The notes beneath the pieces are model-generated. The model did no database searches. It was not told the origin of the DNA and saw only the letters and a list, made by a program, of their open reading frames with translations. From Streptomyces sp. CB02056 (GTDB lineage Bacteria; Actinomycetota; Actinomycetes; Streptomycetales; Streptomycetaceae): 64,000 nucleotides of DNA. Shown here piece after piece: positions 1 to 64,000 of the stretch; positions within the stretch are counted from its first letter, which is position 1, and each line of letters begins with the position of its first letter. Location of the stretch: contig NZ_LIPD01000020.1 in assembly GCF_001905545.1 (NCBI RefSeq), positions 62,001 to 126,000 of the forward strand. Direction: 5' to 3'. A program made the position numbers and the translations under genes.

Positions 1-5
1 GACCG

Positions 6-157
6 CACCAGGCCGCTCCGCTCGCCGACAGCGTGACGCCACCGACCAGGCCGCTCCGCTCGCCGACAGCGTGATGCCACCGACCAGGCCGCTCCGCTCG
101 CCGACAGCGTGATGCCACCGACCAGGCCGCTCCGCCCGCCGACAGCGTGACGCCACC
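6..157. repeat. Four tandem copies of a 38-bp repeat upstream of the NRPS
   Basis: Four head-to-tail copies of a 38-bp unit beginning (g/c)accaggccgctccgc lie at about 6-43, 44-81, 82-119 and 120-157, with only a few C/T differences between copies. There is no spacer between units, so this is not a CRISPR array. Because 38 is not a multiple of three, a reading frame through it would change frame at each copy, so it is probably non-coding. It ends 54 bases before the NRPS start codon and may be a repeated protein-binding region or a replication-slippage tract. The array may continue to the left of the window. Confidence 0.85.
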
Positions 158-211
158 GCAGTCGGCGCGTCCTGCGCGCCTGCCCGCCCACACTCTTCCG
201 GAGGTCTTCCC

Positions 212-3200
212 ATGTCCCGTCGCGACGGCGACGTCCTTCCCCTGACCGGGGCCCAGCGCGAGATCTGGCTCGCCGAACAGCGCTCCCGGACACCGATCCC
301 CGGCTACCGCGTCGGCGAGTGCCTGGAGATCCACGGGCCGGTCGACGCCGGGCTGTTCGAGACGGCGCTGCGCCGGGTGGTCGACGAGGTCGACGCCCTG
401 CACGTGACCTTCGTCGACGACGGCGAGGGCCCGCGCCAGGTCCTCCGCGAGACCTGGGACTGGGCACCGGCCCACCTGGACCTCAGCGAGGAGCCCGAGC
501 CCCGTGCGGCGGCCCTGGAGTGGATGGAGCGGGACCTGCTGCGCCCGCTGGACCTCGCGCGCGACCCGCTGTTCGGGCACGCGCTGGTCAGGCTGTCGCC
601 GACCGAGTACCTCTGGTACCTGAACTACCACCACGTGGTGCTGGACGCGATCAGCAGCTCCATGGTCCGCGGGCGGGTCGGCGAGGTGTACTCGGCGCTG
701 GCCGACGGCTGCCCGGTGCCGCCGTCCCCGTTCGGCCCGCTGCGGGACCTGGTCGACAGCGACGCCGCCTACCGCGCGTCGGCGGACTTCACCGCCGACC
801 GCGACTACTGGACGGAACGATTCGCCGACCGGCCGGAACCGACCCGGCTGACCCGCACGGCCCCGACCGACCCGGACCGCGCGCTCCGGCTGGCCGAGGA
901 GCGGGAACTGCGGCGCCCGGACGCGCTGCGCGCCGCGGCGGCGAGGACCGGCGTCCGCTGGTCCCGCCTGGTGGTCGCGGCGGCGGCGCTCTACGCGCAC
1001 CGGCTGACCGGAACGCGGGACGTGGTGCTCGCCCTCCCCGTCACGGCCCGCCGGTCCGCCGACCGCGACCTGACGGCGGTGCCCGGCACGATGTCCAACG
1101 TGGTGCCCCTGCGGCTGACCGTACGACCGGACATGCCGTGGGGCGACCTCGTCGCCCAGGCGGCGCGGGAGGTCGAGGCGGCCGTCGCGCACGAGCGGTA
1201 CCGGAGCGAGGACCTGCTGCGGGACCTCGGGGCCCCCGGCAGCATCGGGACGGCGTTCCCGCTGATCGTCAACATCATGGCGTTCAACTCCCGGCCGACC
1301 TTCGCCGGGCACCCCGCCTCCGTGCACCACTTCGTGTCGGGGTCGACCAGCGACCTGGCCGTCTGGGTGTTCGACTACCGGGACGGCAACCCGCCGCTGC
1401 TCAGGCTGCACGGCTCGCCCGAGGCGTACGGCGCGGACGACCTCGCCGCCCACCAGCGGCGGCTGATCGCCCTGCTCGACGCCGTCGCGGACTGCGACCC
1501 GGGCGAGCCGCTGAGCCGGATCGATCTGCTCACCGCCGAGGAGCACCGCGAGGTGGCCGCCCTCGGTACCGGGCCGACGGCGGAACTCCCGGCCGAGACC
1601 CTGCCGGAGCTGTTCCGCAAGCACGCGCGGGCCACGCCGGACGCCGTCGCGGTGGTGGGGCCGGAAGCGTCGCTGACCTACGCGGAGCTGGACGCGCGGG
1701 CGAACCGTCTGGCGCACGCCCTGATCGCCCGGGGCGCCGGGCCGGAGCGGTTAGTGGCGGTGGCGCTGCCGAGGTCGGCCGAACTGGTCGTGGCGATCCT
1801 CGCGGTGCTGAAGACCGGGGCGGCCTACGTCCCGGTCGATCCCGAGTACCCCGCCGCCCGGATCGCCCACCTGCTCGACGACGCCCGCCCGGCCCTGGTG
1901 GTGACCGACACCCGCAGCGCGGGGCGGCTGCCGGGGGAGGGCTCCGTCGACCGGCTGGTGCTCGACGACCCGGCGACGGCCGACCTGGTGAACGACCAGT
2001 CGCCGGCCGACCCGATGGCGGCCGTCGACCCGGGCCACCCGGCGTACGTCATCCACACCTCCGGCTCCACCGGCCGGCCCAAGGGCGTGGCGCCGACCCA
2101 CGGCGGCCTGCTCAACCTGCTCACCGACCTCCGGCAGGTCCACCTCCCGCCGGTGACGGGTGACCGGCCGCGGCGGCGGGTGGCCCTGACCACGTCGGTG
2201 TCCTTCGACGCCTCGTGGAACCAGCTGCTCGCCCTGTTCACGGGCCACGAGCTGCACGTCCTGGACCACGAGACCTGGACCGATCCCGACGCCTTCGTCG
2301 GCTACGCGGCACGCCACGGGCTGGACTACGTCGAGGCCACCCCGTCCTACCTCCAGGTCCTGGTCGCCCACGGGCTCCTGGCCGACGGGAACCGGCGCCC
2401 GGCGCTGGTCGCGGCCGGCGGCGAGGCCGTCCCGGAGCGGCTGTGGGCGGACCTGCGGGCGGCGGACGGGGTGTCCTGCCTCAACCTCTACGGACCGTCC
2501 GAGTGCACCGTCAACCCGGTGGTCGCCTCCGTGGGGTCGAGCCCGCTCCCGGTCATCGGCCGGCCCGCCACCAACGTCCGGCTCCACGTGCTCGACGGCG
2601 CCCTGCGGCCGCTGCCGGCCGGCACGCCCGGCGAGCTGTACATCGCCGGGCCCGGCCTGGCCCGCGGCTACCTGAACCGGCCGGGCCTCACCGCCGGGCG
2701 GTTCGTCGCCGATCCGTACGGTCCGGCCGGCTCGCGCATGTACCGCACCGGCGACCTGGTGCGCTGGAACGCCGAGGGGCAGCTGGAGTTCCTCGGGCGC
2801 ACCGACGACCAGGTCAAGGTCCGCGGCTTCCGGGTGGAGCTCGGCGAGGTCGAGGCCGTCCTCGCCGAGCACCCGCTGGTCGCCGGGGCCGCCGCCGTGG
2901 TGCGCACCGAGGACGAGCCCCGGCTGGTCGCCTACGCCGTCGCCGAGCCCGGCGCCACGGTCACCGACACCGCCCTGCGCGAACACCTCCGGGAGCGGCT
3001 GCCCAAGCACATGGTGCCCTCGGCCTTCGTGCTGCTGGACGCCCTGCCCCTGACGCCGAACGGCAAGCTCGACCGGCGGGCCCTCCCCGCGCCCGACCGG
3101 CAGCCCGCGGACCGGGGCCGGGCCCCGCGCACCGCGACCGAGCAGCTGCTCGCCGGGCTGTTCGCCGAGGTGCTCGGCGTACCGGAGGCCGGCGCCGACG

Positions 3201-6200
3201 ACGACTTCTTCGACCTCGGCGGGCACTCCCTGCTGGCCACCCGGCTGGTCGCCCGGGCCCGGTCGGTGCTGGGCGTGGAGCTGGGGCTGCGCGACCTGTT
3301 CGACGCGCCGACGGTGGCGGGACTGGCCGCGGCGGTGGACGTCGCGGGCCGGGCCCGCCCGGCGCTCGGGCGGCGCGAGCGGCCCGCGGCCGTCCCGCTG
3401 TCCTTCGCGCAGCGCCGGCTGTGGTTCCTGCACCGCATGGAGGGCCCGAGCGCCACGTACAACATCCCGCTGGCGCTGCGGCTCGGCGGAACCCTCGACC
3501 AGCGGGCCCTGGACGCCGCCCTGGCGGACCTGGTCGAGCGGCACGAGAGCCTGCGCACCGTCTTCCCGGTGGTCGACGGCGTGCCGTGCCAGCGGGTGCT
3601 GGAGGCCGACGAGGCCCGGCCGCGGCTGCGGGTCACCGAGGCCGGCGAGCGCGAGCTGCCGGACCTGCTGGGAGAGGCGGCGCGGTACGGCTTCGAGCTC
3701 GCCGAGGAGCCGCCGCTGCGCGCCGAGCTCTTCCGGCTCGGCGACGAGGAACACGTGCTGCTGCTGGTGGTGCACCACATCGCCGGTGACGGCTGGTCTG
3801 CGGGGCCGCTCCTGCGGGACCTGCGGACCGCCTACGCGGCCCGCACCGGGGGTGCGAAGCCGCAGTGGTCGCCACTGCCCGTCCAGTACGCCGACTACGC
3901 CCTCTGGCAGCGGGAGCTGCTCGGCGACGGCGCCGACCCGGACAGCCTGCTGAGCGGCCAGCTCGCCTACTGGCGTGAGCGGTTGGCGGACCTGCCCGAG
4001 CAGGTGGAGCTGCCCTTCGACCGGTCCCGCCCGGCGGTGATGTCCTACCGGGGCGCCCACCTGCCGGTGCGGATCGACGCCGAGCTGCACCAGGGCCTGC
4101 GCGAGCTCGCCCGCGACGGCGGTGCCAGCCTCTTCATGGTGCTCCAGGCCGGGCTGGCCGCCCTCCTCGGCAAGCTCGGCGCGGGCAGCGACGTCCCGAT
4201 CGGCACCCCGATCGCCGGCCGCACCGACGAGGCCCTGGACGACCTGGTCGGCTTCTTCGTCAACACCCTGGTGCTGCGCACCGACCTCTCCGGAGACCCG
4301 TCCTTCACCGAACTGCTGGGCCGGGTGCGCTCCGACGCGCTGGCCGCGTACGCGCACCAGGACGTGCCGTTCGAGCACCTGGTGGAGGCGCTGAACCCCA
4401 CCCGGACCCTGGCGCACCACCCGCTGTTCCAGACCATGCTCGCCCTGCAGAACGCGCCGCTCGACACCGTCGACCTGCCCGGGCTGCGGGTGACGACCGA
4501 CCTGGTGCACACCGGGACGGCCAAGTGCGACCTGACCTTCATCCTGGCCGAACAGCCCGAGGGCCTCTCGGGCGTCCTGGAGTACAGCACCGACCTGTTC
4601 GACGAGGCCACCGCGGCGGGCATCGTCGACCGGTGGCTGCGGCTGCTGCGCGCCGTCGTCGCCGACCCGGGCCGACGGATCGGCCGGGTGGACGTGCTGT
4701 CCGCCGACGAGCTCCGCGCGCTGCTCCCGGCCCGTACCGAGGAGGAGGACGCGCCGGGCAGCAGCCTGACCGCGCTCTTCGAGCGGCAGGTCCGGGCCGA
4801 CCCGGCCGCCGTCGCCCTCACGGACGGTGAAGCAACCTTCTCCTACGGCGAGTTGAACGCCCGAGCCAACCGGCTCGCGCACGCGCTGATCGAGCGGGGC
4901 GTGGGCCCGGAGCAGCTGGTGGCCCTGGCCCTGCCGCGCTCGGCGGACCTGGTCGTGGCCGTCCTCGCGGTGCTCAAGGCCGGCGGCGCCTACGTGCCGG
5001 TGGACCCGACGTACCCGGCGGCCCGGATCTCCTACCTGCTCCAGGACACCCGGCCCGCGCTGCTCGTCACCACGAGCGCCGTCGGCGAGCTGCCGGGGGC
5101 GGACCACCTGGACCGGCTGCTGCTGGACTCCGCCGACCTGGACGGGCGGCCGGACACCGACCCGGGGGTCGCCGTCGACCCCGGCCACGCCGCCTACGTC
5201 ATCCACACCTCCGGCTCCACCGGCAACCCCAAGGGCGTCGTGGTCCCGCACCGCAACGTGGTGCGCCTGTTCCGGACGACGGAGGAGCTGTTCGGCTTCA
5301 CCGCCGAGGACGTCTGGACGCTCTTCCACTCCTACGCCTTCGACTTCTCCGTCTGGGAGCTGTGGGGCCCGCTGCTGCACGGCGGCCGCCTCGTGGTCGT
5401 GGACCACGAGACCAGCCGCTCGCCCGGCCGGTTCCTGGAACTCCTCGCCCGCGAGCGGGTGACCGTCCTCAACCAGACGCCGTCCGCCTTCTACCAGCTG
5501 ATGCAGGCGGACGCCGAGCAGCCGCGTGAACTCGCCCTGCGCACCGTCGTTTTCGGTGGCGAGGCACTGGAGCACGTCCGGCTGGCGAGCTGGTACGAGC
5601 GGCACCCGGAGGACGCGCCGCGGCTGGTCAACATGTACGGCATCACCGAGACCACCGTGCACGTCACGTACGCCGCGCTCGACCCCGCCGGCACCGGCGC
5701 CGGCGGGATCGGCGCGGCCCTCCCGGACCTGCGGACGTACGTGCTCGACGACGGCCTGCGGCCGGTGGCCCCGGGCGTGCCCGGCGAGCTGTACGTCGCG
5801 GGCCCCGGCCTGGCGCGCGGCTACCTGAACCGGCCCGGCCTGACCGCCGGGCGGTTCGTGGCGGACCCGTTCGGACCGGCCGGGTCGCGGATGTACCGCA
5901 GCGGTGACGTGGTGCGCCGGGCCGCCGACGGCGCTCTGAGCTATGTCGGCCGGGCCGACCAGCAGGTGAAGGTGCGCGGCTTCCGGATCGAACTCGGCGA
6001 GATCGAGGCGGCGCTGGCCGCACACCCCGGCGTCGCCCAGGTCGCCGTCCTCGCCCGGCAGGACCGCGCCGACGACACCCGGCTGGTCGCCTACCTGGTG
6101 CCGGCCCCGGGCGCCGAACCGCGCCCGGCCGAGCTGCGCGAGCACCTCGCCGAGCGGCTGCCGGAGCACATGGTGCCCTCGGCCTTCGTCGTGCTGGACG

Positions 6201-9200
6201 CGCTGCCGCTGACCGCCAACGGCAAGCTGGACCACCGGGCCCTGCCCGCCCCCGACCTCGCCCCGGCGTCGGCCGGCCGCGCCCCGCGCACCCCGCAGGA
6301 GCAGGTGCTCTGCGAGCTGTTCGCCGAGGTCCTGGGCGTGGCGTCGGCCGGCGTCGAGGACGGTTTCTTCGACCTCGGCGGGCACTCCCTGCTCGCCACC
6401 CGTCTGGCCGCCCGGATCCGCGCGACGCTCGGCGTGGAGATGCCGCTGCGCACCCTGTTCGAGGCGCCGACCCCGGCCGCTCTGGCCGCCGCCCTGGTGG
6501 CGGCCGGACCGGCGCAGACCGCCCTGGTGCGGCGCGAGCGCCCCGAGGCGGTCCCGCTGTCCTTCGCGCAGCGGCGGCTCTGGTTCCTGCACCAGCTGGA
6601 GGGCGCCGGCGCGAACTACCACATCGCGCTGGCCTGGCGGCTGTCCGGGGAGCTGGACCGGCGGGCCCTGGAGGCAGCCCTGGCAGACGTGGTCGGACGG
6701 CACGAGAGCCTGCGGACCGTCTTCCCGGCCGTCGACGGCGTCCCGCACCAGCGGGTGCTGGACGTCGTGGCGGCCCGCCCGCGGCTGCTCGTGAGCCGAG
6801 CCACGGAGGCCGGGCTGCCCACCCTGATGGCGGCGGCGAAGGACCGGCCGTTCGACCTGGCGGCCGACGCGCCGCTGCGGGTCGAGCTGTTCGAACTGGC
6901 GCCGGACGAGCACGTGTTCCAGTTGGTGCTCCACCACATCGCGGGTGACGGCTGGTCGCTGGGCCCGCTCACGCAGGACCTGACCGCCGCCTACGCGGCG
7001 CGCTGCCGCGGCGAGGCACCGCGGTGGGAGGGCCTGCCGGTCCAGTACGCCGACTACACCCTGTGGCAGCACGAGCTGCTCGGCGACTCCACCGACCCGG
7101 ACAGTCCGTTCGCCCGCCAGGCGGCCTACTGGACAGGGCAGTTGGCCGGCCTCCCGGAGCGGATCCAGCTGCCCGCCGACCGGCCCCGCCCGGCCGTCGC
7201 CTCGCACCGGGGCGGCTTCGTGCACGCCGGACTGGACGCCGAACTGCACCGTGCGCTGCGCGCGCTCGCCCGCGAGCACGGCACCAGTCTCTTCATGGTC
7301 CTCCAGGCCGGCCTGGCGGCGCTGCTGAGCAAGCTCGGCGCGGGCGACGACATCCCGGTCGGCAGCCCGGTCGCCGGCCGGACCGACCAGGCGCTGGACG
7401 AGCTGGTCGGCTACTTCGTCAACACCCTGGTCTTCCGCACCGACACCTCGGGCGATCCGACCTTCGCCGAACTGCTGGACCGGGTCCGGGACACCTCGCT
7501 GGCCGGGTACGCCCACCAGGACCTGCCGTTCGAGCACCTGGTCGAAGCCCTCAACCCGGTGCGCTCGCTGGCGCACCACCCGCTGTTCCAGGTCATGCTG
7601 GTGCTGCAGAACGCGCCCCGGGCCGACTTCGCGCCGCCCGGACTGCACGTCGACGACATGCCGTTGACGACGACCACCGCCAAGCTCGACCTGATCTTCA
7701 CCCTGTCCGAGCGGCAGGCGCCGGACGGTTCCCCGGAGGGGATCGACGGGCTCGTCGAGTACGCCGGCGACCTCTACGACCCGGCCACCGTCGAGACCAT
7801 GTTCGGGCGCCTGGAGCGGCTGCTCCGCGCCGTGGTCGCCGACCCGCGGCGGCGGCTCAGCCGGTACGGCCTGCTCTCCGCCGAGGAGCACGGCGACCTG
7901 GCGGCCCTGGGCACCGGACCGGAGGTGGAGCTCCCGGCCGCGAGCGTGCCGGAGCTGTTCCGGGCGCAGGTGCGGGCGACGCCGGACCAGGTGGCGCTGG
8001 TGAGCGGGGACGGATCGCTGACGTACGAGGAGCTGGACGCGCGGGCGAACCGGCTGGCGCACGCCCTGATCGCCCGGGGCGCGGGGCCGGAGCGCTTGGT
8101 GGCGGTCGCCCTGCCGAGGTCGGCCGAACTGGTCGTGGCGATCCTCGCCGTGCTGCGGACCGGGGCGGCCTACGTCCCGGTCGATCCCGAGTACCCGGCC
8201 GCGCGGATAGGGCACATGCTGGACGACGCCGGCCCGGTCCTGGTGGTGACCGACGCCCGGACCCGGGACGGGCTGCCGGAGGCCGGTCCGGCCGGGTGGC
8301 TGGTGCTCGACGACCCGGCGACGGCCGCCCTGGTGGCCGACTGCCCGGCGACGGACCCGCTGGTCGCCATCGACCCGGGGCACCCGGCCTACGTGATCTA
8401 CACCTCCGGTTCCACCGGCAGGCCCAAGGGCGTGTTGTCGACCCACGGCGGCCTGCTCAACCTCTTCGTCAGCCAGCGTCCGCTGCTGTTCCCCCGGGGG
8501 ACGAAGGAGCGGCTGCGCATCGGGCTGACCACCTCGGTGTCCTTCGACGCCTCCTGCGACCAGCTGTCCAGCCTGTACGCGGGCCACGAACTGCACGTCC
8601 TGGACGAGGCGACCTGGTCCGACCCGGACGCCTTCGTCGACTACGTCAGGCGCGCCGGGCTGGACTACGTCAACGCCACCCCGTCCTACCTGCACGAGCT
8701 CGTCGCCCGGGGACTCCTGGACGACCCGGAGCGCCGTCCCTCGGTGGTCTCGATGGGCGGGGAGGCCGTTCCGGACCGACTGTGGGAGCGGCTGCGGGCC
8801 GTCGAGGGCGTGTCCTGCCTGAACTACTACGGGCCGTCCGAATGCACGGTGGACGCCGTCGTCGCACCGCTGGGATCGAGTCCGCGCCCGGTGATCGGCC
8901 GGCCGCTCGGGGGCCTCCGGCTGTACGTCCTCGACAGCACGCTGCGCCCGGTGCCCGCGGGCGTGGCGGGCGAGCTGTACCTCGCCGGGGCGGGCCTGGC
9001 CCGCGGCTACCTGAACCGGCCGGGCCTCACCGCCGGCCGCTTCGTGGCGGACCCGTTCGGTCCGACCGGCACGCGCATGTACCGCACCGGCGACCTGGTC
9101 CGCTGGGGCGCCGACCGGAACATGGAGTTCCTCGGCCGGACCGACGACCAGGTGAAGGTGCGCGGCTTCCGGATCGAACTCGGCGAGGTCGAGGCGGCGT

Positions 9201-12200
9201 TGGCGGAGCACCCGCAGGTCGCCCAGGTCGCCGTGACCGTCCGGGAGGACCGGGCCGGGGACGCGCGGCTGGTCGCCTACCCGGTGGCCGTCACCGGGGC
9301 GGAACTCCGGTCGGAGGAGCTGCGGGCACACCTGCGCGAGCGACTGCCGGAGTACATGGTCCCGACCGCCTTCGTCGCCCTGGAGAGCCTGCCGCTGACC
9401 GCCACCGGCAAGCTGGACCGGCGCGCGCTGCCCGCACCCGTCCACACCGCGCCGACGACCGGCCGCGCGCCGCGCACCCCGCAGGAGCAGGTCCTCGCGG
9501 AGCTGTTCGCCGAGATGCTGGGCGTGGCCGAGGTCGGGGCCGACGACGACTTCTTCGACCTCGGCGGGCACTCCCTGCTCGCCACCCGGCTGGTCGCCCG
9601 GGCGCGGGCCGCCCTCGGGGTGGAACTGGAGCTGCGCGCCCTCTTCGAGACGCCGACGGTGGCCGGGCTGGCCGCCGGGCTCGGCGGGGCCGGCCGGGCC
9701 CGGCTCGCCCTGGAGCGGGCGGAGCGGCCCGCGCTGGTGCCGCTGTCGTCCGCCCAGCGGAGGCTGTGGTTCCTGCGCCAGCTGGAGGGCGCCGACTCCG
9801 TCTACAACATGCCGCTCGCGTGGCGGCTCTCGGGACCGCTGGACCTGGCGGCGCTGGAGGCGGCGCTGGGCGACGTCAGTGCCCGGCACGAGACCCTGCG
9901 CACCGTCTTCCCGGCCGTGGACGGGGTTCCCCACCAGCAGGTGCTGCCCGCCGGAGCGGCACGCCCGACGCTGTCGGTCACCCCGGTCGACGAACCGGCC
10001 CTGCCGGAACGGCTGGCGGCGGCAGCGGCGCGCGGATTCGACCTCGCGGCCGAACCGCCGCTGCGCGCCGAGGTGTTCGGGCTCTCGGCGGAGGAGCACG
10101 TGCTGCTCCTGGTGATGCACCACATCGCCGGTGACGGCTGGTCGCTGGGCCCGCTGGCGGCCGACCTGGCCACCGCGTACGCCGCCCGCCGCCGGGGCGA
10201 GGAGCCGCGGTGGGCGCCGCTGCCCGTGCAGTACGCCGACTACACGCTCTGGCAGCGCGACCTGCTCGGCGACGCGGCGGACCCGGACAGCCTGTTCGCC
10301 CGCCAGGCGGACCACTGGACGCGGACACTGGCCGGCCTGCCGGAGCAGCTCCGGCTCCCCGCCGACCGCCACCGCCCCGCGACCCCCTCCTACGCCGGCG
10401 GACACCTCGACGTCGAACTGGACGCCGAACTGCACGCCGGACTGGTCCGGCTGGGCCGGGAGCACGGCGCCAGCGTCTACATGGTGCTGCAGGCCGCCCT
10501 GGCCTCGCTGCTGGACAAGCTCGGCGCGGGCGACGACATCCCGGTCGGCAGCCTGATCGCCGGCCGGACCGACCAGGCGCTGGACGACCTCGTCGGCTTC
10601 TTCGTCAACACCCTGGTGCTGCGCACCGACACCAGCGGTGACCCGACCTTCGCCGAGCTGCTCGGCCGGGTCCGGGAGGGCGCGCTCGGCGCGTACGCCC
10701 ACCAGGACCTGCCGTTCGAGCACGTCGTCGAGGCCCTCAACCCGGCCCGGTCGCTCGCCCGGCAGCCGCTGTTCCAGGTGCTGCTCGCGCTGCAGAACGT
10801 GCCCCGCACCGAGTTCGCGCTGGACGGTCTGGACTCCGAGATCCTCCTGGTGCGCACGCCCACCGCGATGTTCGACCTCGGGTTCCACCTGCTGGAGCAC
10901 GGCGGCACCGGCGGGCCGGCCGAGGGCATCGTCGGGCGGGTCGAGTACAGCACCGACCTGTTCGACCACGCCACGGTGGAGACGCTGCTCGCCCGGTGGC
11001 TGCGGCTGCTGGCGGCGGTGGTCGCCGATCCGGACCGGCCGCTGAGCCGGATCGACGTCCTCGCCGCCGAGGAGCGGCACGAGCTGCTGGTCGTGCGTAA
11101 CGACACCGCCCGCCCGGTGCCCGTCGAGAGCCTGCCCGCCCTGTTCGAGGCGCGGGTCCGGGCGACCCCGGAGGCCCCGGCCGTGGTGTTCGAGTCCACC
11201 GTGCTGACGTACGGCGAGCTGAACGCCCGGGCCAACCGGCTGGCGCACGCGCTGATCGCGAGGGGCGTCGGGCCGGAGCAGACCGTCGCCCTGCGGCTGC
11301 CGCGCTCGGCCGAGCTGGTGGTCGCCGTCCTCGCGGTCCTCAAGACGGGCGCGGCGTACCTGCCGGTCGACCCGGACTACCCGGCCGCCCGCATCGCGTA
11401 CATGCTGGAGGACGCCCGGCCGACCGTCGTGCTCGACGACCCCGCGGCCGTCACACCGGACGGGGACCACCCGGAGACCGACCCCGTCGTCACCGTGGAC
11501 GCACGGCACCCGGCCTACGTCATCTACACCTCGGGTTCCACCGGCCGGCCCAAGGCCGTGGTGATGCCCGCCGCCGGGCTGCTGAACCTGCTGGAGTGGC
11601 ACCACGAGGCCGTCGGCGGCGAACCCGGCACGCGCACCGCGCAGTTCACCGCGATCAGCTTCGACGTCTCGGTGCAGGAGGTGCTCTCCGCGCTGCTGTA
11701 CGGCAAGACCCTGGTGGTGCCGACGGAGGAGCAGCGCCGCAGCGCCGAGCTGTTCGCCCACTGGCTGGACCGGCACGGGGTCGAGGAGCTGTTCGCGCCC
11801 AACCTGGTGGTCGAGGCGCTCGCCGAGGCCGCCGAGGAGGCCGGGCTGGAGCTGCCGCACCTGCGGCTGGTCGCCCAGGCCGGTGAGGCGATGCGCCTGA
11901 GCGGTGCGGTGCGCCGCTTCCAGGGCCGTCGGCTCGGCCGGGTGCTGCACAACCACTACGGCCCCGCCGAGACCCATGTGATCACCGCCTACCCGCTGCC
12001 GGCCGACCCGGCGGACTGCCCGCTGCCGGTGCCGATCGGCCGTCCGATCGCCAACTGCCGGGTCTACGTGCTGGATTCGGCCCTGCGTCCGGTCGCCCCC
12101 GGGGTGCTGGGCGAGCTGTACCTGGCCGGGGCGGGCCTGGCCCGCGGCTACCTGAACCGGCCCGGGCTCACCGCCGGACGCTTCGTCGCCGACCCGTACG

Positions 12201-15200
12201 GTCCGGCGGGCAGCCGGATGTACCGCACCGGCGACCTGGTGCGCTGGCGGGCCGACGGGGAGCTGGAGTTCGCCGGCCGGGTCGACCACCAGGTGAAGGT
12301 CCGCGGCTTCCGGGTCGAACCCGGCGAGATCGAGGCCGAGCTGACCGCCCACCCGGGCGTCGCCCAGGTCGCGGTGCTCGCCCGCGAGGACCGGATCGTC
12401 GCGTACGTCGTCCCGGCGGCCGGGAGCGGGGCGACCGCGGCGGCGCTGACGGCGTACCTGCGCGGCCGGGTGCCGGACTACCTGGTGCCGTCCGCGTTCA
12501 TGCTGCTCGACGCGCTGCCGCTGACGCCGAACGGGAAGCTGGACCGGGCGGCGCTGCCCGCGCCCGAGGCCACGGCCAGGGAGACGGGCCGGGCGCCGCG
12601 CACGCCGCAGGAGCAGATCCTGTGCGAGCTGTTCGCCGAGGTGCTGGGCCTGGCCCGGGTCGGGGTCGACGAGGACTTCTTCGCGCTGGGCGGGCACTCG
12701 CTGCTCGCCACCCGGCTGGTGTCCCGGGTCCGGGCGACCCTCGGGGTCGAGCTGGAGCTGCGCAGCCTGTTCCGGACCCCGACACCCGCCGGGCTGGCGG
12801 CCGGGCTACACGACGCCGGCACCGCGCGGCAGGCCCTGGTGCCCCGGCCGCGGCAGGAATCGATGCCGCTGTCCTTCGCCCAGCGCCGGCTCTGGTTCCT
12901 CCAGCAGTTCGGGGCGCCCAGCGCCACGTACCACATGCCGCTGGCCCTGCGGCTGTCCGGCCGCCTCGACCGGGCCGCGCTGAGCGCCGCGCTCGCCGAC
13001 GTGGTGGCCCGGCACGAGACGCTGCGCACGGTGTTCCCGCAGACCGCCGGAATCCCGTTCCAGCGCGTGCTGGACAGCACCGAGGCCGCCGTCCCGCTGA
13101 CCGTCCGCGCGGCCGGCGAGGCGGAGGTGCCCGCGCTGCTGCGCGAGGCCGCGGTGCGCGGCTTCGACCTGACCTCGGAAGTGCCGCTGCGGGCCGAGCT
13201 GTTCGCGGTCGCGCCGGAGGAGCACGTGCTGCTGCTGGTGATGCACCACATCGTCGGGGACGGCTGGTCCATGGGCCCGCTGGCCCGCGACCTGGCCACC
13301 GCCTACACCACCCGCCAGGGCGGCGGCGCGCCGGACTGGCCGCCGCTGCCGGTGACGTACGGCGACTACACCCTGTGGCAGCACGAGATCCTCGGCGACG
13401 AGCACGACGCCGACAGCCTGTTCGCCCGCCAGGTCGCCTACTGGAAGGAGGCGCTGGCCGGGCTGCCCGAGCAGCTCCCGTTGCCCGCGGACCGGTCGCG
13501 CCCGGCCGCCATGTCGTACGGCGGCGACCTGCTGGACGTCCGGCTCGACGCCGAACTGCACGCGGCACTCGTGGAGTTGGCGCGACGCTCGGGTGCGACC
13601 CTGTTCATGGTGCTGCAGGCCGCGCTGGCGGCGCTGTACACGCGGCTCGGCGCGGGCACGGACATCCCGATCGGTTCGCCGATCGCGGGCCGGACCGACG
13701 AGGCGCTGGACGAGCTGGTCGGGTTCTTCATCAACACCCTGGTGCTGCGGACGGACACCAGCGGCGATCCGAGCTTCACCGAACTGCTCGGCCGGGTCCG
13801 GGAGACGGCGCTGTCGGCGTACGCGCACCAGGACGTGCCGTTCGAGCACCTGGTGGAGGCGCTGAACCCGTCCCGCTCGCTCTCCCACCACCCGCTGTAC
13901 CAGACCGGGCTGGTCGTGCAGAACGCGCCGGGCGGCGACTTCGAACTGCCGGGCGTCCGGGTCTCCGGGGTGAACGTCCTCACCGGGACCGCGCGGCTCG
14001 ACCTGACCTTCGGGTTCGCGGAGGAGCACGGGCCCGACGGCGCGCCGGCCGGGCTCAGCGGCGCGGTGGAGTACAGCACCGACCTGTTCGACCGCTCGAC
14101 GGTCGAGGCCCTGGTCGCCCGCTGGACCAGGCTGCTGGCCGCGGTGGCCGCCGCACCCGAGCGGCCGATCGGCGCGGTCGACCTGCTGTCGGCCGAGGAG
14201 CGGCGCGAGCTGCTGCCCGCCGTCGACGGCGGGGCGGCCGGGGCGAGTCTGCCGGAGCTGTTCGCGGCGCGGGTGGCGGCGGCGCCGGACGCGGTCGCGC
14301 TGGTCTGCGGCGAGGCCGAGTTGACGTACCGGGAGCTGAACGCCCGGGCGAACCGGTTCGCGCACGCGCTGATCGCGCGGGGGGTGGGCCCGGAGCAGCT
14401 GGTGGCGGTGGCGTTGCCGCGCTCGGTGGAGTCGGTGGTGGCGGTCCTCGGTGTGCTGAAGGCCGGGGCCGCGTACCTGCCGGTGGACCCGGCGTACCCG
14501 CGGGCGCGGATCGACCTCATGCTGGCGGACGCCCGGCCGGTGCTGGTGGTCGACGACCCCGCGATGGTGGCCGAGGGCGACGGGCCGGAGACCGACTCGG
14601 AGGTCGTTCTCGACGTCCGGCACCCGGCCTACGTGATCTACACCTCGGGCTCGACCGGGCGCCCCAAGGGCGTCGTGGTCAGCCACGGCGGTGTGGCGGG
14701 CCTGGCGGCGGCGCAGGTCGAGCGCCTCGGCGTCGGGCCGGGCAGCAGGGTGCTGCAGTTCGCCTCGCCCAGCTTCGACGCCTCGTTCTGGGACGTCTGC
14801 AGCGCCCTGCTCAGCGGCGCCGCCCTCGTCCTGGCCTCGGCTGACGCGCCGCTGGAGTCGCTGACGGACCGCCGGCTCGGCGTCACCCATGTGACCCTGC
14901 CGCCCTCGGCCCTGGCAGCGGTGGACGGCGCCGAGGTCACGGCCGGCACCCTGGTGGTGGCGGGGGAGGCGTGCCCGCCGGAGCTGGTGGCGCGCTGGGC
15001 GCCCGGCCGACGGATGATCAACGCGTACGGCCCGACCGAGACCACGGTCTGCGCGACCATGAGCGACCCGCTGGCGCCGGGCTCCGGCGTGCCGCCGATC
15101 GGCCGTGCGGTCGCGGGCTTCCGGGTCTACGTGCTGGACGACCGGCTGCGCCTGGTGCCGCCGGGTGTGCAGGGGGAGTTGTACGTCGCCGGTCCGGGTC

Positions 15201-18200
15201 TGGCCCGGGGTTACCTGGACCGGCCGGGGCTGACGGCCGGGCGGTTCGTGGCCTGCCCGTTCGAGTCGGGGGAGCGGATGTACCGCACCGGAGACCTGGT
15301 GCTTCGGCGCGCCGACGGTGAGCTGGAGTACGTCGGCCGGGCCGACGACCAGGTGAAGGTGCGCGGCTTCCGGATCGAACTCGGCGAGATCGAGGCGGCC
15401 CTGGCCGGGCACCCCGCCGTCGCGCAGTCCGCGGTCCTGGCCCGGGACGAGCGCCTCGTCGGCTACGTGGTTCCGAGGCCCGGCGCTTCCGCCCGTCCGG
15501 CGGAGCTCGCGGCGCACCTGCGCGAGCGCCTGCCGGACTACCTGGTCCCGTCCGCCTTCGTGCTGCTGGAGGCGCTGCCGCTGACGCCGAACGGGAAGCT
15601 GGACCGGGCGGCGCTGCCCGCGCCCGAGTCCGTGCCCACGGCGGCGGGCCGGGCGCCGCGCACCCCGCAGGAGCAGATCCTCTGCGAGCTGTTCGCCGAG
15701 GTGCTGGGCCGGCCGCAGGTCGGGGTCGACGAGGACTTCTTCGACCTCGGCGGGCACTCCCTGCTCGCCACCCGGCTGGCCGCCAGGGTGCGCTCGGTGC
15801 TCGGCGTGGAGCTGGGGCTGCGCACGCTGTTCCAGACGTCCACGGTGGCGGGTCTGGCCGGGGCGCTGGCCGAGGCGGGCAGCGCCCGCCCGACGCTGGT
15901 TGTACGGGAGCGGCCGGAGGCCGTGCCGCTGTCCTTCGCCCAGCGCCGGCTCTGGTTCCTGCACCGGATGGACGGCGCGGCCGCGACCTACCACATCCCG
16001 CTGGCCCTCCGGCTGACCGGGACGCTCGACCGGGCGGCGCTGGACGAGGCGCTGGCCGACGTGGCGGCCCGGCACGAGAGCCTGCGGACGGTCTTCCCGG
16101 AGGTGGCCGGCGTCCCGTGCCAGCGGGTCCTGGACCCGGCCGAGGCCCGGCCCCGGGCCGGGCTGACCGAGGTCCCGCAGGACGAACTGCACGGCCGGCT
16201 CGCCGAGTTCGCCCGGCGGCCCTTCGACCTGGCGGCGGAGCCGCCGCTGCGGGCGGAGCTGTTCGCGGTCGCGCCGGACGAGCACGTGCTGCTGCTGGTG
16301 ATGCACCACATCGCCGGTGACGGCTGGTCCACCGGCCCACTGGCCCGCGACCTCGCCGAGGCGTACGCCGCCCGGAGCACGGGCCGCGCGCCCGGCTGGT
16401 CGGAGCTGCCGGTGCAGTACGCCGACTACACGCTCTGGCAGCGCGACCTGCTCGGCGACGCCGCCGACCCGCAGAGCCGGTTCGCCGAGCAGCTCGACTA
16501 CTGGAAGCGCCAGCTGTCCGACCTGCCGGAGCTGCTCCAACTGCCCGCCGACCGGCCGCGGCCGGCCGTCGCCGGCTGGCACGGGGACCACGTCGGCCTG
16601 GAGCTGAGCCCCGAACTGCACGCCGCGCTGACCGAGTTGGCGCGGACCACCGGCACCAGCCTGTTCATGGTGCTGCAGGCGGCGCTGGCGGCGCTGTACA
16701 CCCGGCTGGGCGCGGGCACGGACATCCCGATCGGTTCGCCGATCGCGGGTCGTACCGACGAGGCGCTGGACGAGCTGGTCGGGTTCTTCGTGAACACGCT
16801 GGTGCTGCGGACGGACACCAGTGGTGATCCGAGCTTCACCGAACTGCTCGGGCGGGTGCGGGAGGCGGCGCTGTCGGCGTACGCCCACCAGGACGTGCCG
16901 TTCGAGCACCTGGTGGAGGTGCTGAACCCGTCCCGGTCGCTGTCGCACCACCCGCTGTTCCAGACCATCCTGGCCGTGCAGAACGCCCCGATGGGCCGGT
17001 TCTCGCTGCCGGGCCTGGAGGTGGCCACCTACGCGGTGGCCACCGGAACGGCCAAGTTCGACCTCGGGGTGAGCCTCGTCGAGCAGTTCGGTCCGGACGG
17101 GAGCCCGGCCGGGATCGTCGGCGCGGCGGAGTACGCCACCGACCTGTTCGACCGCTCGACGGTCGAGGCCCTGGTACGGCGCTGGACGCTCCTGCTGGAG
17201 GCCGTCACCGCCGACCCGGACCGGTCGATCGGCGCGGTCGACCTCCTCGACGGCGAGGAGCGGCACCGGCTGCTGGAGCGCGGCAACGCGACCGCCCGTG
17301 AGGTGGCCGCGGTTCCGGTGCCGCAGGCCTTCGCGGCGCAGGTGTCGGCGACGCCGGACGCGGTCGCCCTCGTCCGGGGCGACGTCGAGTTGACGTACCG
17401 TCAATTGAACGCCCGGGCCAACAGGTTCGCGCACGCGCTGATCTCCCAGGGGGTGGGCCCGGAGCAACTGGTGGCGGTGGCGCTGCCGCGCTCGGTGGAA
17501 GCCGTGGTCGCCGTCCTCGGCGTGCTGAAGGCGGGCGCCGCGTACCTGCCGGTGGACCCGGCGTACCCGCGGGCGCGGATCGACTTCATGCTGGCGGACG
17601 CCCGCCCGGCGCTGCTGGTCGACGACCCCGCCATGGTGGCCGGGGGCGCCGGGCCGGAGACCGACCCGGAGGTCGCCCTCGACGTCCGGAATCCGGCGTA
17701 CGTGATCTACACCTCAGGTTCGACCGGCCGTCCCAAGGGTGTCGTGGTGAGCCACGCCGGGGTGGCGAGCCTGGTCGCGGCCCAGATCGAGCGGTTCGCG
17801 ATCGAACCCGGCAGCCGGGTGCTGCAGTTCGCCTCGCCGAGCTTCGACGCGTCGGTGTCGGAGATCTACACCGCCCTGCTGCGCGGTGCGGCCCTGGTGC
17901 TGCCCCCGGCGGGGGACCCGGTCGCCGCGCTGGCCGACCCGGGCCTCGCGGTCACCCATGTGACCGTGCCGCCGTCCGTCCTGGCCGCCGTGCCGGAGGG
18001 CTCGGTGGCGGTGTCGACGCTGGTGGTGGCGGGGGAGGCGTGCCCGCCGGAGCTGGTGGCGCGCTGGGCGCCGGGCCGGCGGATGATCAACGCGTACGGT
18101 CCGACCGAGACCACGGTCTGCGCGACCATGAGCGACCCGCTGTCTGCGGGTTCGGGTGTGCCGCCGATCGGCCGGCCGATCGCCAACGCCCGGGTGTACG

Positions 18201-21200
18201 TGCTGGACGACCGGCTGCGGCCGGTGCCGCCCGGCGTGCCCGGCGAGCTGTACGTCGCGGGCGCGGGTCTGGCGCGCGGCTACCTCGACCGGCCGGGGCT
18301 GACGGCAGGGCGGTTCGTGGCCTGCCCGTTCGAGCCGGGGGAGCGGATGTACCGCACCGGCGACCTGGTCCGCTGGCTCGGTGACGAGCAGTTGGAGTAC
18401 GTCGGCCGGGCCGACGAGCAGGTGAAGGTGCGCGGCTTCCGGGTCGAGCCCGGCGAGGTCGAGACGGCGCTGGCCGAGCACCCCGCCGTCGCCCGGGCCG
18501 CTGTCCTCGCCCAGGACGACCGGCTCATCGGCTACGTCGTCCCCCGCCAGGAGGAGGCCCGCGACAGCGCCCTGGAAGCGGACCACGTGGGCGAGTGGCA
18601 GGACATCTACGACGCCCTGCCGATCGTTCCCGAGGACGCCGGTTTCGGCCAGAACTTCGTGGGCTGGAACAGCAGTTACGACGCCAGCCCGATCCCGGTC
18701 GAGCAGATGCGGGAGTGGCGGGACGCGACCGTCTCCCGCATCCTGGCCCTGCGCCCCCGCCGGGTGCTGGAGGTCGGCGTCGGGACCGGTCTGCTGCTCT
18801 CGCAGGTCGCACCGCACTGCGAGACGTACTTCGCGACCGACTTCTCCGCCACCGCGATCGACGCGCTGGCCGCCCAGGTGGCCGGCCAGAAGGAGCTGGC
18901 CGACCGGGTCGTCCTGCAGACCCGCCCGGCGCACGACACCGACGGGCTCCCGGCCGGGGAGTTCGACACCATCGTGATCAACTCGGTGGTGCAGTACTTC
19001 CCGTCCGCCGACTACCTCGCCGACGTGATCGGGAAGTTGATGGGGCTGCTGGCCCCCGGCGGCGCGCTCTTCGTCGGCGACGTCCGCAACCTGCGGCTGC
19101 TGCGTCCACTGGCCACCGCCGTCCAGCTCCACCGGGTCGGCGAAGGTGCGGACCTCGCTTCGGTGCGCCGCACGGTGGAGCAGGCCCTGCGGGTGGAGAA
19201 GGAGCTCCTGGTCGACCCGGACTTCTTCACCGCCCTGCGGGAGCACGGTACGGACATCGGCACGGCGGTCGTCGAGGTCAAGCGCGGCCGCCACCACAAC
19301 GAGCTGACCCGCTACCGCTACGACGTGACGCTGCACAAGCCGCCGGTCACCCCGGCGGCCCCGGAGCGGTCCGTCGAGTTGGCCTGGGGCCGGCAGGTCG
19401 CCGGTCCGGCCGAACTGCGCGAGCTGCTCGGCCAGTCGCCCCTCGGAGCGCTGCGGATCACCGGGGTGCCGAACCGCCGGGTGGCGCGGGAGGCCGCACT
19501 GGCCCGGGCGGTGCAGGACGGCGACGGCTCGCTCGCCGAGCTGCTGGAACGCCTGCACGCCCCGGAGGACGGCGGCCTCCCCGATCCGGAGGACTTCCAC
19601 GCCCTCGGCTCGGAGTTCGGCCGCTCGACGGCCGTCACCTGGTCGGCCGCCGCGGCGGACGCCGTGGACGTCGTCTTCACCGACCCCCGGGCGCTCCACG
19701 GCTCCCCGGTCGAGGCGTACCGGCCGGCCCGGGCCACGGGTGCGCAGCTGTCCTCGCTGACCAACCGCCCGACCGGCAACCGGGGCACCAGCGCCCTCCT
19801 GGGTGAACTCCGCGACTGGCTGCGGGACCGGCTGCCCGACTACCTGGTCCCCTCGGCGTTCGTGGCGCTGGAGGCGCTGCCCCTGACGGCCAACGGCAAG
19901 CTCGACCGCCGTGCTCTGCCCGCCCCCGACCTCGGCCCGGTCGCGGTCGGACGGGCGCCGCGCACCCCGCAGGAGCAGCTCCTCGCCGAGCTGTTCGCCG
20001 AGGTGCTGGGCCTGCCCGCGGTCGGCGTCGACGACGGCTTCTTCGACCTCGGCGGGCACTCCCTGCTGGCGACCCGACTGGCCTCCCGGGTCCGGGCGAC
20101 CCTCGGCGCGGAGCTGGAGGTCCGGACGCTGTTCGAGACCCCCACCGTGGCCGGGCTGGCCGCCCGCCTGGACGGCTCCGGAGCGGCTCGGCCCGCACTG
20201 ACCGCCCAGGCCCGCCCCGACCGGGTGCCGCTCTCCTTCGCCCAGCGCCGTCTCTGGTTCCTGCACCGGATGGACGGGCCGAGCGCCACCTACAACATGC
20301 CGCTCGCGCTCAGCCTGACCGGCGAGCTGGACCGCCCGGCCCTGCACGCCGCGCTCGCGGACGTGGTGGCCCGGCACGAGAGCCTGCGGACGGTGTTCCG
20401 CGAGACGGACGGCGTGCCGTACCAGGTCGTGCTGAGCGCCGAGCAGACGCGCCCCGCACTGCCGGTGGTGGAGATCGACGAGAGCGCCCTGGCCGGGCGC
20501 CTGGCGGAGACGGCCGGGTGCGGCTTCGACCTGGCCGCGGAGCCGCCGGTCCGGGCGGAGCTGTACGCCCTCGCCCCCGACCGGCACGCCCTGCTGGTCG
20601 TGGTGCACCACATCGCCGCCGACGGCTGGTCGATGGGCCCGCTCTCCGGTGACCTCGCCGCGGCCTACGCGGCCCGCTGCCGCGGCGAGGCCCCGCGGTG
20701 GTCCCCGCTGCCGGTGCAGTACGCCGACTACAGCGCCTGGCAGCGCGACCTGCTCGGTGACGCCGCCGACCCGGACAGCCTGTTCGCCCGGCAACTGGCC
20801 TACTGGAAGGAGGAGCTGGCCGGCGTCCCGCAGCAACTGCAACTGCCCGCCGACCGGCCGCGGCCGCCGGTGGCCTCCCAGCGCGGCGACGGGGTCGCGG
20901 TCCGGCTCGACGCCGAACTGCACCAGGCCCTGCGGGACCTGGCCGCCGCGCGCGGCGCCAGCATGTTCATGGTGCTCCAGGCCGGACTCGCGGCCCTGCT
21001 CACCCGGCTCGGCGCCGGCACGGACATCCCGGTCGGCAGCCCGATCGCAGGCCGGACCGACCAGGCGCTGGACGAGCTGGTGGGGTTCTTCGTCAACACC
21101 CTGGTGCTGCGCACCGACACCGGCGGCGACCCGTCCTTCGCCGAACTGCTCGGCCGGGTCCGGCAGAAGGCGCTCGGCGCGTACGACCACCAGGACGTGC

Positions 21201-24145
21201 CGTTCGAGTACCTGGTCGAGGTGGTCAACCCCGCGCGGTCGCTGGCCCACCACCCGCTGTTCCAGATCATGCTGGCCCTGCAGAACGCGCCGGTCGGCGA
21301 GTTCGCGCTGCCGGGGCTGGAGACCGGCCACCTGGCGGCGCCGACCGGCACCTCCCGGGTCGACCTGACCTTCAGCCTGGCCGAGCGGTTCGGCCCGGAC
21401 GGCGTCCCCGACGGCCTGGTCGGCGCGGTGGAGTACGCCACCGACCTGTTCGACGCGCCCACCGTGGAGCTGCTGTTCGAGCGCCTGGCCCGGCTGCTGC
21501 GCGCGGCGGTCGCCGACCCGGACCGGCCGATCAGCCGGATCGACATCATGCCCGCCGAGGAGCGCCGCCGACTGCTCGCCGGGTCCACCGGCGTCGCGGC
21601 CGAGCTGCCGGAGGCCGCGGTGCCGGAGCTGTTCGCCCGCCAGGTGCGGGCCACCCCGGAGGCGGTCGCGGTCGTCGCGGGCGGCACCGAGCTGAGCTAC
21701 GCGCAGCTCGACCAGCGGGCCGCCCGCCTGGCGCGGGCGCTGATCCGCCAGGGCGTACGGCCGGAGACGCCGGTCGCGGTCATGCTGGACCGCTCGGCGG
21801 AGCTGGTCGTGGCGATCCTGGCGATCATCAAGGCCGGCGGCGCCTACGTGCCGCTCGACCCGCGCTTCCCCTCCTCCCGGGTCGACCTGATCCTGCGGGA
21901 GAGCGGGGCCGCCCTGGTGCTCACCCGGGAGGTGCTCACCGCACTGGAGCGGTCCGCGGCCGCCGATCCTTCCGACGTCGAAGTCCCCTGTGCGCCGGAG
22001 CAGTTGGCGTACATCATGTACACCTCCGGCTCGACCGGCCGGCCGAAGGGGGTGGCCGTCACCCACCGCGACGTGGTGGGCCTCGCGCTCACCCCCGAGT
22101 GGCGGGGCGGCGGACACGCGCGGGTGCTGATGCACTCCCCGACGGCCTTCGACCTCTCCACCTACGAACTGTGGGTGCCGCTGCTCAACGGCGGCCGGGT
22201 CGTCGTGGCGCCGCCGGAGCAGCTCGACCTCGACCTGCTCCAGCACACCATCACCGCGCACGGGGTGACCGGACTGTGGCTCACGGCCGGACTGTTCCGC
22301 CTGGTCGCCGAGGAGCGCCCGGGCCTGCTCGCCGGAGTCCGCGAGGTGTGGACCGGCGGCGACGTGGTCTCCCCGGCCGCCGTCGCCCGGGTGCGGGAGG
22401 CCTGCCCCGGCATCGAGGTGGTCAACGGCTACGGGCCCACCGAGGCCACCACCCTGGCCACCCGGCACCCGGTGGACGACCTCCCCGAACACGCCGCGAC
22501 CGTGCCGATCGGCCGGCCGATGGCGAACATGCGCGCCTACGTGCTCGACGAGCGGCTGCGCCCGGCGCCGACCGGCATGGTCGGCGAGCTGTACCTCGCG
22601 GGGACGGGCGTGGCCCGCGGCTACCTCGGACGGGCCGGCCTGACGGCGGAGCGCTTCACCGCCGACCCGTACGGGCCGTCCGGCAGCCGGATGTACCGCA
22701 CCGGCGACCTCGCCTCCTGGCGGACCGACGGCACGCTGGACTTCGCCGGACGCGCCGACCACCAGGTCAAGCTGCGCGGCCTGCGGATCGAGCCCGGCGA
22801 GATCGAGGCCGTCCTGGCGGGCTGCCCGGGCGTCGCCCAGGCGGCCGTCGTCGCCCGCGAGGACCGGCCGGGGGACAAGCGGCTGGTCGCCTACCTGGTG
22901 CCCGCCCCGGAGGGGGCGCCCGAGGCGGGCGAGCTGTCCGGCCGGCTGCGCCGCGACCTGCCCGACTACATGGTGCCGGCGGCGTTCGTCACCGTGGACG
23001 CGCTGCCGCTGACCGCCAACGGCAAGCTCGACCGGGCCGCCCTGCCGGCCCCCGAGTACGGGTCCTCGACCGCCGGGCGCGGCCCCCGGACGCCGCAGGA
23101 GCAGCTGCTGTGCGGCCTCGTCGCCGAGGTGCTCGGCCGGGAGCAGGTGGGCATCGACGACAACTTCTTCGACCTGGGCGGGCACTCGCTGCTGGCCGCC
23201 AGGCTGGCCTCCCGGGTCCGCGAGACCCTCGGCCTGGAGCTGGGCCTGCGGATGCTGTTCGAGGCGCCGACCGTGGCCGGTCTCACCGAGCGCCTGCTCA
23301 TGGACGACCCCGAGGACGCGTTGGACGTGGTGCTGCCGCTGCGCTCGACCGGGACCGGGACGCCGCTGTTCTGCGTCCACCCCGGCGGCGGCATCAGCTG
23401 GTCGTACAGCGGACTGCTGAACCACCTCGGCCCGCAGCACCCGGTCTACGCCATCCAGGCGCGCGGCCTCGGCCGGCCCGAACCCCTGCCGGCCTCCTAC
23501 GAGGAGATGGCGGCGGACTACGCCGACCAGATCCAGAAGATCCAGCCGGAGGGCCCGTACCTGCTGCTCGGCTGGTCCGCCGGCGGGCTGATCGCCCACG
23601 CGCTCGCCTGCGAGCTGCAGTCGCGCGGCGAACGGACCGCACTGCTGGCGATCCTCGACGCCTACCCGGTGAAGGAGGTGCGGTTCGAGGTGGCTCCGGT
23701 GCCCACCGTGCGGGACGTGCTCGTCGGCGTGCTCGACGTCGACCCGGACGAGCTGGGCGACCGGGAGATCACCTACGCCGAGGTCGCCGAGGTGCTGAAT
23801 CGCCGGGGCAGCGCGCTGGCCGGCCTGACCGAGCGGCAGGTCGAGGTGATCGTCGAGATCATGATCAACAACTCGAAGCTGGCGGTCGACTTCGTCCCCG
23901 GCGGCTTCGACGGGGACCTGCTGCTGTTCAACTCCACGATCGACCGCGCCGAGGACAACGCCGGGCCCGAGACCTGGCGCCCCTACGTCACCGGCCGGAT
24001 CGAGTCCCACGAGATCACCACCCGGCACGACCGGATGACCCAGGCCGGCTCGCTGGCCCAGATCGGACCGGTCCTGGCCGCCAGGATCACCGAGGCCGTC
24101 GGTGACACCGACGGCACCACCACCCTTTCCCACCAGGAGGACTGA
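212..24145 (+). CDS. Seven-module NRPS, predicted Ahp-cyclodepsipeptide synthetase
   Basis: Giant 7977-residue peptide synthetase. Domain order by eye: C-A-T, C-A-T, C-A-T, C-A-T, C-A-T, C-A-MT-T, C-A-T-TE. All seven carrier domains keep the LGGHSLLA phosphopantetheine site. No epimerisation domain is visible. Pocket codes read by hand against GrsA are: A1 DANEVALVNK (unassigned), A2 DFWNVGMVHK (Thr), A3 DADNVMYVDK (unassigned), A4 DVQFAAHVIK (Pro), A5 DAWTVAAVCK (Phe), A6 DASTVAAVCK (Tyr) with an N-methyltransferase insert, A7 DLYWWGGTLK (Val-like). The leading C domain implies an acyl or aryl cap. Thr-2, Pro-4, N-Me-Tyr-6 and the aliphatic residue 7 match the cyanopeptolin scaffold. A GGAGG site lies 7 bases before the ATG. 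The product assignment is inference; the domain calls are seen directly. Confidence 0.95.
239..3340 (+). other. NRPS module 1: C(starter)-A1-T, unassigned residue
   Basis: C domain at about 239-1550, A1 at 1600-3095 and T at 3120-3340. The C domain differs from the six others: it lacks the [10 protein letters not shown] opening and its core motif reads HHVVLDAIS, with Ala where HHxxxDG has Gly. At the front of the protein this suggests a starter C domain that joins a fatty or aryl acyl group to residue 1. No loading ligase is visible in the window. The A1 pocket reads D-A-N-E-V-A-L-V-N-K, which I cannot match to a known substrate. A1 resembles A3 in its core (SFDAS-x-x-[15 protein letters not shown]). 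Confidence 0.8.
3380..6510 (+). other. NRPS module 2: C-A(Thr)-T
   Basis: C domain at about 3380-4690 with [10 protein letters not shown]2 at 4760-6260 and T at 6290-6510. The A2 pocket reads D-F-W-N-V-G-M-V-H-K, essentially the classic threonine code DFWNIGMVHK, with the supporting motifs [14 protein letters not shown] and [10 protein letters not shown]. In Ahp-cyclodepsipeptides the threonine at this position provides the hydroxyl group that closes the lactone with the last residue, so a Thr at position 2 of seven is expected. Confidence 0.88.
6530..9690 (+). other. NRPS module 3: C-A3-T, unassigned residue (P1 position)
   Basis: C domain at about 6530-7850, A3 at 7930-9445 and T at 9470-9690. 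The A3 pocket reads D-A-D-N-V-M-Y-V-D-K, which I cannot assign. The residue between Thr and Ahp in this peptide class is the one that enters the protease S1 pocket and so sets target specificity, which makes this the most informative unknown in the assembly line. The acidic D and D at positions 3 and 9 could suit a polar or basic side chain, but that is a guess. Confidence 0.75.
9715..12820 (+). other. NRPS module 4: C-A(Pro)-T, predicted Ahp precursor
   Basis: C domain at about 9715-11050, A4 at 11120-12560 and T at 12600-12820. The A4 pocket reads D-V-Q-F-A-A-H-V-I-K, close to the proline code DVQLIAHVVK. The carrier reads [11 protein letters not shown], with Ala replacing the usual Asp. 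Proline at position 4 is the expected precursor if Ahp is made by oxidation of a prolyl residue, as proposed for the crocapeptins; the P450 gene at 24376 would supply the oxidase. Confidence 0.85.
12850..15880 (+). other. NRPS module 5: C-A(Phe)-T
   Basis: C domain at about 12850-14190 with [10 protein letters not shown]5 at 14250-15620 and T at 15650-15880. The pocket reads D-A-W-T-V-A-A-V-C-K, matching the phenylalanine code of GrsA/TycA (DAWTIAAICK). The A domain and the second half of the C domain are nearly identical to those of module 6, which points to a recent duplication. Confidence 0.88.
15910..20190 (+). other. NRPS module 6: C-A(Tyr)-N-methyltransferase-T
   Basis: C domain at about 15910-17240, A6 from 17300, an N-methyltransferase inserted between the A8 and A10 motifs at about 18570-19800, the A-domain tail at 19800-19930, and T at 19960-20190. 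The pocket reads D-A-S-T-V-A-A-V-C-K, a tyrosine-type code. The methyltransferase carries the SAM-binding stretch [12 protein letters not shown] and VVQYFPS downstream. Together they predict N-methyl-tyrosine, the residue usually found at this position in Ahp-cyclodepsipeptides. Confidence 0.88.
20215..23310 (+). other. NRPS module 7: C-A(Val-like)-T
   Basis: C domain at about 20215-21540 with [10 protein letters not shown]7 at 21610-23050 and T at 23090-23310. The pocket reads D-L-Y-W-W-G-G-T-L-K, which resembles the valine code DAFWIGGTFK in its W-x-G-G-T core. The substrate is therefore probably a small branched aliphatic residue, with moderate certainty. This A domain is clearly different from A1-A6 in its early motifs ([15 protein letters not shown]). 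Confidence 0.7.
23330..24120 (+). other. NRPS C-terminal thioesterase domain
   Basis: Type I thioesterase with alpha/beta-hydrolase features: [10 protein letters not shown] oxyanion region, nucleophile motif GWSAGG with Ser at about residue 7789, LDAY for the acid, and RHDRM near the end for the catalytic His. It probably releases the heptapeptide by macrolactonisation onto the Thr-2 hydroxyl, as in cyanopeptolin-type assembly lines. The ring size is inference. Confidence 0.9.
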
Positions 24146-24148
24146 CCC

Positions 24149-24364
24149 ATGACCAACCCCTTCGACGACCAGGACGGCACCTTCCTCGTGCTCGTCAACG
24201 AGGAGAACCAGCACTCGCTCTGGCCCCAGTTCGCGGACGTCCCCGACGGCTGGACCGTCGTCCACGGCCCCGACACCAACGCCGCCTGCCTGGAGTACGT
24301 CGAGAAGTCCTGGACCGACATGCGGCCCAGGAGCCTCGCCGACGCCATGGACACCCGGAAGTAG
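24149..24364 (+). CDS. MbtH-like protein
   Basis: 71-residue MbtH-family protein, the usual length. The family signature [10 protein letters not shown] is at residues 17-26, with further conserved W-x-V near GWTVV and a SWTDMRP tail. MbtH-like proteins bind adenylation domains and are needed for folding or activity of many of them. The gene starts 3 bases after the NRPS stop codon, after the site AGGAGG, so it is translated together with the synthetase and is the natural partner of its A domains and perhaps of the stand-alone A domain at 51.8 kb. Confidence 0.96.
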
Positions 24365-24375
24365 CGCGGCCCGTA

Positions 24376-25659
24376 GTGAACCCGACCGACACCACGGACG
24401 AGGCCCGCCCCGCGGCGGGCCTCGCCCCGGCCCACGACCTCGTCCTGTCCCAAGACCTCGTCCCGCCCCACGACTACGCCGCGGACCTGCTCACCCCCGA
24501 GGCCCGGCGGGACCCGTACCCCCTCTACGCCCGCATGCGGCGCGAGAGCCCCGTCCACCGCAGCGACCAGGGCATCTGGTACCTCACCCGGTACGCCGAC
24601 ATCGAGGCGGCCCTGGGCGACCTGCGGCTGTCCAACGACCGCGACCGGATGACGCGGGCCTACAGCGCGCTCGGCGGCGACCTGAAGGCCCTGAGCCGGC
24701 TCACCGACCGGCTCGGCCGGGTGATGACCAACACCGATCCGCCGGACCACAGCCGGCTGCGCAAGCTGGCCAACCGGGCCTTCACCGCCCGCCGGGTCGA
24801 AGCGCTGCGCGACGGCGTCCAGGGCATCGTCGACCGCCTCGTCGACGAGGCGGTCGCGGCCGGGCGGAGCATGGACCTGATCGAGGCGGTCGCCGCCCCG
24901 CTGCCGATGTCCGTCGTCTGCGAGCTCTTCGGCATCCCGGAGGAGGACCGGCCGCGGGTCAAGGGCTGGTTCCGCCGCTTCGGCCGGCTCACCGAGGACA
25001 TCGACAAGTCCGAGGCGGCGATCGACCAGTACGAGGAGTACCTGTCCGGGCTCATCCGGGAGCGCCGGCGCGCGCCGGGCGACGACCTGATCAGCGCCCT
25101 GGTCGCCACCCAGGCGCAGGACGAGCGGCTCACCGACTCCGAACTGCTGTCCACCTGCTTCGTCCTGATCACCGCCGGCGACGAGACCACCGCCAACCTG
25201 ATCAACAACGGCGTCCTCGCCCTGCTGCGCCACCCGGACCAACTGGCCCGGCTGCGGGCGGATCCGGGGCTGATCCGCGGCGCCGTCGAGGAGCTCGCCC
25301 GCTACGACACGGTGACCCAGGCGATCGTCCGGGTCGTCGCGGAGGACCTGGAGATCGGCGGACGGAAGCTGCGCGAGGGCGAACTGGCGTACCTGTTCCT
25401 CGCCGCGGCCAACCGCGACCCGGACCGCTTCGAGGACCCCGACCGGCTCGACCTCACCCGCCCCGGCAACCGGCACCTGACCTTCGGCCACGGCCCGCAC
25501 TTCTGCCTCGGCGGCCCGCTGGCCAAGCTCCAGGCCGAGGTGGCGATCGGCACGCTGGTGCGCCGGCTGCCCGGGCTGCGGCTGGCCGACGAGGCGGCGC
25601 TGGACTGGCGGCCCAACCCGCTGCAACGGCGGCTGAGCGCCCTCCCGGTCACCTACTGA
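24376..25659 (+). CDS. Cytochrome P450, candidate Pro-to-Ahp oxidase
   Basis: 427-residue bacterial class I P450. Visible motifs are the I-helix AGDETT near residue 268, the K-helix ExxR (ELAR) and the heme-binding loop FGHGPHFCLGG with the thiolate Cys at about 377. It starts at a GTG 11 bases after the MbtH stop; the N-terminal 20 residues are low-complexity, so the exact start is uncertain. Its place directly behind a prolyl-activating Ahp-type NRPS suggests that it oxidises the Pro-4 residue to the 5-hydroxy/aldehyde level, which then cyclises to Ahp. Hydroxylation of another residue cannot be excluded. Redox partners are not in the window. Confidence 0.95.
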   Translation: MNPTDTTDEARPAAGLAPAHDLVLSQDLVPPHDYAADLLTPEARRDPYPLYARMRRESPVHRSDQGIWYLTRYADIEAALGDLRLSNDRDRMTRAYSALGGDLKALSRLTDRLGRVMTNTDPPDHSRLRKLANRAFTARRVEALRDGVQGIVDRLVDEAVAAGRSMDLIEAVAAPLPMSVVCELFGIPEEDRPRVKGWFRRFGRLTEDIDKSEAAIDQYEEYLSGLIRERRRAPGDDLISALVATQAQDERLTDSELLSTCFVLITAGDETTANLINNGVLALLRHPDQLARLRADPGLIRGAVEELARYDTVTQAIVRVVAEDLEIGGRKLREGELAYLFLAAANRDPDRFEDPDRLDLTRPGNRHLTFGHGPHFCLGGPLAKLQAEVAIGTLVRRLPGLRLADEAALDWRPNPLQRRLSALPVTY

Positions 25660-25696
25660 CCATGAACGACGACCACTGACCATGAACGACGACGAA
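25657..25696. repeat. 20-bp tandem duplication at the P450 / SRPBCC junction
   Basis: The sequence TGACCATGAACGACGACCAC is followed directly by a second copy that differs only in its last three bases. The duplication repeats the P450 stop codon and a stop-start context, producing a five-codon mini-ORF (25662-25679) and a second in-frame ATG at 25682. The genuine start of the next gene is probably the ATG at 25709, which has a GAAGGAG site. Confidence 0.85.
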
Positions 25697-25708
25697 GGAG
25701 TACCGACC

Positions 25709-26458
25709 ATGGCCCGAGAGTTCGAGGTCCGCCGGGAACAGGACCTGCCCGCCACGCCCGAACAGGTCTGGGACGCGGTCGCCACCGGCGCCGGCAACCT
25801 CGGCTGGCTGTACCCGATGGAGGTCGAGCCGCGCGTCGGCGGAAAGGCCAGCCGGGGCGACTCCACCGTCGTGGCGTGGGAGCCGCCGCGGCGGTTCGCC
25901 GTCCGGGCGACCCAGGACGGCGGGTTCTCCAACACGCTCAGCTACCACATCGAGCCCGCCGACGGCGGAACGAGCCACCTGCGGATGGGCATCCACTGGG
26001 TGCACACGGGCGTCGTCGACGAGGCCTGGATGTGGGACGCCAAGTCGGACGCGGCCGAGAAGCACGTCGACTTCTACCAGCACGGCCTCGCCGAGTACCT
26101 GCGGCACTTCGCCGGCCGCCCCGCCGTCTACGTCAGGGCCCCGCGCCCCGAACCCACCGCCGACCCGGCCGACTTCGCCGCCCTGCGGCTGCGCCTGGGC
26201 CTCGCCGCCGACGCGGCCGTCGGCGACCGCCTGCGGATCGACGTCCCCGGTACGGACGGCGGCCCGGAGGAGGTGGTCGTGGACTGGCTCAGCCCCGACT
26301 TCGTCGGCCTGCGCGGCCCGGACGCGCTCTACCGGTTCTTCAACGGCAGCACCTGGAACGTGCCGATCTGGCTCGGCCACCACCTGTTCGCCGAGGACGC
26401 CGACGAGCAGCGGGCCACCGCGGCGTGGACCGCCTGGCTCAACGACACCCAAGCCTAG
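25709..26458 (+). CDS. SRPBCC/AHSA1-fold (START-like) protein
   Basis: 249 residues from the ATG that follows GAAGGAG by 8 bases; an in-frame ATG at 25682 lies in a 20-bp duplication and is less likely. The first 140 residues fit the SRPBCC hydrophobic-cavity fold of the AHSA1 branch: LPATPEQVWDAVATG near the start, VVAWEPPRRFAVR in the middle, and the closing helix HVDFYQHGLAEYLRHF. The remainder (about residues 160-249) resembles a second, divergent copy. These folds bind small hydrophobic ligands and sometimes act as cyclases or hydrolases. It lies 49 bases after the P450 and ends 8 bases before the next gene, so it probably belongs to the peptide operon. A role in Ahp ring closure or resistance is speculation. 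Confidence 0.85.
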   Translation: MAREFEVRREQDLPATPEQVWDAVATGAGNLGWLYPMEVEPRVGGKASRGDSTVVAWEPPRRFAVRATQDGGFSNTLSYHIEPADGGTSHLRMGIHWVHTGVVDEAWMWDAKSDAAEKHVDFYQHGLAEYLRHFAGRPAVYVRAPRPEPTADPADFAALRLRLGLAADAAVGDRLRIDVPGTDGGPEEVVVDWLSPDFVGLRGPDALYRFFNGSTWNVPIWLGHHLFAEDADEQRATAAWTAWLNDTQA

Positions 26459-26466
26459 GAACCCCG

Positions 26467-26667
26467 ATGGAAACCTCCACCAGGACACTGCTCTTCGCCG
26501 CCGAACTCGTCGAGGAGAACGGCACGTACACGCTGCTCGTCGAGGACGTGCGAACCGGCAGCGTCGAGACCACCCCGGTCCCCAAGGCCATGGTCGACAA
26601 GCTCCCGACCTTCCTCTCGGCGCTCGCCGCCAAGCTCAACCCTCCGGCGCCGCGCCGCCGTTGGTAG
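26467..26667 (+). CDS. Small unknown protein at the end of the NRPS operon
   Basis: 66 residues, starting at ATG 26467, 8 bases after the upstream stop. The sequence is acidic at the start and basic at the end, with a short beta-strand-like stretch (TYTLLVEDV) and a C-terminal proline/arginine tail (PPAPRRRW). I do not recognise the family. Codon use is as GC-rich as its neighbours, and it is followed directly by a strong hairpin terminator, so it is probably the last gene of the operon. It could be an immunity or accessory peptide, but nothing in the sequence shows this. Confidence 0.65.
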   Translation: METSTRTLLFAAELVEENGTYTLLVEDVRTGSVETTPVPKAMVDKLPTFLSALAAKLNPPAPRRRW

Positions 26668-26682
26668 CTCTTCCCGCACCGT

Positions 26683-26730
26683 GAGGCCGGTGCTGTCCGG
26701 GAGCCGCCGCTCCCGGATGGCACCGGCCTC
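26683..26730 (+). terminator. Terminator hairpin ending the NRPS operon
   Basis: Perfect 11-bp outer stem GAGGCCGGTGC / GCACCGGCCTC enclosing an inner stem TCCGGGAG / CTCCCGGA, 16 bases after the last gene. There is no clear T-tract, as is common in actinomycetes. Confidence 0.75.
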
Positions 26731-27056
26731 GCCGCGTCCGGCGGCGCTCACCGGCCGGACCGCCCTCGCCGGCGCGGGTGCGGGCCGACTCCGCTCGACG
26801 CGGTTAGTTCATATGACGATGCGTCAACAGGCTTGGCACTGGCTCGGGTCGAGGTCGTCACGGTCGGTCGAACCCGGTGCAGGGGGCGCGCGACGGGTGT
26901 CGAGCGCGGTGGTCGGACCGTTCGTGTGGGCCGCCGGGATGACCTCCCCAGCGTGCCGGACCGACCCGGATGGTGGAGACGGCATAGTCGTCCCGTCGCC
27001 CAATGGCGTGTTCACTCCGTCATCCAGAGTCCTGTGCACACCCTGGAGAGTCCTCG
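26731..27056. other. Intergenic region before the surface-protein gene
   Basis: About 330 bases between the NRPS-operon terminator and the next start codon. No convincing gene was seen. It contains a slightly AT-richer patch near 26805-26830 (gttagttcatatgacgatgc) and presumably carries the promoter of the downstream surface-protein gene, but I could not place -35/-10 elements with confidence. Confidence 0.5.
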
Positions 27057-30000
27057 ATGCCCAAAGTCAGACGTCGCCGGGGCCTGGCCCCGGCCTTCGG
27101 GGTGCGGGGCAGTACCGTCCCGGCTCGTCCGTCGAACCGTGCCGCGTCGAAGCGGCGCGGCTGGTCCGGAGCGCTGGCAGCGGTGCTGACGCTGGCACCG
27201 CTGTCGCTCGTCCCGCTGATGGCCGCCCCCGCCGCGCACGCCGCCCAGGCCTGCCCGCCCGACCCGGGCTACACCGACTGCCTCGCCTTCACCCACACCG
27301 GTGGCGGCCAGGACTTCACCGTTCCCCCCGGCGTCACCTCCGTCCGGGCGAAGGCCTGGGGTGCGGGCGCGGCCGCCGAAGCGGACAGCCCCGCGGGAAC
27401 GGCCGGCGCCGACCACCGGAGCCGACCGGGGGCCGCCGGCGCCTTCGCGACGGCTCTGCTGGACGTGACGCCGGGGCAGCGGCTGACGGTGGTGCCCGGC
27501 CAGGGCGGGCGGGCGCACTCCGAGGACCCGAGCTCCCCGGCGGCTCGGACGGCCCTCGGCGGCGGCGCCTCCAGCGTCCTGGCCGACGAGCCGCACGCCT
27601 CGGCCCGCACCCTGCTGGCGGCCGACGGCGGCACCTCCCCGAGCGCGGGCGGCGCGGCCGTCGGCTCCGGGGGCGGCGACGTTCCGGCGGGCCTGGTCTC
27701 CCACCTGACCGAGCGCCAGTACGTCGCCGGGGCGGGCTTCGGCGGCTTCGCTCACCCCGCCGCCCCGGTGAAGCCCGGCGACCGCGACGGACATGACGGA
27801 CGCGACGGACGTGACGGCGGCAACGGCCTCGTGGTGCTGGAGTGGCAGGCCCCGGACGCCGCCTCGGCGAAGGCCGCCCCCGTCCAGGGCAACGCCTCGC
27901 AGGCCCCGTCCGCCTCGCCGTCCGCGGTGCCGTCCGCCGCGAGCGCCCCCGAGCCCCCGTCGGCCGCAGCGTCCGCTGAGAGCGTCCCCCCGTCGGGCAC
28001 GGCCCCGGCCGGCCACGCCCCCAGGGCACCCGGCACCCCCTTGGACTGCAGCGGCAACACGATCTACGCCGTCCAGCGCGGCTCCTCGGGCGCCGGTACG
28101 GGCACCCTGCTGGCCCTGGCCTCCGGCACCGTCGGCGGCGCCAGCGTGACCGCCACGACGGTGAGCACGCTCCCCGCCGGGTCCGGCTTCACGAACGCCC
28201 TCGGCATCACGGACGGCGGCACCGCCGCCTACGTGGTCGACCAGACGCCGGCCGTCAGCGGGTCCGTGAACGTGTACGGCTACAACGCGGCCACCGGCGC
28301 CTGGACCGTCTACACCGGATCCGCCGGTCCCACCAGCGACTCCTTCGTCGCCGGCGCGGTGAACCCGGTCAACGGCATCTACTACTACGCCAGCTTCGAG
28401 CCCGGTACCGCGACCACGCCCGGCGTGGCCACCCTCTACGGGTTCAACACCACCACCAACACCGCGATCCCCGGCGTGATCGGCACGTTCGACCTGCCGG
28501 TCACCGGCACCTCCGGCCCCAACGGCGACATCACCTTCGACGCGGGCGGCAACCTCTACATCCTCTCCTCCGTCGGGACCGACGCCGCCATCGGCCGGGT
28601 CTCCGCACCGATCCCCACCACGGGGTCGGCCACCGGTGTGCCGCTGACCAGCACGACGCTGAGCACCCTGGACAACCCGACGGACAGGTCCTTCAACGGG
28701 GCGGCCTTCGACAACGTCGGCAACCTCTACATCGAATTCACCTCGGGGACCACCACCTACCTGGAGCGGCTCAACCCGAACACCGGCGCGGTCACGGCCG
28801 GTCCCACGCCGTACACCAACAACGCCTTCCTCTCCGTGGACCTCGGCGCCTGCTCCACCAACCCGACCCTGACCCTGCAGAAGGACATCGTCGGCCGCTT
28901 CGCCGAGTCGACCACGTCCAACGACCAGTTCACCCTGGAGATCACCGGCGGTGGCATCACCCAGGGCAACACCGCCACCACGACCGGCACCAGCACGGGC
29001 GTCCAGTCGCCCCCCGCAGGCCCGGTCATCGCGCTGTCCGGCACCACCTACACCCTCACCGAGACCGCGGCCTCCGGAAGCCTCTCCGACTACACCACCA
29101 CCTACGACTGCGTCGACACGGCCAACGGCAACGCCCCGGTCGCCTCGGGCAGCGGGGTGACCACCTTCAACCTGCCGTTCCCGGCGACGGTGGAGGACAA
29201 GAACAGCCCGATGGTGCTCTGCACCTTCACGAACACCCCGGTCCCGGCGACGCCCGCGCTCACCATCGCGAAGTCGGCCTCCCCGACGACGGTTTCGGCG
29301 GTCGGTCAGGTCGTGGACTACAGCTTCCTGGTGACGAACACCGGGAACGTGACGCTGACGGACGTGACGGTGAACGAGACGGCGTTCTCCGGTTCCGGGG
29401 GGCCGCTTGTGGCGGCCTGTCCGCCGGGTGCGGCCTCGCTCGCCCCCGGCGCGTCGGTCACCTGCACGGCGAGCTACACGGTCACCCAGGCGGACATCGA
29501 CCGAGGGAAGGTCACCAACACGGCGACGGCGACGGGTACGCCGCCGTCCGGCCCGCCGGTCACCTCCCCGCCGTCCAACGCGACCGTCACGGCCACCGCC
29601 AACCCGGCCCTCACCATCGTCAAGTCGGTCGACGCGACGGATCTGACGGCGGCGGGCCAGGTGCTGCACTACATGTACCTGGTGACGAACACCGGGAACG
29701 TGACGCTGGCGAACGTCACGGTGAACGAGACGGCGTTCTCCGGTTCCGGGACGCCGCCGGTGGTGAGCTGCCCGCCCGCTGCGGCCTCGCTCGCTCCTGG
29801 TGCGTCGGTCACCTGCACGGCCAGCTACACGGTCACCCAGGCGGACATCGACCGAGGGAAGATCACCAACACGGCGACCGCGACGGGCACTCCGCCGTCC
29901 GGCCCGCCGGTCACCTCCCCGCCGTCCTCGACCAGCGTCCCGAACACCCCCGAGCCGGCCCTCACGATCGTGAAGTCGGCGTCGCCGACGACGGTTTCGG

Positions 30001-31130
30001 CGGTCGGGCAGGTCGTGGACTACAGCTTCCTGGTGACGAACACCGGGAACGTGACGCTGACGAATGTCACGGTGAACGAGACGGCGTTCTCCGGTTCCGG
30101 GACGCCGCCGGTGGTGACCTGCCCACCCGCTGCGGCCTCGCTCGCTCCTGGCACGTCGGTCACCTGCACGGCCAGCTACACGGTCACCCAGAGCGACCTA
30201 CGGAGCGGGAAGATCACCGACACGGCGACGGCGACGGGCACGCCGCCGTCCGGCCCGCCGGTCACCTCCCCGCCGTCCACCGTGACCGTCACGGTCACGC
30301 CCGCACCGGCGCTCACCGTCGTCAAGTCGGTGGACGCGACGGCGCTGACCGGGGTGGGCCAGGTGCTGCGCTACGCGTACCTGGTGACGAACACCGGGAA
30401 CGTGACGCTGACGGACGTGACGGTGAACGAGACGGCGTTCTCGGGCGCCGGTACGCCGCCGGTGGTCTCCTGCCCGCCCGCTGCGGCCTCGCTCGCCCCC
30501 GGGGCGTCGCTGACCTGCACGGCCGAGTACACGGTGACGCAGGCGGACATCAACGCGGGCAGCATCACCAACACCGCGACGGCGACCGGTACTCCGCCGT
30601 CCGGCCCGCCGGTCACCTCCCCGCCGTCCTCGACCACCGTCCCGAACACCCCTGAGCCGGCGCTCACCATCGCGAAGTCGGCGTCCCCGACGACGGTTTC
30701 GGCGGTCGGACAGACGGTCGACTACGCGTACCTGGTGACGAACACCGGGAACGTGACGCTGACGAACGTGACGGTGAACGAGACGGCGTTCTCGGGCGCC
30801 GGGACGCCGCCGGTGGTGACCTGCCCGGCGGGTGCGGCCTCGCTCGCCCCCGGGGCGTCGGTCACCTGCACGGCCGCCTACACGGTCACCCAGGCGGACA
30901 TCGACCGAGGGAAGGTCACCAACACGGCGACGGCGACGGGTACTCCGCCGTCCGGCCCGCCGGTGACCTCCCCGCCGTCCACCACCACGGTGACCACGAA
31001 GGAGGCACACGGGCACCTGCCGAACACCGGCACCGGCACCGACACCCGGCTCGCCGAGCTGGCCGGGAGCCTCCTGCTCCTGGGCGGCGGCCTGACGCTC
31101 GCGACACGCCGCACCCGTCGTCGCGGCTAG
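27057..31130 (+). CDS. LPXTG-anchored cell-wall protein with five DUF11-type repeats
   Basis: 1357 residues from the ATG at 27057, preceded by GGAGAG; an upstream in-frame start at 27003 would bury the signal peptide. Order: basic N-region with a signal peptide ending near AHAAQA (about residue 60), a Gly-rich region with a short collagen-like tract (DGRDGRDGGNG), an Ala/Pro/Ser linker, a DUF6923-like beta-propeller-type region (about 320-600), a pilin-like/SpaA-like segment (about 600-730), five DUF11/CARDB-type repeats of 117 residues (about 734-1318), then the sorting signal LPNTG, a hydrophobic helix and a basic tail. This is a classic sortase substrate that would be displayed on the wall. 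No sortase gene lies nearby. Terminators flank it, so it is probably transcribed alone. Confidence 0.93.
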   Translation: MPKVRRRRGLAPAFGVRGSTVPARPSNRAASKRRGWSGALAAVLTLAPLSLVPLMAAPAAHAAQACPPDPGYTDCLAFTHTGGGQDFTVPPGVTSVRAKAWGAGAAAEADSPAGTAGADHRSRPGAAGAFATALLDVTPGQRLTVVPGQGGRAHSEDPSSPAARTALGGGASSVLADEPHASARTLLAADGGTSPSAGGAAVGSGGGDVPAGLVSHLTERQYVAGAGFGGFAHPAAPVKPGDRDGHDGRDGRDGGNGLVVLEWQAPDAASAKAAPVQGNASQAPSASPSAVPSAASAPEPPSAAASAESVPPSGTAPAGHAPRAPGTPLDCSGNTIYAVQRGSSGAGTGTLLALASGTVGGASVTATTVSTLPAGSGFTNALGITDGGTAAYVVDQTPAVSGSVNVYGYNAATGAWTVYTGSAGPTSDSFVAGAVNPVNGIYYYASFEPGTATTPGVATLYGFNTTTNTAIPGVIGTFDLPVTGTSGPNGDITFDAGGNLYILSSVGTDAAIGRVSAPIPTTGSATGVPLTSTTLSTLDNPTDRSFNGAAFDNVGNLYIEFTSGTTTYLERLNPNTGAVTAGPTPYTNNAFLSVDLGACSTNPTLTLQKDIVGRFAESTTSNDQFTLEITGGGITQGNTATTTGTSTGVQSPPAGPVIALSGTTYTLTETAASGSLSDYTTTYDCVDTANGNAPVASGSGVTTFNLPFPATVEDKNSPMVLCTFTNTPVPATPALTIAKSASPTTVSAVGQVVDYSFLVTNTGNVTLTDVTVNETAFSGSGGPLVAACPPGAASLAPGASVTCTASYTVTQADIDRGKVTNTATATGTPPSGPPVTSPPSNATVTATANPALTIVKSVDATDLTAAGQVLHYMYLVTNTGNVTLANVTVNETAFSGSGTPPVVSCPPAAASLAPGASVTCTASYTVTQADIDRGKITNTATATGTPPSGPPVTSPPSSTSVPNTPEPALTIVKSASPTTVSAVGQVVDYSFLVTNTGNVTLTNVTVNETAFSGSGTPPVVTCPPAAASLAPGTSVTCTASYTVTQSDLRSGKITDTATATGTPPSGPPVTSPPSTVTVTVTPAPALTVVKSVDATALTGVGQVLRYAYLVTNTGNVTLTDVTVNETAFSGAGTPPVVSCPPAAASLAPGASLTCTAEYTVTQADINAGSITNTATATGTPPSGPPVTSPPSSTTVPNTPEPALTIAKSASPTTVSAVGQTVDYAYLVTNTGNVTLTNVTVNETAFSGAGTPPVVTCPAGAASLAPGASVTCTAAYTVTQADIDRGKVTNTATATGTPPSGPPVTSPPSTTTVTTKEAHGHLPNTGTGTDTRLAELAGSLLLLGGGLTLATRRTRRRG
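29256..31010 (+). repeat. Five tandem 351-bp repeats encoding DUF11 domains
   Basis: The codons for the start of the repeat (A-L-T-I/V-x-K-S) fall at 29256, 29607, 29958, 30309 and 30660, an exact 351-bp (117-codon) period. Units alternate between two openings, SASPTTVSAVGQ (units 1, 3, 5) and SVDATxLTxxGQ (units 2, 4), suggesting duplication of a two-unit block. Cores such as LVTNTGNVTLT and TATGTPPSGPPVTSPPS are nearly invariant. Confidence 0.92.
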
Positions 31131-31145
31131 CACGACAGCCTGACC

Positions 31146-31185
31146 GGCGGTGGTCCCCGGAGCCCGTGCTCCGGGGACCACCGCC
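31146..31185 (+). terminator. Terminator hairpin after the LPXTG gene
   Basis: Perfect 17-bp stem GGCGGTGGTCCCCGGAG / CTCCGGGGACCACCGCC with a six-base loop, followed by TTTCG. It starts 15 bases after the stop codon and lies between two convergent genes, so it may work in both directions. Confidence 0.85.
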
Positions 31186-31223
31186 TTTCGTCGTCCCGGC
31201 GGGCACCGGAGAACCGCTACCCG

Positions 31224-31694
31224 TCACCCCCACTCCGACCGATCGGCCAGGCGGCGGTACCACCAGAACTCCGTGCGCCACTGGCGCCGGTCCGCGAACG
31301 GGTCGGGGAGGGTACGGTGCAAGAACACCGTGTCCAGGGCCTTCACGAGTCGGCCGAGCTCGGCACGGGCCCGTTCCGGCAGTCGCTCCAGGGCTTCCTC
31401 CAGCACGTCGCGTGCGTGTCTGACGTCGTCGAAGGAACATCCCGGGCACGGGCAATGCGACTCCTGCGGGTACAGCGGACGCCGTCCCGGCGGGCGCAGG
31501 AACTCGCGGTACCGCCGCAGCGCCCGGTCGGTGGCGCCCGCGTGGAGGTAGAAGCTGTCGCTCAGGCGCTCGACCCGGTGGACGGCCAGGCTCGCCCTGT
31601 CGGAGAGTCCGTGGATCCGGAGCGGAGGGGTCGGCCCCGAGACGCGGGAGGCCGGTCGTTCGGCGCGCAGTGCGCGGGGCCGTCTACGCGGCAT
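31224..31694 (-). CDS. Hypothetical protein with CPCPGC motif
   Basis: 156-residue protein of unknown function, starting at the ATG at 31694 with a weak AAAGG site. It is Arg-rich and predicted to be helical in its C-terminal half (DVLEEALERLPERARAELGRLVKALD). A tight cysteine cluster CPCPGC around residue 81 could bind a metal, though only three cysteines are close together. No signal peptide or membrane segment. It ends towards the terminator at 31146-31185. Codon use is typical of a real gene, but no family is recognised. Confidence 0.65.
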   Translation of the reverse strand: MPRRRPRALRAERPASRVSGPTPPLRIHGLSDRASLAVHRVERLSDSFYLHAGATDRALRRYREFLRPPGRRPLYPQESHCPCPGCSFDDVRHARDVLEEALERLPERARAELGRLVKALDTVFLHRTLPDPFADRRQWRTEFWWYRRLADRSEWG

Positions 31695-31805
31695 CGGCCT
31701 TTCGACACGTGATCATGGGCGCCATGATGCCAGGCAGGGCCGCGCTGCCGCACCTGGTTTCCCCTGCGGAGTTCGGGGCTCGGCGGGCAGCCGTGGCGCA
31801 GCATG

Positions 31806-31845
31806 CCGGCGCCGGCCAGCCCCTGGAGGGGGTGGCCGGCGCCGG
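31806..31845 (-). terminator. Hairpin downstream of the crystallin-like gene
   Basis: 13-bp perfect stem CCGGCGCCGGCCA / TGGCCGGCGCCGG around a 14-base loop, located 117 bases after the stop of the minus-strand gene at 31963. Confidence 0.6.
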
Positions 31846-31962
31846 TGAGCCGGGGTGGAGCAAATTCACGTCACAGAAGATTCGGTGGCGATCGAAGCAC
31901 TGTGGGAATTCCCGGTGATTCGGTCGGGCGAATTTCTGTTCGGGGCGCGCTCCGCCGGTTCG

Positions 31963-32319
31963 TCAGAGGATCTGGATGGAGTTGACTCGCGGCGGGCGGT
32001 TCGGGAAGGAGATGTCGGTCCAGCGGTTGATCCGCACCGAGTCGCCGTTGGCGTCGGAGTAGACCAGGTCGTTGTTCCCGGTGGAGATCCGGTCGACCCA
32101 CCACCCGCCGAAGCCGATCGACCCCCCGTTCGCGTAGCAGTCGACGCTGTCACGGCCGTCGAGGTGCGACCAGATCTTCAGGAAGTCGTTGCGGCTCCCG
32201 TCGCACTGGACGTGGTCGATGGCGAAGGCGTTGCCGGACGGCACGGCCACGGTGAGCGTGGCGGCCGCGGCGAAGGCCATCGCCATCGAGCTCACGACCT
32301 TCTTGGCTTTCGAGATCAT
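31963..32319 (-). CDS. Secreted beta/gamma-crystallin-like protein
   Basis: 118 residues with a clear signal peptide (basic start, Ala-rich core, cleavage near GNAFA, about residue 32) and a mature domain of about 86 residues. The mature part has one pair of cysteines (C39 and C61) and Greek-key-like motifs such as CYANGGSIGFGGWWVDRIST and DISFPNRPPRVNSIQIL, as in single-domain microbial beta/gamma-crystallins and the Streptomyces metalloproteinase inhibitor group. Its role is unknown; secreted family members bind calcium, inhibit proteases or act as toxins. The start ATG follows GAGGAG. Base composition is less GC-extreme at the third positions than its neighbours. Confidence 0.85.
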   Translation of the reverse strand: MISKAKKVVSSMAMAFAAAATLTVAVPSGNAFAIDHVQCDGSRNDFLKIWSHLDGRDSVDCYANGGSIGFGGWWVDRISTGNNDLVYSDANGDSVRINRWTDISFPNRPPRVNSIQIL

Positions 32320-32814
32320 GGATTCTCCTCAGTCGGATGAAATGTCGAATCGGAGACCGCTTCGCAACGAGTTTCGGTTGCGTCGTGCTCGATCAGTATC
32401 CAGACCGCTTTTGTGACGGTCAATCGAACGAAGCCTGACCTCACGTGTTCTCGGACATTTCCCTCCGTGTTTTCGGCGAGACGTGGGGTGTGGTGTTCTG
32501 GTGGGTCGCGAGTGGTTCCGGGGCCGGGCGGACGGGCCGTCGACCGAGGGTCGCCTAAGTGCTGTGCTGACGTGGGGTGATGGTCGGACAGCCGACCGCG
32601 CGCGACGGGTGTCGGGGGACGCCTGGCTGGGAGAGGGGGGTGGGGCTGGCGGGTTCGCGCAGGACGTGTCGTGCGGTGCCGGGGGAGGGCGTGGACGGCG
32701 TCCCCGCGCCCCAAGCGGCCGCCGTGGCCGCCCGTGGCGACGGCGACGACCTGTCTCTCCGGCGTCCGCTCCCGGATGCGGTCGCGGTCGAACCGGGCCG
32801 CGACAGCCCGTCTG
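32320..32814. other. Non-coding region between divergent genes
   Basis: About 500 bases between the crystallin-like gene (minus) and the metal-resistance operon (plus). The first 130 bases next to the crystallin-like gene are relatively AT-rich (for example gaaatgtcgaatcgg and ccagaccgcttttgtgacgg) and probably hold its promoter. The rest is GC-rich with open frames on both strands but no recognisable protein. Confidence 0.5.
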
Positions 32815-32850
32815 GAGCGATGACATCGGCATCGACAGCTATCATCGCTC
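32815..32850. promoter_or_regulatory. Inverted repeat, candidate operator of the ArsR regulator
   Basis: Nine-base arms GAGCGATGA and TCATCGCTC separated by 18 bases, ending one base before the ATG of the ArsR-family gene. Autorepressing ArsR/SmtB proteins bind inverted repeats at this position, so this is a good operator candidate. The overlap with the start codon region suggests a very short leader. Confidence 0.55.
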
Positions 32851-32851
32851 C

Positions 32852-33250
32852 ATGACGATGAATAGCCCGGCGGCCGGGTCCCCGGCCACCACCTCGTGCG
32901 GCGCGCCCTCGGCAGCGGTGGCCCTGTTCCGCTCGCTCGGCGACCCGGCCCGCCTCGCGATCCTGCTGCGCCTGGCCCGGGGCGAGGCCAAGGTCGTGGA
33001 CCTGGTCGGCTGCGTGGGCCTGGCCCAGTCCACGGTCTCGGCGCACCTGGCCTGCCTGCGGGACTGCGGCCTGGTCGACTCCCGCCCCCAGGGCCGGGCC
33101 TCCCTGTACTTCCTGGCCCGCCCGGAACTGCTGGACCTGCTGGCCTCGGCCGAGCAGTTGCTCGCCGCGACCGGCGAGGCCGTCGACCTCTGCCCGATCT
33201 ACGGCACCCCGGCGGCGCCCGCCCCGGACAGCACCGGGGCCGGCCGATGA
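32852..33250 (+). CDS. ArsR/SmtB-family metal-responsive repressor
   Basis: 132 residues from the first ATG (a second in-frame ATG is two codons later). The winged-helix core reads LFRSLGDPARLAILLRL, then the recognition helix VGLAQSTVSAHLACLRDCGLV and the wing SRPQGRASLYFL. Cysteines at about residue 16 (SCG), in the alpha-4/alpha-R region (VGCVGL, HLACLRDCGLV) and near the C-terminus (DLCPIYG) are candidate metal ligands, as in CmtR/CadC-type sensors. The stop overlaps the start of the P1B ATPase (ATGA), so it is most likely the metal-sensing repressor of that pump. Confidence 0.93.
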   Translation: MTMNSPAAGSPATTSCGAPSAAVALFRSLGDPARLAILLRLARGEAKVVDLVGCVGLAQSTVSAHLACLRDCGLVDSRPQGRASLYFLARPELLDLLASAEQLLAATGEAVDLCPIYGTPAAPAPDSTGAGR

Positions 33251-35223
33251 GCGACGCCTGCGGCTGCGGCGACGACAGGGAGACCGTGGAGGGAGGGGAG
33301 GAGCGCGAACCGGAGAAGCTCTGGGAGGTCGGCGAGCTGCGGGCCGCCGCCGTGGCCGGCGTCCTGCTGCTGGCCGGACTGATCGTCGGCTGGTCCGGCG
33401 CGTCCGACACCGCGGTGACCGCGGTGACCGCGCTGAACGCACTCGCCCTCGTCGTCGGCGCCTGGACCTTCGTACCCGCCACGCTGCGCCGCCTGGCCAA
33501 GGGCAAGGTCGGGGTCGGCACGCTGATGACGATCGCCGCCGTGGGCGGGGTCCTCCTCGGCGAGGTCGGCGAGGCCGCCATGCTGGCCTTCCTCTACTCC
33601 GTCAGCGAGGGCCTGGAGGCCTGGTCCCTGGCCCGCACCCGCCGGGGCCTGCGCGCCCTGCTGAACCTGGTGCCCGAACGGGCGACCGTGCTGCGCGACG
33701 GCACCGAGCGGACCGTCGCTCCGGCCGAACTGCGCATCGGCGACACGATGGTGGTCAGGCCCGGCGAGCGGATCGCCACCGACGGCACCGTCCGCGCCGG
33801 CCGCACCGCCCTGGACGTCTCCGCCATCACCGGTGAGTCCGTCCCCGTCGAGGCCGGTCCGGGCAGCGAGGTGTACGCGGGCGCGATCAACGGCACTGGC
33901 GTGCTGGAGGTCGAGGTCACCAGCACGGCCGAGGACAACTCGCTGGCCCGGATCGTCCGGATCGTGGAGGCCGAACAGGCCCGCAAGGGCGCCGGCCAGC
34001 GCCTCGCCGACCGGATCGCCAAGCCCCTGGTGCCCGGCATCATGGTCGCCGCCGCCCTCATCGCCCTCGTCGGCTCCCTGCTGGGCGATCCGGCCACCTG
34101 GATCGAGCGGGCCCTGGTCGTCCTGGTCGCCGCCTCCCCGTGCGCACTCGCCATCTCCGTACCCGTCACCGTGGTCGCCGCCGTCGGTGCGGCCGGCAGG
34201 CTCGGCGTCCTGGTCAAGGGCGGAGCCGCCCTCGAAGCCCTCGGCGCCGTACGCGCCGTCGCCCTCGACAAGACCGGCACCCTCACCCGCAACCGGCCCA
34301 CCGTCGTCCGCGTCGCCACCCTGGACGGCCACAGCCGCGACACCGTCCTCGCGGTGGCCGCCGCGCTGGAGGCCCGCAGCGAACACCCCCTGGCCGAGGC
34401 CGTCCTGGCCGCCGCCCCCGGCGTGCCCGCCGCCACCGACGTCGAGGCGGTCACCGGCGCCGGCCTCACCGGCCGCCTGGACGGCCGCCCCGTCCGGCTC
34501 GGGCGCCCCGGCTGGATCGAGCCCGGCCCGCTGGCCGAAGCCGTCACCGCGATGCAGGACTCCGGCGCCACCGCCGTCCTCGTCGAGGACGACGCGACGG
34601 TGATCGGCGCGATCGCCGTACGCGACGAACTGCGCCCCGAGGCCCGCGAGGTCGTCGACCGCCTCCGTGCCCGCGGCCTGACCGTGGTGATGCTGACCGG
34701 CGACAACGAGCGCACCGCCCGGGCCCTCGCCGCCGAGGCCGGCATCGACACCGTGCACGCGGACCTGCGCCCCGAGGACAAGGCCCGCATCATCGCCGGG
34801 CTCCGCACCCTCCGCCCGACCGCGATGGTCGGCGACGGCGTCAACGACGCCCCCGCCCTGGCCACCGCCGACCTCGGCATCGCCATGGGGGCGATGGGCA
34901 CCGACGTCGCCATCGAGACCGCCGACGTCGCGCTCATGGGCGAGGACCTGCGCCACCTGCCCCAGGCCCTGGACCACGCCCGCCGCGCACGGCGGATCAT
35001 GCTCCAGAACGTCGGCCTGTCCCTGGCGGTCATCGTCGGTCTGATGCCGCTCGCCCTCCTCGGCGTCCTCGGCCTCGCCGCCGTCGTCGCGGTCCACGAG
35101 CTCGCCGAGATCGTCATCATCGGCAACGGCGTGCGGGCCGGACGCACCAAGCCGCTGCCCCCGGCCCCGACTTCGACCCCGCACCGCGCGAGCGCGCCCG
35201 CCCCGGCCGGAGCCGTCGCCTGA
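33247..35223 (+). CDS. P1B-4-type heavy-metal transporting ATPase (Co/Fe-type)
   Basis: 658-residue P-type ATPase, overlapping the regulator by 4 bases. Visible motifs: TGES in the actuator domain, SPCALAI in the membrane (SPC rather than CPC), the phosphorylation site DKTGTLT with Asp at about 341, GDGVNDAP in the hinge, and HELAE in the last membrane segment. The SPC plus HE combination is typical of the P1B-4 group, which exports cobalt, iron or related divalent metals. There is no N-terminal CxxC metal-binding domain, only a short Cys-containing start (DACGCGDD). It probably protects the cell from excess metal sensed by the ArsR protein. Confidence 0.93.
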   Translation: MSDACGCGDDRETVEGGEEREPEKLWEVGELRAAAVAGVLLLAGLIVGWSGASDTAVTAVTALNALALVVGAWTFVPATLRRLAKGKVGVGTLMTIAAVGGVLLGEVGEAAMLAFLYSVSEGLEAWSLARTRRGLRALLNLVPERATVLRDGTERTVAPAELRIGDTMVVRPGERIATDGTVRAGRTALDVSAITGESVPVEAGPGSEVYAGAINGTGVLEVEVTSTAEDNSLARIVRIVEAEQARKGAGQRLADRIAKPLVPGIMVAAALIALVGSLLGDPATWIERALVVLVAASPCALAISVPVTVVAAVGAAGRLGVLVKGGAALEALGAVRAVALDKTGTLTRNRPTVVRVATLDGHSRDTVLAVAAALEARSEHPLAEAVLAAAPGVPAATDVEAVTGAGLTGRLDGRPVRLGRPGWIEPGPLAEAVTAMQDSGATAVLVEDDATVIGAIAVRDELRPEAREVVDRLRARGLTVVMLTGDNERTARALAAEAGIDTVHADLRPEDKARIIAGLRTLRPTAMVGDGVNDAPALATADLGIAMGAMGTDVAIETADVALMGEDLRHLPQALDHARRARRIMLQNVGLSLAVIVGLMPLALLGVLGLAAVVAVHELAEIVIIGNGVRAGRTKPLPPAPTSTPHRASAPAPAGAVA

Positions 35224-35248
35224 CCCCTCGCCCGTAGCACGGTCCGCC

Positions 35249-35301
35249 GGCCCCGGCCGCTCCACGCTCCGCCGCCGACGGCGCGTGGAGCGGCCGGGGC
35301 C
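35249..35301 (+). terminator. Terminator hairpin after the metal ATPase
   Basis: 19-bp perfect stem GGCCCCGGCCGCTCCACGC / GCGTGGAGCGGCCGGGGCC around a 15-base loop, 25 bases after the stop codon. Confidence 0.8.
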
Positions 35302-35355
35302 GCTGTCGAACACCGCGTCCCCGGGCCGGGTGGAGATCGATGTGCAGTAGTCGCA

Positions 35356-35375
35356 ACTTGAAGAATTCTTCAAGT
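35356..35375. promoter_or_regulatory. Perfect 20-bp palindrome, candidate ArsR operator
   Basis: ACTTGAAGAATTCTTCAAGT is a perfect 20-base palindrome and strikingly AT-rich against its surroundings. It lies 73 bases before the operon of a 63-residue protein, an ArsR-family repressor and a SulP transporter, and is the natural binding site for that repressor. It is followed by tagatgat-like AT-rich sequence that could be the -10 region. Confidence 0.75.
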
Positions 35376-35448
35376 GCATAGATGATGCTGCCCTGTACTC
35401 GGCAGAGATGCGGTCGCGCGCGGCAGCGCCGGCGGCGAGGAGGGGCGC

Positions 35449-35640
35449 ATGAGCGACGTATTCGACCAGGAGCTTCGCGAGCAGCTCGACGAGGCCCGCC
35501 GGCAGCGGGCCGGCGCCCGGGCGGCTGGTGACGAGGACAGCGCGCAGGCGTACGCCGGACGCGTCACACAGCTGCTGCGGATCGCCGCCCAGCACGGCAT
35601 CGAGATCGAGCACACCGCCGAGGAACAGGAAGAGGACTGA
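35449..35640 (+). CDS. Small acidic helical protein, first gene of the SulP operon
   Basis: 63 residues, starting at an ATG after GAGGAGG and ending 2 bases before the ArsR gene. Almost entirely charged and predicted helical or coiled (FDQELREQLDEARRQRAGAR, ending EEQEED). No cysteines, signal or membrane segment. I do not recognise a named family. The excellent ribosome site and the tight spacing to the repressor make it a real gene, probably a partner or modulator of the repressor or transporter. Confidence 0.75.
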   Translation: MSDVFDQELREQLDEARRQRAGARAAGDEDSAQAYAGRVTQLLRIAAQHGIEIEHTAEEQEED

Positions 35641-35642
35641 GC

Positions 35643-35999
35643 ATGGCCGTCCCGCTCTACCAGGCGAAGGCGGAGTTCTTCCGCACGCTCGGCCACCCGG
35701 CGCGCATCCGCGTGCTGGAACTGCTCCAGGACGGTCCGCGTCCGGTGCGCGAGCTGCTCGCCTCGATCGAGATCGAGCCGTCCAGCCTCTCCCAGCAGCT
35801 CTCCGTCCTGCGCCGCAGCAACCTGGTCACGGCCACCCGCGAGGGCAACACCGTGGTCTACGCACTGAGCACGCCGGACGTCGCGGAGCTGCTGCGGGCC
35901 GCGCGCCGCATCCTCACCGAGATGATCGCCGACCAGGGGACGCTGCTCGCCGAGCTGCGCTCGGCCGGGCTTCCGGACGCGGCGGAGCAGACGGCGTGA
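35643..35999 (+). CDS. ArsR-family repressor of the SulP operon
   Basis: 118-residue winged-helix regulator: FFRTLGHPARIRVLELL, recognition helix IEPSSLSQQLSVLRRSNLV, wing ATREGNTVVYALS. There is no cysteine at all, so it does not sense metal by thiol ligands in the way of classic ArsR proteins. The stop overlaps the GTG start of the SulP transporter (GTGA), so the two are co-translated. ArsR-SulP pairs are frequent in actinobacteria. The perfect palindrome at 35356 is the probable operator. Confidence 0.93.
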   Translation: MAVPLYQAKAEFFRTLGHPARIRVLELLQDGPRPVRELLASIEIEPSSLSQQLSVLRRSNLVTATREGNTVVYALSTPDVAELLRAARRILTEMIADQGTLLAELRSAGLPDAAEQTA

Positions 36000-37723
36000 G
36001 CGCCACGCGGACCACCCTCGTGGGCCGGGCCGCCGGGCGGGTCCGGGCCGTCCTGCCGAACCGCGCGGCCCTCGCCGCCATGGGGCGCTCGCCGCGCAAG
36101 GACCTGGTGGCCGGTCTGACGGTGGCGATCGTCGCGCTGCCGCTCGCGCTGGGCTTCGGCGTCGCCTCCGGCGCGGGGGCCGAGGCCGGGCTGGCCACCG
36201 CCGTGGTCGCCGGGGCGCTGGCCGCGGTGTTCGGCGGCTCCAACCTCCAGGTCAGCGGACCGACCGGCGCCATGACCGTGGTCCTGGTGCCGATCGTGCA
36301 CCGGTACGGCACCTCCGGCGTCCTCACCGTCGGCCTGATCGCCGGCCTGCTGCTGGTCGCCCTCGCCCTCGGCGGGGCCGGCCGTTTCATGGCCTACGTC
36401 CCCGCGCCGGTCGTCGAGGGCTTCACCCTCGGCATCGCCGGCGTGATCGGACTCCAGCAGGTGCCCGCCGCCCTCGGCGTCACCAAGGGCGACGCCGAGA
36501 ACGTCGTGGCCGTCGCCGGACAGGCCCTCGCCGACTTCGCCCGCCACCCGCACCCGGCCGCGCCCGCCGTGGCGCTCGCCGTCGCCGCGGTGATGCTCGT
36601 CGGCGCACGGCTGCGCCCCGGCATCCCGTTCTCGCTGCTCGCCGTCGCCGCCGCGACCGCGGTGGCCGACCTCGCCCACCTGGACGTGGCGACCATCGGC
36701 CACCTCCCGGCCGGTCTGCCGCTGCCGTCGCTGGGCTTCCTCGACCCCGGCGCGGTGCCGCACCTGCTCACCGCCGCCCTCGCGGTCGCCGCGCTGGCGG
36801 CGCTGGAGTCGCTGATGTCGGCGACCGCCGCGGACGCGATGAGTGCTTCCGAACGGCACGACAGCGACCGGGAGTTGTTCGGCCAGGGAGTGGCCAACCT
36901 GGTCGCCCCGCTGTTCGGTGGCGTCGCCGCCACCGGCGCGATCGCCCGTACCGCCGTCAACGTCCGCTCCGGCGCCGTCTCCCGGCTCGCCGCCCTGGTG
37001 CACGCCGCCGTGCTCGCGGTGGTCGTGTTCGCCGCCGCTCCGCTCGTCGAGGGCATCCCGCTGGCCGCGCTCGCGGGCGTCCTGATCGCCACCGCGGTCC
37101 GGATGGTCGAGGTGGCCTCACTGCGGGCGCTGGCCCGCAGCGGACGCGGCGAGGCCGCCGTTCTGGCGCTCACCGCCGCCGCGACCCTGGCCTTCGACCT
37201 GGTCACGGCCGTCGTCGTCGGCCTGGCCGTCGCCGGGATCCTGGCCCTGCGCCAGGTCGCGCGCTCCGCGCGGCTCCAGCAGGTGCCGCTGCACGACGGC
37301 CTGGCCCCGGCCGACCACCACGAGGAGGAGCGGGCGCTGCTCGCCGAGCACATCGTCGCCTACCGGATAGACGGGCCGGTGTTCTTCGCGGCCGCACACC
37401 GCTTCCTGCTCCAACTCGCCGAGACCACCGACGTCAAGGCCGTCATCCTGCGCCTGTCCCACGTCACCGCGATCGACTCCACGGGCGCCCTGGCGCTGGG
37501 CGACGCGATCGGCACGCTGGAACGGCGCGGCATCCTCGTCCTGGCCGCGGGGGTGCCGGACGGCCACCGGCGGACCCTGGACGCCCTCGGCGTCCTGGAC
37601 ACCCTCCAGCGGCAGGGGAGGGTCTTCGCCCAGACTTCCGACGCCATCGCCCGTGCCCGCACCGAGCTGCGGACCACCGGAGTCCTGGCGGAGGCCACGG
37701 CACGAAAGGGAACGGACCGATGA
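35996..37723 (+). CDS. SulP-family anion transporter with STAS domain
   Basis: 575-residue membrane protein starting at GTG 35996, overlapping the regulator by 4 bases. The first 430 residues form the SulP membrane core with signature stretches such as DLVAGLTVAIVALPLALGF and SGPTGAMTVVLVPIV; the last 130 form a STAS domain with the conserved loop HVTAIDSTGALAL. The family carries sulfate, bicarbonate or other anions; the substrate cannot be read from the sequence. Neighbouring small genes, an ArsR regulator upstream and a DUF6126-like peptide downstream, look like part of the same operon. Confidence 0.93.
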   Translation: MSATRTTLVGRAAGRVRAVLPNRAALAAMGRSPRKDLVAGLTVAIVALPLALGFGVASGAGAEAGLATAVVAGALAAVFGGSNLQVSGPTGAMTVVLVPIVHRYGTSGVLTVGLIAGLLLVALALGGAGRFMAYVPAPVVEGFTLGIAGVIGLQQVPAALGVTKGDAENVVAVAGQALADFARHPHPAAPAVALAVAAVMLVGARLRPGIPFSLLAVAAATAVADLAHLDVATIGHLPAGLPLPSLGFLDPGAVPHLLTAALAVAALAALESLMSATAADAMSASERHDSDRELFGQGVANLVAPLFGGVAATGAIARTAVNVRSGAVSRLAALVHAAVLAVVVFAAAPLVEGIPLAALAGVLIATAVRMVEVASLRALARSGRGEAAVLALTAAATLAFDLVTAVVVGLAVAGILALRQVARSARLQQVPLHDGLAPADHHEEERALLAEHIVAYRIDGPVFFAAAHRFLLQLAETTDVKAVILRLSHVTAIDSTGALALGDAIGTLERRGILVLAAGVPDGHRRTLDALGVLDTLQRQGRVFAQTSDAIARARTELRTTGVLAEATARKGTDR

Positions 37724-37796
37724 CCGCCCGGCGCCCGCGCATCCGCCCGAGGCCCCGCCACGACCGCCCCACGACCCGACCCCAGGAGCACCGACC

Positions 37797-37928
37797 ATGA
37801 GCAGCGCCACCGGTGACGAGAAGAAGCGGCGCAAGGCCATGCTCATCCGCGCCGGGATCTACATCCTGGGCACCCACCTGTTCGCCGGCTTCGTCATCCT
37901 GCTCTTCGCCCTCGGCAACCGCCACTGA
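37797..37928 (+). CDS. DUF6126-like small membrane protein
   Basis: 43 residues from the ATG at 37797, preceded by CAGGAG. A charged N-terminus (DEKKRRKA) is followed by one hydrophobic helix (GIYILGTHLFAGFVILLFAL) and a short HH-type tail. It matches the pattern of the DUF6126 family of tiny Streptomyces membrane proteins. It lies 73 bases after the SulP stop; between them an Arg/Pro-rich 26-codon frame (37720-37800) overlaps both genes by ATGA and may only provide translational coupling. It could be a small accessory subunit of the transporter. Confidence 0.75.
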   Translation: MSSATGDEKKRRKAMLIRAGIYILGTHLFAGFVILLFALGNRH

Positions 37929-38055
37929 CCCCCCGTCCGGTCGCCGCCCCCGAACTGCTGCCACATCGGGCAGGGTTCGCGCTGCTGACGGTTCGTCGCA
38001 ACGCCTGGACGGGAACGGGAGTGCTCCAGCGCCGGCAGTGTGGCAGGCTGGCCCG

Positions 38056-38526
38056 ATGTCTACGACCCTCCGCCCCATGGACGCCCGACTCCTGCCCGCC
38101 TGGCTCGATCGCAGCCGGGCCGAGTACGCCAAGGACCTCGTCGCTGCGGGGCAGACGCCCGAGGAGGCCGGCCGTCACGCGGCCGACAGCATGGCCCGCT
38201 ACTTCCCCTCCGGTGCACCGAGCCCCGGGCACGCGGTCTTCGACGTGGTCGATGCCGCCGGGGCCACCGTCGGCCACCTCTGGATCGGACCGGACACGAG
38301 CGAGGACGCCGGCTCCTGGTGGGTCTGGGACATCGCGATCGACGCCGACAAGCGCGGGCTGGGCCTCGGGCGAAGGGCCATGCTCCTCGGCGAGGAGTAC
38401 GCCCGGGCGCAGGGCGCCCATACCCTCGGGCTCAGCGTCTTCGGGTTCAACACGGGCGCGCGCGGCCTCTACGAGTCGCTCGGCTACGAGACGACCTCGG
38501 TCAAGATGCTCAAGCGGCTCGGCTGA
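38056..38526 (+). CDS. GNAT-family N-acetyltransferase
   Basis: 156 residues. GNAT motif A (acetyl-CoA binding) reads WDIAIDADKRGLGLGRRAML, with the R/Q-x-x-G-x-G/A loop as RGLGLGR, followed by motif B with GLSVFGFNTGARGLYESLGY. The N-terminal half (RSRAEYAKDLVAAGQTPEEA) is the helical part common in actinobacterial GNATs. The acetyl acceptor is unknown. It stands alone on the + strand, converging on the membrane protein gene at 38543 with only 16 bases between them and no visible terminator. Confidence 0.92.
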   Translation: MSTTLRPMDARLLPAWLDRSRAEYAKDLVAAGQTPEEAGRHAADSMARYFPSGAPSPGHAVFDVVDAAGATVGHLWIGPDTSEDAGSWWVWDIAIDADKRGLGLGRRAMLLGEEYARAQGAHTLGLSVFGFNTGARGLYESLGYETTSVKMLKRLG

Positions 38527-38542
38527 GGTCCTGGGGCATCGC

Positions 38543-39385
38543 CTACGGGTGGGTGTCCTTGGCCGTGGGCTGCGTCTTCTGGTTGTAGATCTCCTTGCCG
38601 TCCGCGTTGTAGGCGTGGACGTAGGGGGTCGGGGGGAAGGCGTTCGCGTCGGGGCCGGTGGAGATGGCAGCCGTGTAGGCGAACGCGCCGCCCGCCATGA
38701 CGGCCGGGTACTGCGTCGGGTCGTCGCCGTAGCTGATGGTGACCTTGGCGACGTCGGCGGTGTAGTGCCCGGCGCCCAGTGAGAGGACCTGCCCGGCACC
38801 GGTCGGGGCGTTGAAGCTGTCGAAGAACTCGACCAGGTGGCCGGCGCCCCACAGACGGTCGTTGATGAACGTCGGGGGGAGGGAGATGCTGTGCCCGGTC
38901 CGGCCCTTCGACTCGCACTGCACGTACTGGCCGGCGGAGTCGACGGCGACGACCACGCCGTCGGTGTCCGAGGAGGCGGCGGGAGCGCGGACCGCGATCA
39001 CCGCCTGGTACTGCGACGCCTCGGAGCCCAGGCAGGAGCCCAGGATCTCGGCGACGGCCCCGGCCTCGATCGGAGTCGTCGTCGTGCTGGTGACGGTGAA
39101 CGCCGCCGGGGGGTGGGGGGAGGCCGGCACGGAGGGGGTGCCTGTGGCGGCCGGCCCCTGCTGTGGTGCCGGTGGGTGTTGTGGCCCCGGCGGGTTCAGC
39201 ACGGACGGGAGGGTCAGGCACAGGGCCGCCGCGGCGCAGGCCGCGGTCGCGCCGAGGGCGTGTCGACGGTGGCGGCGCCGGTCGGCGCGTCTGCGGATCT
39301 CCGCAGCGGGCAGAGTCGGTGCCGGCATCTGCGTGCCGAGCAGCCGCAGCCGGTCGTCGAGGCTGTCGTGGACGGGGTCAGACAC
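38543..39385 (-). CDS. Membrane protein paired with ECF sigma factor (putative anti-sigma)
   Basis: 280 residues from a GTG start that lies inside the end of the sigma gene (8-base overlap). About 40 cytoplasmic residues rich in Arg/His, one membrane helix (ALGATAACAAAALCLTLPSVL), a Pro-rich linker, then an extracytoplasmic domain of about 180 residues with two cysteines (SCLGSEA and VQCESK). No zinc anti-sigma HxxxCxxC motif is visible, so if it restrains the sigma factor it does so by another fold. The extracytoplasmic domain is almost identical to the secreted protein encoded at 40143 on the other strand. Confidence 0.85.
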   Translation of the reverse strand: MSDPVHDSLDDRLRLLGTQMPAPTLPAAEIRRRADRRRHRRHALGATAACAAAALCLTLPSVLNPPGPQHPPAPQQGPAATGTPSVPASPHPPAAFTVTSTTTTPIEAGAVAEILGSCLGSEASQYQAVIAVRAPAASSDTDGVVVAVDSAGQYVQCESKGRTGHSISLPPTFINDRLWGAGHLVEFFDSFNAPTGAGQVLSLGAGHYTADVAKVTISYGDDPTQYPAVMAGGAFAYTAAISTGPDANAFPPTPYVHAYNADGKEIYNQKTQPTAKDTHP

Positions 39386-39890
39386 GGAGCTTTCCTTCCT
39401 CGCTGGTCGGGGTCCGGTCGGAGAGTCTGGCCGCGAGCGCGGTCCGGCCGCGGGCGAGGCGGCTCTTGACGGTGCTGATGCCGGCGCCGGTCTCGGCGGA
39501 GACCTGCTCGATGGAGAGGTCGCACATGTGGTGCAGGACCAGGGCGATCCGCTGTGCTTCGGGTAGGTCGCGGAGCGCGGTGACCAGCATCAGGTGCTCC
39601 TCGGTGGGCGGCTCGACGGTGGACGGTTCGTGGCGGTGGTGGTGTCCGGCCAGGTGCAGGCCCCGGGCGAGGCGCCGCCAGCGGGAGTGGGCCAGCCGCC
39701 GGGCCGTGGTCCGGATCCATGCCTCCGGGGCGTTGCCGGGGTCGAAGGTGCGCCTGCGGTCCCAGGCGCGGATGAAGGCCTCCTGGACCACGTCCTGGGC
39801 TTCGGACCAGTTGCCGGTTATCGCGTAGAGCTGCCCGGTGAGGCGGGAGAAGGACGCCGCGTAGAACGCGTCGAACTCCTGTGGCGTCAT
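39378..39890 (-). CDS. SigE-type ECF RNA polymerase sigma factor
   Basis: 170 residues from ATG 39890 (a TTG directly before it is less likely), preceded by GGAGAG. Region 2 reads LTGQLYAITGNWSEAQDVVQEAFIRAWDRR, and region 4 reads LRDLPEAQRIALVLHHMCDLS...GISTVKSRLARGRTALAARL, typical of the SigE/Sig70-ECF group of actinobacteria. Overlap with the membrane protein gene indicates a sigma/anti-sigma pair responding to a signal outside the cell. The divergent secreted paralogue of the sensor domain may be its target or ligand competitor. Confidence 0.93.
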   Translation of the reverse strand: MTPQEFDAFYAASFSRLTGQLYAITGNWSEAQDVVQEAFIRAWDRRRTFDPGNAPEAWIRTTARRLAHSRWRRLARGLHLAGHHHRHEPSTVEPPTEEHLMLVTALRDLPEAQRIALVLHHMCDLSIEQVSAETGAGISTVKSRLARGRTALAARLSDRTPTSEEGKLRV

Positions 39891-40142
39891 CAAGGGCCTC
39901 TCCTCCGGGGCTGTCCGTCAGCTCGCGGCACGGGCGGTGCGCGAGGGAGCACTCCTCGGCCACGGCGGGTCAGCCGTGCGTCCTGGGTGGAGCCTCCCGC
40001 CCTGTACGCACGAGCGCCGTCCCAGGGTTACATCGACGGCCTATGACCTGGATCACACGCGCGGGATGCGACCGCTCGGGCGTCGGGAGGCGTACAGGGG
40101 CGCGGGCATCAACCGGACGCCCGCAGGAAGGGACACGGATTC

Positions 40143-40910
40143 ATGCGTATCCGCCCGATCATGATCATCACCGCCACCGCCGCGGCCATCGCGACCGCGG
40201 GGGGAATGGCCACCGCCGCGACCGGCACCCCCACGGCCACCCCCACGGCCCAGAGCAAGCCCGCCGCCGCGCCGGCCGCCCCTGCCGCGCCGGCCGCCCC
40301 GGCCTCCGGCAGCGGCTCGGCCGCGACCGGAGCGACTGCCACCCCGGCGGCCTCCACCGTCACCAGCACGACGACGACCCCGATCGACGCCGGGACCGTC
40401 GCCGGGATCCTGGCCTCCTGCCTGGGCTCCGAGGCTTCGCAGTACCAGGCGGTGATCGGGGTCCGCGCTCCCGTCGCCTCGTCGGACACCGACGGCGTGG
40501 TCATCGCCGTCGACTCCGCCGGCCAGTACGTGCAGTGCGAGTCGAAGGGCGACAAGGGCACCAGCATGTCCTCGCCCGCGACGTTCATCAACGACCGCCT
40601 GTGGGGCACCGGTCACCTGGTCGAGTTCTTCGACAGCTTCAGCACGCCGGCCGGTGCCGGGCAGGTCCTCTCGCTGGGCGCCGGGCACTACACCGCCGAC
40701 GTCGCCAAGGTCACCATCAGCTACGGCGACGACGCGACGGAGTACCCGGCCGTCATGGCGGGCGGCGCGTTCGCCTACACGGCTGCCATCTCCACCGGCT
40801 CCGACGCGAACGCCTTCCCCCCGGCTCCCTACGTCCACGCCTACAACGCGGACGGCAAGGAGATCTACAACCAGAAGACGCAGCCCACGGTCAAGAACAC
40901 CCACCCGTAG
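40143..40910 (+). CDS. Secreted paralogue of the anti-sigma extracytoplasmic domain
   Basis: 255 residues with a signal peptide (MRIRPIMIITATAAAIATAGG, cleavage near AATG), an Ala/Pro-rich linker of about 50 residues, and a C-terminal domain of about 180 residues nearly identical to the outer part of the membrane protein at 38543; I count roughly two dozen differences by eye. No membrane helix follows the signal, so it should be exported. It is transcribed divergently from the sigma factor gene and ends at a strong palindromic terminator. No catalytic motif is visible. It may bind the same ligand as the sensor or modulate it. Confidence 0.88.
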   Translation: MRIRPIMIITATAAAIATAGGMATAATGTPTATPTAQSKPAAAPAAPAAPAAPASGSGSAATGATATPAASTVTSTTTTPIDAGTVAGILASCLGSEASQYQAVIGVRAPVASSDTDGVVIAVDSAGQYVQCESKGDKGTSMSSPATFINDRLWGTGHLVEFFDSFSTPAGAGQVLSLGAGHYTADVAKVTISYGDDATEYPAVMAGGAFAYTAAISTGSDANAFPPAPYVHAYNADGKEIYNQKTQPTVKNTHP

Positions 40911-40950
40911 GCGACACTCCGGGCGGTCGGCCGTTGCGACCGCCGCAGGG

Positions 40951-40990
40951 GCAGTGAGCCGGCTCCTCCGCGGAGGAGCCGGCTCACTGC
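40951..40990. terminator. 40-bp perfect palindrome, bidirectional terminator
   Basis: A perfect 20-bp stem without loop spacer (left arm GCAGTGAGCCGGCTCCTCCG) followed by CTTTCG. It lies between the convergent genes ending at 40910 and 41013 and probably stops transcription from both sides. Confidence 0.85.
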
Positions 40991-41012
40991 CTTTCGAACC
41001 GGGCCGAGCGGG

Positions 41013-42359
41013 TCAGCGCTGCCGCTCGGGCTCCGCGTAGGTGCGGAAGTCCGAGGCGGTCTCCGGCCAGTTGGCCCGCTGCCAGCTCCGCAGTTCCGGG
41101 TACGTCGCGTGGGCGGGCACGACCACCAGGCGCTCGTCGAACCACCGGGTCAGGAACTCGCGCCGGCTGCGCACCTCCTCCCGGGTGCGCCCGCTCAGCA
41201 TGACCTGCCCGACCCCCTGGGTGGTGTCCTGCACCGTGTCCCCCGTCCGGAAGCCGTACGGGAGGTCCAGCCGCACGTGCTCGACACCGGGCAGGGCCCG
41301 GATCTGCTCCAGTGAGGGATAGCCGACCAGGACGCCGGGCCGGTTGGCGAGGAAGAGGGTGCTGACGCTCTCCGGGCGGACGGCCGGCTCGATCGCCGGC
41401 TCGATCCCCTCCGCGCACCGGATGGCGGCTTCGCCCAGGTCCACGCCGAACTTGAACGCCACCGCTTCGGAGATCAGCCCGCCGCCGGTGCGGGCGGCGC
41501 ACTCGCCGAACACGAGCCCGCCGGTGTCGGGCCGGCGGAACAGCTCCATGTGGAACACCCCGCGCCGCAGGCCGAGGGCCCGCAGCGCCTCCGTCACGAC
41601 CGGCCGCGCCAGGGCGAAGGCGTCCGCGTCCTCGGTCGGGTCGAAGCGTTCCAGCTGGAGCACCCGGTTGGCGTCGACGGCGGTCAGGCACGGCTCCGCG
41701 TAGGTGCCCACGCTGAGGAACCGGAGTTCGCCGTCGAAGACCACGCCGTCCGCCATCCACTCCTCGCCCGGCGTGAACTCCTCCAGGACGAAGGTGCGTT
41801 GCGGAACGCCCCGGCGCCGGTACTCGGCGCAGGTGTCGATCAGCTCGGACAGCCCCCGGACGACCGAGGTGTTCCGGGTGCCCGCCCCGGCGATGGGCTT
41901 GAGCACCGCCTTGTCGAAGTCCGCGAGGGCGGACGGATCCAGGTGGTGGATGTCCTCGATGACCTGCGAGGCGCCGACGTCCAGGCCGGCCGCCGCGACG
42001 GCCCGCTTCTGCAGCCACTTGTCCCGGAAGTTCGGGGCGATGTCCGCGGCCACGGCCGTCGGGAGGTCCAGGACCCGGGCGAGTGCCGCGACGGTGACCA
42101 GGGCCTCCTCGTCGGAGGTCTGGAGGAAGCGGAACTCCCGCTCGGCGGCGCCGGTCCGGCGCAGGGCGAGGAGGACGCTCTCGATGCTCGTCGGGTCCTC
42201 GGCGAAGATCCCCACGGCCCCGTCCGGGAGCTTCAGGTAGCCCCAGTCCGCCAGGTGCGGGCCGTGCACCACGTACGGCGTGATGCCGTTCCGGAGGCAG
42301 GCGCGCATCGCGTACGGGTCCGTGCCGACGATCAGGGCCGAGGGCTGGTCCTGGGGCAA
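41013..42359 (-). CDS. ATP-grasp carboxylate-amine ligase (paralogue 1)
   Basis: 448 residues from a TTG start 5 bases after AAGGAG; the start matches the paralogue at 49623, both opening with SALIVGxDPY. ATP-grasp features: DKAVLKPIAGAGTRNTSVV (ATP-binding lysine loop), FVLEEFTPGEEWMADGVV, and the metal-binding end of the active site HMELF...GECAARTGGG. The family joins a carboxylate to an amine or thiol by an acyl-phosphate, as in amino-acid ligases and carnosine synthase. It is the last gene of the minus-strand operon and probably adds an amino acid or similar amine to the cassette's product. More than half of its residues match the second ligase by eye. Substrates are unknown. Confidence 0.9.
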   Translation of the reverse strand: MPQDQPSALIVGTDPYAMRACLRNGITPYVVHGPHLADWGYLKLPDGAVGIFAEDPTSIESVLLALRRTGAAEREFRFLQTSDEEALVTVAALARVLDLPTAVAADIAPNFRDKWLQKRAVAAAGLDVGASQVIEDIHHLDPSALADFDKAVLKPIAGAGTRNTSVVRGLSELIDTCAEYRRRGVPQRTFVLEEFTPGEEWMADGVVFDGELRFLSVGTYAEPCLTAVDANRVLQLERFDPTEDADAFALARPVVTEALRALGLRRGVFHMELFRRPDTGGLVFGECAARTGGGLISEAVAFKFGVDLGEAAIRCAEGIEPAIEPAVRPESVSTLFLANRPGVLVGYPSLEQIRALPGVEHVRLDLPYGFRTGDTVQDTTQGVGQVMLSGRTREEVRSRREFLTRWFDERLVVVPAHATYPELRSWQRANWPETASDFRTYAEPERQR

Positions 42360-42447
42360 GGCTTCTCCTTCGTTGTGGGGCTGAGGGGGCGGCGGTCCGG
42401 GGGCGGACCGGGAAGACGGGTCGGAAGGGTGGACCGGGACGGCGGGT

Positions 42448-43188
42448 CTAGAGGTCGGCGATCCGCCACACCCCGATCGACTTGTCGGCGAAGCGGTGCT
42501 CGACCCGCCTGCCGTCCTCCTCGGTGACGTAGACCTCGGTGCACTGCTCGTCGAGCACCCGGAAGGGCTCGGGCAGCAGGAACGGGGCCCGCCGGAGGTT
42601 GAGCGGACGCCAGCCGCCCGCTTCGGTGGCGGCCTCGTTCCCGGCCCGCCCGGTGAAGGTGGTCGTCGCCAGGTAGGTCGAGCCGCTGCGCCGGATGTTG
42701 TCCAGCGCGCGGTGGACGTCGTCGTCTCCGAGGTGCACCAGGCAGTCGCGGGAGAAGACCAGGTCGACCTCCGGCAGCGGGTCGCGGGTGAGGTCGAGGA
42801 CCCGGAACTCGCGGTCGGCGCGGGCGAAGCGCGCCCGGTTGCGCTCGACCACCGCGGGGACGATGTCGGCACCGAGGTAGCGGTCGACGCCCAGGTCGAC
42901 CCTGGACATCCAGAAGAAGTCCCCGCACGGCGCGTCGAGCAGGCTCCGGACGCCGAGCTCGGCGAGCAGGGACGGCAGTTCGGCACGCAGCGCGGCCGTC
43001 TGGGCCAGGTTCGACCCGAGGCCGGAGCGGGATTCGTCGTCGTCGGCCCCGCTGTCCTCGGTCAGGGTCCAGGCTCCGCTGGCGTAGATCCGGGCGAAGG
43101 TCTCCTGGAGCGTGTCGCGCGGTGGCCCGGCGGCTTCCGGTGCCGCCACGGAACCGTGCGTGCCCTGCTGCCGGGTGTCGTCGGTCAT
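42448..43188 (-). CDS. SAM-dependent methyltransferase
   Basis: 246 residues, starting at an ATG (after AAGGAGG) that overlaps the MFS stop by ATGA. The Rossmann SAM-binding motif reads SLLDAPCGDFFWMSRVDLG, followed by YLGADIVPAVVERNRARF and the motif-IV-like DLVFSRDCLVHLGDDDV. The first 60 residues are divergent and polar. It resembles class I methyltransferases annotated in natural-product and surface-glycan clusters; whether N- or O-methylation occurs cannot be said. It is tightly coupled to the exporter and the ligase gene. Confidence 0.88.
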   Translation of the reverse strand: MTDDTRQQGTHGSVAAPEAAGPPRDTLQETFARIYASGAWTLTEDSGADDDESRSGLGSNLAQTAALRAELPSLLAELGVRSLLDAPCGDFFWMSRVDLGVDRYLGADIVPAVVERNRARFARADREFRVLDLTRDPLPEVDLVFSRDCLVHLGDDDVHRALDNIRRSGSTYLATTTFTGRAGNEAATEAGGWRPLNLRRAPFLLPEPFRVLDEQCTEVYVTEEDGRRVEHRFADKSIGVWRIADL

Positions 43189-44504
43189 TGGTCCTCCTTG
43201 GTCGTACGGACGGATGCCGGCACTGATGCCGAAGCCTGTTGCGGACGGTCTGCCCCCGCCTCCGCCCCCGCCCCCGCCGCGGCCTGCGGCTCGGACGGCA
43301 GGGTGCGGACCCCCGGGACGGCCAGCACGACGCCCGCGGTCGCGGCGACCAGGCAGGCCGCGCCCAGGAAGACGGCGCCGCTGCCGACCCGGTCCGCGAT
43401 CGGGGCGGCGACCGCCAGGCCGAGCGGGAGGAAGACGAACGAGCCGAAGGCGTCGTAGGACATCACCCGGGACATCGACTCCTCCGGCACGTGCTTCTGC
43501 AGTGCCGTGAGGAAGGTGACGTCGTTGAGGCTCATGCACAGGCCGGTGACGAACATCGCGCCGGCGGTGACGGCGACCGGCGCGGCGCAGGCCAGCGCGA
43601 CCAGGGACGGCACGATCCCCAGGGTGAACAGCACCGCGGCCCGCAGGGGCCGGCGGGGCCGCAGCCGGATGGCCAGCAGGCTGCCCGCCACGAAGCCGAC
43701 CGCCTGCGCGGTGAGGACGGCGGCCCATCCGGAGGCGCCGCCGAGGTGCGCCTCGGCCTCGACCGGTCCCAGCACGATGAAGCCGGCGCCGATGCACACG
43801 TTCACCAGCGCGAGTTGTGCCACCGCCGCCCACAGCCAGGTCCGTTCGGTGAACTCCCGCCACCCGTGCCGGAGTTGCGAGAAGATGCCTTCCTCCGTGG
43901 GCGACGGCTGGTCCGCCGTGCCGGTCAGCCGGACTCCGGCGAGGAGCACCGCGGACACCAGGAACGTCGCCGCGTCCACCACCAGTGCCCAGCCGGCGCC
44001 GAGCAGGACGACCAGCACGCCCGCGAGCGCCGCGCCGCCGATGCTGCCCGCGTTCATCGACAGCTGGACCAGCGCGTTGGCGGACTGGATCTTCTCGGCG
44101 GGCACGAGCTGCACCGTGACGCTCCGGGACGCCGGGGTGAACAGCGCGCTGGCGGCGCCGCTGACCATCGACAGGACGACCAGGCCCGCCAGGGAGTCCG
44201 TCCCGGTCAGCACCAGGACCGCGACCGCTCCCTGGGCGAGACCCGCGGTCAGGTCCGCCCCGACCATGACCCGGTGCCGCGGCAGCCGGTCGGCCAGGAC
44301 ACCGCCGTACAGCAGGAACGCGACCTGGGCGGCGATCCGGGCGGCGGCCACGATCCCGAGGGTCGAACCCGAGCCGTCCGGCATTCCGAGGACGGCGAAG
44401 GCGAGCGCCACCGGTGCGATGGCGTCACCCAGCAGGGAGACGGACCGGGCGGAGAACAGCAGCAGGAAGGAACGGTCTCGGAGGATGGAGAGGTCGGCGC
44501 GCAC
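43185..44504 (-). CDS. MFS transporter, candidate product exporter
   Basis: 439-residue major facilitator with about 12 hydrophobic segments, starting at a GTG. The N-terminal signature RDRSFLLLFSARSVSLLGDAIAPVALAFAVL and the loop GGVLADRLPRHRVMVGADL place it near the drug-efflux branch of MFS (MFS_3/TetV-like). The C-terminal tail is Ala/Glu-rich. It sits inside the biosynthetic operon between the HIT and methyltransferase genes and is the obvious exporter or self-resistance pump for the product. Confidence 0.92.
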   Translation of the reverse strand: MRADLSILRDRSFLLLFSARSVSLLGDAIAPVALAFAVLGMPDGSGSTLGIVAAARIAAQVAFLLYGGVLADRLPRHRVMVGADLTAGLAQGAVAVLVLTGTDSLAGLVVLSMVSGAASALFTPASRSVTVQLVPAEKIQSANALVQLSMNAGSIGGAALAGVLVVLLGAGWALVVDAATFLVSAVLLAGVRLTGTADQPSPTEEGIFSQLRHGWREFTERTWLWAAVAQLALVNVCIGAGFIVLGPVEAEAHLGGASGWAAVLTAQAVGFVAGSLLAIRLRPRRPLRAAVLFTLGIVPSLVALACAAPVAVTAGAMFVTGLCMSLNDVTFLTALQKHVPEESMSRVMSYDAFGSFVFLPLGLAVAAPIADRVGSGAVFLGAACLVAATAGVVLAVPGVRTLPSEPQAAAGAGAEAGADRPQQASASVPASVRTTKEDQ

Positions 44505-44555
44505 ACAAGGCCTTTCACGTTCTGGCCCGACGGGATCGAGCTGGTCGGGGAGCCG

Positions 44556-45077
44556 TCACACCGCGGTCCGGTCCGGGCGGTCGGGGGACGGTGCCGAGAG
44601 GCGGGCGCGGGTGGCGGCGAGCCGCTCCAGCGGCACCGGGTCGGCCTTCCAGGGGCGGTGGAGATGGTCCCCGGCCGCCCGGGGCACCAGGTGGACGTGC
44701 AGGTGGAACACGTCCTGCCAGCCCGCGTCCCGGTTCGCCTGGAACAGCGTCAGGCCGTCCGGCGCCAGCACGTCCCGGATCCGCCCGGCCATCAGGTGGA
44801 CGGTGGCCATCACGGCGGCGGCGTCCTCCGGGGTGATCTCCCAGAGGTCGGCGGCGTGGCGCTTGGGGATCACCAGGGTGTGCCCGTCCATGACCGCGGT
44901 GATGTCGAGGAAGGCGATGGTCCGCTCGTCCTCGTGGACGACGGCGGCGGGCAGCCGGCCCCCGACGATGGCGCAGAACACGCAGTCCGCGGACCGCGGG
45001 CCGTCGCCCCGGTCCCGCTCCGGCCCGGCGGTGGGCGCGGTGGGCGCAGGGGCCGCGGTGGTCGGCCGGGGCGTCAT
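44556..45077 (-). CDS. HIT-family nucleotide hydrolase/transferase
   Basis: 173 residues from the ATG that overlaps the glycosyltransferase stop (ATGA). After a Pro/Thr-rich leader of about 35 residues comes a HIT domain: CVFCAIVGGRLPAAVVHEDE, FLDITAVMDGHTLVIPKRH and the histidine triad HLHVHLVP. HIT proteins cleave or transfer nucleoside phosphates (for example adenosine-5'-phosphoramidate or dinucleoside polyphosphates). In this operon it points to a nucleotide or nucleotidyl-activated intermediate. It has kept all three active-site histidines, so it should be active. Confidence 0.93.
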   Translation of the reverse strand: MTPRPTTAAPAPTAPTAGPERDRGDGPRSADCVFCAIVGGRLPAAVVHEDERTIAFLDITAVMDGHTLVIPKRHAADLWEITPEDAAAVMATVHLMAGRIRDVLAPDGLTLFQANRDAGWQDVFHLHVHLVPRAAGDHLHRPWKADPVPLERLAATRARLSAPSPDRPDRTAV

Positions 45078-46171
45078 CGCGCGACCCGGCGGGAGAGTTC
45101 GGCCAGGTCGCCGGCGGTCCGCGACAGCGGGAAGCGCCCGCTGTTGACCAGGCCGGCCGCGGCCAGGTCGTCCAGCCGCTCCGGCGAGCGGAGGAACTCC
45201 TCGATGCGGCCCCGCAGCGCCGTGAAGTCCCCGAAGTCGACCGGGAGCGCGGAGCGGCCGAGCACCTCGGTCAGGCCCGGCACGGGCTGGTAGGCGACCG
45301 GCAGGCCGCACGCCTGCGCCTCGATGGTCACCAGCCCGAACGCCTCCAGCCGGAGCGAGGGGACGATCAGGAGGTCGTGTCCGCCGAACGCGCGCCACAG
45401 GTCCTCCCGGGACAGCCAGCCGAGGCGGCGCACCCGCGACAGGTCGGAGCGTGCGGCCAGGGCCGCGAACTCCGCCGGGGGAGCGGCCACGGAGAGCTCC
45501 ACCCCGGGGAGCGAGGCCACCGCCGCGATCAGGCCGGAGGTGGCCTTCTCGGCGGTGAGCCGACCCGCGTAGAGCACCCGCAGGACGCCCGCTTCGCGCT
45601 CCGCGCGGTGGCCCGGCCCGGTGGGCCGGCCGGCCAGCAGCCGGTCGGGGACGCCCCAGGGGATGTGGACGATCCGGTCCGACGGGACCGGGGCGATCCG
45701 GCGCAGCCGGTCCGCCATCGCCCGGGTGGGGACGACGATCGCGTCGGCCGATGCCGCGGTCTCCCGCAGGACGGCGGCCTGGGTCGGGTGGTCCTCGGCG
45801 AACAGCAGGTCGGTGCCGTGCACCAGCGCGATGCTCGGCCGGTCGGGAAAGACCTGCTGCAGGGCGGCCGTCGCGCCGAAGGCCAGGTGCTGGAGGTGCA
45901 GCACGTCGTGGTCGGCGGCGGGGTACCTGTCCCGGACGGCGGCGCCGAGCCGGTCCACGTAGGCCCAGAACGCCGGCCCCGACACCGTCTTGCCCGGCAC
46001 CGCGAGCAGGGCCGGTGAACCGGAGGTGTCGGGCGCCTGCCGGTCCTCCGGGGCGAGCATGAAGACGTCGGCGGGGATGAGCGGTTCCGGCCCGCCGTAC
46101 AGGTCGCGCAGCAGCTCGACGCTGCCGCCGGGGCTGTCCGGGGGGAGGTCGATCCCGGTGAGGACGTTCAC
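45074..46171 (-). CDS. GT4-family glycosyltransferase
   Basis: 365 residues from a GTG that overlaps the upstream stop by GTGA. GT-B fold: N-terminal acceptor half with VNVLTGIDLPPDSPGGS and DVLHLQHLAFG, donor half with VLRVLYAGRLTAEKATSGLI and the GT4 signature PSLRLEAFGLVTIEAQACGLPVAY (E-x7-E). The retaining GT4 family uses nucleotide sugars. It would glycosylate the product or an intermediate. A glycosyl donor pathway is not present, although a ROK sugar kinase is encoded next to the operon. Confidence 0.9.
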   Translation of the reverse strand: MNVLTGIDLPPDSPGGSVELLRDLYGGPEPLIPADVFMLAPEDRQAPDTSGSPALLAVPGKTVSGPAFWAYVDRLGAAVRDRYPAADHDVLHLQHLAFGATAALQQVFPDRPSIALVHGTDLLFAEDHPTQAAVLRETAASADAIVVPTRAMADRLRRIAPVPSDRIVHIPWGVPDRLLAGRPTGPGHRAEREAGVLRVLYAGRLTAEKATSGLIAAVASLPGVELSVAAPPAEFAALAARSDLSRVRRLGWLSREDLWRAFGGHDLLIVPSLRLEAFGLVTIEAQACGLPVAYQPVPGLTEVLGRSALPVDFGDFTALRGRIEEFLRSPERLDDLAAAGLVNSGRFPLSRTAGDLAELSRRVAR

Positions 46172-46692
46172 GCGAGCTCCTCGTACAGTCGCGATGTGTC
46201 GATGCCGCTGGTCCGGGTGTACTTCCGGCCCATGTTCTGGTAACTGGCCTCCGCGCCGAGGGTCTTGAGGAAGATGATCTTCCCGAAGGTCATCCCCGGA
46301 TAGATCCGCACCGGGCGCACGACGCGGATCTCGAGCGTCCATCGGATGGCGTGGCCGACGTGGCCGAGCGGTGCCGAGACGTGCACCCAGACGCCCAGCG
46401 CGCCCACCGTGCGGTCACCGTTGATCATCTGCGCGAAGCGCTCGGAATGGGTGCGCTCGTGGGTGACCCCGAGGTAGAGCCTGCCCGGCAGCAGCACCAT
46501 GCCGTCCGGCGGGATGGTGCGCTCCTCGAACTCGGTGGAATGCGCCGCGTCGAGTTCGGACTCGCACACCCGGATGGTGTCGCCGAGTCGCCAGTCGTAG
46601 GCGTTCGGGGAAATCCTTCGGGGGTCGAACGGCTCTATGACGATGTCACCGGAGTCGATCGACCTGGCTATTTCCGCCCGGGTGAGGATCAC
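46168..46692 (-). CDS. dCTP deaminase-like protein B (lacks SSxxxR, keeps catalytic Glu)
   Basis: 174 residues from a GTG overlapping the stop of protein A by GTGA. Trimeric dUTPase/dCTP-deaminase fold: opening VILTRAEIARSIDSGDIVIEPFD, PNAYDWRLGDTI, VRIYPGMTFGKIIF and the C-terminal RKYTRTSGIDTSR. Aligned by eye to E. coli and mycobacterial Dcd, the catalytic Glu is kept (E121 in RWTLEI). The phosphate-binding G-K/R-S-S-L-x-R block is degraded to GDRTVGA (Ser to R94, Arg to A98), the substrate-binding Asp is His (H111), and the KYQG lid is KYTR. It is unlikely to be an ordinary homotrimeric deaminase. It may need protein A to form a working site, or bind another ligand. Confidence 0.88.
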   Translation of the reverse strand: MILTRAEIARSIDSGDIVIEPFDPRRISPNAYDWRLGDTIRVCESELDAAHSTEFEERTIPPDGMVLLPGRLYLGVTHERTHSERFAQMINGDRTVGALGVWVHVSAPLGHVGHAIRWTLEIRVVRPVRIYPGMTFGKIIFLKTLGAEASYQNMGRKYTRTSGIDTSRLYEELA

Positions 46693-47216
46693 AGCTGCCC
46701 CAACTTGTCCCGCCAGTAGCGCGATTCCTGAGGACCGACCGCGCCCTGGTACTTCCCGGAATAGGGCTCGATATCGCCGAGCGTGTCGAAGAACATGATC
46801 TGCCCGATCTTCATCCCGGGATACACCCGCAGCGGTCGGACCGCGGACAGCATGAGGGTCCACTGGCCGTGGAAGCCGATGTCCCCGATCGGGGCGGTGA
46901 TCTCCACGAAGAGCCCGAGCCGGCCGACCGAGGAGCGCCCGAAGAGCAGGGGCACGAAGACGTCGGATCCGACCTCCTCCACGGTGTGCCCCAGGTAGAG
47001 CTGGTCGGGCTCCAGCACGAAGCCGCTGGAGTCGATCTTGGTGGCGTCGGTCCGGTTGGGCCGGTACGCGTCGATGACGCTGTCCGTGTAGGTGATCAGC
47101 GTCTCCCCGAGGCAGACGTTGTAGCTGTTCGGGTTCACCTGGTCCCGGTTGAACGGGGATATGGAAATCCTGCCGTCGCGGGCGGATTCAACGATTTCTG
47201 GTCCCGTCAGGATCAC
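46689..47216 (-). CDS. dCTP deaminase-like protein A (keeps SSxxxR, lacks catalytic Glu)
   Basis: 175 residues from GTG 47216, preceded by GGGAG; a TTG further upstream would add 11 residues not found in the family. It opens VILTGPEIVESARDG, with PNSYNVCLGETLI, LRVYPGMKIGQIMFF and a well-kept lid SGKYQGAVGPQESR. The phosphate-binding block is intact (GRSSVGR; S95, R99) and the substrate-binding Asp is kept (D112), but the catalytic Glu is Met (M122 in WTLMLS, an ungapped alignment with TLELS). Its losses are the mirror image of protein B. It is the first gene of the minus-strand operon, divergent from the ROK gene. Confidence 0.88.
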   Translation of the reverse strand: MILTGPEIVESARDGRISISPFNRDQVNPNSYNVCLGETLITYTDSVIDAYRPNRTDATKIDSSGFVLEPDQLYLGHTVEEVGSDVFVPLLFGRSSVGRLGLFVEITAPIGDIGFHGQWTLMLSAVRPLRVYPGMKIGQIMFFDTLGDIEPYSGKYQGAVGPQESRYWRDKLGQL

Positions 47217-47299
47217 AGGAGGCTCCCACTCTTCCGGCCTGCCGGACAAAACGGCGGGCGCGCACCGACGAGGCTTTTACGGGTCGTTTTCCAGGACGT

Positions 47300-47329
47300 T
47301 TGCCAGCTCGTCCGAGCATGCTCCATACT
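47300..47329 (+). promoter_or_regulatory. Possible promoter of the ROK gene
   Basis: TTGCCA, 18 bases, CATACT, ending 8 bases before the ROK start codon. If used, the transcript would be almost leaderless. This is a motif match by eye only, in the 121-base gap between the divergent Dcd-like and ROK genes. Confidence 0.3.
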
Positions 47330-47337
47330 CATCCCCC

Positions 47338-48258
47338 ATGAAACACGTCATAGCCCTTGATGTGGGCGGTACCGGAATCAAGTCCGCCCTGATCGGAAGC
47401 AGCGGAGAATTACTTCACCAGGCCCGCCGGGAAACCCCTCGCGAACGCGGCACCGACACCGTCGTGGAATCGGTGCTCGAGGCGGCCGCCGAAATGCGCG
47501 CCCACGGCGAGCGCCGCTTCGGCCGGCCCGCGGCCGCGGTGGGCGTCGCCGTGCCCGGCATCGTCGACGTCGGCACGGGCACCGTCGTGTTCGCGGCCAA
47601 CCTCGGTTGGCACGACCTCCCGCTCGGCGCGCTGCTGGCCGACCGCCTGGGCGGCGTGCCGGTCGCCTTCGGCCACGACGTCCGCACCGGAGGACTCGCC
47701 GAGCAGCGGATCGGCGCCGGCCGGGGCACCGAACAGTTCCTCTTCCTGGCCATCGGCACCGGCATCGCGGGCGCGATCGCCCTCGGCGGACGGATCGAGG
47801 CGGGCGCCCACGGCGCCGGCGGCGAGATCGGCCACATCGTGGTCCGGCCCGGAGGCGCCGCCTGCCCCTGCGGCCGGCGCGGCTGTCTGGAGCAGTACGC
47901 CTCGGCCTCGGCCGTCGGACGGGCCTGGGCCGCGGCCTCGGGCCGACCGGCCGCCGACGCGGCGGACTGCGTCCGGGCGCTGGAGGCCGGCGACAGCCGC
48001 GCCCGGACGGTCTGGGACGACGCCCTGGCCGCGCTCGCCGACGGTCTCGTCACCTGCCTCACCCTGCTCGACCCGGGCACCGTGATCATCGGAGGCGGGC
48101 TGGCCGAGGCCGGGGACACCCTGTTCGAACCGCTGCGCGCGGCGGTCGGGAAGCGGCTCGCCTTCGAGCGGATGCCGGAGATCGTGCCGGCGGCACTCGG
48201 GGAGACGGCGGGCTGCCTCGGCGCCGGCCTGCTGGCCTGGGACCTCCTCGGCGGCTGA
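47338..48258 (+). CDS. ROK-family sugar kinase
   Basis: 306 residues from ATG 47338. The ATP-binding start reads HVIALDVGGTGIKSALIG, followed by GVAVPGIVDVGTG, FGHDVRTGGLAEQ (catalytic Asp), AIGTGIAGAI, and the ROK zinc site GHIVVRPGGAACPCGRRGCLEQY. There is no N-terminal DNA-binding domain, so it is a kinase (glucose, GlcNAc or similar) and not a repressor. It diverges from the Dcd-like genes and may feed a sugar phosphate to the glycosyltransferase of the cassette, or simply be a neighbour. Confidence 0.92.
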   Translation: MKHVIALDVGGTGIKSALIGSSGELLHQARRETPRERGTDTVVESVLEAAAEMRAHGERRFGRPAAAVGVAVPGIVDVGTGTVVFAANLGWHDLPLGALLADRLGGVPVAFGHDVRTGGLAEQRIGAGRGTEQFLFLAIGTGIAGAIALGGRIEAGAHGAGGEIGHIVVRPGGAACPCGRRGCLEQYASASAVGRAWAAASGRPAADAADCVRALEAGDSRARTVWDDALAALADGLVTCLTLLDPGTVIIGGGLAEAGDTLFEPLRAAVGKRLAFERMPEIVPAALGETAGCLGAGLLAWDLLGG

Positions 48259-48272
48259 CGTCCTTCGCCCCC

Positions 48273-48310
48273 CGCCGTCGGCCCGCCGCTCCCGCAGCGG
48301 GCCGACGGCG
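48273..48310. terminator. Terminator hairpin between convergent genes
   Basis: 14-bp perfect stem CGCCGTCGGCCCGC / GCGGGCCGACGGCG with a 10-base loop, between the ROK gene (plus) and the ArgG-like gene (minus). Confidence 0.8.
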
Positions 48311-48337
48311 CGGGTACGGGACGGTACGGGCCGCGCA

Positions 48338-49534
48338 TCAGGCCCCCGCCAGCACGGCGAGCTCCGCCCTCACGGACTGCTGCTCCCAGCTCTCCCGATC
48401 GCGCAGGTAGACCGGCCGGTCGGCCTCGATGGCCCGGGTCTCGGCCCCGCCGGGCGTGAGCCGCCAGCGCACCGAGCCCGTCACCGGCCGGGCGCAGAAG
48501 TCCATGAACGACTGGGTGGCCGCCCGCAGTTCGCCGAACCAGCGGCCCTCCAGCGCCTCCCGCACCCACAGCTGTTCGAGGTGCATCTTCTCGCGGATCG
48601 TCTCGGCCGAGAGCACCGCCGACTCGAGGTGCCGGTAGCTGCGCAGCAGGAGCCACGCGGCCGGCATCTCCCGGATCTCCAGCACCTTCTCGCCGCCGGC
48701 GAGGTGCTCCAGGCCGCTGTACCGCCCGAGGCCGAAGGCGCCGACCCGCCGGTTCAGCTGGTCGATCAGCGGCACCAGCGGCAGGCGGGTGCCGTCGACC
48801 GCCACCGGCGTGCCCCCCTCGAACCGGACCTCGACGCCGTCCTCGGTGACCGCAGGTCGGCGCGCGCTCCACCGGAACAGCTGCTCCGGCACCGCGTGCT
48901 GCTCGGGGTCGTCCAGGAGCCCGGACTCGAACTCGCGGCACCAGAGGTTCGAGTCGCCGCTCACGACGCGCTCGCTCATCCGGGCGAGGCCGGCCTCCTT
49001 CAGCTCCTGGATCTTGACCTCCCGGCCCACCGGGTCGAGGTCGTACGGGCTGCCGTAGGCGCCGTCGAAGCCGAGCAGTTCCAGGGCGCCGTTGAGTCTG
49101 CGCATGGTGTTCTGGGAGCGGTTGGCGGTGTGCAGGACGGCCGCCGCCCCGAGCTCCGCCGCCAGTTCGGCGGCGAACCGGGCGATCAGCGGGCGGCTCA
49201 GGGTCGAACTCACCGGGTGGGTCCCCAGGTAGACCGCCTGGCTGACGATGGCCGCCCGCACGAACTCGTCGGCGAAGGCTCCACGGCCGTCCACGACGTG
49301 CAGCCGGACACCCAGCTCGTCGGCGATCTGCTGTTTCTGTTCGCTGGTCTCGTCCTCGCCGAGGTCCACGCTCAACGCGTGGACGTTCCGGAACCCGGCG
49401 TTCTTCAGCCGCAGCAGGAGGAAGCTGCTGTCGAGCCCTCCGCTGAAGAGCGTGACGACGGGGGCTTCCGCCGGCAGGGCATCGGTGGTGAGTTGACGGA
49501 AGGAGCGGATCAAGCGGTGGCGGCTTTGCATCAT
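48338..49534 (-). CDS. Argininosuccinate synthase-like enzyme with altered substrate loop
   Basis: 398 residues, the usual length for ArgG. The PP-loop ATP site reads LFSGGLDSSFLLLRL (residues 29-43); further ArgG-like stretches are QAVYLGTHPVSSTLSRPLIAR and SNLWCREFESGLLDDPEQH. The loop that in ArgG reads G-x-x-x-K-G-N-D and holds aspartate and citrulline is TANRSQNT here (about residues 136-143): the Asn remains but the Gly-Lys-Gly and Asp are gone. It is probably an adenylating ligase for another ureido/carboxyl substrate or another amine. It shares an operon with the second ATP-grasp ligase. No ArgH-type lyase is in the window. Confidence 0.88.
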   Translation of the reverse strand: MMQSRHRLIRSFRQLTTDALPAEAPVVTLFSGGLDSSFLLLRLKNAGFRNVHALSVDLGEDETSEQKQQIADELGVRLHVVDGRGAFADEFVRAAIVSQAVYLGTHPVSSTLSRPLIARFAAELAAELGAAAVLHTANRSQNTMRRLNGALELLGFDGAYGSPYDLDPVGREVKIQELKEAGLARMSERVVSGDSNLWCREFESGLLDDPEQHAVPEQLFRWSARRPAVTEDGVEVRFEGGTPVAVDGTRLPLVPLIDQLNRRVGAFGLGRYSGLEHLAGGEKVLEIREMPAAWLLLRSYRHLESAVLSAETIREKMHLEQLWVREALEGRWFGELRAATQSFMDFCARPVTGSVRWRLTPGGAETRAIEADRPVYLRDRESWEQQSVRAELAVLAGA

Positions 49535-49622
49535 GGTCCTTCGAGACGCGGTGGGGGAAGTGGTTCTGCGCGTGCGGCGGCCGTCCCGCGGGTGAGGTCC
49601 GCGGCCCGGGCGGCGGGCGGCC

Positions 49623-50957
49623 TCAGTCGTCCGAGTAGGTGCCGAAGGAGGAAGCGGATTCCGGCCAGTTCTCCTTCTGCCACCGGCGCAGTTCGGGGTA
49701 GCTCGCGTGCGCGGGCACGACCAGCAGCCGCTCGTCGAACCACGCGGTCAGGGAGTCGCGGCGTTCGCGGAACTCCTCCCGGGTGCGGCCGCTCAGCACG
49801 ACCTGGCCGACGGCCTCGGTGGTGCTCGCGAGCACGTCCGCCATGCGGAAGCCGTAGGGGAGTTCGAGCCGCAGGTACTCGACCCCGGGCAGGGCGCGCA
49901 CCTCGGCCGGGGTCGGATAGCCGACCAGGACGCCGGGACGGTTGTTGAGGTAGGTGGAGCCGATCGTGTCGGGCCGCACCGAGGGCTCGATCCGGGGGTC
50001 GGTCCCGGCCGCGCAGCGCAGCCCGGCGAGCGCCAGGTCGACGCCGAACTTGGCTTCGACCAGCTCGGGTTGGAGCAGTCCGCCGGTCCGGGCCGCGCAC
50101 TCGCCGAATACCAGCTTCCCGGTGTCCGGCTGGTGGAAGAGCTCCATGTGGAAGGTGCCGCGCCGCAGGCCGAGCGCGCGCAGGGCTGGTTCCACGACCG
50201 AGCGTGCGAGGTCGTAGGCGGAGGCGTCGGTGACGGGGTCGAACACCTCGACCTGGAGCGCCCGGTTGAAGTCCACCGTGCTCAGGCAGGGCTCGCCGTA
50301 CGTGCTGACGCTGAGGAACCGCAGCTCTCCGTCGAAGACCACGCCGTCGGCGATCCACTCGTCGCCCGCAACGAACTCCTCCAGGACGAAGGTCCGTTGG
50401 GGCATGCCGGCGCGCCGGAGCTCGGCACACCGGGCGATCAGCCCGGCGCGGCCCTCGACGACCGAGGTGTTCCGGGTGCCGGCACCGGCGACCGGCTTGA
50501 GGACCGCCTTGTCGAAGTCCTCGACGCTCGCCGGATCCAGGTGGTGGACGTCCTCGATCAGGCGGGACCGGGTGACCTCGATGCCGGCCGCGGCGAGCGC
50601 CTCCTTCTGCAGCCACTTGTCCCGGAACCGCACGGCGGTGTCCGGGTCCACGGCGACCGGGGCGCCCAGGACCTCGCCCAGGGCCGCCACGGTGACCAGG
50701 GCGAACTCGTCCCCGGTGTGGACGCAGTGGAAGTCCCGGTCGGCGAGGCCGGCCCGGTGCAGCGCGAGCAGCACGCTCTCCACGCTGGAGGTGTCCTCGG
50801 CGAAGACGGTCTCGACCCCGTCCGGAATTCCGATGAACCCCCAGTCGCGCAGGCCGGGGCCGTGCACCACGACGGGCTCGATTCCGTTGCGGAGCGCGGC
50901 CCGGATCAGGTACGGGTCCGCTCCGACGATCAGGGCCGAGGATCGGTTCTCAGACAC
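49623..50957 (-). CDS. ATP-grasp carboxylate-amine ligase (paralogue 2)
   Basis: 444 residues from a GTG preceded by AAAGGAG. Same architecture as the ligase at 41013: SALIVGADPYLIRAALRNGI, DKAVLKPVAGAGTRNTSVV, FVLEEFVAGDEWIADGVV, HMELF...GECAARTGGLL. The third Gly of the RTGGG loop is Leu here, and the specificity region around residues 270-330 differs, so the two ligases probably take different substrates. It heads a two-gene unit with the ArgG-like protein. Two paralogous ligases in one cassette suggest two successive amide bonds made outside the NRPS logic. Confidence 0.9.
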   Translation of the reverse strand: MSENRSSALIVGADPYLIRAALRNGIEPVVVHGPGLRDWGFIGIPDGVETVFAEDTSSVESVLLALHRAGLADRDFHCVHTGDEFALVTVAALGEVLGAPVAVDPDTAVRFRDKWLQKEALAAAGIEVTRSRLIEDVHHLDPASVEDFDKAVLKPVAGAGTRNTSVVEGRAGLIARCAELRRAGMPQRTFVLEEFVAGDEWIADGVVFDGELRFLSVSTYGEPCLSTVDFNRALQVEVFDPVTDASAYDLARSVVEPALRALGLRRGTFHMELFHQPDTGKLVFGECAARTGGLLQPELVEAKFGVDLALAGLRCAAGTDPRIEPSVRPDTIGSTYLNNRPGVLVGYPTPAEVRALPGVEYLRLELPYGFRMADVLASTTEAVGQVVLSGRTREEFRERRDSLTAWFDERLLVVPAHASYPELRRWQKENWPESASSFGTYSDD

Positions 50958-51753
50958 GGGTCTCCTTTGGAACGGGGCGGGTCCAGCCCACGATGTTCGT
51001 GCATCGATTCAGTGGCAATGCCCCACCTGATGCCGCCGCTTCGGCGAATTCGCCGGGGCCTCGGGCGCGAATGACCGGGGGAATGCCTGCGGGGATGCGC
51101 GGAATGCGTCCCGTTCCGCGTATCCGTCACGCTCCGACGGATACGCGAACCCCCCGGTCGGCTCCGGAACCATGGCGTCGTGGTTCTTGATCCATAGTCC
51201 ATGACAAGCAGTTGATGTGCAATGGCACATTGCATCTCGCGGTGCCGGCGTCCCTATTTGACCCGTTTTGGCCGTCTATTTTCACATCGGATCACAAGTG
51301 GAGTCGGATCCTCCAGCGCGCTCGACAGGGCTTCCCCGGAGGGCATGTGACGGACCATCGGACAACCGGGCGTGTCTCCGGCGATCTGGGCAAGCGGGGC
51401 CGGATCGGACATAGCGCATGATTGCCGGTATTCCCCGGAAGAGGGTGGCGGGACCTCTTCCGATTGCTTAGGCTCCTGGAGGTTCCGGCACTTGCCCGGT
51501 GCGGCGGAAAACGGGATCCGACGGAATTCCCGGACGCGCCGCGGTCGGCCCTTTCCGCCTCCCGGCCCGGCCGGAGTGAGGACACCTGACAATTCCGTCC
51601 CGGCCGACCCGGACCTTCACGGGAACCCGCGCGACCCGTCGGCCGCCGGGATTCCCGCCCACCCGCGCGGCGTCGGCGTCGGTCCCATCAACACGCATTA
51701 CGCGGCGCCGTGTCCATCGACCCGGTCAGCGCACGAGAGGACGGAGTCAGCCA
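50958..51753. other. 796-bp divergent intergenic region of the second cassette
   Basis: Separates the divergent ATP-grasp (minus) and A-T NRPS (plus) genes. No convincing gene was seen. It includes an AT-rich patch at about 51180-51300, unusual for this genome (ccctatttgacccgttttgg), where promoters for both directions probably lie. It also holds an inverted repeat at 51218-51234 and a hairpin GGAAGAGG / CCTCTTCC at 51437-51461 that could act in the leader of the NRPS gene. Confidence 0.6.
51218..51234. promoter_or_regulatory. Inverted repeat, candidate operator
   Basis: TGCAATG-gca-CATTGCA, a perfect 7-3-7 inverted repeat inside the AT-rich part of the divergent intergenic region. It is a plausible site for a cluster regulator, although no regulator gene is found in the cassette. 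Confidence 0.4.
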
Positions 51754-53673
51754 GTGATCCAGCGGAACAACGGACCGACCGGGGACGAGCCGGGGGCCAC
51801 CGTGCACGCCCTGTTCGAACACCATGCGGAGCTCGCCCCGGACCGGACGGCCGTGGTCGCGGACGACGGGCAGCTGAGCTACCGCGAGCTGAACGCCCGC
51901 GCGAACCGGCTGGCGTGGCGGCTGCGCGAGGCGGGCGTCGGGCCCGACACGCTCGTGGGCATCTGCGTCGAACGCTCCGCGGCGATGATCGTCGGGCTGC
52001 TGGGCATCCTGAAGGCGGGCGGTGCGTACGTCCCGCTCGACGCCGGATACCCCGCCGAGCGGCTGGCGTTCATGCTCCGGGACACCGCCGCCCCGGTGCT
52101 GGTGACCCAGCGCCGGCTCGCCGACCGGCTCCCCGCGGGCCGGGCGACCGTCGTCCTGCTCGACGAGGACCCGGCCCACCACCCCTCCGGGAACCCGCCC
52201 GTCGTCGGCCGGCCGGAGCTCGCCAACGTCATCTACACCTCCGGATCCACCGGAACACCCAAGGGCGTCCTGGTTCCGCACCGGAGCGTCGTCCACCTGG
52301 TGACCGATCAGGACTACGTGTCCATCGCGCCGGACGACCGGGTCGCCGCCCTCGCCACGCTGTCCTTCGACGCCTCCACCTTCGAGATCTGGGGGCCCCT
52401 GCTCAACGGCGCGACCTGCGTCGTCTACAGCTTCGGCGGCACCGACCTGACCGCCCTCTGCCGCCGGGTCCACCGGGACGCCGTCTCCGTCCTGCACCTG
52501 ACCAGCCCCGTCTTCCGGCTGCTGGAGCCGGCGCACCTCGCCGACCTCTCCGGGGTGCACACCCTCCTGTTCGGCGGGGACTCCATCCGGGCCGAGGTGG
52601 CGGACCTCGCACGGCAGGCCTTCGCGGGGCGGCTGATCCACCTGTACGGGCCGACCGAGACGACGGGCTTCGCGACCTACCAGGACGTCCGGACCATGGC
52701 ACCGGACGCCACGATGATCCCGATCGGCACCCCGCTCGACCGGGTCCGGGTCCGGGTGCTCGGGCCGGACGGAGCGGACGTTCCGGACGGGGAGAGCGGA
52801 GAGCTCCACATCGGCGGAGCCGGCATGACCCGCGGCTACCTCGGCCGCGCCGAACTCACCGCCGAACGCTTCGTCCCGGACCCCGACGACCGCGCCGGCT
52901 CCCCGCTCTACCGCACCGGTGACCTCGTCCGGCGCGGCCCGGACGGGGCGCTGCGCTTCCTGGGCCGGATCGACCGCCAGATCAAGGTGCGCGGCTACCG
53001 GATCGAACCGGGCGAGATCGAGGCCGCGCTCACCCGGCACCCCGGGGTGCACGACGCGGTCGTGGTGGCCCGGGACGACGGCGCGGGGGACAAGCGCCTC
53101 GACGCCTACGTCGTCCCCTCCTCCGGACCGGCCTCCGGTCCGGCCTCGGGACCTGCCTCCGGACCTGTCGGCACCGCCGACGGCGCGGGACGCGACCGGG
53201 AACTGGTGGCCGACCTGCGCCGGCGGCTCTCGACGGAGCTGCCGCGGTACCAGCGCCCGGCCTCGATCACCGTGATACCGGCGATCCCGCTCACGACGAA
53301 CCTCAAGGTGGACGCGGCGAAGCTGCCCGCCCCCGCCGAGGAGCGCGATGCCGCCCAGGGCTCCCCGACCGCCCCCCGCGACGAGCTGGAGTCGGCGCTC
53401 GCCGCGCTCTGGCGCGAGATGCTCGGACTCACCGAGGTCGGGATCGACGACGACTTCTTCACGCTCGGCGGCGACTCCGTCTCGGCGGTGCAGCTGGCCA
53501 CCGCCGCGACCCGGCTTTCCGGCGTCCCGGTCACGGTGCGTGACGTCATCGGCTCCCCGACCATCCGCGGACTGTCCGCCCTGGCCGACGGATCCGCCGC
53601 GGTACGGACCGACGGTGCGGCCGGCGCTCCGGCCGGTTCGCCGCGGCCGACTCCCGCCGGAGGCCCCGCATGA
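51754..53673 (+). CDS. Stand-alone NRPS A-T protein, hydroxyphenylglycine-like pocket
   Basis: 639 residues from a GTG 7 bases after GGAG. An adenylation domain (about 15-525) with [27 protein letters not shown] and the A10 lysine in TTNLKVD, then a flexible SGPASGPASGP linker within the A-domain tail, and a carrier domain with FFTLGGDSVSAVQL (about 540-615). The pocket read against GrsA is D-A-F-H-L-G-L-G-F-K, resembling the Hpg code DIFHLGLLCK. With a 4-hydroxymandelate synthase in the same operon this suggests loading of 4-hydroxyphenylglycine or a close relative. The stop overlaps the next gene by 4 bases. Substrate is inference. Confidence 0.9.
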   Translation: MIQRNNGPTGDEPGATVHALFEHHAELAPDRTAVVADDGQLSYRELNARANRLAWRLREAGVGPDTLVGICVERSAAMIVGLLGILKAGGAYVPLDAGYPAERLAFMLRDTAAPVLVTQRRLADRLPAGRATVVLLDEDPAHHPSGNPPVVGRPELANVIYTSGSTGTPKGVLVPHRSVVHLVTDQDYVSIAPDDRVAALATLSFDASTFEIWGPLLNGATCVVYSFGGTDLTALCRRVHRDAVSVLHLTSPVFRLLEPAHLADLSGVHTLLFGGDSIRAEVADLARQAFAGRLIHLYGPTETTGFATYQDVRTMAPDATMIPIGTPLDRVRVRVLGPDGADVPDGESGELHIGGAGMTRGYLGRAELTAERFVPDPDDRAGSPLYRTGDLVRRGPDGALRFLGRIDRQIKVRGYRIEPGEIEAALTRHPGVHDAVVVARDDGAGDKRLDAYVVPSSGPASGPASGPASGPVGTADGAGRDRELVADLRRRLSTELPRYQRPASITVIPAIPLTTNLKVDAAKLPAPAEERDAAQGSPTAPRDELESALAALWREMLGLTEVGIDDDFFTLGGDSVSAVQLATAATRLSGVPVTVRDVIGSPTIRGLSALADGSAAVRTDGAAGAPAGSPRPTPAGGPA

Positions 53674-55661
53674 GCGGCCGGGCCCCCGCCGACGCGCCCC
53701 TGACCAGGGCGCAGAAGTTCCAGTGGTTCCTGGAGAAGGGGCTGGCCGAAGGACTCCGGCCGCTCCCGGCGGGGACCGACGAGGCCGCCGCCCAGCGCCT
53801 GGTGCACGCGCTGGAGGACCGGTTCGAGATCCTCCGCACCTCCCTCGCCGTCGTCGACGGAGAACTGCGGCAGCTGGTCCACCCGTCGGGCTCCCCGGTG
53901 CGGGTCGTCGACGTCGCTCCGGACGGCACCGCCGAGCGGAGCCTGGCCGACCTGGTACGGGTGTTCACCGCGCACACCCACGGCAGGGTCGGCCGGTTCC
54001 TCGTGCAGTTCCACCTGCTCCGGTCCGAGGACCGGCGCTGGCTGGCGGTGGTCGCCGACAACGTGGCCGTGGACGCCGGGTTCCACGGCGTGGTGGACCA
54101 GCAGCTCACCGACCTGCTGCACGGACGGACGGACAGCCCGGACACCGGAGTCCCGCACCGGGGACCCGGGATCCAGCCGGCCGAGCAGGCCCGGCGCGAG
54201 GCCGACCCCGGCGAGGACACCGAACGCACCAGGGCGCTCGACTACCTGCGGCGGCACTTCTCCCACGCACCGGCACGGATGCACCCGCACCACCCTCCGG
54301 GCGAAGGGACGGCGGGCCGCTACTACCGGAGCACGCTCACCCTGCCCGGCGCGGACGGCCTCTTCGCCCGCGGCATGGCCCACACCGGGCTGCTGCCCTC
54401 GGCCGTCGTCCTCGCCGCCTTCGCCCAACTGCTCTGCCTGCGTGCCGACACCGACGCGTGCACCGTCAACGTGTCGCTCGACAACCGGCACAACGCCGAC
54501 CTCCGCCGGGTGCTGTGCGCCACCGCGCAGCGCACCCCGGTGGCCCTCCGCCGGCAGGGCCGGAGCCTGCTGGAAGCGGCCGCCGAGGTGCAGCGGACCC
54601 TGGCCGAGGGGCACCCCGCCTACGGCCGGTACGACCCCTTCGACCTGATCCGCGAACGGGTCGAGGCCCAACACCGCCGAGGCGTCTGCCTCTCCACCGA
54701 CCTCGCCTTCAACTTCATTCCGCCGCCGCAGGGTTGGCGGGAGCTGATCGAGGCCGAGCCCGGCCCCACGGACGAGCCCGGCGCCGCGGATCGGCCTGGT
54801 TCCACGGACGGGCCCGGCTCGACGGGCGGGCCTGGCTCCACGGACCGGCCCGGCTCCCGGATCAGCTGGGCGAGCACCGCGGAGACCTCCTACGAGTACG
54901 GAGCCAGCCTGTCGGTCCGCTGGGCCGACCCGCACACCGTCCGGCTGTCCGTCCACGGCGACTCCAGGGTCCTGGAACCCGAGCAGTGCGCGGCACTGCT
55001 GCGCGGCGTCGAGCTGGTCCTGACCCGGGCCGCGACGGGCCGGGACTGCTCGCCGGACGAGGTCGCGTCCGCCGTGGGACTGCTCCGGCTTCCCCGCGGC
55101 CCCCGCGAACGGTACTCCGGCGGGCGGTGGATCGACCTCCGCGCGATCGAGGACCTCCTGCTCGCCCTGCCCGGGGTCACGGCGGCCGGGGCGTCGCTCG
55201 AACCCGGCGGCGCGTCCGGCACCCCCCGGCTGACCGCCCGGGTCACCGCGGCCGACGGCAGCGCGCTCACCCCGTTCGACCTGCGGGAGGAACTGCTCCG
55301 AGCCGTGCACACGGGCGCGATCCCGGCGGTCCCCGACTGGTTCGAGCTCGACGGCGCCGACGCCTCGGACGGGCGGTCGCTCCCCGGCCGCCCGGCGGCC
55401 ACGGCCGAGGAGACCGCGCTGCTCACCGCCCTGAGCGGGGCCGGGACCGAGCCCGGCCGGGCCCCCGACCCCGACCTCTGCTACCTGCGGGCGGGCGGAC
55501 GGCCGGAGCACTACCCGCGCTTCGCGGAGCTGCTCCGCCGGCTCGGCTACCACCCGCCCGGTTTCGCCCAGGTCAGCGGCATGGCCACCCTGCGCAGCCT
55601 GGCCCGGGAACTCCGTCCGTCCGGCCGGGCCGGAGGCCGGCCCGCGGCGCCGGCCGGCTGA
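53670..55661 (+). CDS. Aberrant condensation-domain protein with degenerate A-tail and carrier
   Basis: 663 residues, overlapping the A-T gene by ATGA. The N-terminal 450 residues follow the NRPS C-domain pattern (LTRAQKFQWFLEKGL; LRTSLAVVDGELRQLVHPSG), but the HHxxxDG motif is replaced by ADNVAVDAG near residue 130: both histidines are lost and only Asp remains. A PGSTD-type repeat linker (about 363-395) is inserted. The region at 480-575 resembles the C-terminal subdomain of an A domain (WIDLRAIEDLLLALPGV...AVPDWFELDG) without the catalytic lysine. The last 50 residues resemble a carrier in which the GGxS site reads AGGRPE. It may be a non-catalytic scaffold or a condensation-like enzyme with new chemistry. 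Confidence 0.85.
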   Translation: MSGRAPADAPLTRAQKFQWFLEKGLAEGLRPLPAGTDEAAAQRLVHALEDRFEILRTSLAVVDGELRQLVHPSGSPVRVVDVAPDGTAERSLADLVRVFTAHTHGRVGRFLVQFHLLRSEDRRWLAVVADNVAVDAGFHGVVDQQLTDLLHGRTDSPDTGVPHRGPGIQPAEQARREADPGEDTERTRALDYLRRHFSHAPARMHPHHPPGEGTAGRYYRSTLTLPGADGLFARGMAHTGLLPSAVVLAAFAQLLCLRADTDACTVNVSLDNRHNADLRRVLCATAQRTPVALRRQGRSLLEAAAEVQRTLAEGHPAYGRYDPFDLIRERVEAQHRRGVCLSTDLAFNFIPPPQGWRELIEAEPGPTDEPGAADRPGSTDGPGSTGGPGSTDRPGSRISWASTAETSYEYGASLSVRWADPHTVRLSVHGDSRVLEPEQCAALLRGVELVLTRAATGRDCSPDEVASAVGLLRLPRGPRERYSGGRWIDLRAIEDLLLALPGVTAAGASLEPGGASGTPRLTARVTAADGSALTPFDLREELLRAVHTGAIPAVPDWFELDGADASDGRSLPGRPAATAEETALLTALSGAGTEPGRAPDPDLCYLRAGGRPEHYPRFAELLRRLGYHPPGFAQVSGMATLRSLARELRPSGRAGGRPAAPAG

Positions 55662-55723
55662 CCGGGCCTCCGACGGCGCGACCTCGCCAACCGACCCGTG
55701 ACCCACCGACCCTCGGAGCACCC

Positions 55724-56563
55724 ATGACCAACGCAATGCCGGAGCCGGTCCTGTCCCAGGAGGAGGTCGATCGCTTCTGGCGGGACGGATACCTGCTGAT
55801 CCGCGGCGTCCTGACCAGGCAGCAGGCCAGGCACCACGCCGGCCTGATCCTCGACCTGCTCCCGCGAGACCTGCGCGTCCCCGACCACTGGGAGGCGTAC
55901 GACGGCCGGTTCAAACCCTTCAACACCCCGGGGAACCAGACCTTCGACGGACCGGAGTTCATCCCGCTCTTCCAGAACGAGCGGCTCTACCGGGTGGCGG
56001 CCCAGCTCCTGGGACACCCCCGACTGCTCGTCCGGGACGGCTCGGTGGCCATCACCATGCGCAACGACACGGCGCACCCCAGCGAGCTGAGCCAGGACCT
56101 GCACATCGACCCGGCGGTACCCGAGGACGCGGACGAGTTCCTGCTCACCCCCGAGGAGGTCGAGATCGGGGGCTGCTACTACTTCACGGACGTCGCCCCG
56201 GGCGGCGGCGGCATCCACGTCGTGCCCGGCGGCCACCGGATCGTCGAGGCCGAGGCCCGCGCCGTCCGCCGGGGGCGGCAGCTGCACGACAAGTGGCGCA
56301 ACATCCCGGACCTCGAGAGCGTCGAAGTGACCGGGCAGGCAGGCGACTTCGTGCTGACCCACCATCTGATGCCGCACGCCGCCTCGCACAACCGGCGCCC
56401 CGAGGTCCGGGTCGCCCAGTTCGTCCGCTACGCGCGGGACGACCAGCCCTGGGACGCCGGCGAACGCCCCGGTGACCGCCCGGCCGGTCACTCCTACAAC
56501 GACCTGCAGACCGCGGCGATGACCCCGCTGGGCCGCCGGCTGCTCGGCGTCGACCCCTGGTAG
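55724..56563 (+). CDS. PhyH-family Fe(II)/2-oxoglutarate dioxygenase
   Basis: 279 residues. Phytanoyl-CoA-dioxygenase-like opening (LSQEEVDRFWRDGYLLIRGVLT); the iron triad is visible as HID (H127, D129 in LHIDPAV) and the distal His218 (LMPHAASHN), followed by RPEVRVAQFVRY with an Arg that can hold 2-oxoglutarate. It is probably active. Enzymes of this family hydroxylate or halogenate amino acids or carrier-bound intermediates. Its place between the C-like protein and hydroxymandelate synthase suggests tailoring of the aromatic building block or of the loaded amino acid. The start ATG lacks a strong ribosome site (GGAGCACCC). Confidence 0.9.
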   Translation: MTNAMPEPVLSQEEVDRFWRDGYLLIRGVLTRQQARHHAGLILDLLPRDLRVPDHWEAYDGRFKPFNTPGNQTFDGPEFIPLFQNERLYRVAAQLLGHPRLLVRDGSVAITMRNDTAHPSELSQDLHIDPAVPEDADEFLLTPEEVEIGGCYYFTDVAPGGGGIHVVPGGHRIVEAEARAVRRGRQLHDKWRNIPDLESVEVTGQAGDFVLTHHLMPHAASHNRRPEVRVAQFVRYARDDQPWDAGERPGDRPAGHSYNDLQTAAMTPLGRRLLGVDPW

Positions 56564-56658
56564 CGGGCCCTGGCGGTGGCCGGTCCAGCACCAGTGGACC
56601 GGTCACCGGCACCGGTACCGGCACGCCCGGCAGACCATCCCTCAAGGAGGCCACCACC

Positions 56659-57723
56659 ATGACGACACACCCGGACGGCATACCGCTCGACCTGTCCGTC
56701 GACCACGTAGAGCTGTACGTGGAGGACCTCGACGCCAGCGCACGCCACTACGCCCGGGCCTACGGGTTCACCGTGTACGCCACGGCCGACCGGCCGGGCG
56801 AGGCGAGGTCCGTCGCCATCGGCCGGGAGCACATCCGGCTGGTCCTCACCCAGGCCCTGGCGGAGGACCACCCCGCCGCCGACTACGTCCGGCGGCACGG
56901 GGACGGCGTCGCCGACATCGCCCTGGCCGTACCCGACGTGGTCGCCGCCTTCGCCGCGGCCGTCCGGCGCGGCGCCCGGCCACTGGCCGAACCCGAGGAG
57001 ACGGACGGCGTGGTCACCGCGGCCGTCGCCGGCTTCGGCGACCTCCGGCACACCCTGGTCCAGCGCCGCGCGGGAACCGACCACCGGCCGCTGCCCGGTA
57101 TCACCCCGGCACCGCGGAGCGAGCCGGAAGCGGACACCGGCCTGCTGGCGGTCGACCACTTCGCGGTGTGCGTCGAGGCGGGCCTGCTCCGGTCCACCGT
57201 CGCGTTCTACGAGCAGGTCCTCGGCCTGCGCAACACCTTCACCGAGAGGATCGTCGTCGGCGCCCAGGCCATGGACTCCGAGGTGGTGCAGTCGGCGTCC
57301 GGCGGCCTCACGCTCACCATCATCGAGCCCGACACCAGCCGCGAGCCCGGCCAGATCGACCACTTCATCAAGAACCACGGCGGCTCCGGCGTCCAGCACA
57401 TCGCCTTCCGCACCGACGATGCCGTGCGGACCGTCCGGACGATGGCCGAGCAGGGGGTGGCGTTCCTGTCGACGCCGGGCCCCTACTACCGGATGCTCGC
57501 CGAGCGGCTGCGGCTGACCCGGCACTCCGTGCCCGCGCTCGCCGCCCTGGGCATCCTCGTCGACGAGGACCACGAAGGCCAGCTCTTCCAGGTCTTCACC
57601 CGGACGCTGCACCCCCGGCGGACCCTGTTCTTCGAGGTCATCGAGCGGGTCGGGGCCACGACCTTCGGCAGCGGCAACATCAAGGCACTGTACGAAGCGG
57701 TGGAAGCGGAACGGCACGAGTGA
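56659..57723 (+). CDS. hmaS: 4-Hydroxymandelate synthase (HmaS/HPPD family)
   Basis: 354-residue non-haem iron dioxygenase of the HPPD/HmaS family, after AAGGAGG. The iron ligands are visible: H167 (VDHFAV), H247 (GVQHIAF) and E326 (FFEVIER), each six residues later than I recall for the Amycolatopsis HmaS. The segment IVVGAQAMDSEVVQSASG follows HmaS and not typical tyrosine-catabolism HPPD. HmaS turns 4-hydroxyphenylpyruvate into 4-hydroxymandelate, the first step to 4-hydroxyphenylglycine. The next two enzymes (HmO oxidase, HpgT transaminase) are not in the window, so either they lie elsewhere or hydroxymandelate itself is used. HPPD activity is the main alternative. Confidence 0.88.
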   Translation: MTTHPDGIPLDLSVDHVELYVEDLDASARHYARAYGFTVYATADRPGEARSVAIGREHIRLVLTQALAEDHPAADYVRRHGDGVADIALAVPDVVAAFAAAVRRGARPLAEPEETDGVVTAAVAGFGDLRHTLVQRRAGTDHRPLPGITPAPRSEPEADTGLLAVDHFAVCVEAGLLRSTVAFYEQVLGLRNTFTERIVVGAQAMDSEVVQSASGGLTLTIIEPDTSREPGQIDHFIKNHGGSGVQHIAFRTDDAVRTVRTMAEQGVAFLSTPGPYYRMLAERLRLTRHSVPALAALGILVDEDHEGQLFQVFTRTLHPRRTLFFEVIERVGATTFGSGNIKALYEAVEAERHE

Positions 57724-57735
57724 CCGCCACCGCCT

Positions 57736-57780
57736 CCCGAGGGTCCGGGCCGGCCCGCCGCCCCGGCCCGGACCCTCGGG
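57736..57780. terminator. Bidirectional terminator after hmaS
   Basis: 18-bp perfect stem (left arm CCCGAGGGTCCGGGCCGG) with a 9-base loop, between the convergent hmaS and phosphatase-fold genes. Confidence 0.85.
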
Positions 57781-57789
57781 GGCCGGCGG

Positions 57790-58554
57790 TCAGCCGGAGA
57801 CCACCAGTCGGGCCAGCACCGGCAGGTGGTCCGAGGCCACCGGCTCCTCGGTGACCAGGCCGACCCGCACCGGCGTCACCCCCCGGCCCGCGAAGACGTA
57901 GTCGATGCAGTCCCGCGGAGCATCGGCCGGGAACGTCGCCACCGGACCACCGTCGTAAACCGTCCAGGAATCGGTGAAAGCAGCCCGAAGCCCGGTTATC
58001 TCCGACGTTCCTGGAACGGCGTTGAAATCGCCGAGCAAAATGGCCGGACCGGTTTCCCCGATCAGCTCGACGACTTCTTCCGCCTGGCGGATTCGGTCGA
58101 TTTCAGAGAACAGCTCCAGATGCGTGACGAAGACCTGCAGCGGAATTCCGCCGAGGTCGATCTCGACGTGCAGCAGGCCGCGCTGCTCCTCCCCGGGGGA
58201 CCGGAAGAGGTGGGTGTTCCGCGCACGGGTGATCGGGTGCCGGGACAGCACCGCCGTACCGTACTGGCACCGCGGAGCCGCCGGCGCCGCCGGGTCCAGG
58301 TCGATGTTCGCCCCGTACGCCAGGTGGTAGCCGAGCGACCGCGCCAGCTCCGCCACCTGGTCGTTCCACTGGCTGCGCCCGTCGAAGTGCCGGTCCACCT
58401 CCTGGAGCCCGACGATCTCCGCACCGCTGCGCCGGATCACCCGGGCGATCCGTTCCAGGTCGAGGACGCCGTCCGTTCCCTCCCCGTGGTGGATGTTGAA
58501 CGACAGGACGTCGACGGTAGCTTCGGCGGAATCCAACCGGCTGTCCATGCGCAC
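57790..58554 (-). CDS. Endonuclease/exonuclease/phosphatase-fold protein
   Basis: 254 residues of the EEP superfamily. Active-site blocks are present: VLSFNIHHGEG, EIVGLQEVDRHF (metal-binding Glu), YGTAVLSRHPI, VFVTHLELF, ILLGDFNAVP (Asp/Asn pair) and SDHLPVLARL (catalytic His). There is no signal peptide. Members cleave phosphodiester or phosphomonoester bonds of nucleic acids, lipids or sugar phosphates. It converges on hmaS and may be outside the cassette, although a phosphatase for a nucleotide-linked intermediate would fit. Confidence 0.9.
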   Translation of the reverse strand: MRMDSRLDSAEATVDVLSFNIHHGEGTDGVLDLERIARVIRRSGAEIVGLQEVDRHFDGRSQWNDQVAELARSLGYHLAYGANIDLDPAAPAAPRCQYGTAVLSRHPITRARNTHLFRSPGEEQRGLLHVEIDLGGIPLQVFVTHLELFSEIDRIRQAEEVVELIGETGPAILLGDFNAVPGTSEITGLRAAFTDSWTVYDGGPVATFPADAPRDCIDYVFAGRGVTPVRVGLVTEEPVASDHLPVLARLVVSG

Positions 58555-58873
58555 TCCTTTTCCACGGCGGACCGTTCCGCCGCTGCGTTGCCTGATCGGC
58601 CGGAGCCCATTGAATACGATCGCCGGCCGGTCCGGCAGAAATTCCCCTCCTGGCGAACGGGCACCAACATTGTCGGAATTCCCGCCGCCCCGCCGTAAAA
58701 CGCCCCGAGGCGGCAGACGCGGAAAATCGGTGCGCCGGCCGACGTGGAGGTACGAACCCGCGGGCGACCTGGTGGCCGTCGCCGTTCTGCTCGGCGTCGG
58801 CTGACCCCGTGTCGGCGTACAGGAAAACTGCGCAGGCCGGTGCAGAGCAACGTGCGCGCGGCGGATGGTGGGT
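58555..58873. other. Intergenic region without a recognised gene
   Basis: About 320 bases between two minus-strand genes. It contains short open frames on both strands with no recognisable protein. The part next to 58555 presumably holds the promoter of the phosphatase-fold gene (region around cattgaatacgatcgcc). Confidence 0.4.
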
Positions 58874-60388
58874 TCAGCCTTCCCTTCGTGTGATGTCGAG
58901 GGCTCCGTCGTGTAGGGCGAAGCGGCGGGCCGCCTTGTCGTCAGCCGTGACGGAGGGCCGGCCGGCGCCTTGGAACGCCGCCGTCCGCAACTGGAAGCGG
59001 GCGGGGCCGGCGCCGCACATCGCGCGCAGCCGCCACGGGTCGTTCTCGGCGTTCCGCGGGTGCGGCGGCACGGCCAGGTGCACGAGGGCAGAGGCGTCGT
59101 GGTCTGCGCCGTAGCGTGTGTGTGCCGAGGTGTAGGAGGCCATCCGGAGTTCGACCTCTACCGGGCCGGGTACCGTCGCGAGGTTCGGAGCGGGCTGCTG
59201 CGATGTGCCGGCGGTCGGGTGTGGTTGGTCCTGGTCGCGGAGGACGACGAGGAGATCCGGTCGGTGGACGGTCTCCGCCAGCTCGCTGGCGAACCACTTC
59301 GCGAGGGCTGGGCCGCCGCGTCCGACCCAGGTCTCGACCAGGTGGCGGAAGGCGGCTTCCCGCCGGTGGGGCAGGCGGTGAGCACCCGCGGCGAGGATTG
59401 CCTCGCCGGCTCCGGTGAAGGCTCGGTGGAAGTCGCGTACGGGGATCCGGCCCGCATGCCGGGGACTACGCACCATGCGGACGTGCAGCATGGCGCGGTG
59501 CAGAACGGTCGCTGCCGCCATGGCGTTGGCGCCCAGGTGCCCCTCCTGCGGGGAGGTGCCGCGAGCAGGTCGGGTGTCGCGGGGTGGTGTGGTCGCGTCG
59601 GCCTGGCGCCCGGCCGAGGACAGGTGCCAGCAGCGGTCGTCCGGGCAATGGTCGGCCGTCGCCGCGCGGAGCATCCCTCGGGCCCCCAGAGCGATTGACA
59701 CGCCGTCCGCTCGCGCTCCAAGGACGGCGCCCCGGGCGTCATCGGAATCGAAGCGGACCTCGGTGATGTCGCGTAGCCATATACTCAGCGTCGCGTCCTC
59801 GGGCGGGGTGCCGTCGTCGACGGAATAGGAACGGGTGACAGCCAGTTCGAGCCGGCCGACGAGACGGCTGCCGGCCCGCTCGATCCGCAGATGGCGGACC
59901 TCGGCCGATGAAAGGTCGTAGTCGGCGGCCAGGCTCTCCGCGGCGTGCGCCGTCAGCGACATCACCGGGGCCATCACCTGTCCCAGATGGTCACGGCCGG
60001 GCGTGGACGGCTTCCCGGGAGCGAGGAGCCCGTCCAACGAGTGCCCGGCGGCCGCAGCCTGCTCGATCATCCAGGTGCGCCGTTCCTCACCGAGGCCGGC
60101 CATCCATTCCAACGCTGCCAGAGACCGACGCTCGCGCCCGCCTCGCGTGCCGGCCGTCGCCGCCCGAAACAGCGGGAGGGTGTTGTTGTCCCACACGTCC
60201 GCCGCCACGTGGATCGTCTCCCGGTCGAAGCACCGGGCGTCCGCGGCAGCGTCGGCGATCTGCACCAGCGACCGATCCAGCAGCGCCCCCAACACGGCGA
60301 GGGCAGAACCTCGTTGGCCGCGCGCCGCTCCGCACGGCCCTCCCGTGCTCACACGGCGCTGCGGAGAGGAAGCATCAAAGTTCGCCAT
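58874..60388 (-). CDS. Large hypothetical protein
   Basis: 504 residues, no family recognised. Soluble, Arg/Ala-rich, without signal peptide or membrane segments. The N-terminal half is helical (ALAVLGALLDRSLVQIADAAADARCF). The middle contains what could be an immunoglobulin- or beta-sandwich-like stretch with hydrophobic strands (VRHLRIERAGSRLVGRLELAVTRSY; LSIWLRDITEVRFD). A repeat of this style appears near the C-terminus (VEVELRMASYTSAHTRYG), so it may contain two related halves. Codon use supports a real gene. Its neighbours give no clear clue. Confidence 0.7.
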   Translation of the reverse strand: MANFDASSPQRRVSTGGPCGAARGQRGSALAVLGALLDRSLVQIADAAADARCFDRETIHVAADVWDNNTLPLFRAATAGTRGGRERRSLAALEWMAGLGEERRTWMIEQAAAAGHSLDGLLAPGKPSTPGRDHLGQVMAPVMSLTAHAAESLAADYDLSSAEVRHLRIERAGSRLVGRLELAVTRSYSVDDGTPPEDATLSIWLRDITEVRFDSDDARGAVLGARADGVSIALGARGMLRAATADHCPDDRCWHLSSAGRQADATTPPRDTRPARGTSPQEGHLGANAMAAATVLHRAMLHVRMVRSPRHAGRIPVRDFHRAFTGAGEAILAAGAHRLPHRREAAFRHLVETWVGRGGPALAKWFASELAETVHRPDLLVVLRDQDQPHPTAGTSQQPAPNLATVPGPVEVELRMASYTSAHTRYGADHDASALVHLAVPPHPRNAENDPWRLRAMCGAGPARFQLRTAAFQGAGRPSVTADDKAARRFALHDGALDITRREG

Positions 60389-60481
60389 GCCGGGATCGTT
60401 GCACGAAACACGATCACATCGAACAGGGCCCTGAGCACGATCGTTCGTACCGAGCTCAGCACTTGAGCGTAGCGCCGACGG

Positions 60482-60751
60482 ATGTACCAGGATGTGGTCA
60501 TGCAGACTGGTGGGGGTGGCGGGGGCGATCTCGCGATGGATCTGTTGCGGGCGATGCGGCGTCGGGCCGGGCAGCGTCGTTTCGTACCGGACGGGCCGGT
60601 GCGGCGTGGGCCGTTGCGTCGGCCCTACGGCAGTGAGCCTCAGGTGCTGGCGGAGCTCATCGAGGTCGCGGAGGCAGCGGTCACGTTGAACCGTCCCGGC
60701 GGTACCGGGCCAGCCATTCCAAGCTCACGTCGTTTCCCTGCCGGCGCGTGA
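60482..60751 (+). CDS. Possible small basic protein
   Basis: 89-codon frame starting at 60482 with a Gly-rich start and an Arg-rich middle (LLRAMRRRAGQRRFVPDGPVRRGP), then a short helix (VLAELIEVAEAAVTLNRP). Its 3' end overlaps the end of the convergent sulfotransferase gene by about 70 bases. There is no good ribosome site. It could be a real small gene or the remnant of a larger one. Confidence 0.35.
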   Translation: MYQDVVMQTGGGGGGDLAMDLLRAMRRRAGQRRFVPDGPVRRGPLRRPYGSEPQVLAELIEVAEAAVTLNRPGGTGPAIPSSRRFPAGA

Positions 60752-61430
60752 GCGGCTCCACCGGCCGGCCGCCTCGTGCGACTCCCAGGCTGTCCAGGAG
60801 CCGGTCCACCACACCCTCCGGGTCCGCCAGCGCGTCCTCGTACGTCACCGTGATCGGCGTGATCCCGCTGTCGGAGAACCGGCGCGCCCACTCCTCGTTC
60901 TGCTCCCGGATCATGTGCTCCCAGTGCGCGATCCGGTCGCGACGGTAGGGAACGTCAGCACCCACGCCACGAACGTCGTCGGCATACCAGACGTCGGTCT
61001 CCAGTGCCCGGTACAGAGACACCGCTTGTGCCGCCGTGTCCAGCCGCCGGTTCCACACATATACCGGGCGGTCGAAGGCGCGCTCGATCACCTCGCGCCA
61101 GCTCGCTCCACTCGCGGACTGGTATCGCCGCAGCCCGGCGACGACCTCGTCCAGGTACGACCCCATGACGATCAGGCCCAACACGCCGTTGGCTGAAGTC
61201 CCGATCCGCATCAGCTTTCGTAGCTGGTCCGGCTGCGTCCGGTGCGCCGGACCGATCGGGATGTCCTCACCGTCCAGTTCGGTAACGTGGTTGTACAGGT
61301 ACTCCTGCGGGTTGCCCGACAAGCCCGTGCTCTCCAGCAGACCGGCCAGCAGATGAGTCCCTGACCTCGGTGTGCTGCAGATGAGCAGGCATCTGCCCGC
61401 CGCCGGCGCCACGTCGCTCGTTCGCGCCAC
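60681..61430 (-). CDS. Stf0-type sulfotransferase
   Basis: About 249 residues; start placed at GTG 61430 (another GTG lies three codons upstream). The 5'-phosphosulfate loop reads LLICSTPRSGTHLLAGLLESTGL, characteristic of the Stf0 (trehalose 2-sulfotransferase) group, followed by NPQEYL, YVWNRRLDTAAQAVSLYRAL and the 3'-phosphate-binding region. PAPS-dependent sulfation of a sugar or glycolipid is expected. It is divergent from a GT8 glycosyltransferase across a 90-base gap, suggesting a shared role in making a sulfated surface glycan. The open frame continues far upstream, but that part overlaps the GT8 gene and is not coding. Confidence 0.88.
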   Translation of the reverse strand: MARTSDVAPAAGRCLLICSTPRSGTHLLAGLLESTGLSGNPQEYLYNHVTELDGEDIPIGPAHRTQPDQLRKLMRIGTSANGVLGLIVMGSYLDEVVAGLRRYQSASGASWREVIERAFDRPVYVWNRRLDTAAQAVSLYRALETDVWYADDVRGVGADVPYRRDRIAHWEHMIREQNEEWARRFSDSGITPITVTYEDALADPEGVVDRLLDSLGVARGGRPVEPLTRRQGNDVSLEWLARYRRDGST

Positions 61431-61520
61431 AGGTCGCACCCCCTCTTTGAGCGCCTTGACCGTCGCTCGACCCCCCCTTAGCGTAGTGGTTCCTGGGTCG
61501 CACACGTGGGGGGTCGGGGG

Positions 61521-62699
61521 ATGCGCATAGCGATCGCGTTCGACGGTCAGTACGCATCGGCGGCACGCAACATGCTGTCGTCGCTGGCCCGTTGCCTCCC
61601 GCCGAAGAGCGGTGTGCGCATCTCGGCACTGATGACAGATGACTCGCCGAGTGCCGACGTCGTCGAGCACGCGATGTCCCGCGGGCTCGATCTGGAGGTC
61701 GTCCGTCTGCGCCGCGACCTGTCCGACCTGCCACTGCTGCGCTACCTGACCGGCGCGACGTACGCGCGCCTGTTCCTGCCAGAGCTGGTGCCGGACGACG
61801 TGGCGCTGTACATGGACGTGGACGTCGTGCTGATGCGAGACGTGACAGAGCTGTTCGCGACGGACCTCGGTGACAGACCCCTCGCGGCCGTGCGGGACAT
61901 GTGGCGTCCCAACCTCCACGAGGCGCTGGCAGGCGGAAGCAACGGACGATTCGCGCCCGACGCGCCCTACTTCAATGCGGGGGTGATGCTGTGCAACCTC
62001 CGCCAGTGGCGTCGGGAGAGCTTGACCGAGCGGGCCCTCGACTGGCTCGCGAGCCAGGATCAGGTCCCGGTCTGTCTGGAGCAAGATGCGCTCAACGCGC
62101 TCACGCACGGGCGATGGATCGAGTTGGATCCGCGCTGGAACGTGTTCCCGATGACTGACTTCCGCGACATCCCGCCCGAGGCTTGGCCGCCGCGACTGGG
62201 CACGGAGTACCACGCGTACCGGGATCAGGAGCGACGCGCCTTCGTGCTCCACTTCATCGGCTCCCGCAAGCCATGGCGTCACCCGTACCCGGACACCGAG
62301 AACCTCAGGCGATATCGTCACTTCACCACGCCGACCGTCGAGGACCTGACGCCTAACCCTGTCACCTCGCCGTCTCGGCCGACCTCCCCGACCGTCGAGG
62401 ACCTGACGCCGAACCCTGTCACCTCGCCGTCTCGGCCGACCTCCCCGACCGTCGAGGACCTGACGCCGAACCCTGTCACCTCGCCGTCTCGGCCGACCTC
62501 CCCGACCGTCGAGGACCTGACGCCGAACCCTGTCACCTCGCCGTCTCGGCCGACCTCCCCGACCGTCCCGGAGACGCCGCCCCTGGCGCTTACCGGGGGA
62601 GGTGGGTCGGCGACATTGCCGGCGGCGGTGTTCGGCTACCCAAACCGGCGTGATCAGGACAAACGACCCGAGCGTCGCAAGAGGCCTCGCTTCGTCTGA
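61521..62699 (+). CDS. GT8-family glycosyltransferase with repetitive C-terminal tail
   Basis: 392 residues. The first 265 form a GT-A fold of family GT8: RIAIAFDGQYASAARNMLSSL, the metal-binding DxD in LYMDVDVVLM (about residues 96-105), YFNAGVMLCNL, LEQDALNALTHGRW and HFIGSRKPW. Retaining transfer from a nucleotide sugar is expected. The tail (about 270-350) is four copies of a 19-residue repeat (PTVEDLTPNPVTSPSRPTS), followed by a Gly-rich and then Arg/Lys-rich end. The tail has no predicted fold and could be a flexible spacer that varies between strains. Divergent from the sulfotransferase gene. Confidence 0.9.
   Translation: MRIAIAFDGQYASAARNMLSSLARCLPPKSGVRISALMTDDSPSADVVEHAMSRGLDLEVVRLRRDLSDLPLLRYLTGATYARLFLPELVPDDVALYMDVDVVLMRDVTELFATDLGDRPLAAVRDMWRPNLHEALAGGSNGRFAPDAPYFNAGVMLCNLRQWRRESLTERALDWLASQDQVPVCLEQDALNALTHGRWIELDPRWNVFPMTDFRDIPPEAWPPRLGTEYHAYRDQERRAFVLHFIGSRKPWRHPYPDTENLRRYRHFTTPTVEDLTPNPVTSPSRPTSPTVEDLTPNPVTSPSRPTSPTVEDLTPNPVTSPSRPTSPTVEDLTPNPVTSPSRPTSPTVPETPPLALTGGGGSATLPAAVFGYPNRRDQDKRPERRKRPRFV
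62331..62567 (+). repeat. 57-bp tandem repeat, four copies, in the GT8 tail
   Basis: Units at 62331-62387, 62388-62444, 62445-62501 and 62502-62558, plus a 9-base partial copy. Copies 2-4 are identical and copy 1 has one base change (gcctaac for gccgaac). The length is a multiple of three, so slippage changes only the number of 19-residue units. Confidence 0.95.
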
Positions 62700-63246
62700 C
62701 CAAGAAGTACGCCTACGGCGACGTCCTCCACGTCGTTCTGGTCGGACGCTTGGCGGCGGAGCCGGAGGCGTTCCAGACAGCTCCGGGCTCCAGCCATCGC
62801 CATCGTCTTCTGTTCGCACGGTCCGCTCCACCACGCCCATGCGACGCACCCGCCGCGGCACAGCGCTCCTTGAAGCCTCAGCGAGCCGGTCAGGCAGAAG
62901 ACGTGTCACCTAGCTTTCAGTACACCGTCCCGGGGAAGTGGCACGAAACCCGGAACGATCAAGGTGGCACGGAGCGCGGATCCAACGAAACGCACAGCTC
63001 GCGGACTCGCCATAGGACATCAGGACGCGGAACCCGCGGCCTGCTCCTTCCGCCACGGCCTGACCGCTGTGGTCCACAGCCTCGGGATGGGCCGCAACGA
63101 GATCGGCATGCGTCTGCTCTCCGCGGAGAGCCGCCGCGTCCCGCTGTGCCTGCCGCGATTTTCGGCGACTTGTCCGTCTGGGCGTCGTCGTCTCCTGGGT
63201 GCTAGATTCGAACGCGTTCAAAGAGGGTGCTGTGCAAGGGGGAAAC
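62700..63246. other. Region without a recognised gene
   Basis: About 550 bases between the GT8 gene and a small membrane-protein gene. Several open frames exist on both strands, none with recognisable domains. A 33-base segment at about 62938-62970 begins and ends with GTGGCAC, as direct copies. Lower coding bias here than in the neighbouring genes could mean decayed sequence. Confidence 0.4.
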
Positions 63247-63702
63247 ATGGCCGCGGTGCCGGTGAGTGCCCGGTGGCTGTCCGGGGTCGGGGCGGTCGCG
63301 TTCCTGTTGCCGGCGTGGAGCATCCACCGGGGGTATGGCCCGGGCGGGCTGGTTCTGTACGTCTTCGGCCTGGGCTGCGCGGTGGTGTGCGCCGTGCCGC
63401 CGTTCTTCTCCGACGAGAAGCGGCTGCGCGTCGCGTGCACGGCCGGCGGCGCGGTGGTCACCGTGGTGTCCGCGCCGTTCGTGTTCGTGGGCGCCCTGTT
63501 CGCGAGGTTCCTCTACTACGGCACCCTGTACCTGGCCTTCCTCGCGCTCCCCGTCACCGCGGTGGCCGGCCTGGTCGCCGGGTTCCAGCGCGCCAAGGGG
63601 CGGGACCGCGGCCGTGGGCCGGCCCGCTTCGCCTGGGCGTGCGCGGCGCTGACGCTGACCGGCTGGCTGGCCGTCAGCGCCTGGATCCTGACGCTGCGCT
63701 GA
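63247..63702 (+). CDS. Small integral membrane protein
   Basis: 151 residues from the ATG at 63247, preceded by AAGGGGGA; an upstream in-frame start at 63199 is possible. Four hydrophobic segments are visible (WLSGVGAVAFLLPAW, GLVLYVFGLGCAVVCAVPPFF, VVTVVSAPFVFVGALFARFLYYGTLYLAFLAL and a C-terminal one) with short charged loops and GRDRGRG between the third and fourth. No family is recognised. It stands apart from neighbouring genes, so no function can be suggested. Confidence 0.75.
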   Translation: MAAVPVSARWLSGVGAVAFLLPAWSIHRGYGPGGLVLYVFGLGCAVVCAVPPFFSDEKRLRVACTAGGAVVTVVSAPFVFVGALFARFLYYGTLYLAFLALPVTAVAGLVAGFQRAKGRDRGRGPARFAWACAALTLTGWLAVSAWILTLR

Positions 63703-63732
63703 TCGTCAGGCCCCTCGACCTCCTGGACGGCA

Positions 63733-63993
63733 TCATCCGCGAGTGATGTGCCGTCCCTGCGGGCCGCGTTGCAGGCCGTCCGCGGCGGCCCGCGCCAACC
63801 GCTGCGACATCGGATCGCGACGCCAGCCGTTCCGACGTCGGCGGGCTCGGACGCCGAGGTCGTAGGCCACGGAGCCGAGGGCGAGGACGACGAGCGGCCG
63901 CACGAGCGGGGAGTCGGGCGGAACGGTGCCGGACAGCAGGGCGCCGCTGACCGGGCCGGTGCCGGCCATGGCGGTGCCTGCCGGCGCGCGCAC
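63733..63993 (-). CDS. Partial or small hypothetical protein at the right edge
   Basis: Minus-strand frame of 86 codons whose beginning may lie beyond the window. One hydrophobic stretch (LVRPLVVLALGSVAYDLGV) is followed by an Arg-rich segment (RARRRRNGWRRD) and a polar tail. It could be the C-terminus of a membrane protein. Without the upstream sequence it cannot be identified. Confidence 0.4.
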   Translation of the reverse strand: MRAPAGTAMAGTGPVSGALLSGTVPPDSPLVRPLVVLALGSVAYDLGVRARRRRNGWRRDPMSQRLARAAADGLQRGPQGRHITRG

Positions 63994-64000
63994 CGGCAGG

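Follow-up and report, generated by a model that had tools for sequence, protein, structure and literature searches.

Few ATP-dependent nitrile-forming enzymes have, to our knowledge, been described so far. Auranthine is a fungal NRPS product. The ArtA/NitB nitrile synthetases of its biosynthesis are cited in PMC13060819, which gives roles for the residues of ArtA that contact the amide, Q146, S197 and D199. The locus described here encodes a full-length homolog of these enzymes (PDB 9LEI and 9LEH), about 50% identical in the N-terminal half, in which the three amide-contacting residues are kept and the aspartate site of ArgG is lost. Unlike ArtA/NitB, it occurs in an actinomycete, together with two ATP-grasp ligases and beside genes for 4-hydroxyphenylglycine (Hpg) and glycosyl functions.

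Other parts of the locus also resemble described systems. The dCTP deaminases and dCTP deaminase-dUTPases (Dcd, for example 2QXX from M. tuberculosis) share their fold with two proteins, Dcd1, which has the RSSxGRLG motif, and Dcd2, which has the catalytic Glu; these differ from Dcd in that each misses the half kept by its partner, and in that they occur as a pair, followed by a GT4 gene in nearly all loci examined. A Streptomyces operon encoding a MurA-like enzyme, a metallophosphoesterase, Dcd1, Dcd2, GT4 and a serine hydrolase has adjacent Dcd1, Dcd2 and GT4 genes in the same order, at about 50-75% identity, whereas its remaining genes are all different, and genes for HIT, Hpg, ATP-grasp ligases and an ArgG-related enzyme are absent. 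L-amino acid ligases (ATP-grasp, for example 4WD3) have the same ATP-grasp core and LAL_C2 domain, but similarity to solved members is weak, and two copies are present here with the putative nitrile synthetase. The system that makes Hpg and loads it for NRPS assembly (HmaS, Hmo, HpgT, A-T) is found as a full set in three relatives, with an Hpg-like A pocket, but after it a C-like protein of degenerate type and PhyH take the place of an NRPS line, and Hmo and HpgT are not in the copy analysed.

The initial annotation knew of no characterized pathway with this set of genes, and no match was found in the open-access full text searched. Neither a described pathway or product nor a nucleoside or glycopeptide antibiotic cluster with the same gene set turned up there, which shows only that no such text joins these words.

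Gene content of the locus

The window is a stretch of 64,000 nucleotides from Streptomyces sp. CB02056 (contig NZ_LIPD01000020.1, positions 62,001 to 126,000). Codon-usage gene calling with Pfam and NCBIfam searches recovered every gene of the original list at its place, in a cluster of about fifteen genes on both strands (Table 1). Motif inspection found the catalytic motifs of HIT, PhyH, GT4, ROK, HmaS and EEP intact. The two ATP-grasp ligases are 66% identical to each other.

Table 1. Features of the cluster, in window coordinates.
Feature	Position	Strand	Evidence
ATP-grasp ligase 1 (L-amino acid ligase type, LAL_C2 domain)	41013..42386	-	Pfam LAL_C2 / ATP-grasp_4; orthologs in G031, G071, G072 at 77-87%
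Class I SAM methyltransferase, optional	42448..43188	-	Pfam Methyltransf_25/11
MFS exporter (predicted)	43185..44504	-	Pfam MFS_1
HIT-family nucleotide hydrolase/transferase	44556..45077	-	Pfam HIT 1e-21; HLHVHLVP triad intact
GT4 glycosyltransferase	45074..46171	-	Pfam Glycos_transf_1; NCBIfam; PDB sequence matches; EX7E motif
Dcd2, dCTP-deaminase-fold subunit, catalytic Glu present, RSSxGR absent	46168..46692	-	Pfam DCD
Dcd1, dCTP-deaminase-fold subunit, RSSxGRLG present, Met replacing catalytic Glu	46689..47216	-	Pfam DCD
ROK sugar kinase	47335..48258	+	Pfam ROK; DxGGT and CxCGxxGCxE motifs
ArgG-related protein, predicted ATP-dependent nitrile synthetase (amide to nitrile)	48338..49531	-	NCBIfam argG_rel 563 bits; PDB 9LEI/9LEH; residues; tree
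ATP-grasp ligase 2	49623..50957	-	Pfam; PDB match to the L-amino acid ligase 4WD3 (E 7e-15)
Divergent intergenic/promoter region	50958..51753	no strand	Four-genome alignment
A-T didomain, Hpg-like pocket DAFHLGLGFK, intact T domain (LGGDS)	51754..53673	+	Pfam/NCBIfam, pocket reading, motifs
Degenerate condensation-type (C-like) protein	53670..55661	+	No Pfam match; alignment; Foldseek
PhyH-type Fe/2-oxoglutarate dioxygenase, HxD intact	55724..56563	+	Pfam PhyH; motif
4-hydroxymandelate synthase (HmaS), HPPD family	56659..57723	+	Best PDB match 2R5V
EEP-family phosphatase/phosphodiesterase, cluster member beyond the interval first reported	57790..58554	-	Pfam Exo_endo_phos

A predicted nitrile synthetase

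A PDB sequence search with the ArgG-related protein matched nitrile synthetase (9LEI/9LEH) at E 3e-95, against 4e-38 for ArgG, so that the closest solved relative is the nitrile synthetase, ahead by about 190 bits. The tree places the protein with ArtA and apart from ArgG, with a split support of 100/100. The amide-contacting residues of ArtA correspond to Q141, S192 and D194; the Gln is absent from ArgG, and the active-site Ser and Asp are common to it. The aspartate-binding motif of ArgG, GKGND, reads SQNT here. The NCBIfam argG equivalog cutoffs are not reached. Identity to ArtA is about 40% over the full length, and the substrate, or even the reaction, may therefore differ; the AlphaFold model was poor (pLDDT 55). 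In four more genomes of the genus, proteins of the NCBIfam argG_rel type adjoin NRPS genes or ATP-grasp genes of another kind.

The enzyme might instead keep ArgG-type chemistry, in which an amine and a ureido or amide oxygen yield a guanidine, amidine or argininosuccinate-like group, or it might be an amide ligase. The ArgG fold with its intact SGGLDS P-loop, the match to Pfam Arginosuc_synth and the shared Ser and Asp are consistent with this, but the altered aspartate site, the nearest solved relative, the separation in the tree and a separate ArgG homolog in the same genome make it unlikely, and guanidine chemistry of the Arg type was rejected on residues and tree. The label of ArgG-like synthetase given at first is accordingly replaced, since PDB match, residues and tree all group the enzyme with ArtA. 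As judged from its sequence, it is most likely a nitrile synthetase, and neither an Arg-type nor an amide-forming synthetase; the cluster probably makes a nitrile.

The Dcd1-Dcd2-GT4 module

Homologs of Dcd1 lack the catalytic Glu in all 80 loci, while homologs of Dcd2 keep it and lack RSSxGR (79 of 79). Neither protein joins RSSxGR and the catalytic Glu in one chain, and both score below the NCBIfam dCTP_deam cutoff. By these motifs, Dcd1 and Dcd2 complement each other and are conserved as a pair, of which, as of its compound family, the open-access literature searched yielded no description. The genes for Dcd1, Dcd2 and GT4 are adjacent and in fixed order in 77 of the 80 actinobacterial loci, in mutually exclusive contexts that contain either a MurA-like gene (63 loci) or HIT (16). 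Dcd1-Dcd2-GT4 is a mobile module. Related Dcd pairs keep company with cytidine deaminase and UTP-glucose-1-P uridylyltransferase, with PIG-L deacetylase, GT4, HIT, phosphodiesterase and a ProRS paralog, or with a MurA-like enzyme and metallophosphoesterase. HIT-type copies are embedded in biosynthetic operons, where their neighbors are genes for AurF, a deacetylase, GH3 or Hpg, and are often translationally coupled. PDB sequence matches place GT4 weakly nearest to glucosyl/GlcNAc GT4 enzymes, among them MshA/BshA and maltose-1-P synthase.

It is possible, and we put it forward tentatively, that Dcd1-Dcd2 represents a novel enzyme type, in which two complementary half-dead dCTP-deaminase proteins form an obligate heteromer that, together with GT4, performs a nucleotide-sugar step without prior description. 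This step would be central to a whole actinobacterial metabolite family, in which this cassette would be the branch with an Hpg unit and a bacterial ArtA-type nitrile synthetase. A different reading takes Dcd1-Dcd2-GT4, with or without HIT, as a resistance, defense or nucleotide-sensing module that travels with clusters and mobile elements and is not biosynthetic. Active dCTP deaminases are phage-defense enzymes, relaxase-like genes and genes for XRE regulators are found near the MurA-type version, which also occurs on plasmids, and HIT scores against the PADLOC ThsC model. PADLOC gives no match for Dcd1, Dcd2 or GT4, however, and both the embedding of HIT-type copies in biosynthetic operons and the strict order with a glycosyltransferase argue against this reading, which we regard as quite improbable.

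A probable 4-hydroxyphenylglycine unit

The best PDB match of the window's HPPD-family protein, the solved hydroxymandelate synthase 2R5V (381 bits, E 6e-113), exceeds both 7YVV, named HPPD (335 bits), and 1T47, an HPPD (231 bits, 2e-67); the protein is thus predicted to be a 4-hydroxymandelate synthase. In G031, G071 and G072 the genes hmo-hpgT directly follow hmaS, and the Hpg pathway is thus complete there. The window copy has hmaS only, with Hmo and HpgT homologs elsewhere in the same genome, so that its pathway depends on those genes, or decay of the cluster may be under way in this strain. The A-domain pocket, DAFHLGLGFK, is close to the Hpg code DIFHLGLLCK. The arylglycine-type unit first suggested is strongly indicated to be Hpg, because the relatives carry HmaS, Hmo and HpgT beside the Hpg-coded A-T protein.

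Alignment of the C-like protein shows DNxxxDA in the window copy in place of HHxxxDG, with the His retained in locus L090; lacking the catalytic His, it may be inert. Foldseek matched it to C/X domains (E 3e-15) with a mediocre model (pLDDT 58), so the fold matches count only as support. We read its tail as A-subdomain-like, followed by an apparent T-like part without the usual Ser.

Conservation and extent of the cluster

The same gene order on both strands occurs in 4 of 70 genomes of the genus, namely the window strain, G031, G071 and G072, which bears out a single cluster across both strands. Cluster proteins are roughly 58-95% identical in the three relatives, whose flanks differ from those of the window; this conserved order amid differing flanks excludes chance proximity. 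The methyltransferase is absent from G071 and G072, and besides the window is present only in G031 and L090. ROK is also found in loci L089, L090 and L093. Each of the four full copies has the EEP gene, at one cluster end or the other, and in L090 it adjoins the Dcd module; the genes of the interval first proposed, 41013-57723, hold, but the cluster runs on to this gene, its natural end. We give even weight to the proposal that 41013-58554 (about 17.5 kb) forms a full and self-contained cluster of biosynthetic genes for a compound without description.

Independent occurrence of the minus- and plus-strand units in related genomes had been named as evidence that would count against one cassette. 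At the level of the module this is partly so, because Dcd1-Dcd2-GT4 occurs without the remaining genes in about 76 other loci; the two strand units stay together in 4 of 4 full copies. Rather than a one-off, the cassette represents a branch within a wider family. NRPS pieces and Hpg genes lie next to the Dcd module in Micromonospora and Actinoplanes; in Micromonospora phaseoli the Hpg genes, C-like protein and PhyH adjoin it, and the Micromonospora PhyH ortholog is 72% identical. The four-genome alignment of the divergent region contains an inverted repeat, ATGTGC-AATG-GCACAT, at 51215-51230, with one site in the window against 0.04 expected.

Another reading makes the cassette the right arm of a large NRPS cluster (212-26458, with a 7977-aa NRPS, MbtH and P450), whose peptide it would tailor. 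Both lie on the same contig, 14.5 kb apart, and both contain NRPS parts, but genes for a metal-ATPase, a sulfate permease and a sigma factor intervene, G031, G071 and G072 carry the cassette without that NRPS (60-67 kb fetched), and none of the four A-domains read in that NRPS has an Hpg-like code. The link was rejected on these three grounds and is very improbable. That two unrelated clusters merely adjoin, a minus-strand ligase/glycosyl unit and a plus-strand Hpg unit, is scarcely credible: the opposite strands and the many genomes where Dcd1-Dcd2-GT4 stands alone would fit, but four genomes keep both units together with one common divergent promoter region, and M. phaseoli has Hpg genes, C-like protein and PhyH beside the Dcd module.

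Proposed product and pathway

The product is probably an antibiotic-like molecule with an uncommon amino acid and a nitrile group on a sugar or nucleotide part. Our best joint explanation with the self-contained cluster, for which we see the chances as balanced, would place an Hpg unit, along with amino acids added by the ATP-grasp ligases, on a glycosylated core derived from a nucleotide, and would have one carboxamide converted to a nitrile. Of the peptidyl or amino-acyl nucleoside/glycoside with an arylglycine first envisaged, the arylglycine stands, and the nucleotide or sugar component is plausible.

HmaS, with Hmo and HpgT from elsewhere in the genome, would make 4-hydroxyphenylglycine, which the A-T protein would load; PhyH probably hydroxylates the loaded Hpg at or close to the carrier, while the C-like protein may hold or transfer the unit. 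Dcd1 and Dcd2 would form a heteromer in which Dcd1 contributes RSSxGR, and Dcd2 the catalytic Glu, to one subunit interface, by analogy with the dUTPase/Dcd fold. The substrate of this heteromer would be a pyrimidine nucleotide or a nucleotide sugar. GT4 would add a hexose or hexosamine with ROK supplying sugar phosphate, and HIT and EEP would cleave phosphates to give the finished glycosylated core. The two ATP-grasp ligases may link amino acids or produce a carboxamide, and the ArgG-related enzyme would adenylate this carboxamide and dehydrate it to the nitrile. The optional methyltransferase would finish the product, and the MFS pump would export it.

Nitriles are valued warheads in protease inhibitors. 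If the reading is true, the coupling of an ArtA-like bacterial enzyme with ATP-grasp ligases would open a new source of them to mining. The complementary Dcd pair, which many actinobacteria conserve, offers a putative split active site that can be tested, and Dcd1-Dcd2-GT4-HIT a genetic handle for finding the related compound family.

Limits and conservation of the cassette

The window lies on contig 13 (62001-126000) of G000, a 9.5 Mb actinomycete genome. Codon-usage gene calling together with Pfam and NCBIfam models recovered every gene that the initial annotation had named in the cassette. The minus-strand genes form a tightly coupled run, with 4-bp overlaps at Dcd1-Dcd2, Dcd2-GT4, GT4-HIT and MFS-MT (methyltransferase); on the plus strand, A-T and the C-like gene share an overlap of the same kind (4 bp). 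A divergent region of 796 bp separates the two strand units. Three related genomes (G031, G071 and G072) have an identical gene set and order with different outer genes, and this conservation despite differing flanks upholds the earlier view of a single cluster. The methyltransferase is missing from G071 and G072. EEP, a phosphatase-like gene, occurs in all four cassette genomes, on the right side in three and beside the ATP-grasp gene ATPg1 in G072; because it is kept in every copy, we count it as a member. The interval first reported, 41013-57723, was therefore right as to the genes inside it but not as to its boundary. The upstream 7977-aa NRPS was rejected as a cassette component, since unrelated genes intervene and it is missing from the neighborhoods fetched for the relatives. 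Paired ATP-grasp genes occur in 4 of 70 genomes of the genus, and no homolog above 49% identity was found in other genomes of the family sample (n = 395). A search of open-access text found no description of the cassette.

Features located in the window and at Dcd loci of other genomes
Location	Feature	Reading
Window 212-26458	NRPS cluster: 7977-aa synthetase, MbtH, P450, SRPBCC protein	Distinct cluster
Window 27003-31130	Large surface protein, five DUF7507 repeats, LPNTG-type C-terminus	
Window 38543-40910	Two near-alike secreted-domain proteins, divergent genes either side of an ECF-type sigma factor	Apparent duplication of a sigma/anti-sigma locus
Window 51215-51230	Inverted repeat ATGTGC-AATG-GCACAT, divergent promoter region, within block kept in relatives	Possible operator (candidate)
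Window 57724-57789	hmaS-EEP gap, 66 bp	Clean absence of hmo and hpgT versus relatives
Window 57790-58554 (-)	EEP	Cluster member
Window 60681-62909	Short tandem repeats lying in frame ahead of an Stf0 sulfotransferase gene	
L152 7447-13310	MurA-like/metallophosphoesterase/Dcd1/Dcd2/GT4/serine hydrolase	Conserved Streptomyces operon, ~60 further loci; often adjoins XRE/flavoprotein and relaxase-like genes
L183 7480-13292 (plasmid)	Same MurA-like/Dcd operon	
L187 6846-20492 (Streptomyces sp. NBC_00239 plasmid)	Related Dcd pair, TauD dioxygenase, PIG-L deacetylase, WbqC, GT4, prolyl-tRNA-synthetase paralog, HIT, two radical SAM proteins, LD-carboxypeptidase	Product may be aminoacyl-nucleoside-like, with the ProRS copy for self-resistance
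L107 4186-6186 (Actinomadura terrae)	Ribosomal protection protein of the Otr(A)/Tet(M) type, adjoining AurF-Dcd1-Dcd2-GT4-HIT cluster	Target of this branch may be the ribosome

A predicted nitrile-forming step

The ArgG-like protein falls in the NCBIfam family "argininosuccinate synthase-related". Its closest solved relatives, 9LEI and 9LEH, are deposited as nitrile synthetase (E 3e-95), while its best ArgG match among solved structures scores E 4e-38. A preprint (PMC13060819) describes ArtA, an argininosuccinate-synthetase-like enzyme that dehydrates an amide to a nitrile, with Q146, S197 and D199 contacting the amide. From its title and citation, 9LEI appears to be ArtA, and a single numbering offset (29) maps all three residues onto the deposited chain. 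They are identical in the cassette protein (Q141, S192, D194); true ArgG has Gly at the first position and shares the other two. The ArgG aspartate motif GKGND is replaced by SQNT. Bacterial ArgG-related proteins group with 9LEI and split from ArgG with support of 100/100, on long branches, and the genome encodes a separate ArgG homolog. Four of five other family copies in the genus have an ATP-grasp gene within about 2 kb. Taken with the residues and the tree, this proximity leads us to read the pair as a ligase that would form an amide and a partner predicted to convert it to a nitrile.

The Hpg branch

HmaS resembles the solved hydroxymandelate synthase more closely than it does HPPD. Immediately after hmaS, the three relatives carry two further genes, one of FMN-dependent mandelate/lactate-oxidase type and one encoding an aminotransferase, read by position and family as Hmo and HpgT. 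Precisely these two are missing from the window copy; homologs occur elsewhere in its genome, including a full hmaS-hmo-hpgT set on contig 34. The A-domain code of the A-T protein, DAFHLGLGFK, resembles the Hpg code DIFHLGLLCK. PhyH retains HxD. The C-like protein matches the condensation-type fold in a predicted structure; AlphaFold models of this and the ArgG-related protein, built from shallow alignments, are of poor quality. Catalysis by the C-like protein is doubtful because DNxxxDA aligns where HHxxxDG is expected.

The Dcd pair and the modules of the cassette

A Dcd1 query against named genomes returned 80 loci, with Dcd1, Dcd2 and GT4 neighboring in the same orientation in 77. Dcd1 has RSSxGRLG with Met at the catalytic-Glu position (80 of 80), and Dcd2 has the Glu and lacks RSSxGR (79 of 79). 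Active sites of the dUTPase/Dcd fold form between subunits, so the two chains probably assemble as a heteromer with a single composite site. A related split is seen in more remote pairs, which plasmids of Streptomyces, Nonomuraea and Rhizobium carry: one chain is complete and the other has Gln for Glu. Nucleotide and sugar enzymes are often encoded beside these pairs.

A MurA-like gene and a metallophosphoesterase occur in 63 of the 80 loci, 59 of these also with a serine hydrolase. HIT is found in 16 loci, never with MurA-like. Among the HIT loci, an AurF-like oxygenase is present in eleven, and several carry polysaccharide deacetylase, GH3 and HAD genes; in five, the nearest kin of the cassette, ROK takes the place of the oxygenase. 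Although mobile and widely distributed, the Dcd module is rare: an evenly drawn sample of the class has it in 4 of 394 genomes.

The Dcd module also accompanies the Hpg branch in Micromonospora phaseoli (L093) and part of it in Actinoplanes pyxinae (L090). The ATP-grasp/nitrile trio joins the Dcd module only in the four cassette genomes and is absent from nine other HIT-type genomes. This differing co-occurrence makes the cassette an assembly of three modules, a glycosyl-nucleotide core, an arylglycine module and a ligase/nitrile module, and the product class assigned to it is a predicted one.

What the first reader, a model, noticed from the sequence alone, without database searches (positions are those of the whole stretch)
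46168..47216. Twin dCTP-deaminase-like proteins with mirror-image active-site losses
Adjacent, GTGA-overlapping genes. Protein A keeps the SSxxxR phosphate block (S95, R99), the substrate Asp (D112) and the KYQG lid but has Met (M122) for the catalytic Glu. Protein B keeps the Glu (E121) but lost the block (R94, A98), the Asp (H111) and the lid Gln. The alignment in this region is ungapped. Dcd active sites are built between neighbouring subunits of a trimer, so an obligate A/B hetero-oligomer with composite sites is a natural prediction. The alternative is a pair of repurposed nucleotide-binding proteins in a natural-product pathway.
Basis: partly seen in the sequence, partly recalled or inferred. 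Interest (0 to 1): 0.86.

Follow-up and report, generated by a model that had tools for sequence, protein, structure and literature searches.

The report
Reciprocally crippled dCTP-deaminase twins, conserved
Two neighbouring genes encode relatives of a nucleotide enzyme that have each lost the half of the active site the other keeps, and the same split pair recurs, without exception in the pairs checked, across many bacteria, which suggests an unrecognised two-part enzyme used in making specialised metabolites.

Summary
A (46689-47216, -) and B (46168-46692, -) are PF22769 dCTP-deaminase-fold proteins, 39% identical. In 79 of 80 genomic relatives of A, B lies directly downstream; the 80th is cut off by a contig end. 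A always has Ser95, Arg99, Asp112, Met122 and the KYQ lid; B always has Glu and His (for Asp), and never the SSxxxR block. More distant pairs from Streptomyces, Nonomuraea, Nocardiopsis, Embleya and Rhizobium show the same rule. Of 276 aligned proteins, 121 are A-type (Asp kept, Glu changed to Met or Gln), 121 B-type (Glu kept, Asp changed to His, Asn or Gln), 34 single-gene with full motifs, none otherwise. [quoted passage not shown] So an A/B trimer does not rebuild a complete site. It most likely splits a bifunctional dCTP deaminase/diphosphatase into a hydrolase-type site (A with A) and a deaminase-type site (A block with B Glu). Neither assembly nor activity was tested. Context is specialised metabolism; phtJ-phtK of the phaseolotoxin cluster look like a known but unexplained instance.

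The parts
46689..47216 (-). Protein A (175 aa, GTG start): dCTP-deaminase-fold protein, 'A-type' (Asp kept, catalytic Glu replaced by Met122)
   Evidence: PF22769 134 bits; 79/80 relatives followed by B
46168..46692 (-). Protein B (174 aa, GTG start, 4-bp overlap with A): dCTP-deaminase-fold protein, 'B-type' (Glu121 kept, Asp replaced by His111)
   Evidence: PF22769 98 bits; below the TIGR02274 cut-off (68.9 vs 92.8)
46920..46937 (-). A motif II, RSSVGR (residues 94-99), phosphate block, invariant
   Evidence: 81/81; entropy 0.01 over 92-99
46851..46898 (-). A motif III hairpin, residues 107-122, with Asp112 and Met122
   Evidence: 81/81 Asp and Met
46399..46416 (-). B remnant of motif II (DRTVGA), block lost
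   Evidence: D/N/S, R/H/L, T/S/A, A/S/G across 80 orthologues
46330..46377 (-). B motif III hairpin, with His111, His114 and Glu121
   Evidence: 80/80 His, His, Glu
45074..46171 (-). GT4-family glycosyltransferase, 4-bp overlap with B; the most constant neighbour of A-B
   Evidence: Pfam Glycos_transf_1 / Glyco_transf_4; cluster present in 78 neighbourhoods
44556..45077 (-). HIT-family protein, 4-bp overlap with the glycosyltransferase
   Evidence: PF01230 79 bits; shared with type II and III clusters
43185..44504 (-). MFS exporter-like protein, same strand
   Evidence: PF07690

Best explanation
[quoted passage not shown] A supplies the phosphate-binding face (motif II SSxxxR, Gln139, KYQ lid) to every working site. 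Where A's own motif III faces an A block, the site has Asp but no Glu and can only split the Palpha-Pbeta bond of a (d)NTP. Where B's motif III faces an A block, the site has Glu but no Asp and can only deaminate a cytosine nucleotide. A pyrimidine nucleotide is thus deaminated and converted to a monophosphate in separate half-sites, for a specialised-metabolite pathway whose next enzymes are a GT4 glycosyltransferase and a phospho-/nucleotide hydrolase (HIT here, a 5'-nucleotidase-like enzyme elsewhere). Shown: fold, residue partition, its conservation, the strict pairing, gene coupling, neighbours. From the literature on relatives: which motif comes from which subunit, and what Asp, Ser, Gln and Glu do. 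Inferred, not tested: complex formation, stoichiometry, both activities, the substrate and the product.
For: Reciprocal, exclusive loss in 121 + 121 proteins with no exception, while 34 unpaired relatives keep both residues. The three residues reported indispensable for the dUTPase reaction (Ser102, Asp119, Gln148 of M. tuberculosis; PMC3360063) are all present in A and all absent in B, while the deaminase Glu is only in B. Position Asp-2, Arg in monofunctional deaminases and aromatic in bifunctional ones (PMC3360063), is Ile/Leu in A-types, so the water site is not blocked by Arg. Asp-to-Asn in dUTPase abolishes hydrolysis but not binding (PMC4827122, PMC5519681), as expected of B-type sites. 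B's losses follow the subunit boundary: motif II, Gln148 and lid are lost or altered, motif III is kept (15/17 columns near-invariant; motif II 3/8 against 8/8 in A). Pairing: 79/80, 4/4, 56 genomes with even match numbers. 4-bp overlap in 76/79. The genome has its own full-motif Dcd and a dUTPase, so the pair is probably not housekeeping.
Against: No complex was modelled or measured; only monomers could be predicted. B's former block is not simply relaxed: Asp-Arg-Thr dominates (69/80) and Lys replaces Gln148 in 80/80, so B's own face may have a new role. Why a cell with a working Dcd and dUTPase would split the enzyme is unexplained unless the substrate differs. In M. jannaschii Dcd:Dut the two reactions are described as concerted (title of Siggaard 2009, cited in PMC12088426), so splitting may cost efficiency. 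Some relatives (pFRL6, Nonomuraea, Embleya clusters) carry a separate cytidine-deaminase-like gene, which questions the need for deamination by the B-type partner.
Confidence: 0.5

Rival explanations
1. The A/B complex is a heteromer with composite sites, but its chemistry has been repurposed: it acts on a modified or phosphorus-nitrogen nucleotide intermediate, not on dCTP/dUTP.
For: Clusters, not housekeeping. In a third cluster type the A-type domain is fused to a PPDK_N/PEP-utilising domain, and phtJ-phtK, both annotated as deoxycytidine triphosphate deaminase, precede the PPDK-like phtL in the phaseolotoxin cluster (PMC3927611); phtL is thought to be linked to N-P bond formation (PMC4530439). 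HIT proteins, a family that includes nucleoside phosphoramidases, adjoin A-B-GT4. B carries two invariant His on the hairpin that canonical Dcds lack there.
Against: No PPDK-like gene was found next to A-B in the window. The retained residues (Asp, Ser, Gln, Glu) are the catalytic ones of the parent reactions.
Confidence: 0.22
2. A alone is the enzyme, a dUTPase-like nucleotide diphosphatase homotrimer that lost deamination; B is a regulatory or stabilising subunit.
For: A keeps every residue reported necessary for the dUTPase reaction and B none of them (PMC3360063).
Against: Glu is kept in 121/121 B-type proteins, some very divergent; a purely structural subunit need not keep it. Motif III of B is almost as constant as that of A.
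Confidence: 0.15
3. A and B are two separate homo-oligomers, each repurposed as a nucleotide-binding or regulatory protein.
For: Nothing here shows physical contact. Staphylococcal phage dUTPases are known signalling proteins (abstract of PMC5593958).
Against: Strict pairing and reciprocal loss; B alone has no phosphate block. In the third cluster type the partners lie 7-10 kb apart yet are still both present.
Confidence: 0.07
4. One reading: mixing A and B restores one complete canonical dCTP-deaminase site with block, Asp, Glu and lid.
For: Losses are complementary at the level of the residue list.
Against: Asp and Glu sit on one motif III hairpin from one subunit (PMC4827122, PMC12524310), so they cannot be supplied by different subunits in the known trimer.
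Confidence: 0.04

Closest known systems
Bifunctional dCTP deaminase/dUTPase (M. tuberculosis 2qxx/4a6a, M. jannaschii, B. halodurans 4xjc)
   Same: Fold (best structural matches of both models); A keeps its hydrolase residues, B its deaminase Glu; no Arg at Asp-2
   Different: Known enzymes are homo-oligomers of one gene with both residues in each chain; here two chains each lack one
Engineered Glu variants of M. jannaschii and E. coli Dcd (3gf0 E145Q, 2hxd E145A, 1xs4 E138A; titles)
   Same: The laboratory Glu-to-Gln change is the natural state of many A-type partners (33 of 121)
   Different: There, made in a homo-oligomer for crystallography; here fixed in nature and paired with a Glu-bearing partner
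phtJ-phtK of the phaseolotoxin cluster (PMC3927611)
   Same: Two adjacent genes annotated deoxycytidine triphosphate deaminase, next to a PPDK-like gene, in a specialised-metabolite cluster
   Different: Their active-site residues were not examined here and no function was found in the passages read; the window cluster has no PPDK-like gene nearby
Covalent dUTPase pseudo-heterotrimers (natural, Drosophila virilis, PMC12524310; engineered hybrids, PMC4827122)
   Same: Trimer of unequal subunits or domains
   Different: The natural one has three nearly identical domains; the engineered losses are in laboratory constructs; neither is a conserved reciprocal two-gene loss

Membership tests
dCTP deaminase fold family (PF22769) | Sequence profile and fold | tested here: met
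   134 and 98 bits against a cut-off of 27; VIA Z 19.9 of B to 2qxx; Foldseek TM 0.86 of A to 4a6a
dCTP deaminase (functional family, TIGR02274) | Catalytic Glu (E138 E. coli, E129 M. tuberculosis) in A | tested here: not met
   Met122 in 81/81 A orthologues, although A scores over the TIGR02274 cut-off
dCTP deaminase (functional family, TIGR02274) | SSxxxR phosphate block in B | tested here: not met
   Arg/Thr/Ala or similar in 80/80 B orthologues
dCTP deaminase (functional family, TIGR02274) | Profile score of B over the curated cut-off | tested here: not met
   68.9 against 92.8 bits
dCTP deaminase (functional family, TIGR02274) | dCTP deaminase activity | not testable with these tools
   Needs an assay
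Bifunctional Dcd:Dut | Ser102, Asp119, Gln148 and no Arg at Asp-2 | tested here: met
   Met by A only; B fails all three residues
Bifunctional Dcd:Dut | Both Asp and Glu in one chain | tested here: not met
   0 of 242 paired proteins
Dcd/dUTPase superfamily | Trimer with sites between subunits | not testable with these tools
   No multimer prediction on hand
Anti-phage defence proteins (PADLOC-DB) | Match of A or B to a PADLOC model | tested here: not met
   A, B and two distant relatives match no model; the HIT protein matches ThsC, described as HIT family

The most novel reading that the evidence does not exclude
The pair is a phosphorus-nitrogen bond enzyme: ammonia released from a cytosine nucleotide at the B-type site is passed to the A-type site, where it replaces water as the nucleophile on phosphorus and yields a phosphoramidate for specialised metabolites such as the phaseolotoxin type. 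Support is circumstantial: phtJ-phtK beside phtL, the A-type/PPDK fusion, and HIT neighbours.
Probability: 0.06. Interest if true: 0.95.

Novelty: new variant of a known kind. Interest (0 to 1): 0.77.

Why it matters
A nucleotide-metabolism enzyme family described as homo-oligomeric turns out to have a widespread branch in which two genes carry reciprocal, fixed active-site losses. It is a natural test of how a bifunctional inter-subunit site can be divided between paralogues. It also shows that automatic annotation is misleading: in L085, L086, L089, L122 and L123 the gene called dcd is the partner without the catalytic Glu. And it marks a shared step in several uncharacterised specialised-metabolite clusters, possibly including the unexplained phtJ-phtK step of phaseolotoxin.

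Tried and rejected
Chance or sequencing error: rejected. Housekeeping pyrimidine supply: unlikely, the genome has a full-motif Dcd (C23) and a dUTPase (C10). Anti-phage defence: no PADLOC match for A or B. Single origin of all pairs: a first tree grouped A with beta (83/74) and B with alpha (99/91), but with the trait columns removed only B+alpha stayed (96/76), and AU tests rejected none of A+B, alpha+beta or A+beta as one clade (p 0.34-0.47); one old duplication versus several with convergent loss is undecided. Literature: no paper was found describing A/B-type pairs; open-access library only. Searching proteobacterial genomes from the Rhizobium locus was not possible, so PhtJ/PhtK residues were not inspected. 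My first notion of a complete composite site was dropped after reading the motif III literature.

Full report
WHAT IS THERE. A (46689-47216, -, 175 aa) and B (46168-46692, -, 174 aa) start at GTG, overlap by 4 bases and are 39% identical. Both belong to Pfam PF22769 (134 and 98 bits). A passes the NCBI dCTP-deaminase cut-off (99.9 against 92.8 bits), B does not (68.9). On M. tuberculosis Dcd:Dut numbering, read from the phmmer alignments, A has Ser102, Arg106, Asp119 and Gln148 and Met for Glu129. B has Glu129 and lacks the other four. AF2 monomers (pLDDT 85.2 and 83.6) find M. tuberculosis, B. halodurans, M. jannaschii and E. coli Dcd structures first.

CONSERVATION OF THE PAIR. A scan of the genome collection with A kept 80 loci in Streptomyces, Kitasatospora, Nonomuraea, Amycolatopsis, Micromonospora, Actinomadura, Promicromonospora and others. 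In 79, B follows directly, 76 times with a 4-base overlap; the last (L063) is cut off by a contig end. A has Ser95, Arg99, Asp112, Met122 and KYQ in 81/81. B has Glu in 80/80 and His for Asp in 80/80, and never the block. In 395 genomes of the class, close B relatives occur in 4, each with A next to it. In 395 genomes of the family, 57 have A-like matches and 56 of these have an even number; the single exception (G403) is a protein with both Asp and Glu.

THE RULE IS GENERAL. More distant pairs lie on plasmids of Streptomyces (pFRL6, NBC_00239, NBC_01237, NBC_01384, S. globisporus), Nonomuraea, Nocardiopsis, Embleya and two Rhizobium, and 25 further pairs were read from Streptomycetaceae genomes. 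In each pair one partner has Asp, the KYQ lid and the block but Gln or Met for Glu; the other has Glu but His, Asn or Gln for Asp, and no lid Gln. (In the second position of the block some of the first kind have Gly for the second Ser.) Embleya carries in addition an extra B-type protein. Overall 121 A-type, 121 B-type, 34 with both, 0 other. A few species occur in two collections, so these counts are slightly redundant (119 and 120 distinct sequences). Single-gene relatives in Paenibacillus, Aneurinibacillus, phages and housekeeping Dcds keep both residues. Gene order differs: A-type first in the window family, B-type first in the pFRL6/Rhizobium family. In a third family (L155, L157, L159-L164) the partners lie 7-10 kb apart and the A-type is fused to a PPDK_N/PEP-utilising domain.

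ORIGIN. Trees place the pairs apart from housekeeping Dcds and near the full-motif Bacillota singles. Whether there was one duplication or several is open. Either way, reciprocal loss has been maintained.

WHAT IT MEANS STRUCTURALLY. [quoted passage not shown] SSxxxR is the motif II equivalent; Asp and Glu are both on motif III, 10 residues apart (my alignment to known motifs; the model puts position 122 on the strand that follows the Asp112 turn). Hence, by inference: A3 would give three Asp-only sites; B3 no working site; A2B one Asp-only site (A block, A hairpin), one Glu-only site (A block, B hairpin) and one site with a B block and no phosphate grip; AB2 one Glu-only site. No arrangement regains Asp and Glu together. 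The residues reported as indispensable for the dUTPase reaction (PMC3360063) are all in A, and Asp-to-Asn in dUTPases kills hydrolysis without loss of binding (PMC4827122, PMC5519681). So the simplest mechanism is a division of the two reactions of Dcd:Dut between two kinds of half-site. Conservation fits: motif III is near-invariant in both proteins, motif II only in A. Caveat: B's altered motif II and its Lys for Gln148 are themselves fairly or fully conserved, so B's own face may have gained a role.

CONTEXT. The most constant neighbour of A-B is a GT4 glycosyltransferase (cluster in 78 neighbourhoods). Type I (about 63 loci): MurA-like enolpyruvyltransferase, 5'-nucleotidase-like metallophosphoesterase, A, B, GT4, beta-lactamase-like hydrolase. 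Type II: AurF-like oxygenase, A, B, GT4, HIT. Type III (window, L005-L007, L011): A, B, GT4, HIT, with ROK kinase, and in most members MFS exporter, ATP-grasp ligases, argininosuccinate-synthase-related protein, an NRPS adenylation protein and a condensation-like protein. The pFRL6-type pairs sit with a P-loop kinase-like protein, a cytidine-deaminase-like protein, a methyltransferase and a glycosyltransferase. A phosphate- or nucleotide-cleaving enzyme recurs in the three A-B cluster types. This points to a nucleotide intermediate in specialised metabolism. The host has its own Dcd and dUTPase.

RELATION TO THE LITERATURE. The phaseolotoxin cluster lists phtJ and phtK, adjacent, both called deoxycytidine triphosphate deaminase, followed by PPDK-like phtL (PMC3927611). 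phtL is suspected in N-P bond formation because agrocin 84, another phosphoramidate, has homologues (PMC4530439). The third-family fusion of an A-type domain to a PPDK domain matches this association. I found no passage that gives phtJ/phtK a role or notes the reciprocal loss, but the library is open-access only. I did not see their residues.

VERDICT. Observation confirmed and extended; interpretation partly supported; heteromer likely but not shown; new variant of a known family.

Noticed in passing
L159:773-3277 and L155, L157, L160-L164: A-type Dcd domain fused to a PPDK_N/PEP-utilising region of about 650 aa, with the B-type partner 7-10 kb away, next to a P-loop kinase where annotated; the parts list recalls the phaseolotoxin phtJ-phtP region.
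   Followed up: partly
L015, L025, L029-L031, L037-L085 and others: Type I operon (MurA-like, 5'-nucleotidase-like, A, B, GT4, beta-lactamase-like) is widespread in Streptomyces, often beside XRE/HATPase regulator sets and genes that look like integrative-element parts; it also lies on a plasmid (NZ_CP108158.1). Product unknown.
   Followed up: partly
L086 (NZ_CP108096.1 plasmid): A Dcd pair sits with TauD, PIG-L, two aminoacyl-tRNA-ligase-like genes, HIT, radical SAM genes and an LD-carboxypeptidase, suggesting an aminoacyl-nucleotide-like product.
   Followed up: no
L085, L086, L089, L122, L123: Public annotation names the Glu-less partner dcd/dCTP deaminase, while the Glu-bearing partner is left as hypothetical, generic or unlisted.
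   Followed up: yes
L165, L167: In two pairs of the pFRL6-like family the Glu became Met, as in the window A, instead of Gln; probably an independent change.
   Followed up: no
window 46330-46377 (-): B's hairpin carries two extra invariant histidines (positions 111 and 114) next to the invariant Glu121; a metal site cannot be excluded.
   Followed up: no
window 38543-39385 (-) and 40143-40910 (+): Two divergent genes share a long near-identical C-terminal part, flanking a sigma-factor-like gene (39378-39890); looks like a duplicated anti-sigma-type protein.
   Followed up: no
window 212-25659 (+): A 7977-aa NRPS-like ORF followed by an MbtH-like small protein and a P450-like gene; possibly a separate biosynthetic cluster in the same window.
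   Followed up: no
L179 (G403): The only unpaired match in the family-wide search keeps all motifs except the lid Gln.
   Followed up: partly
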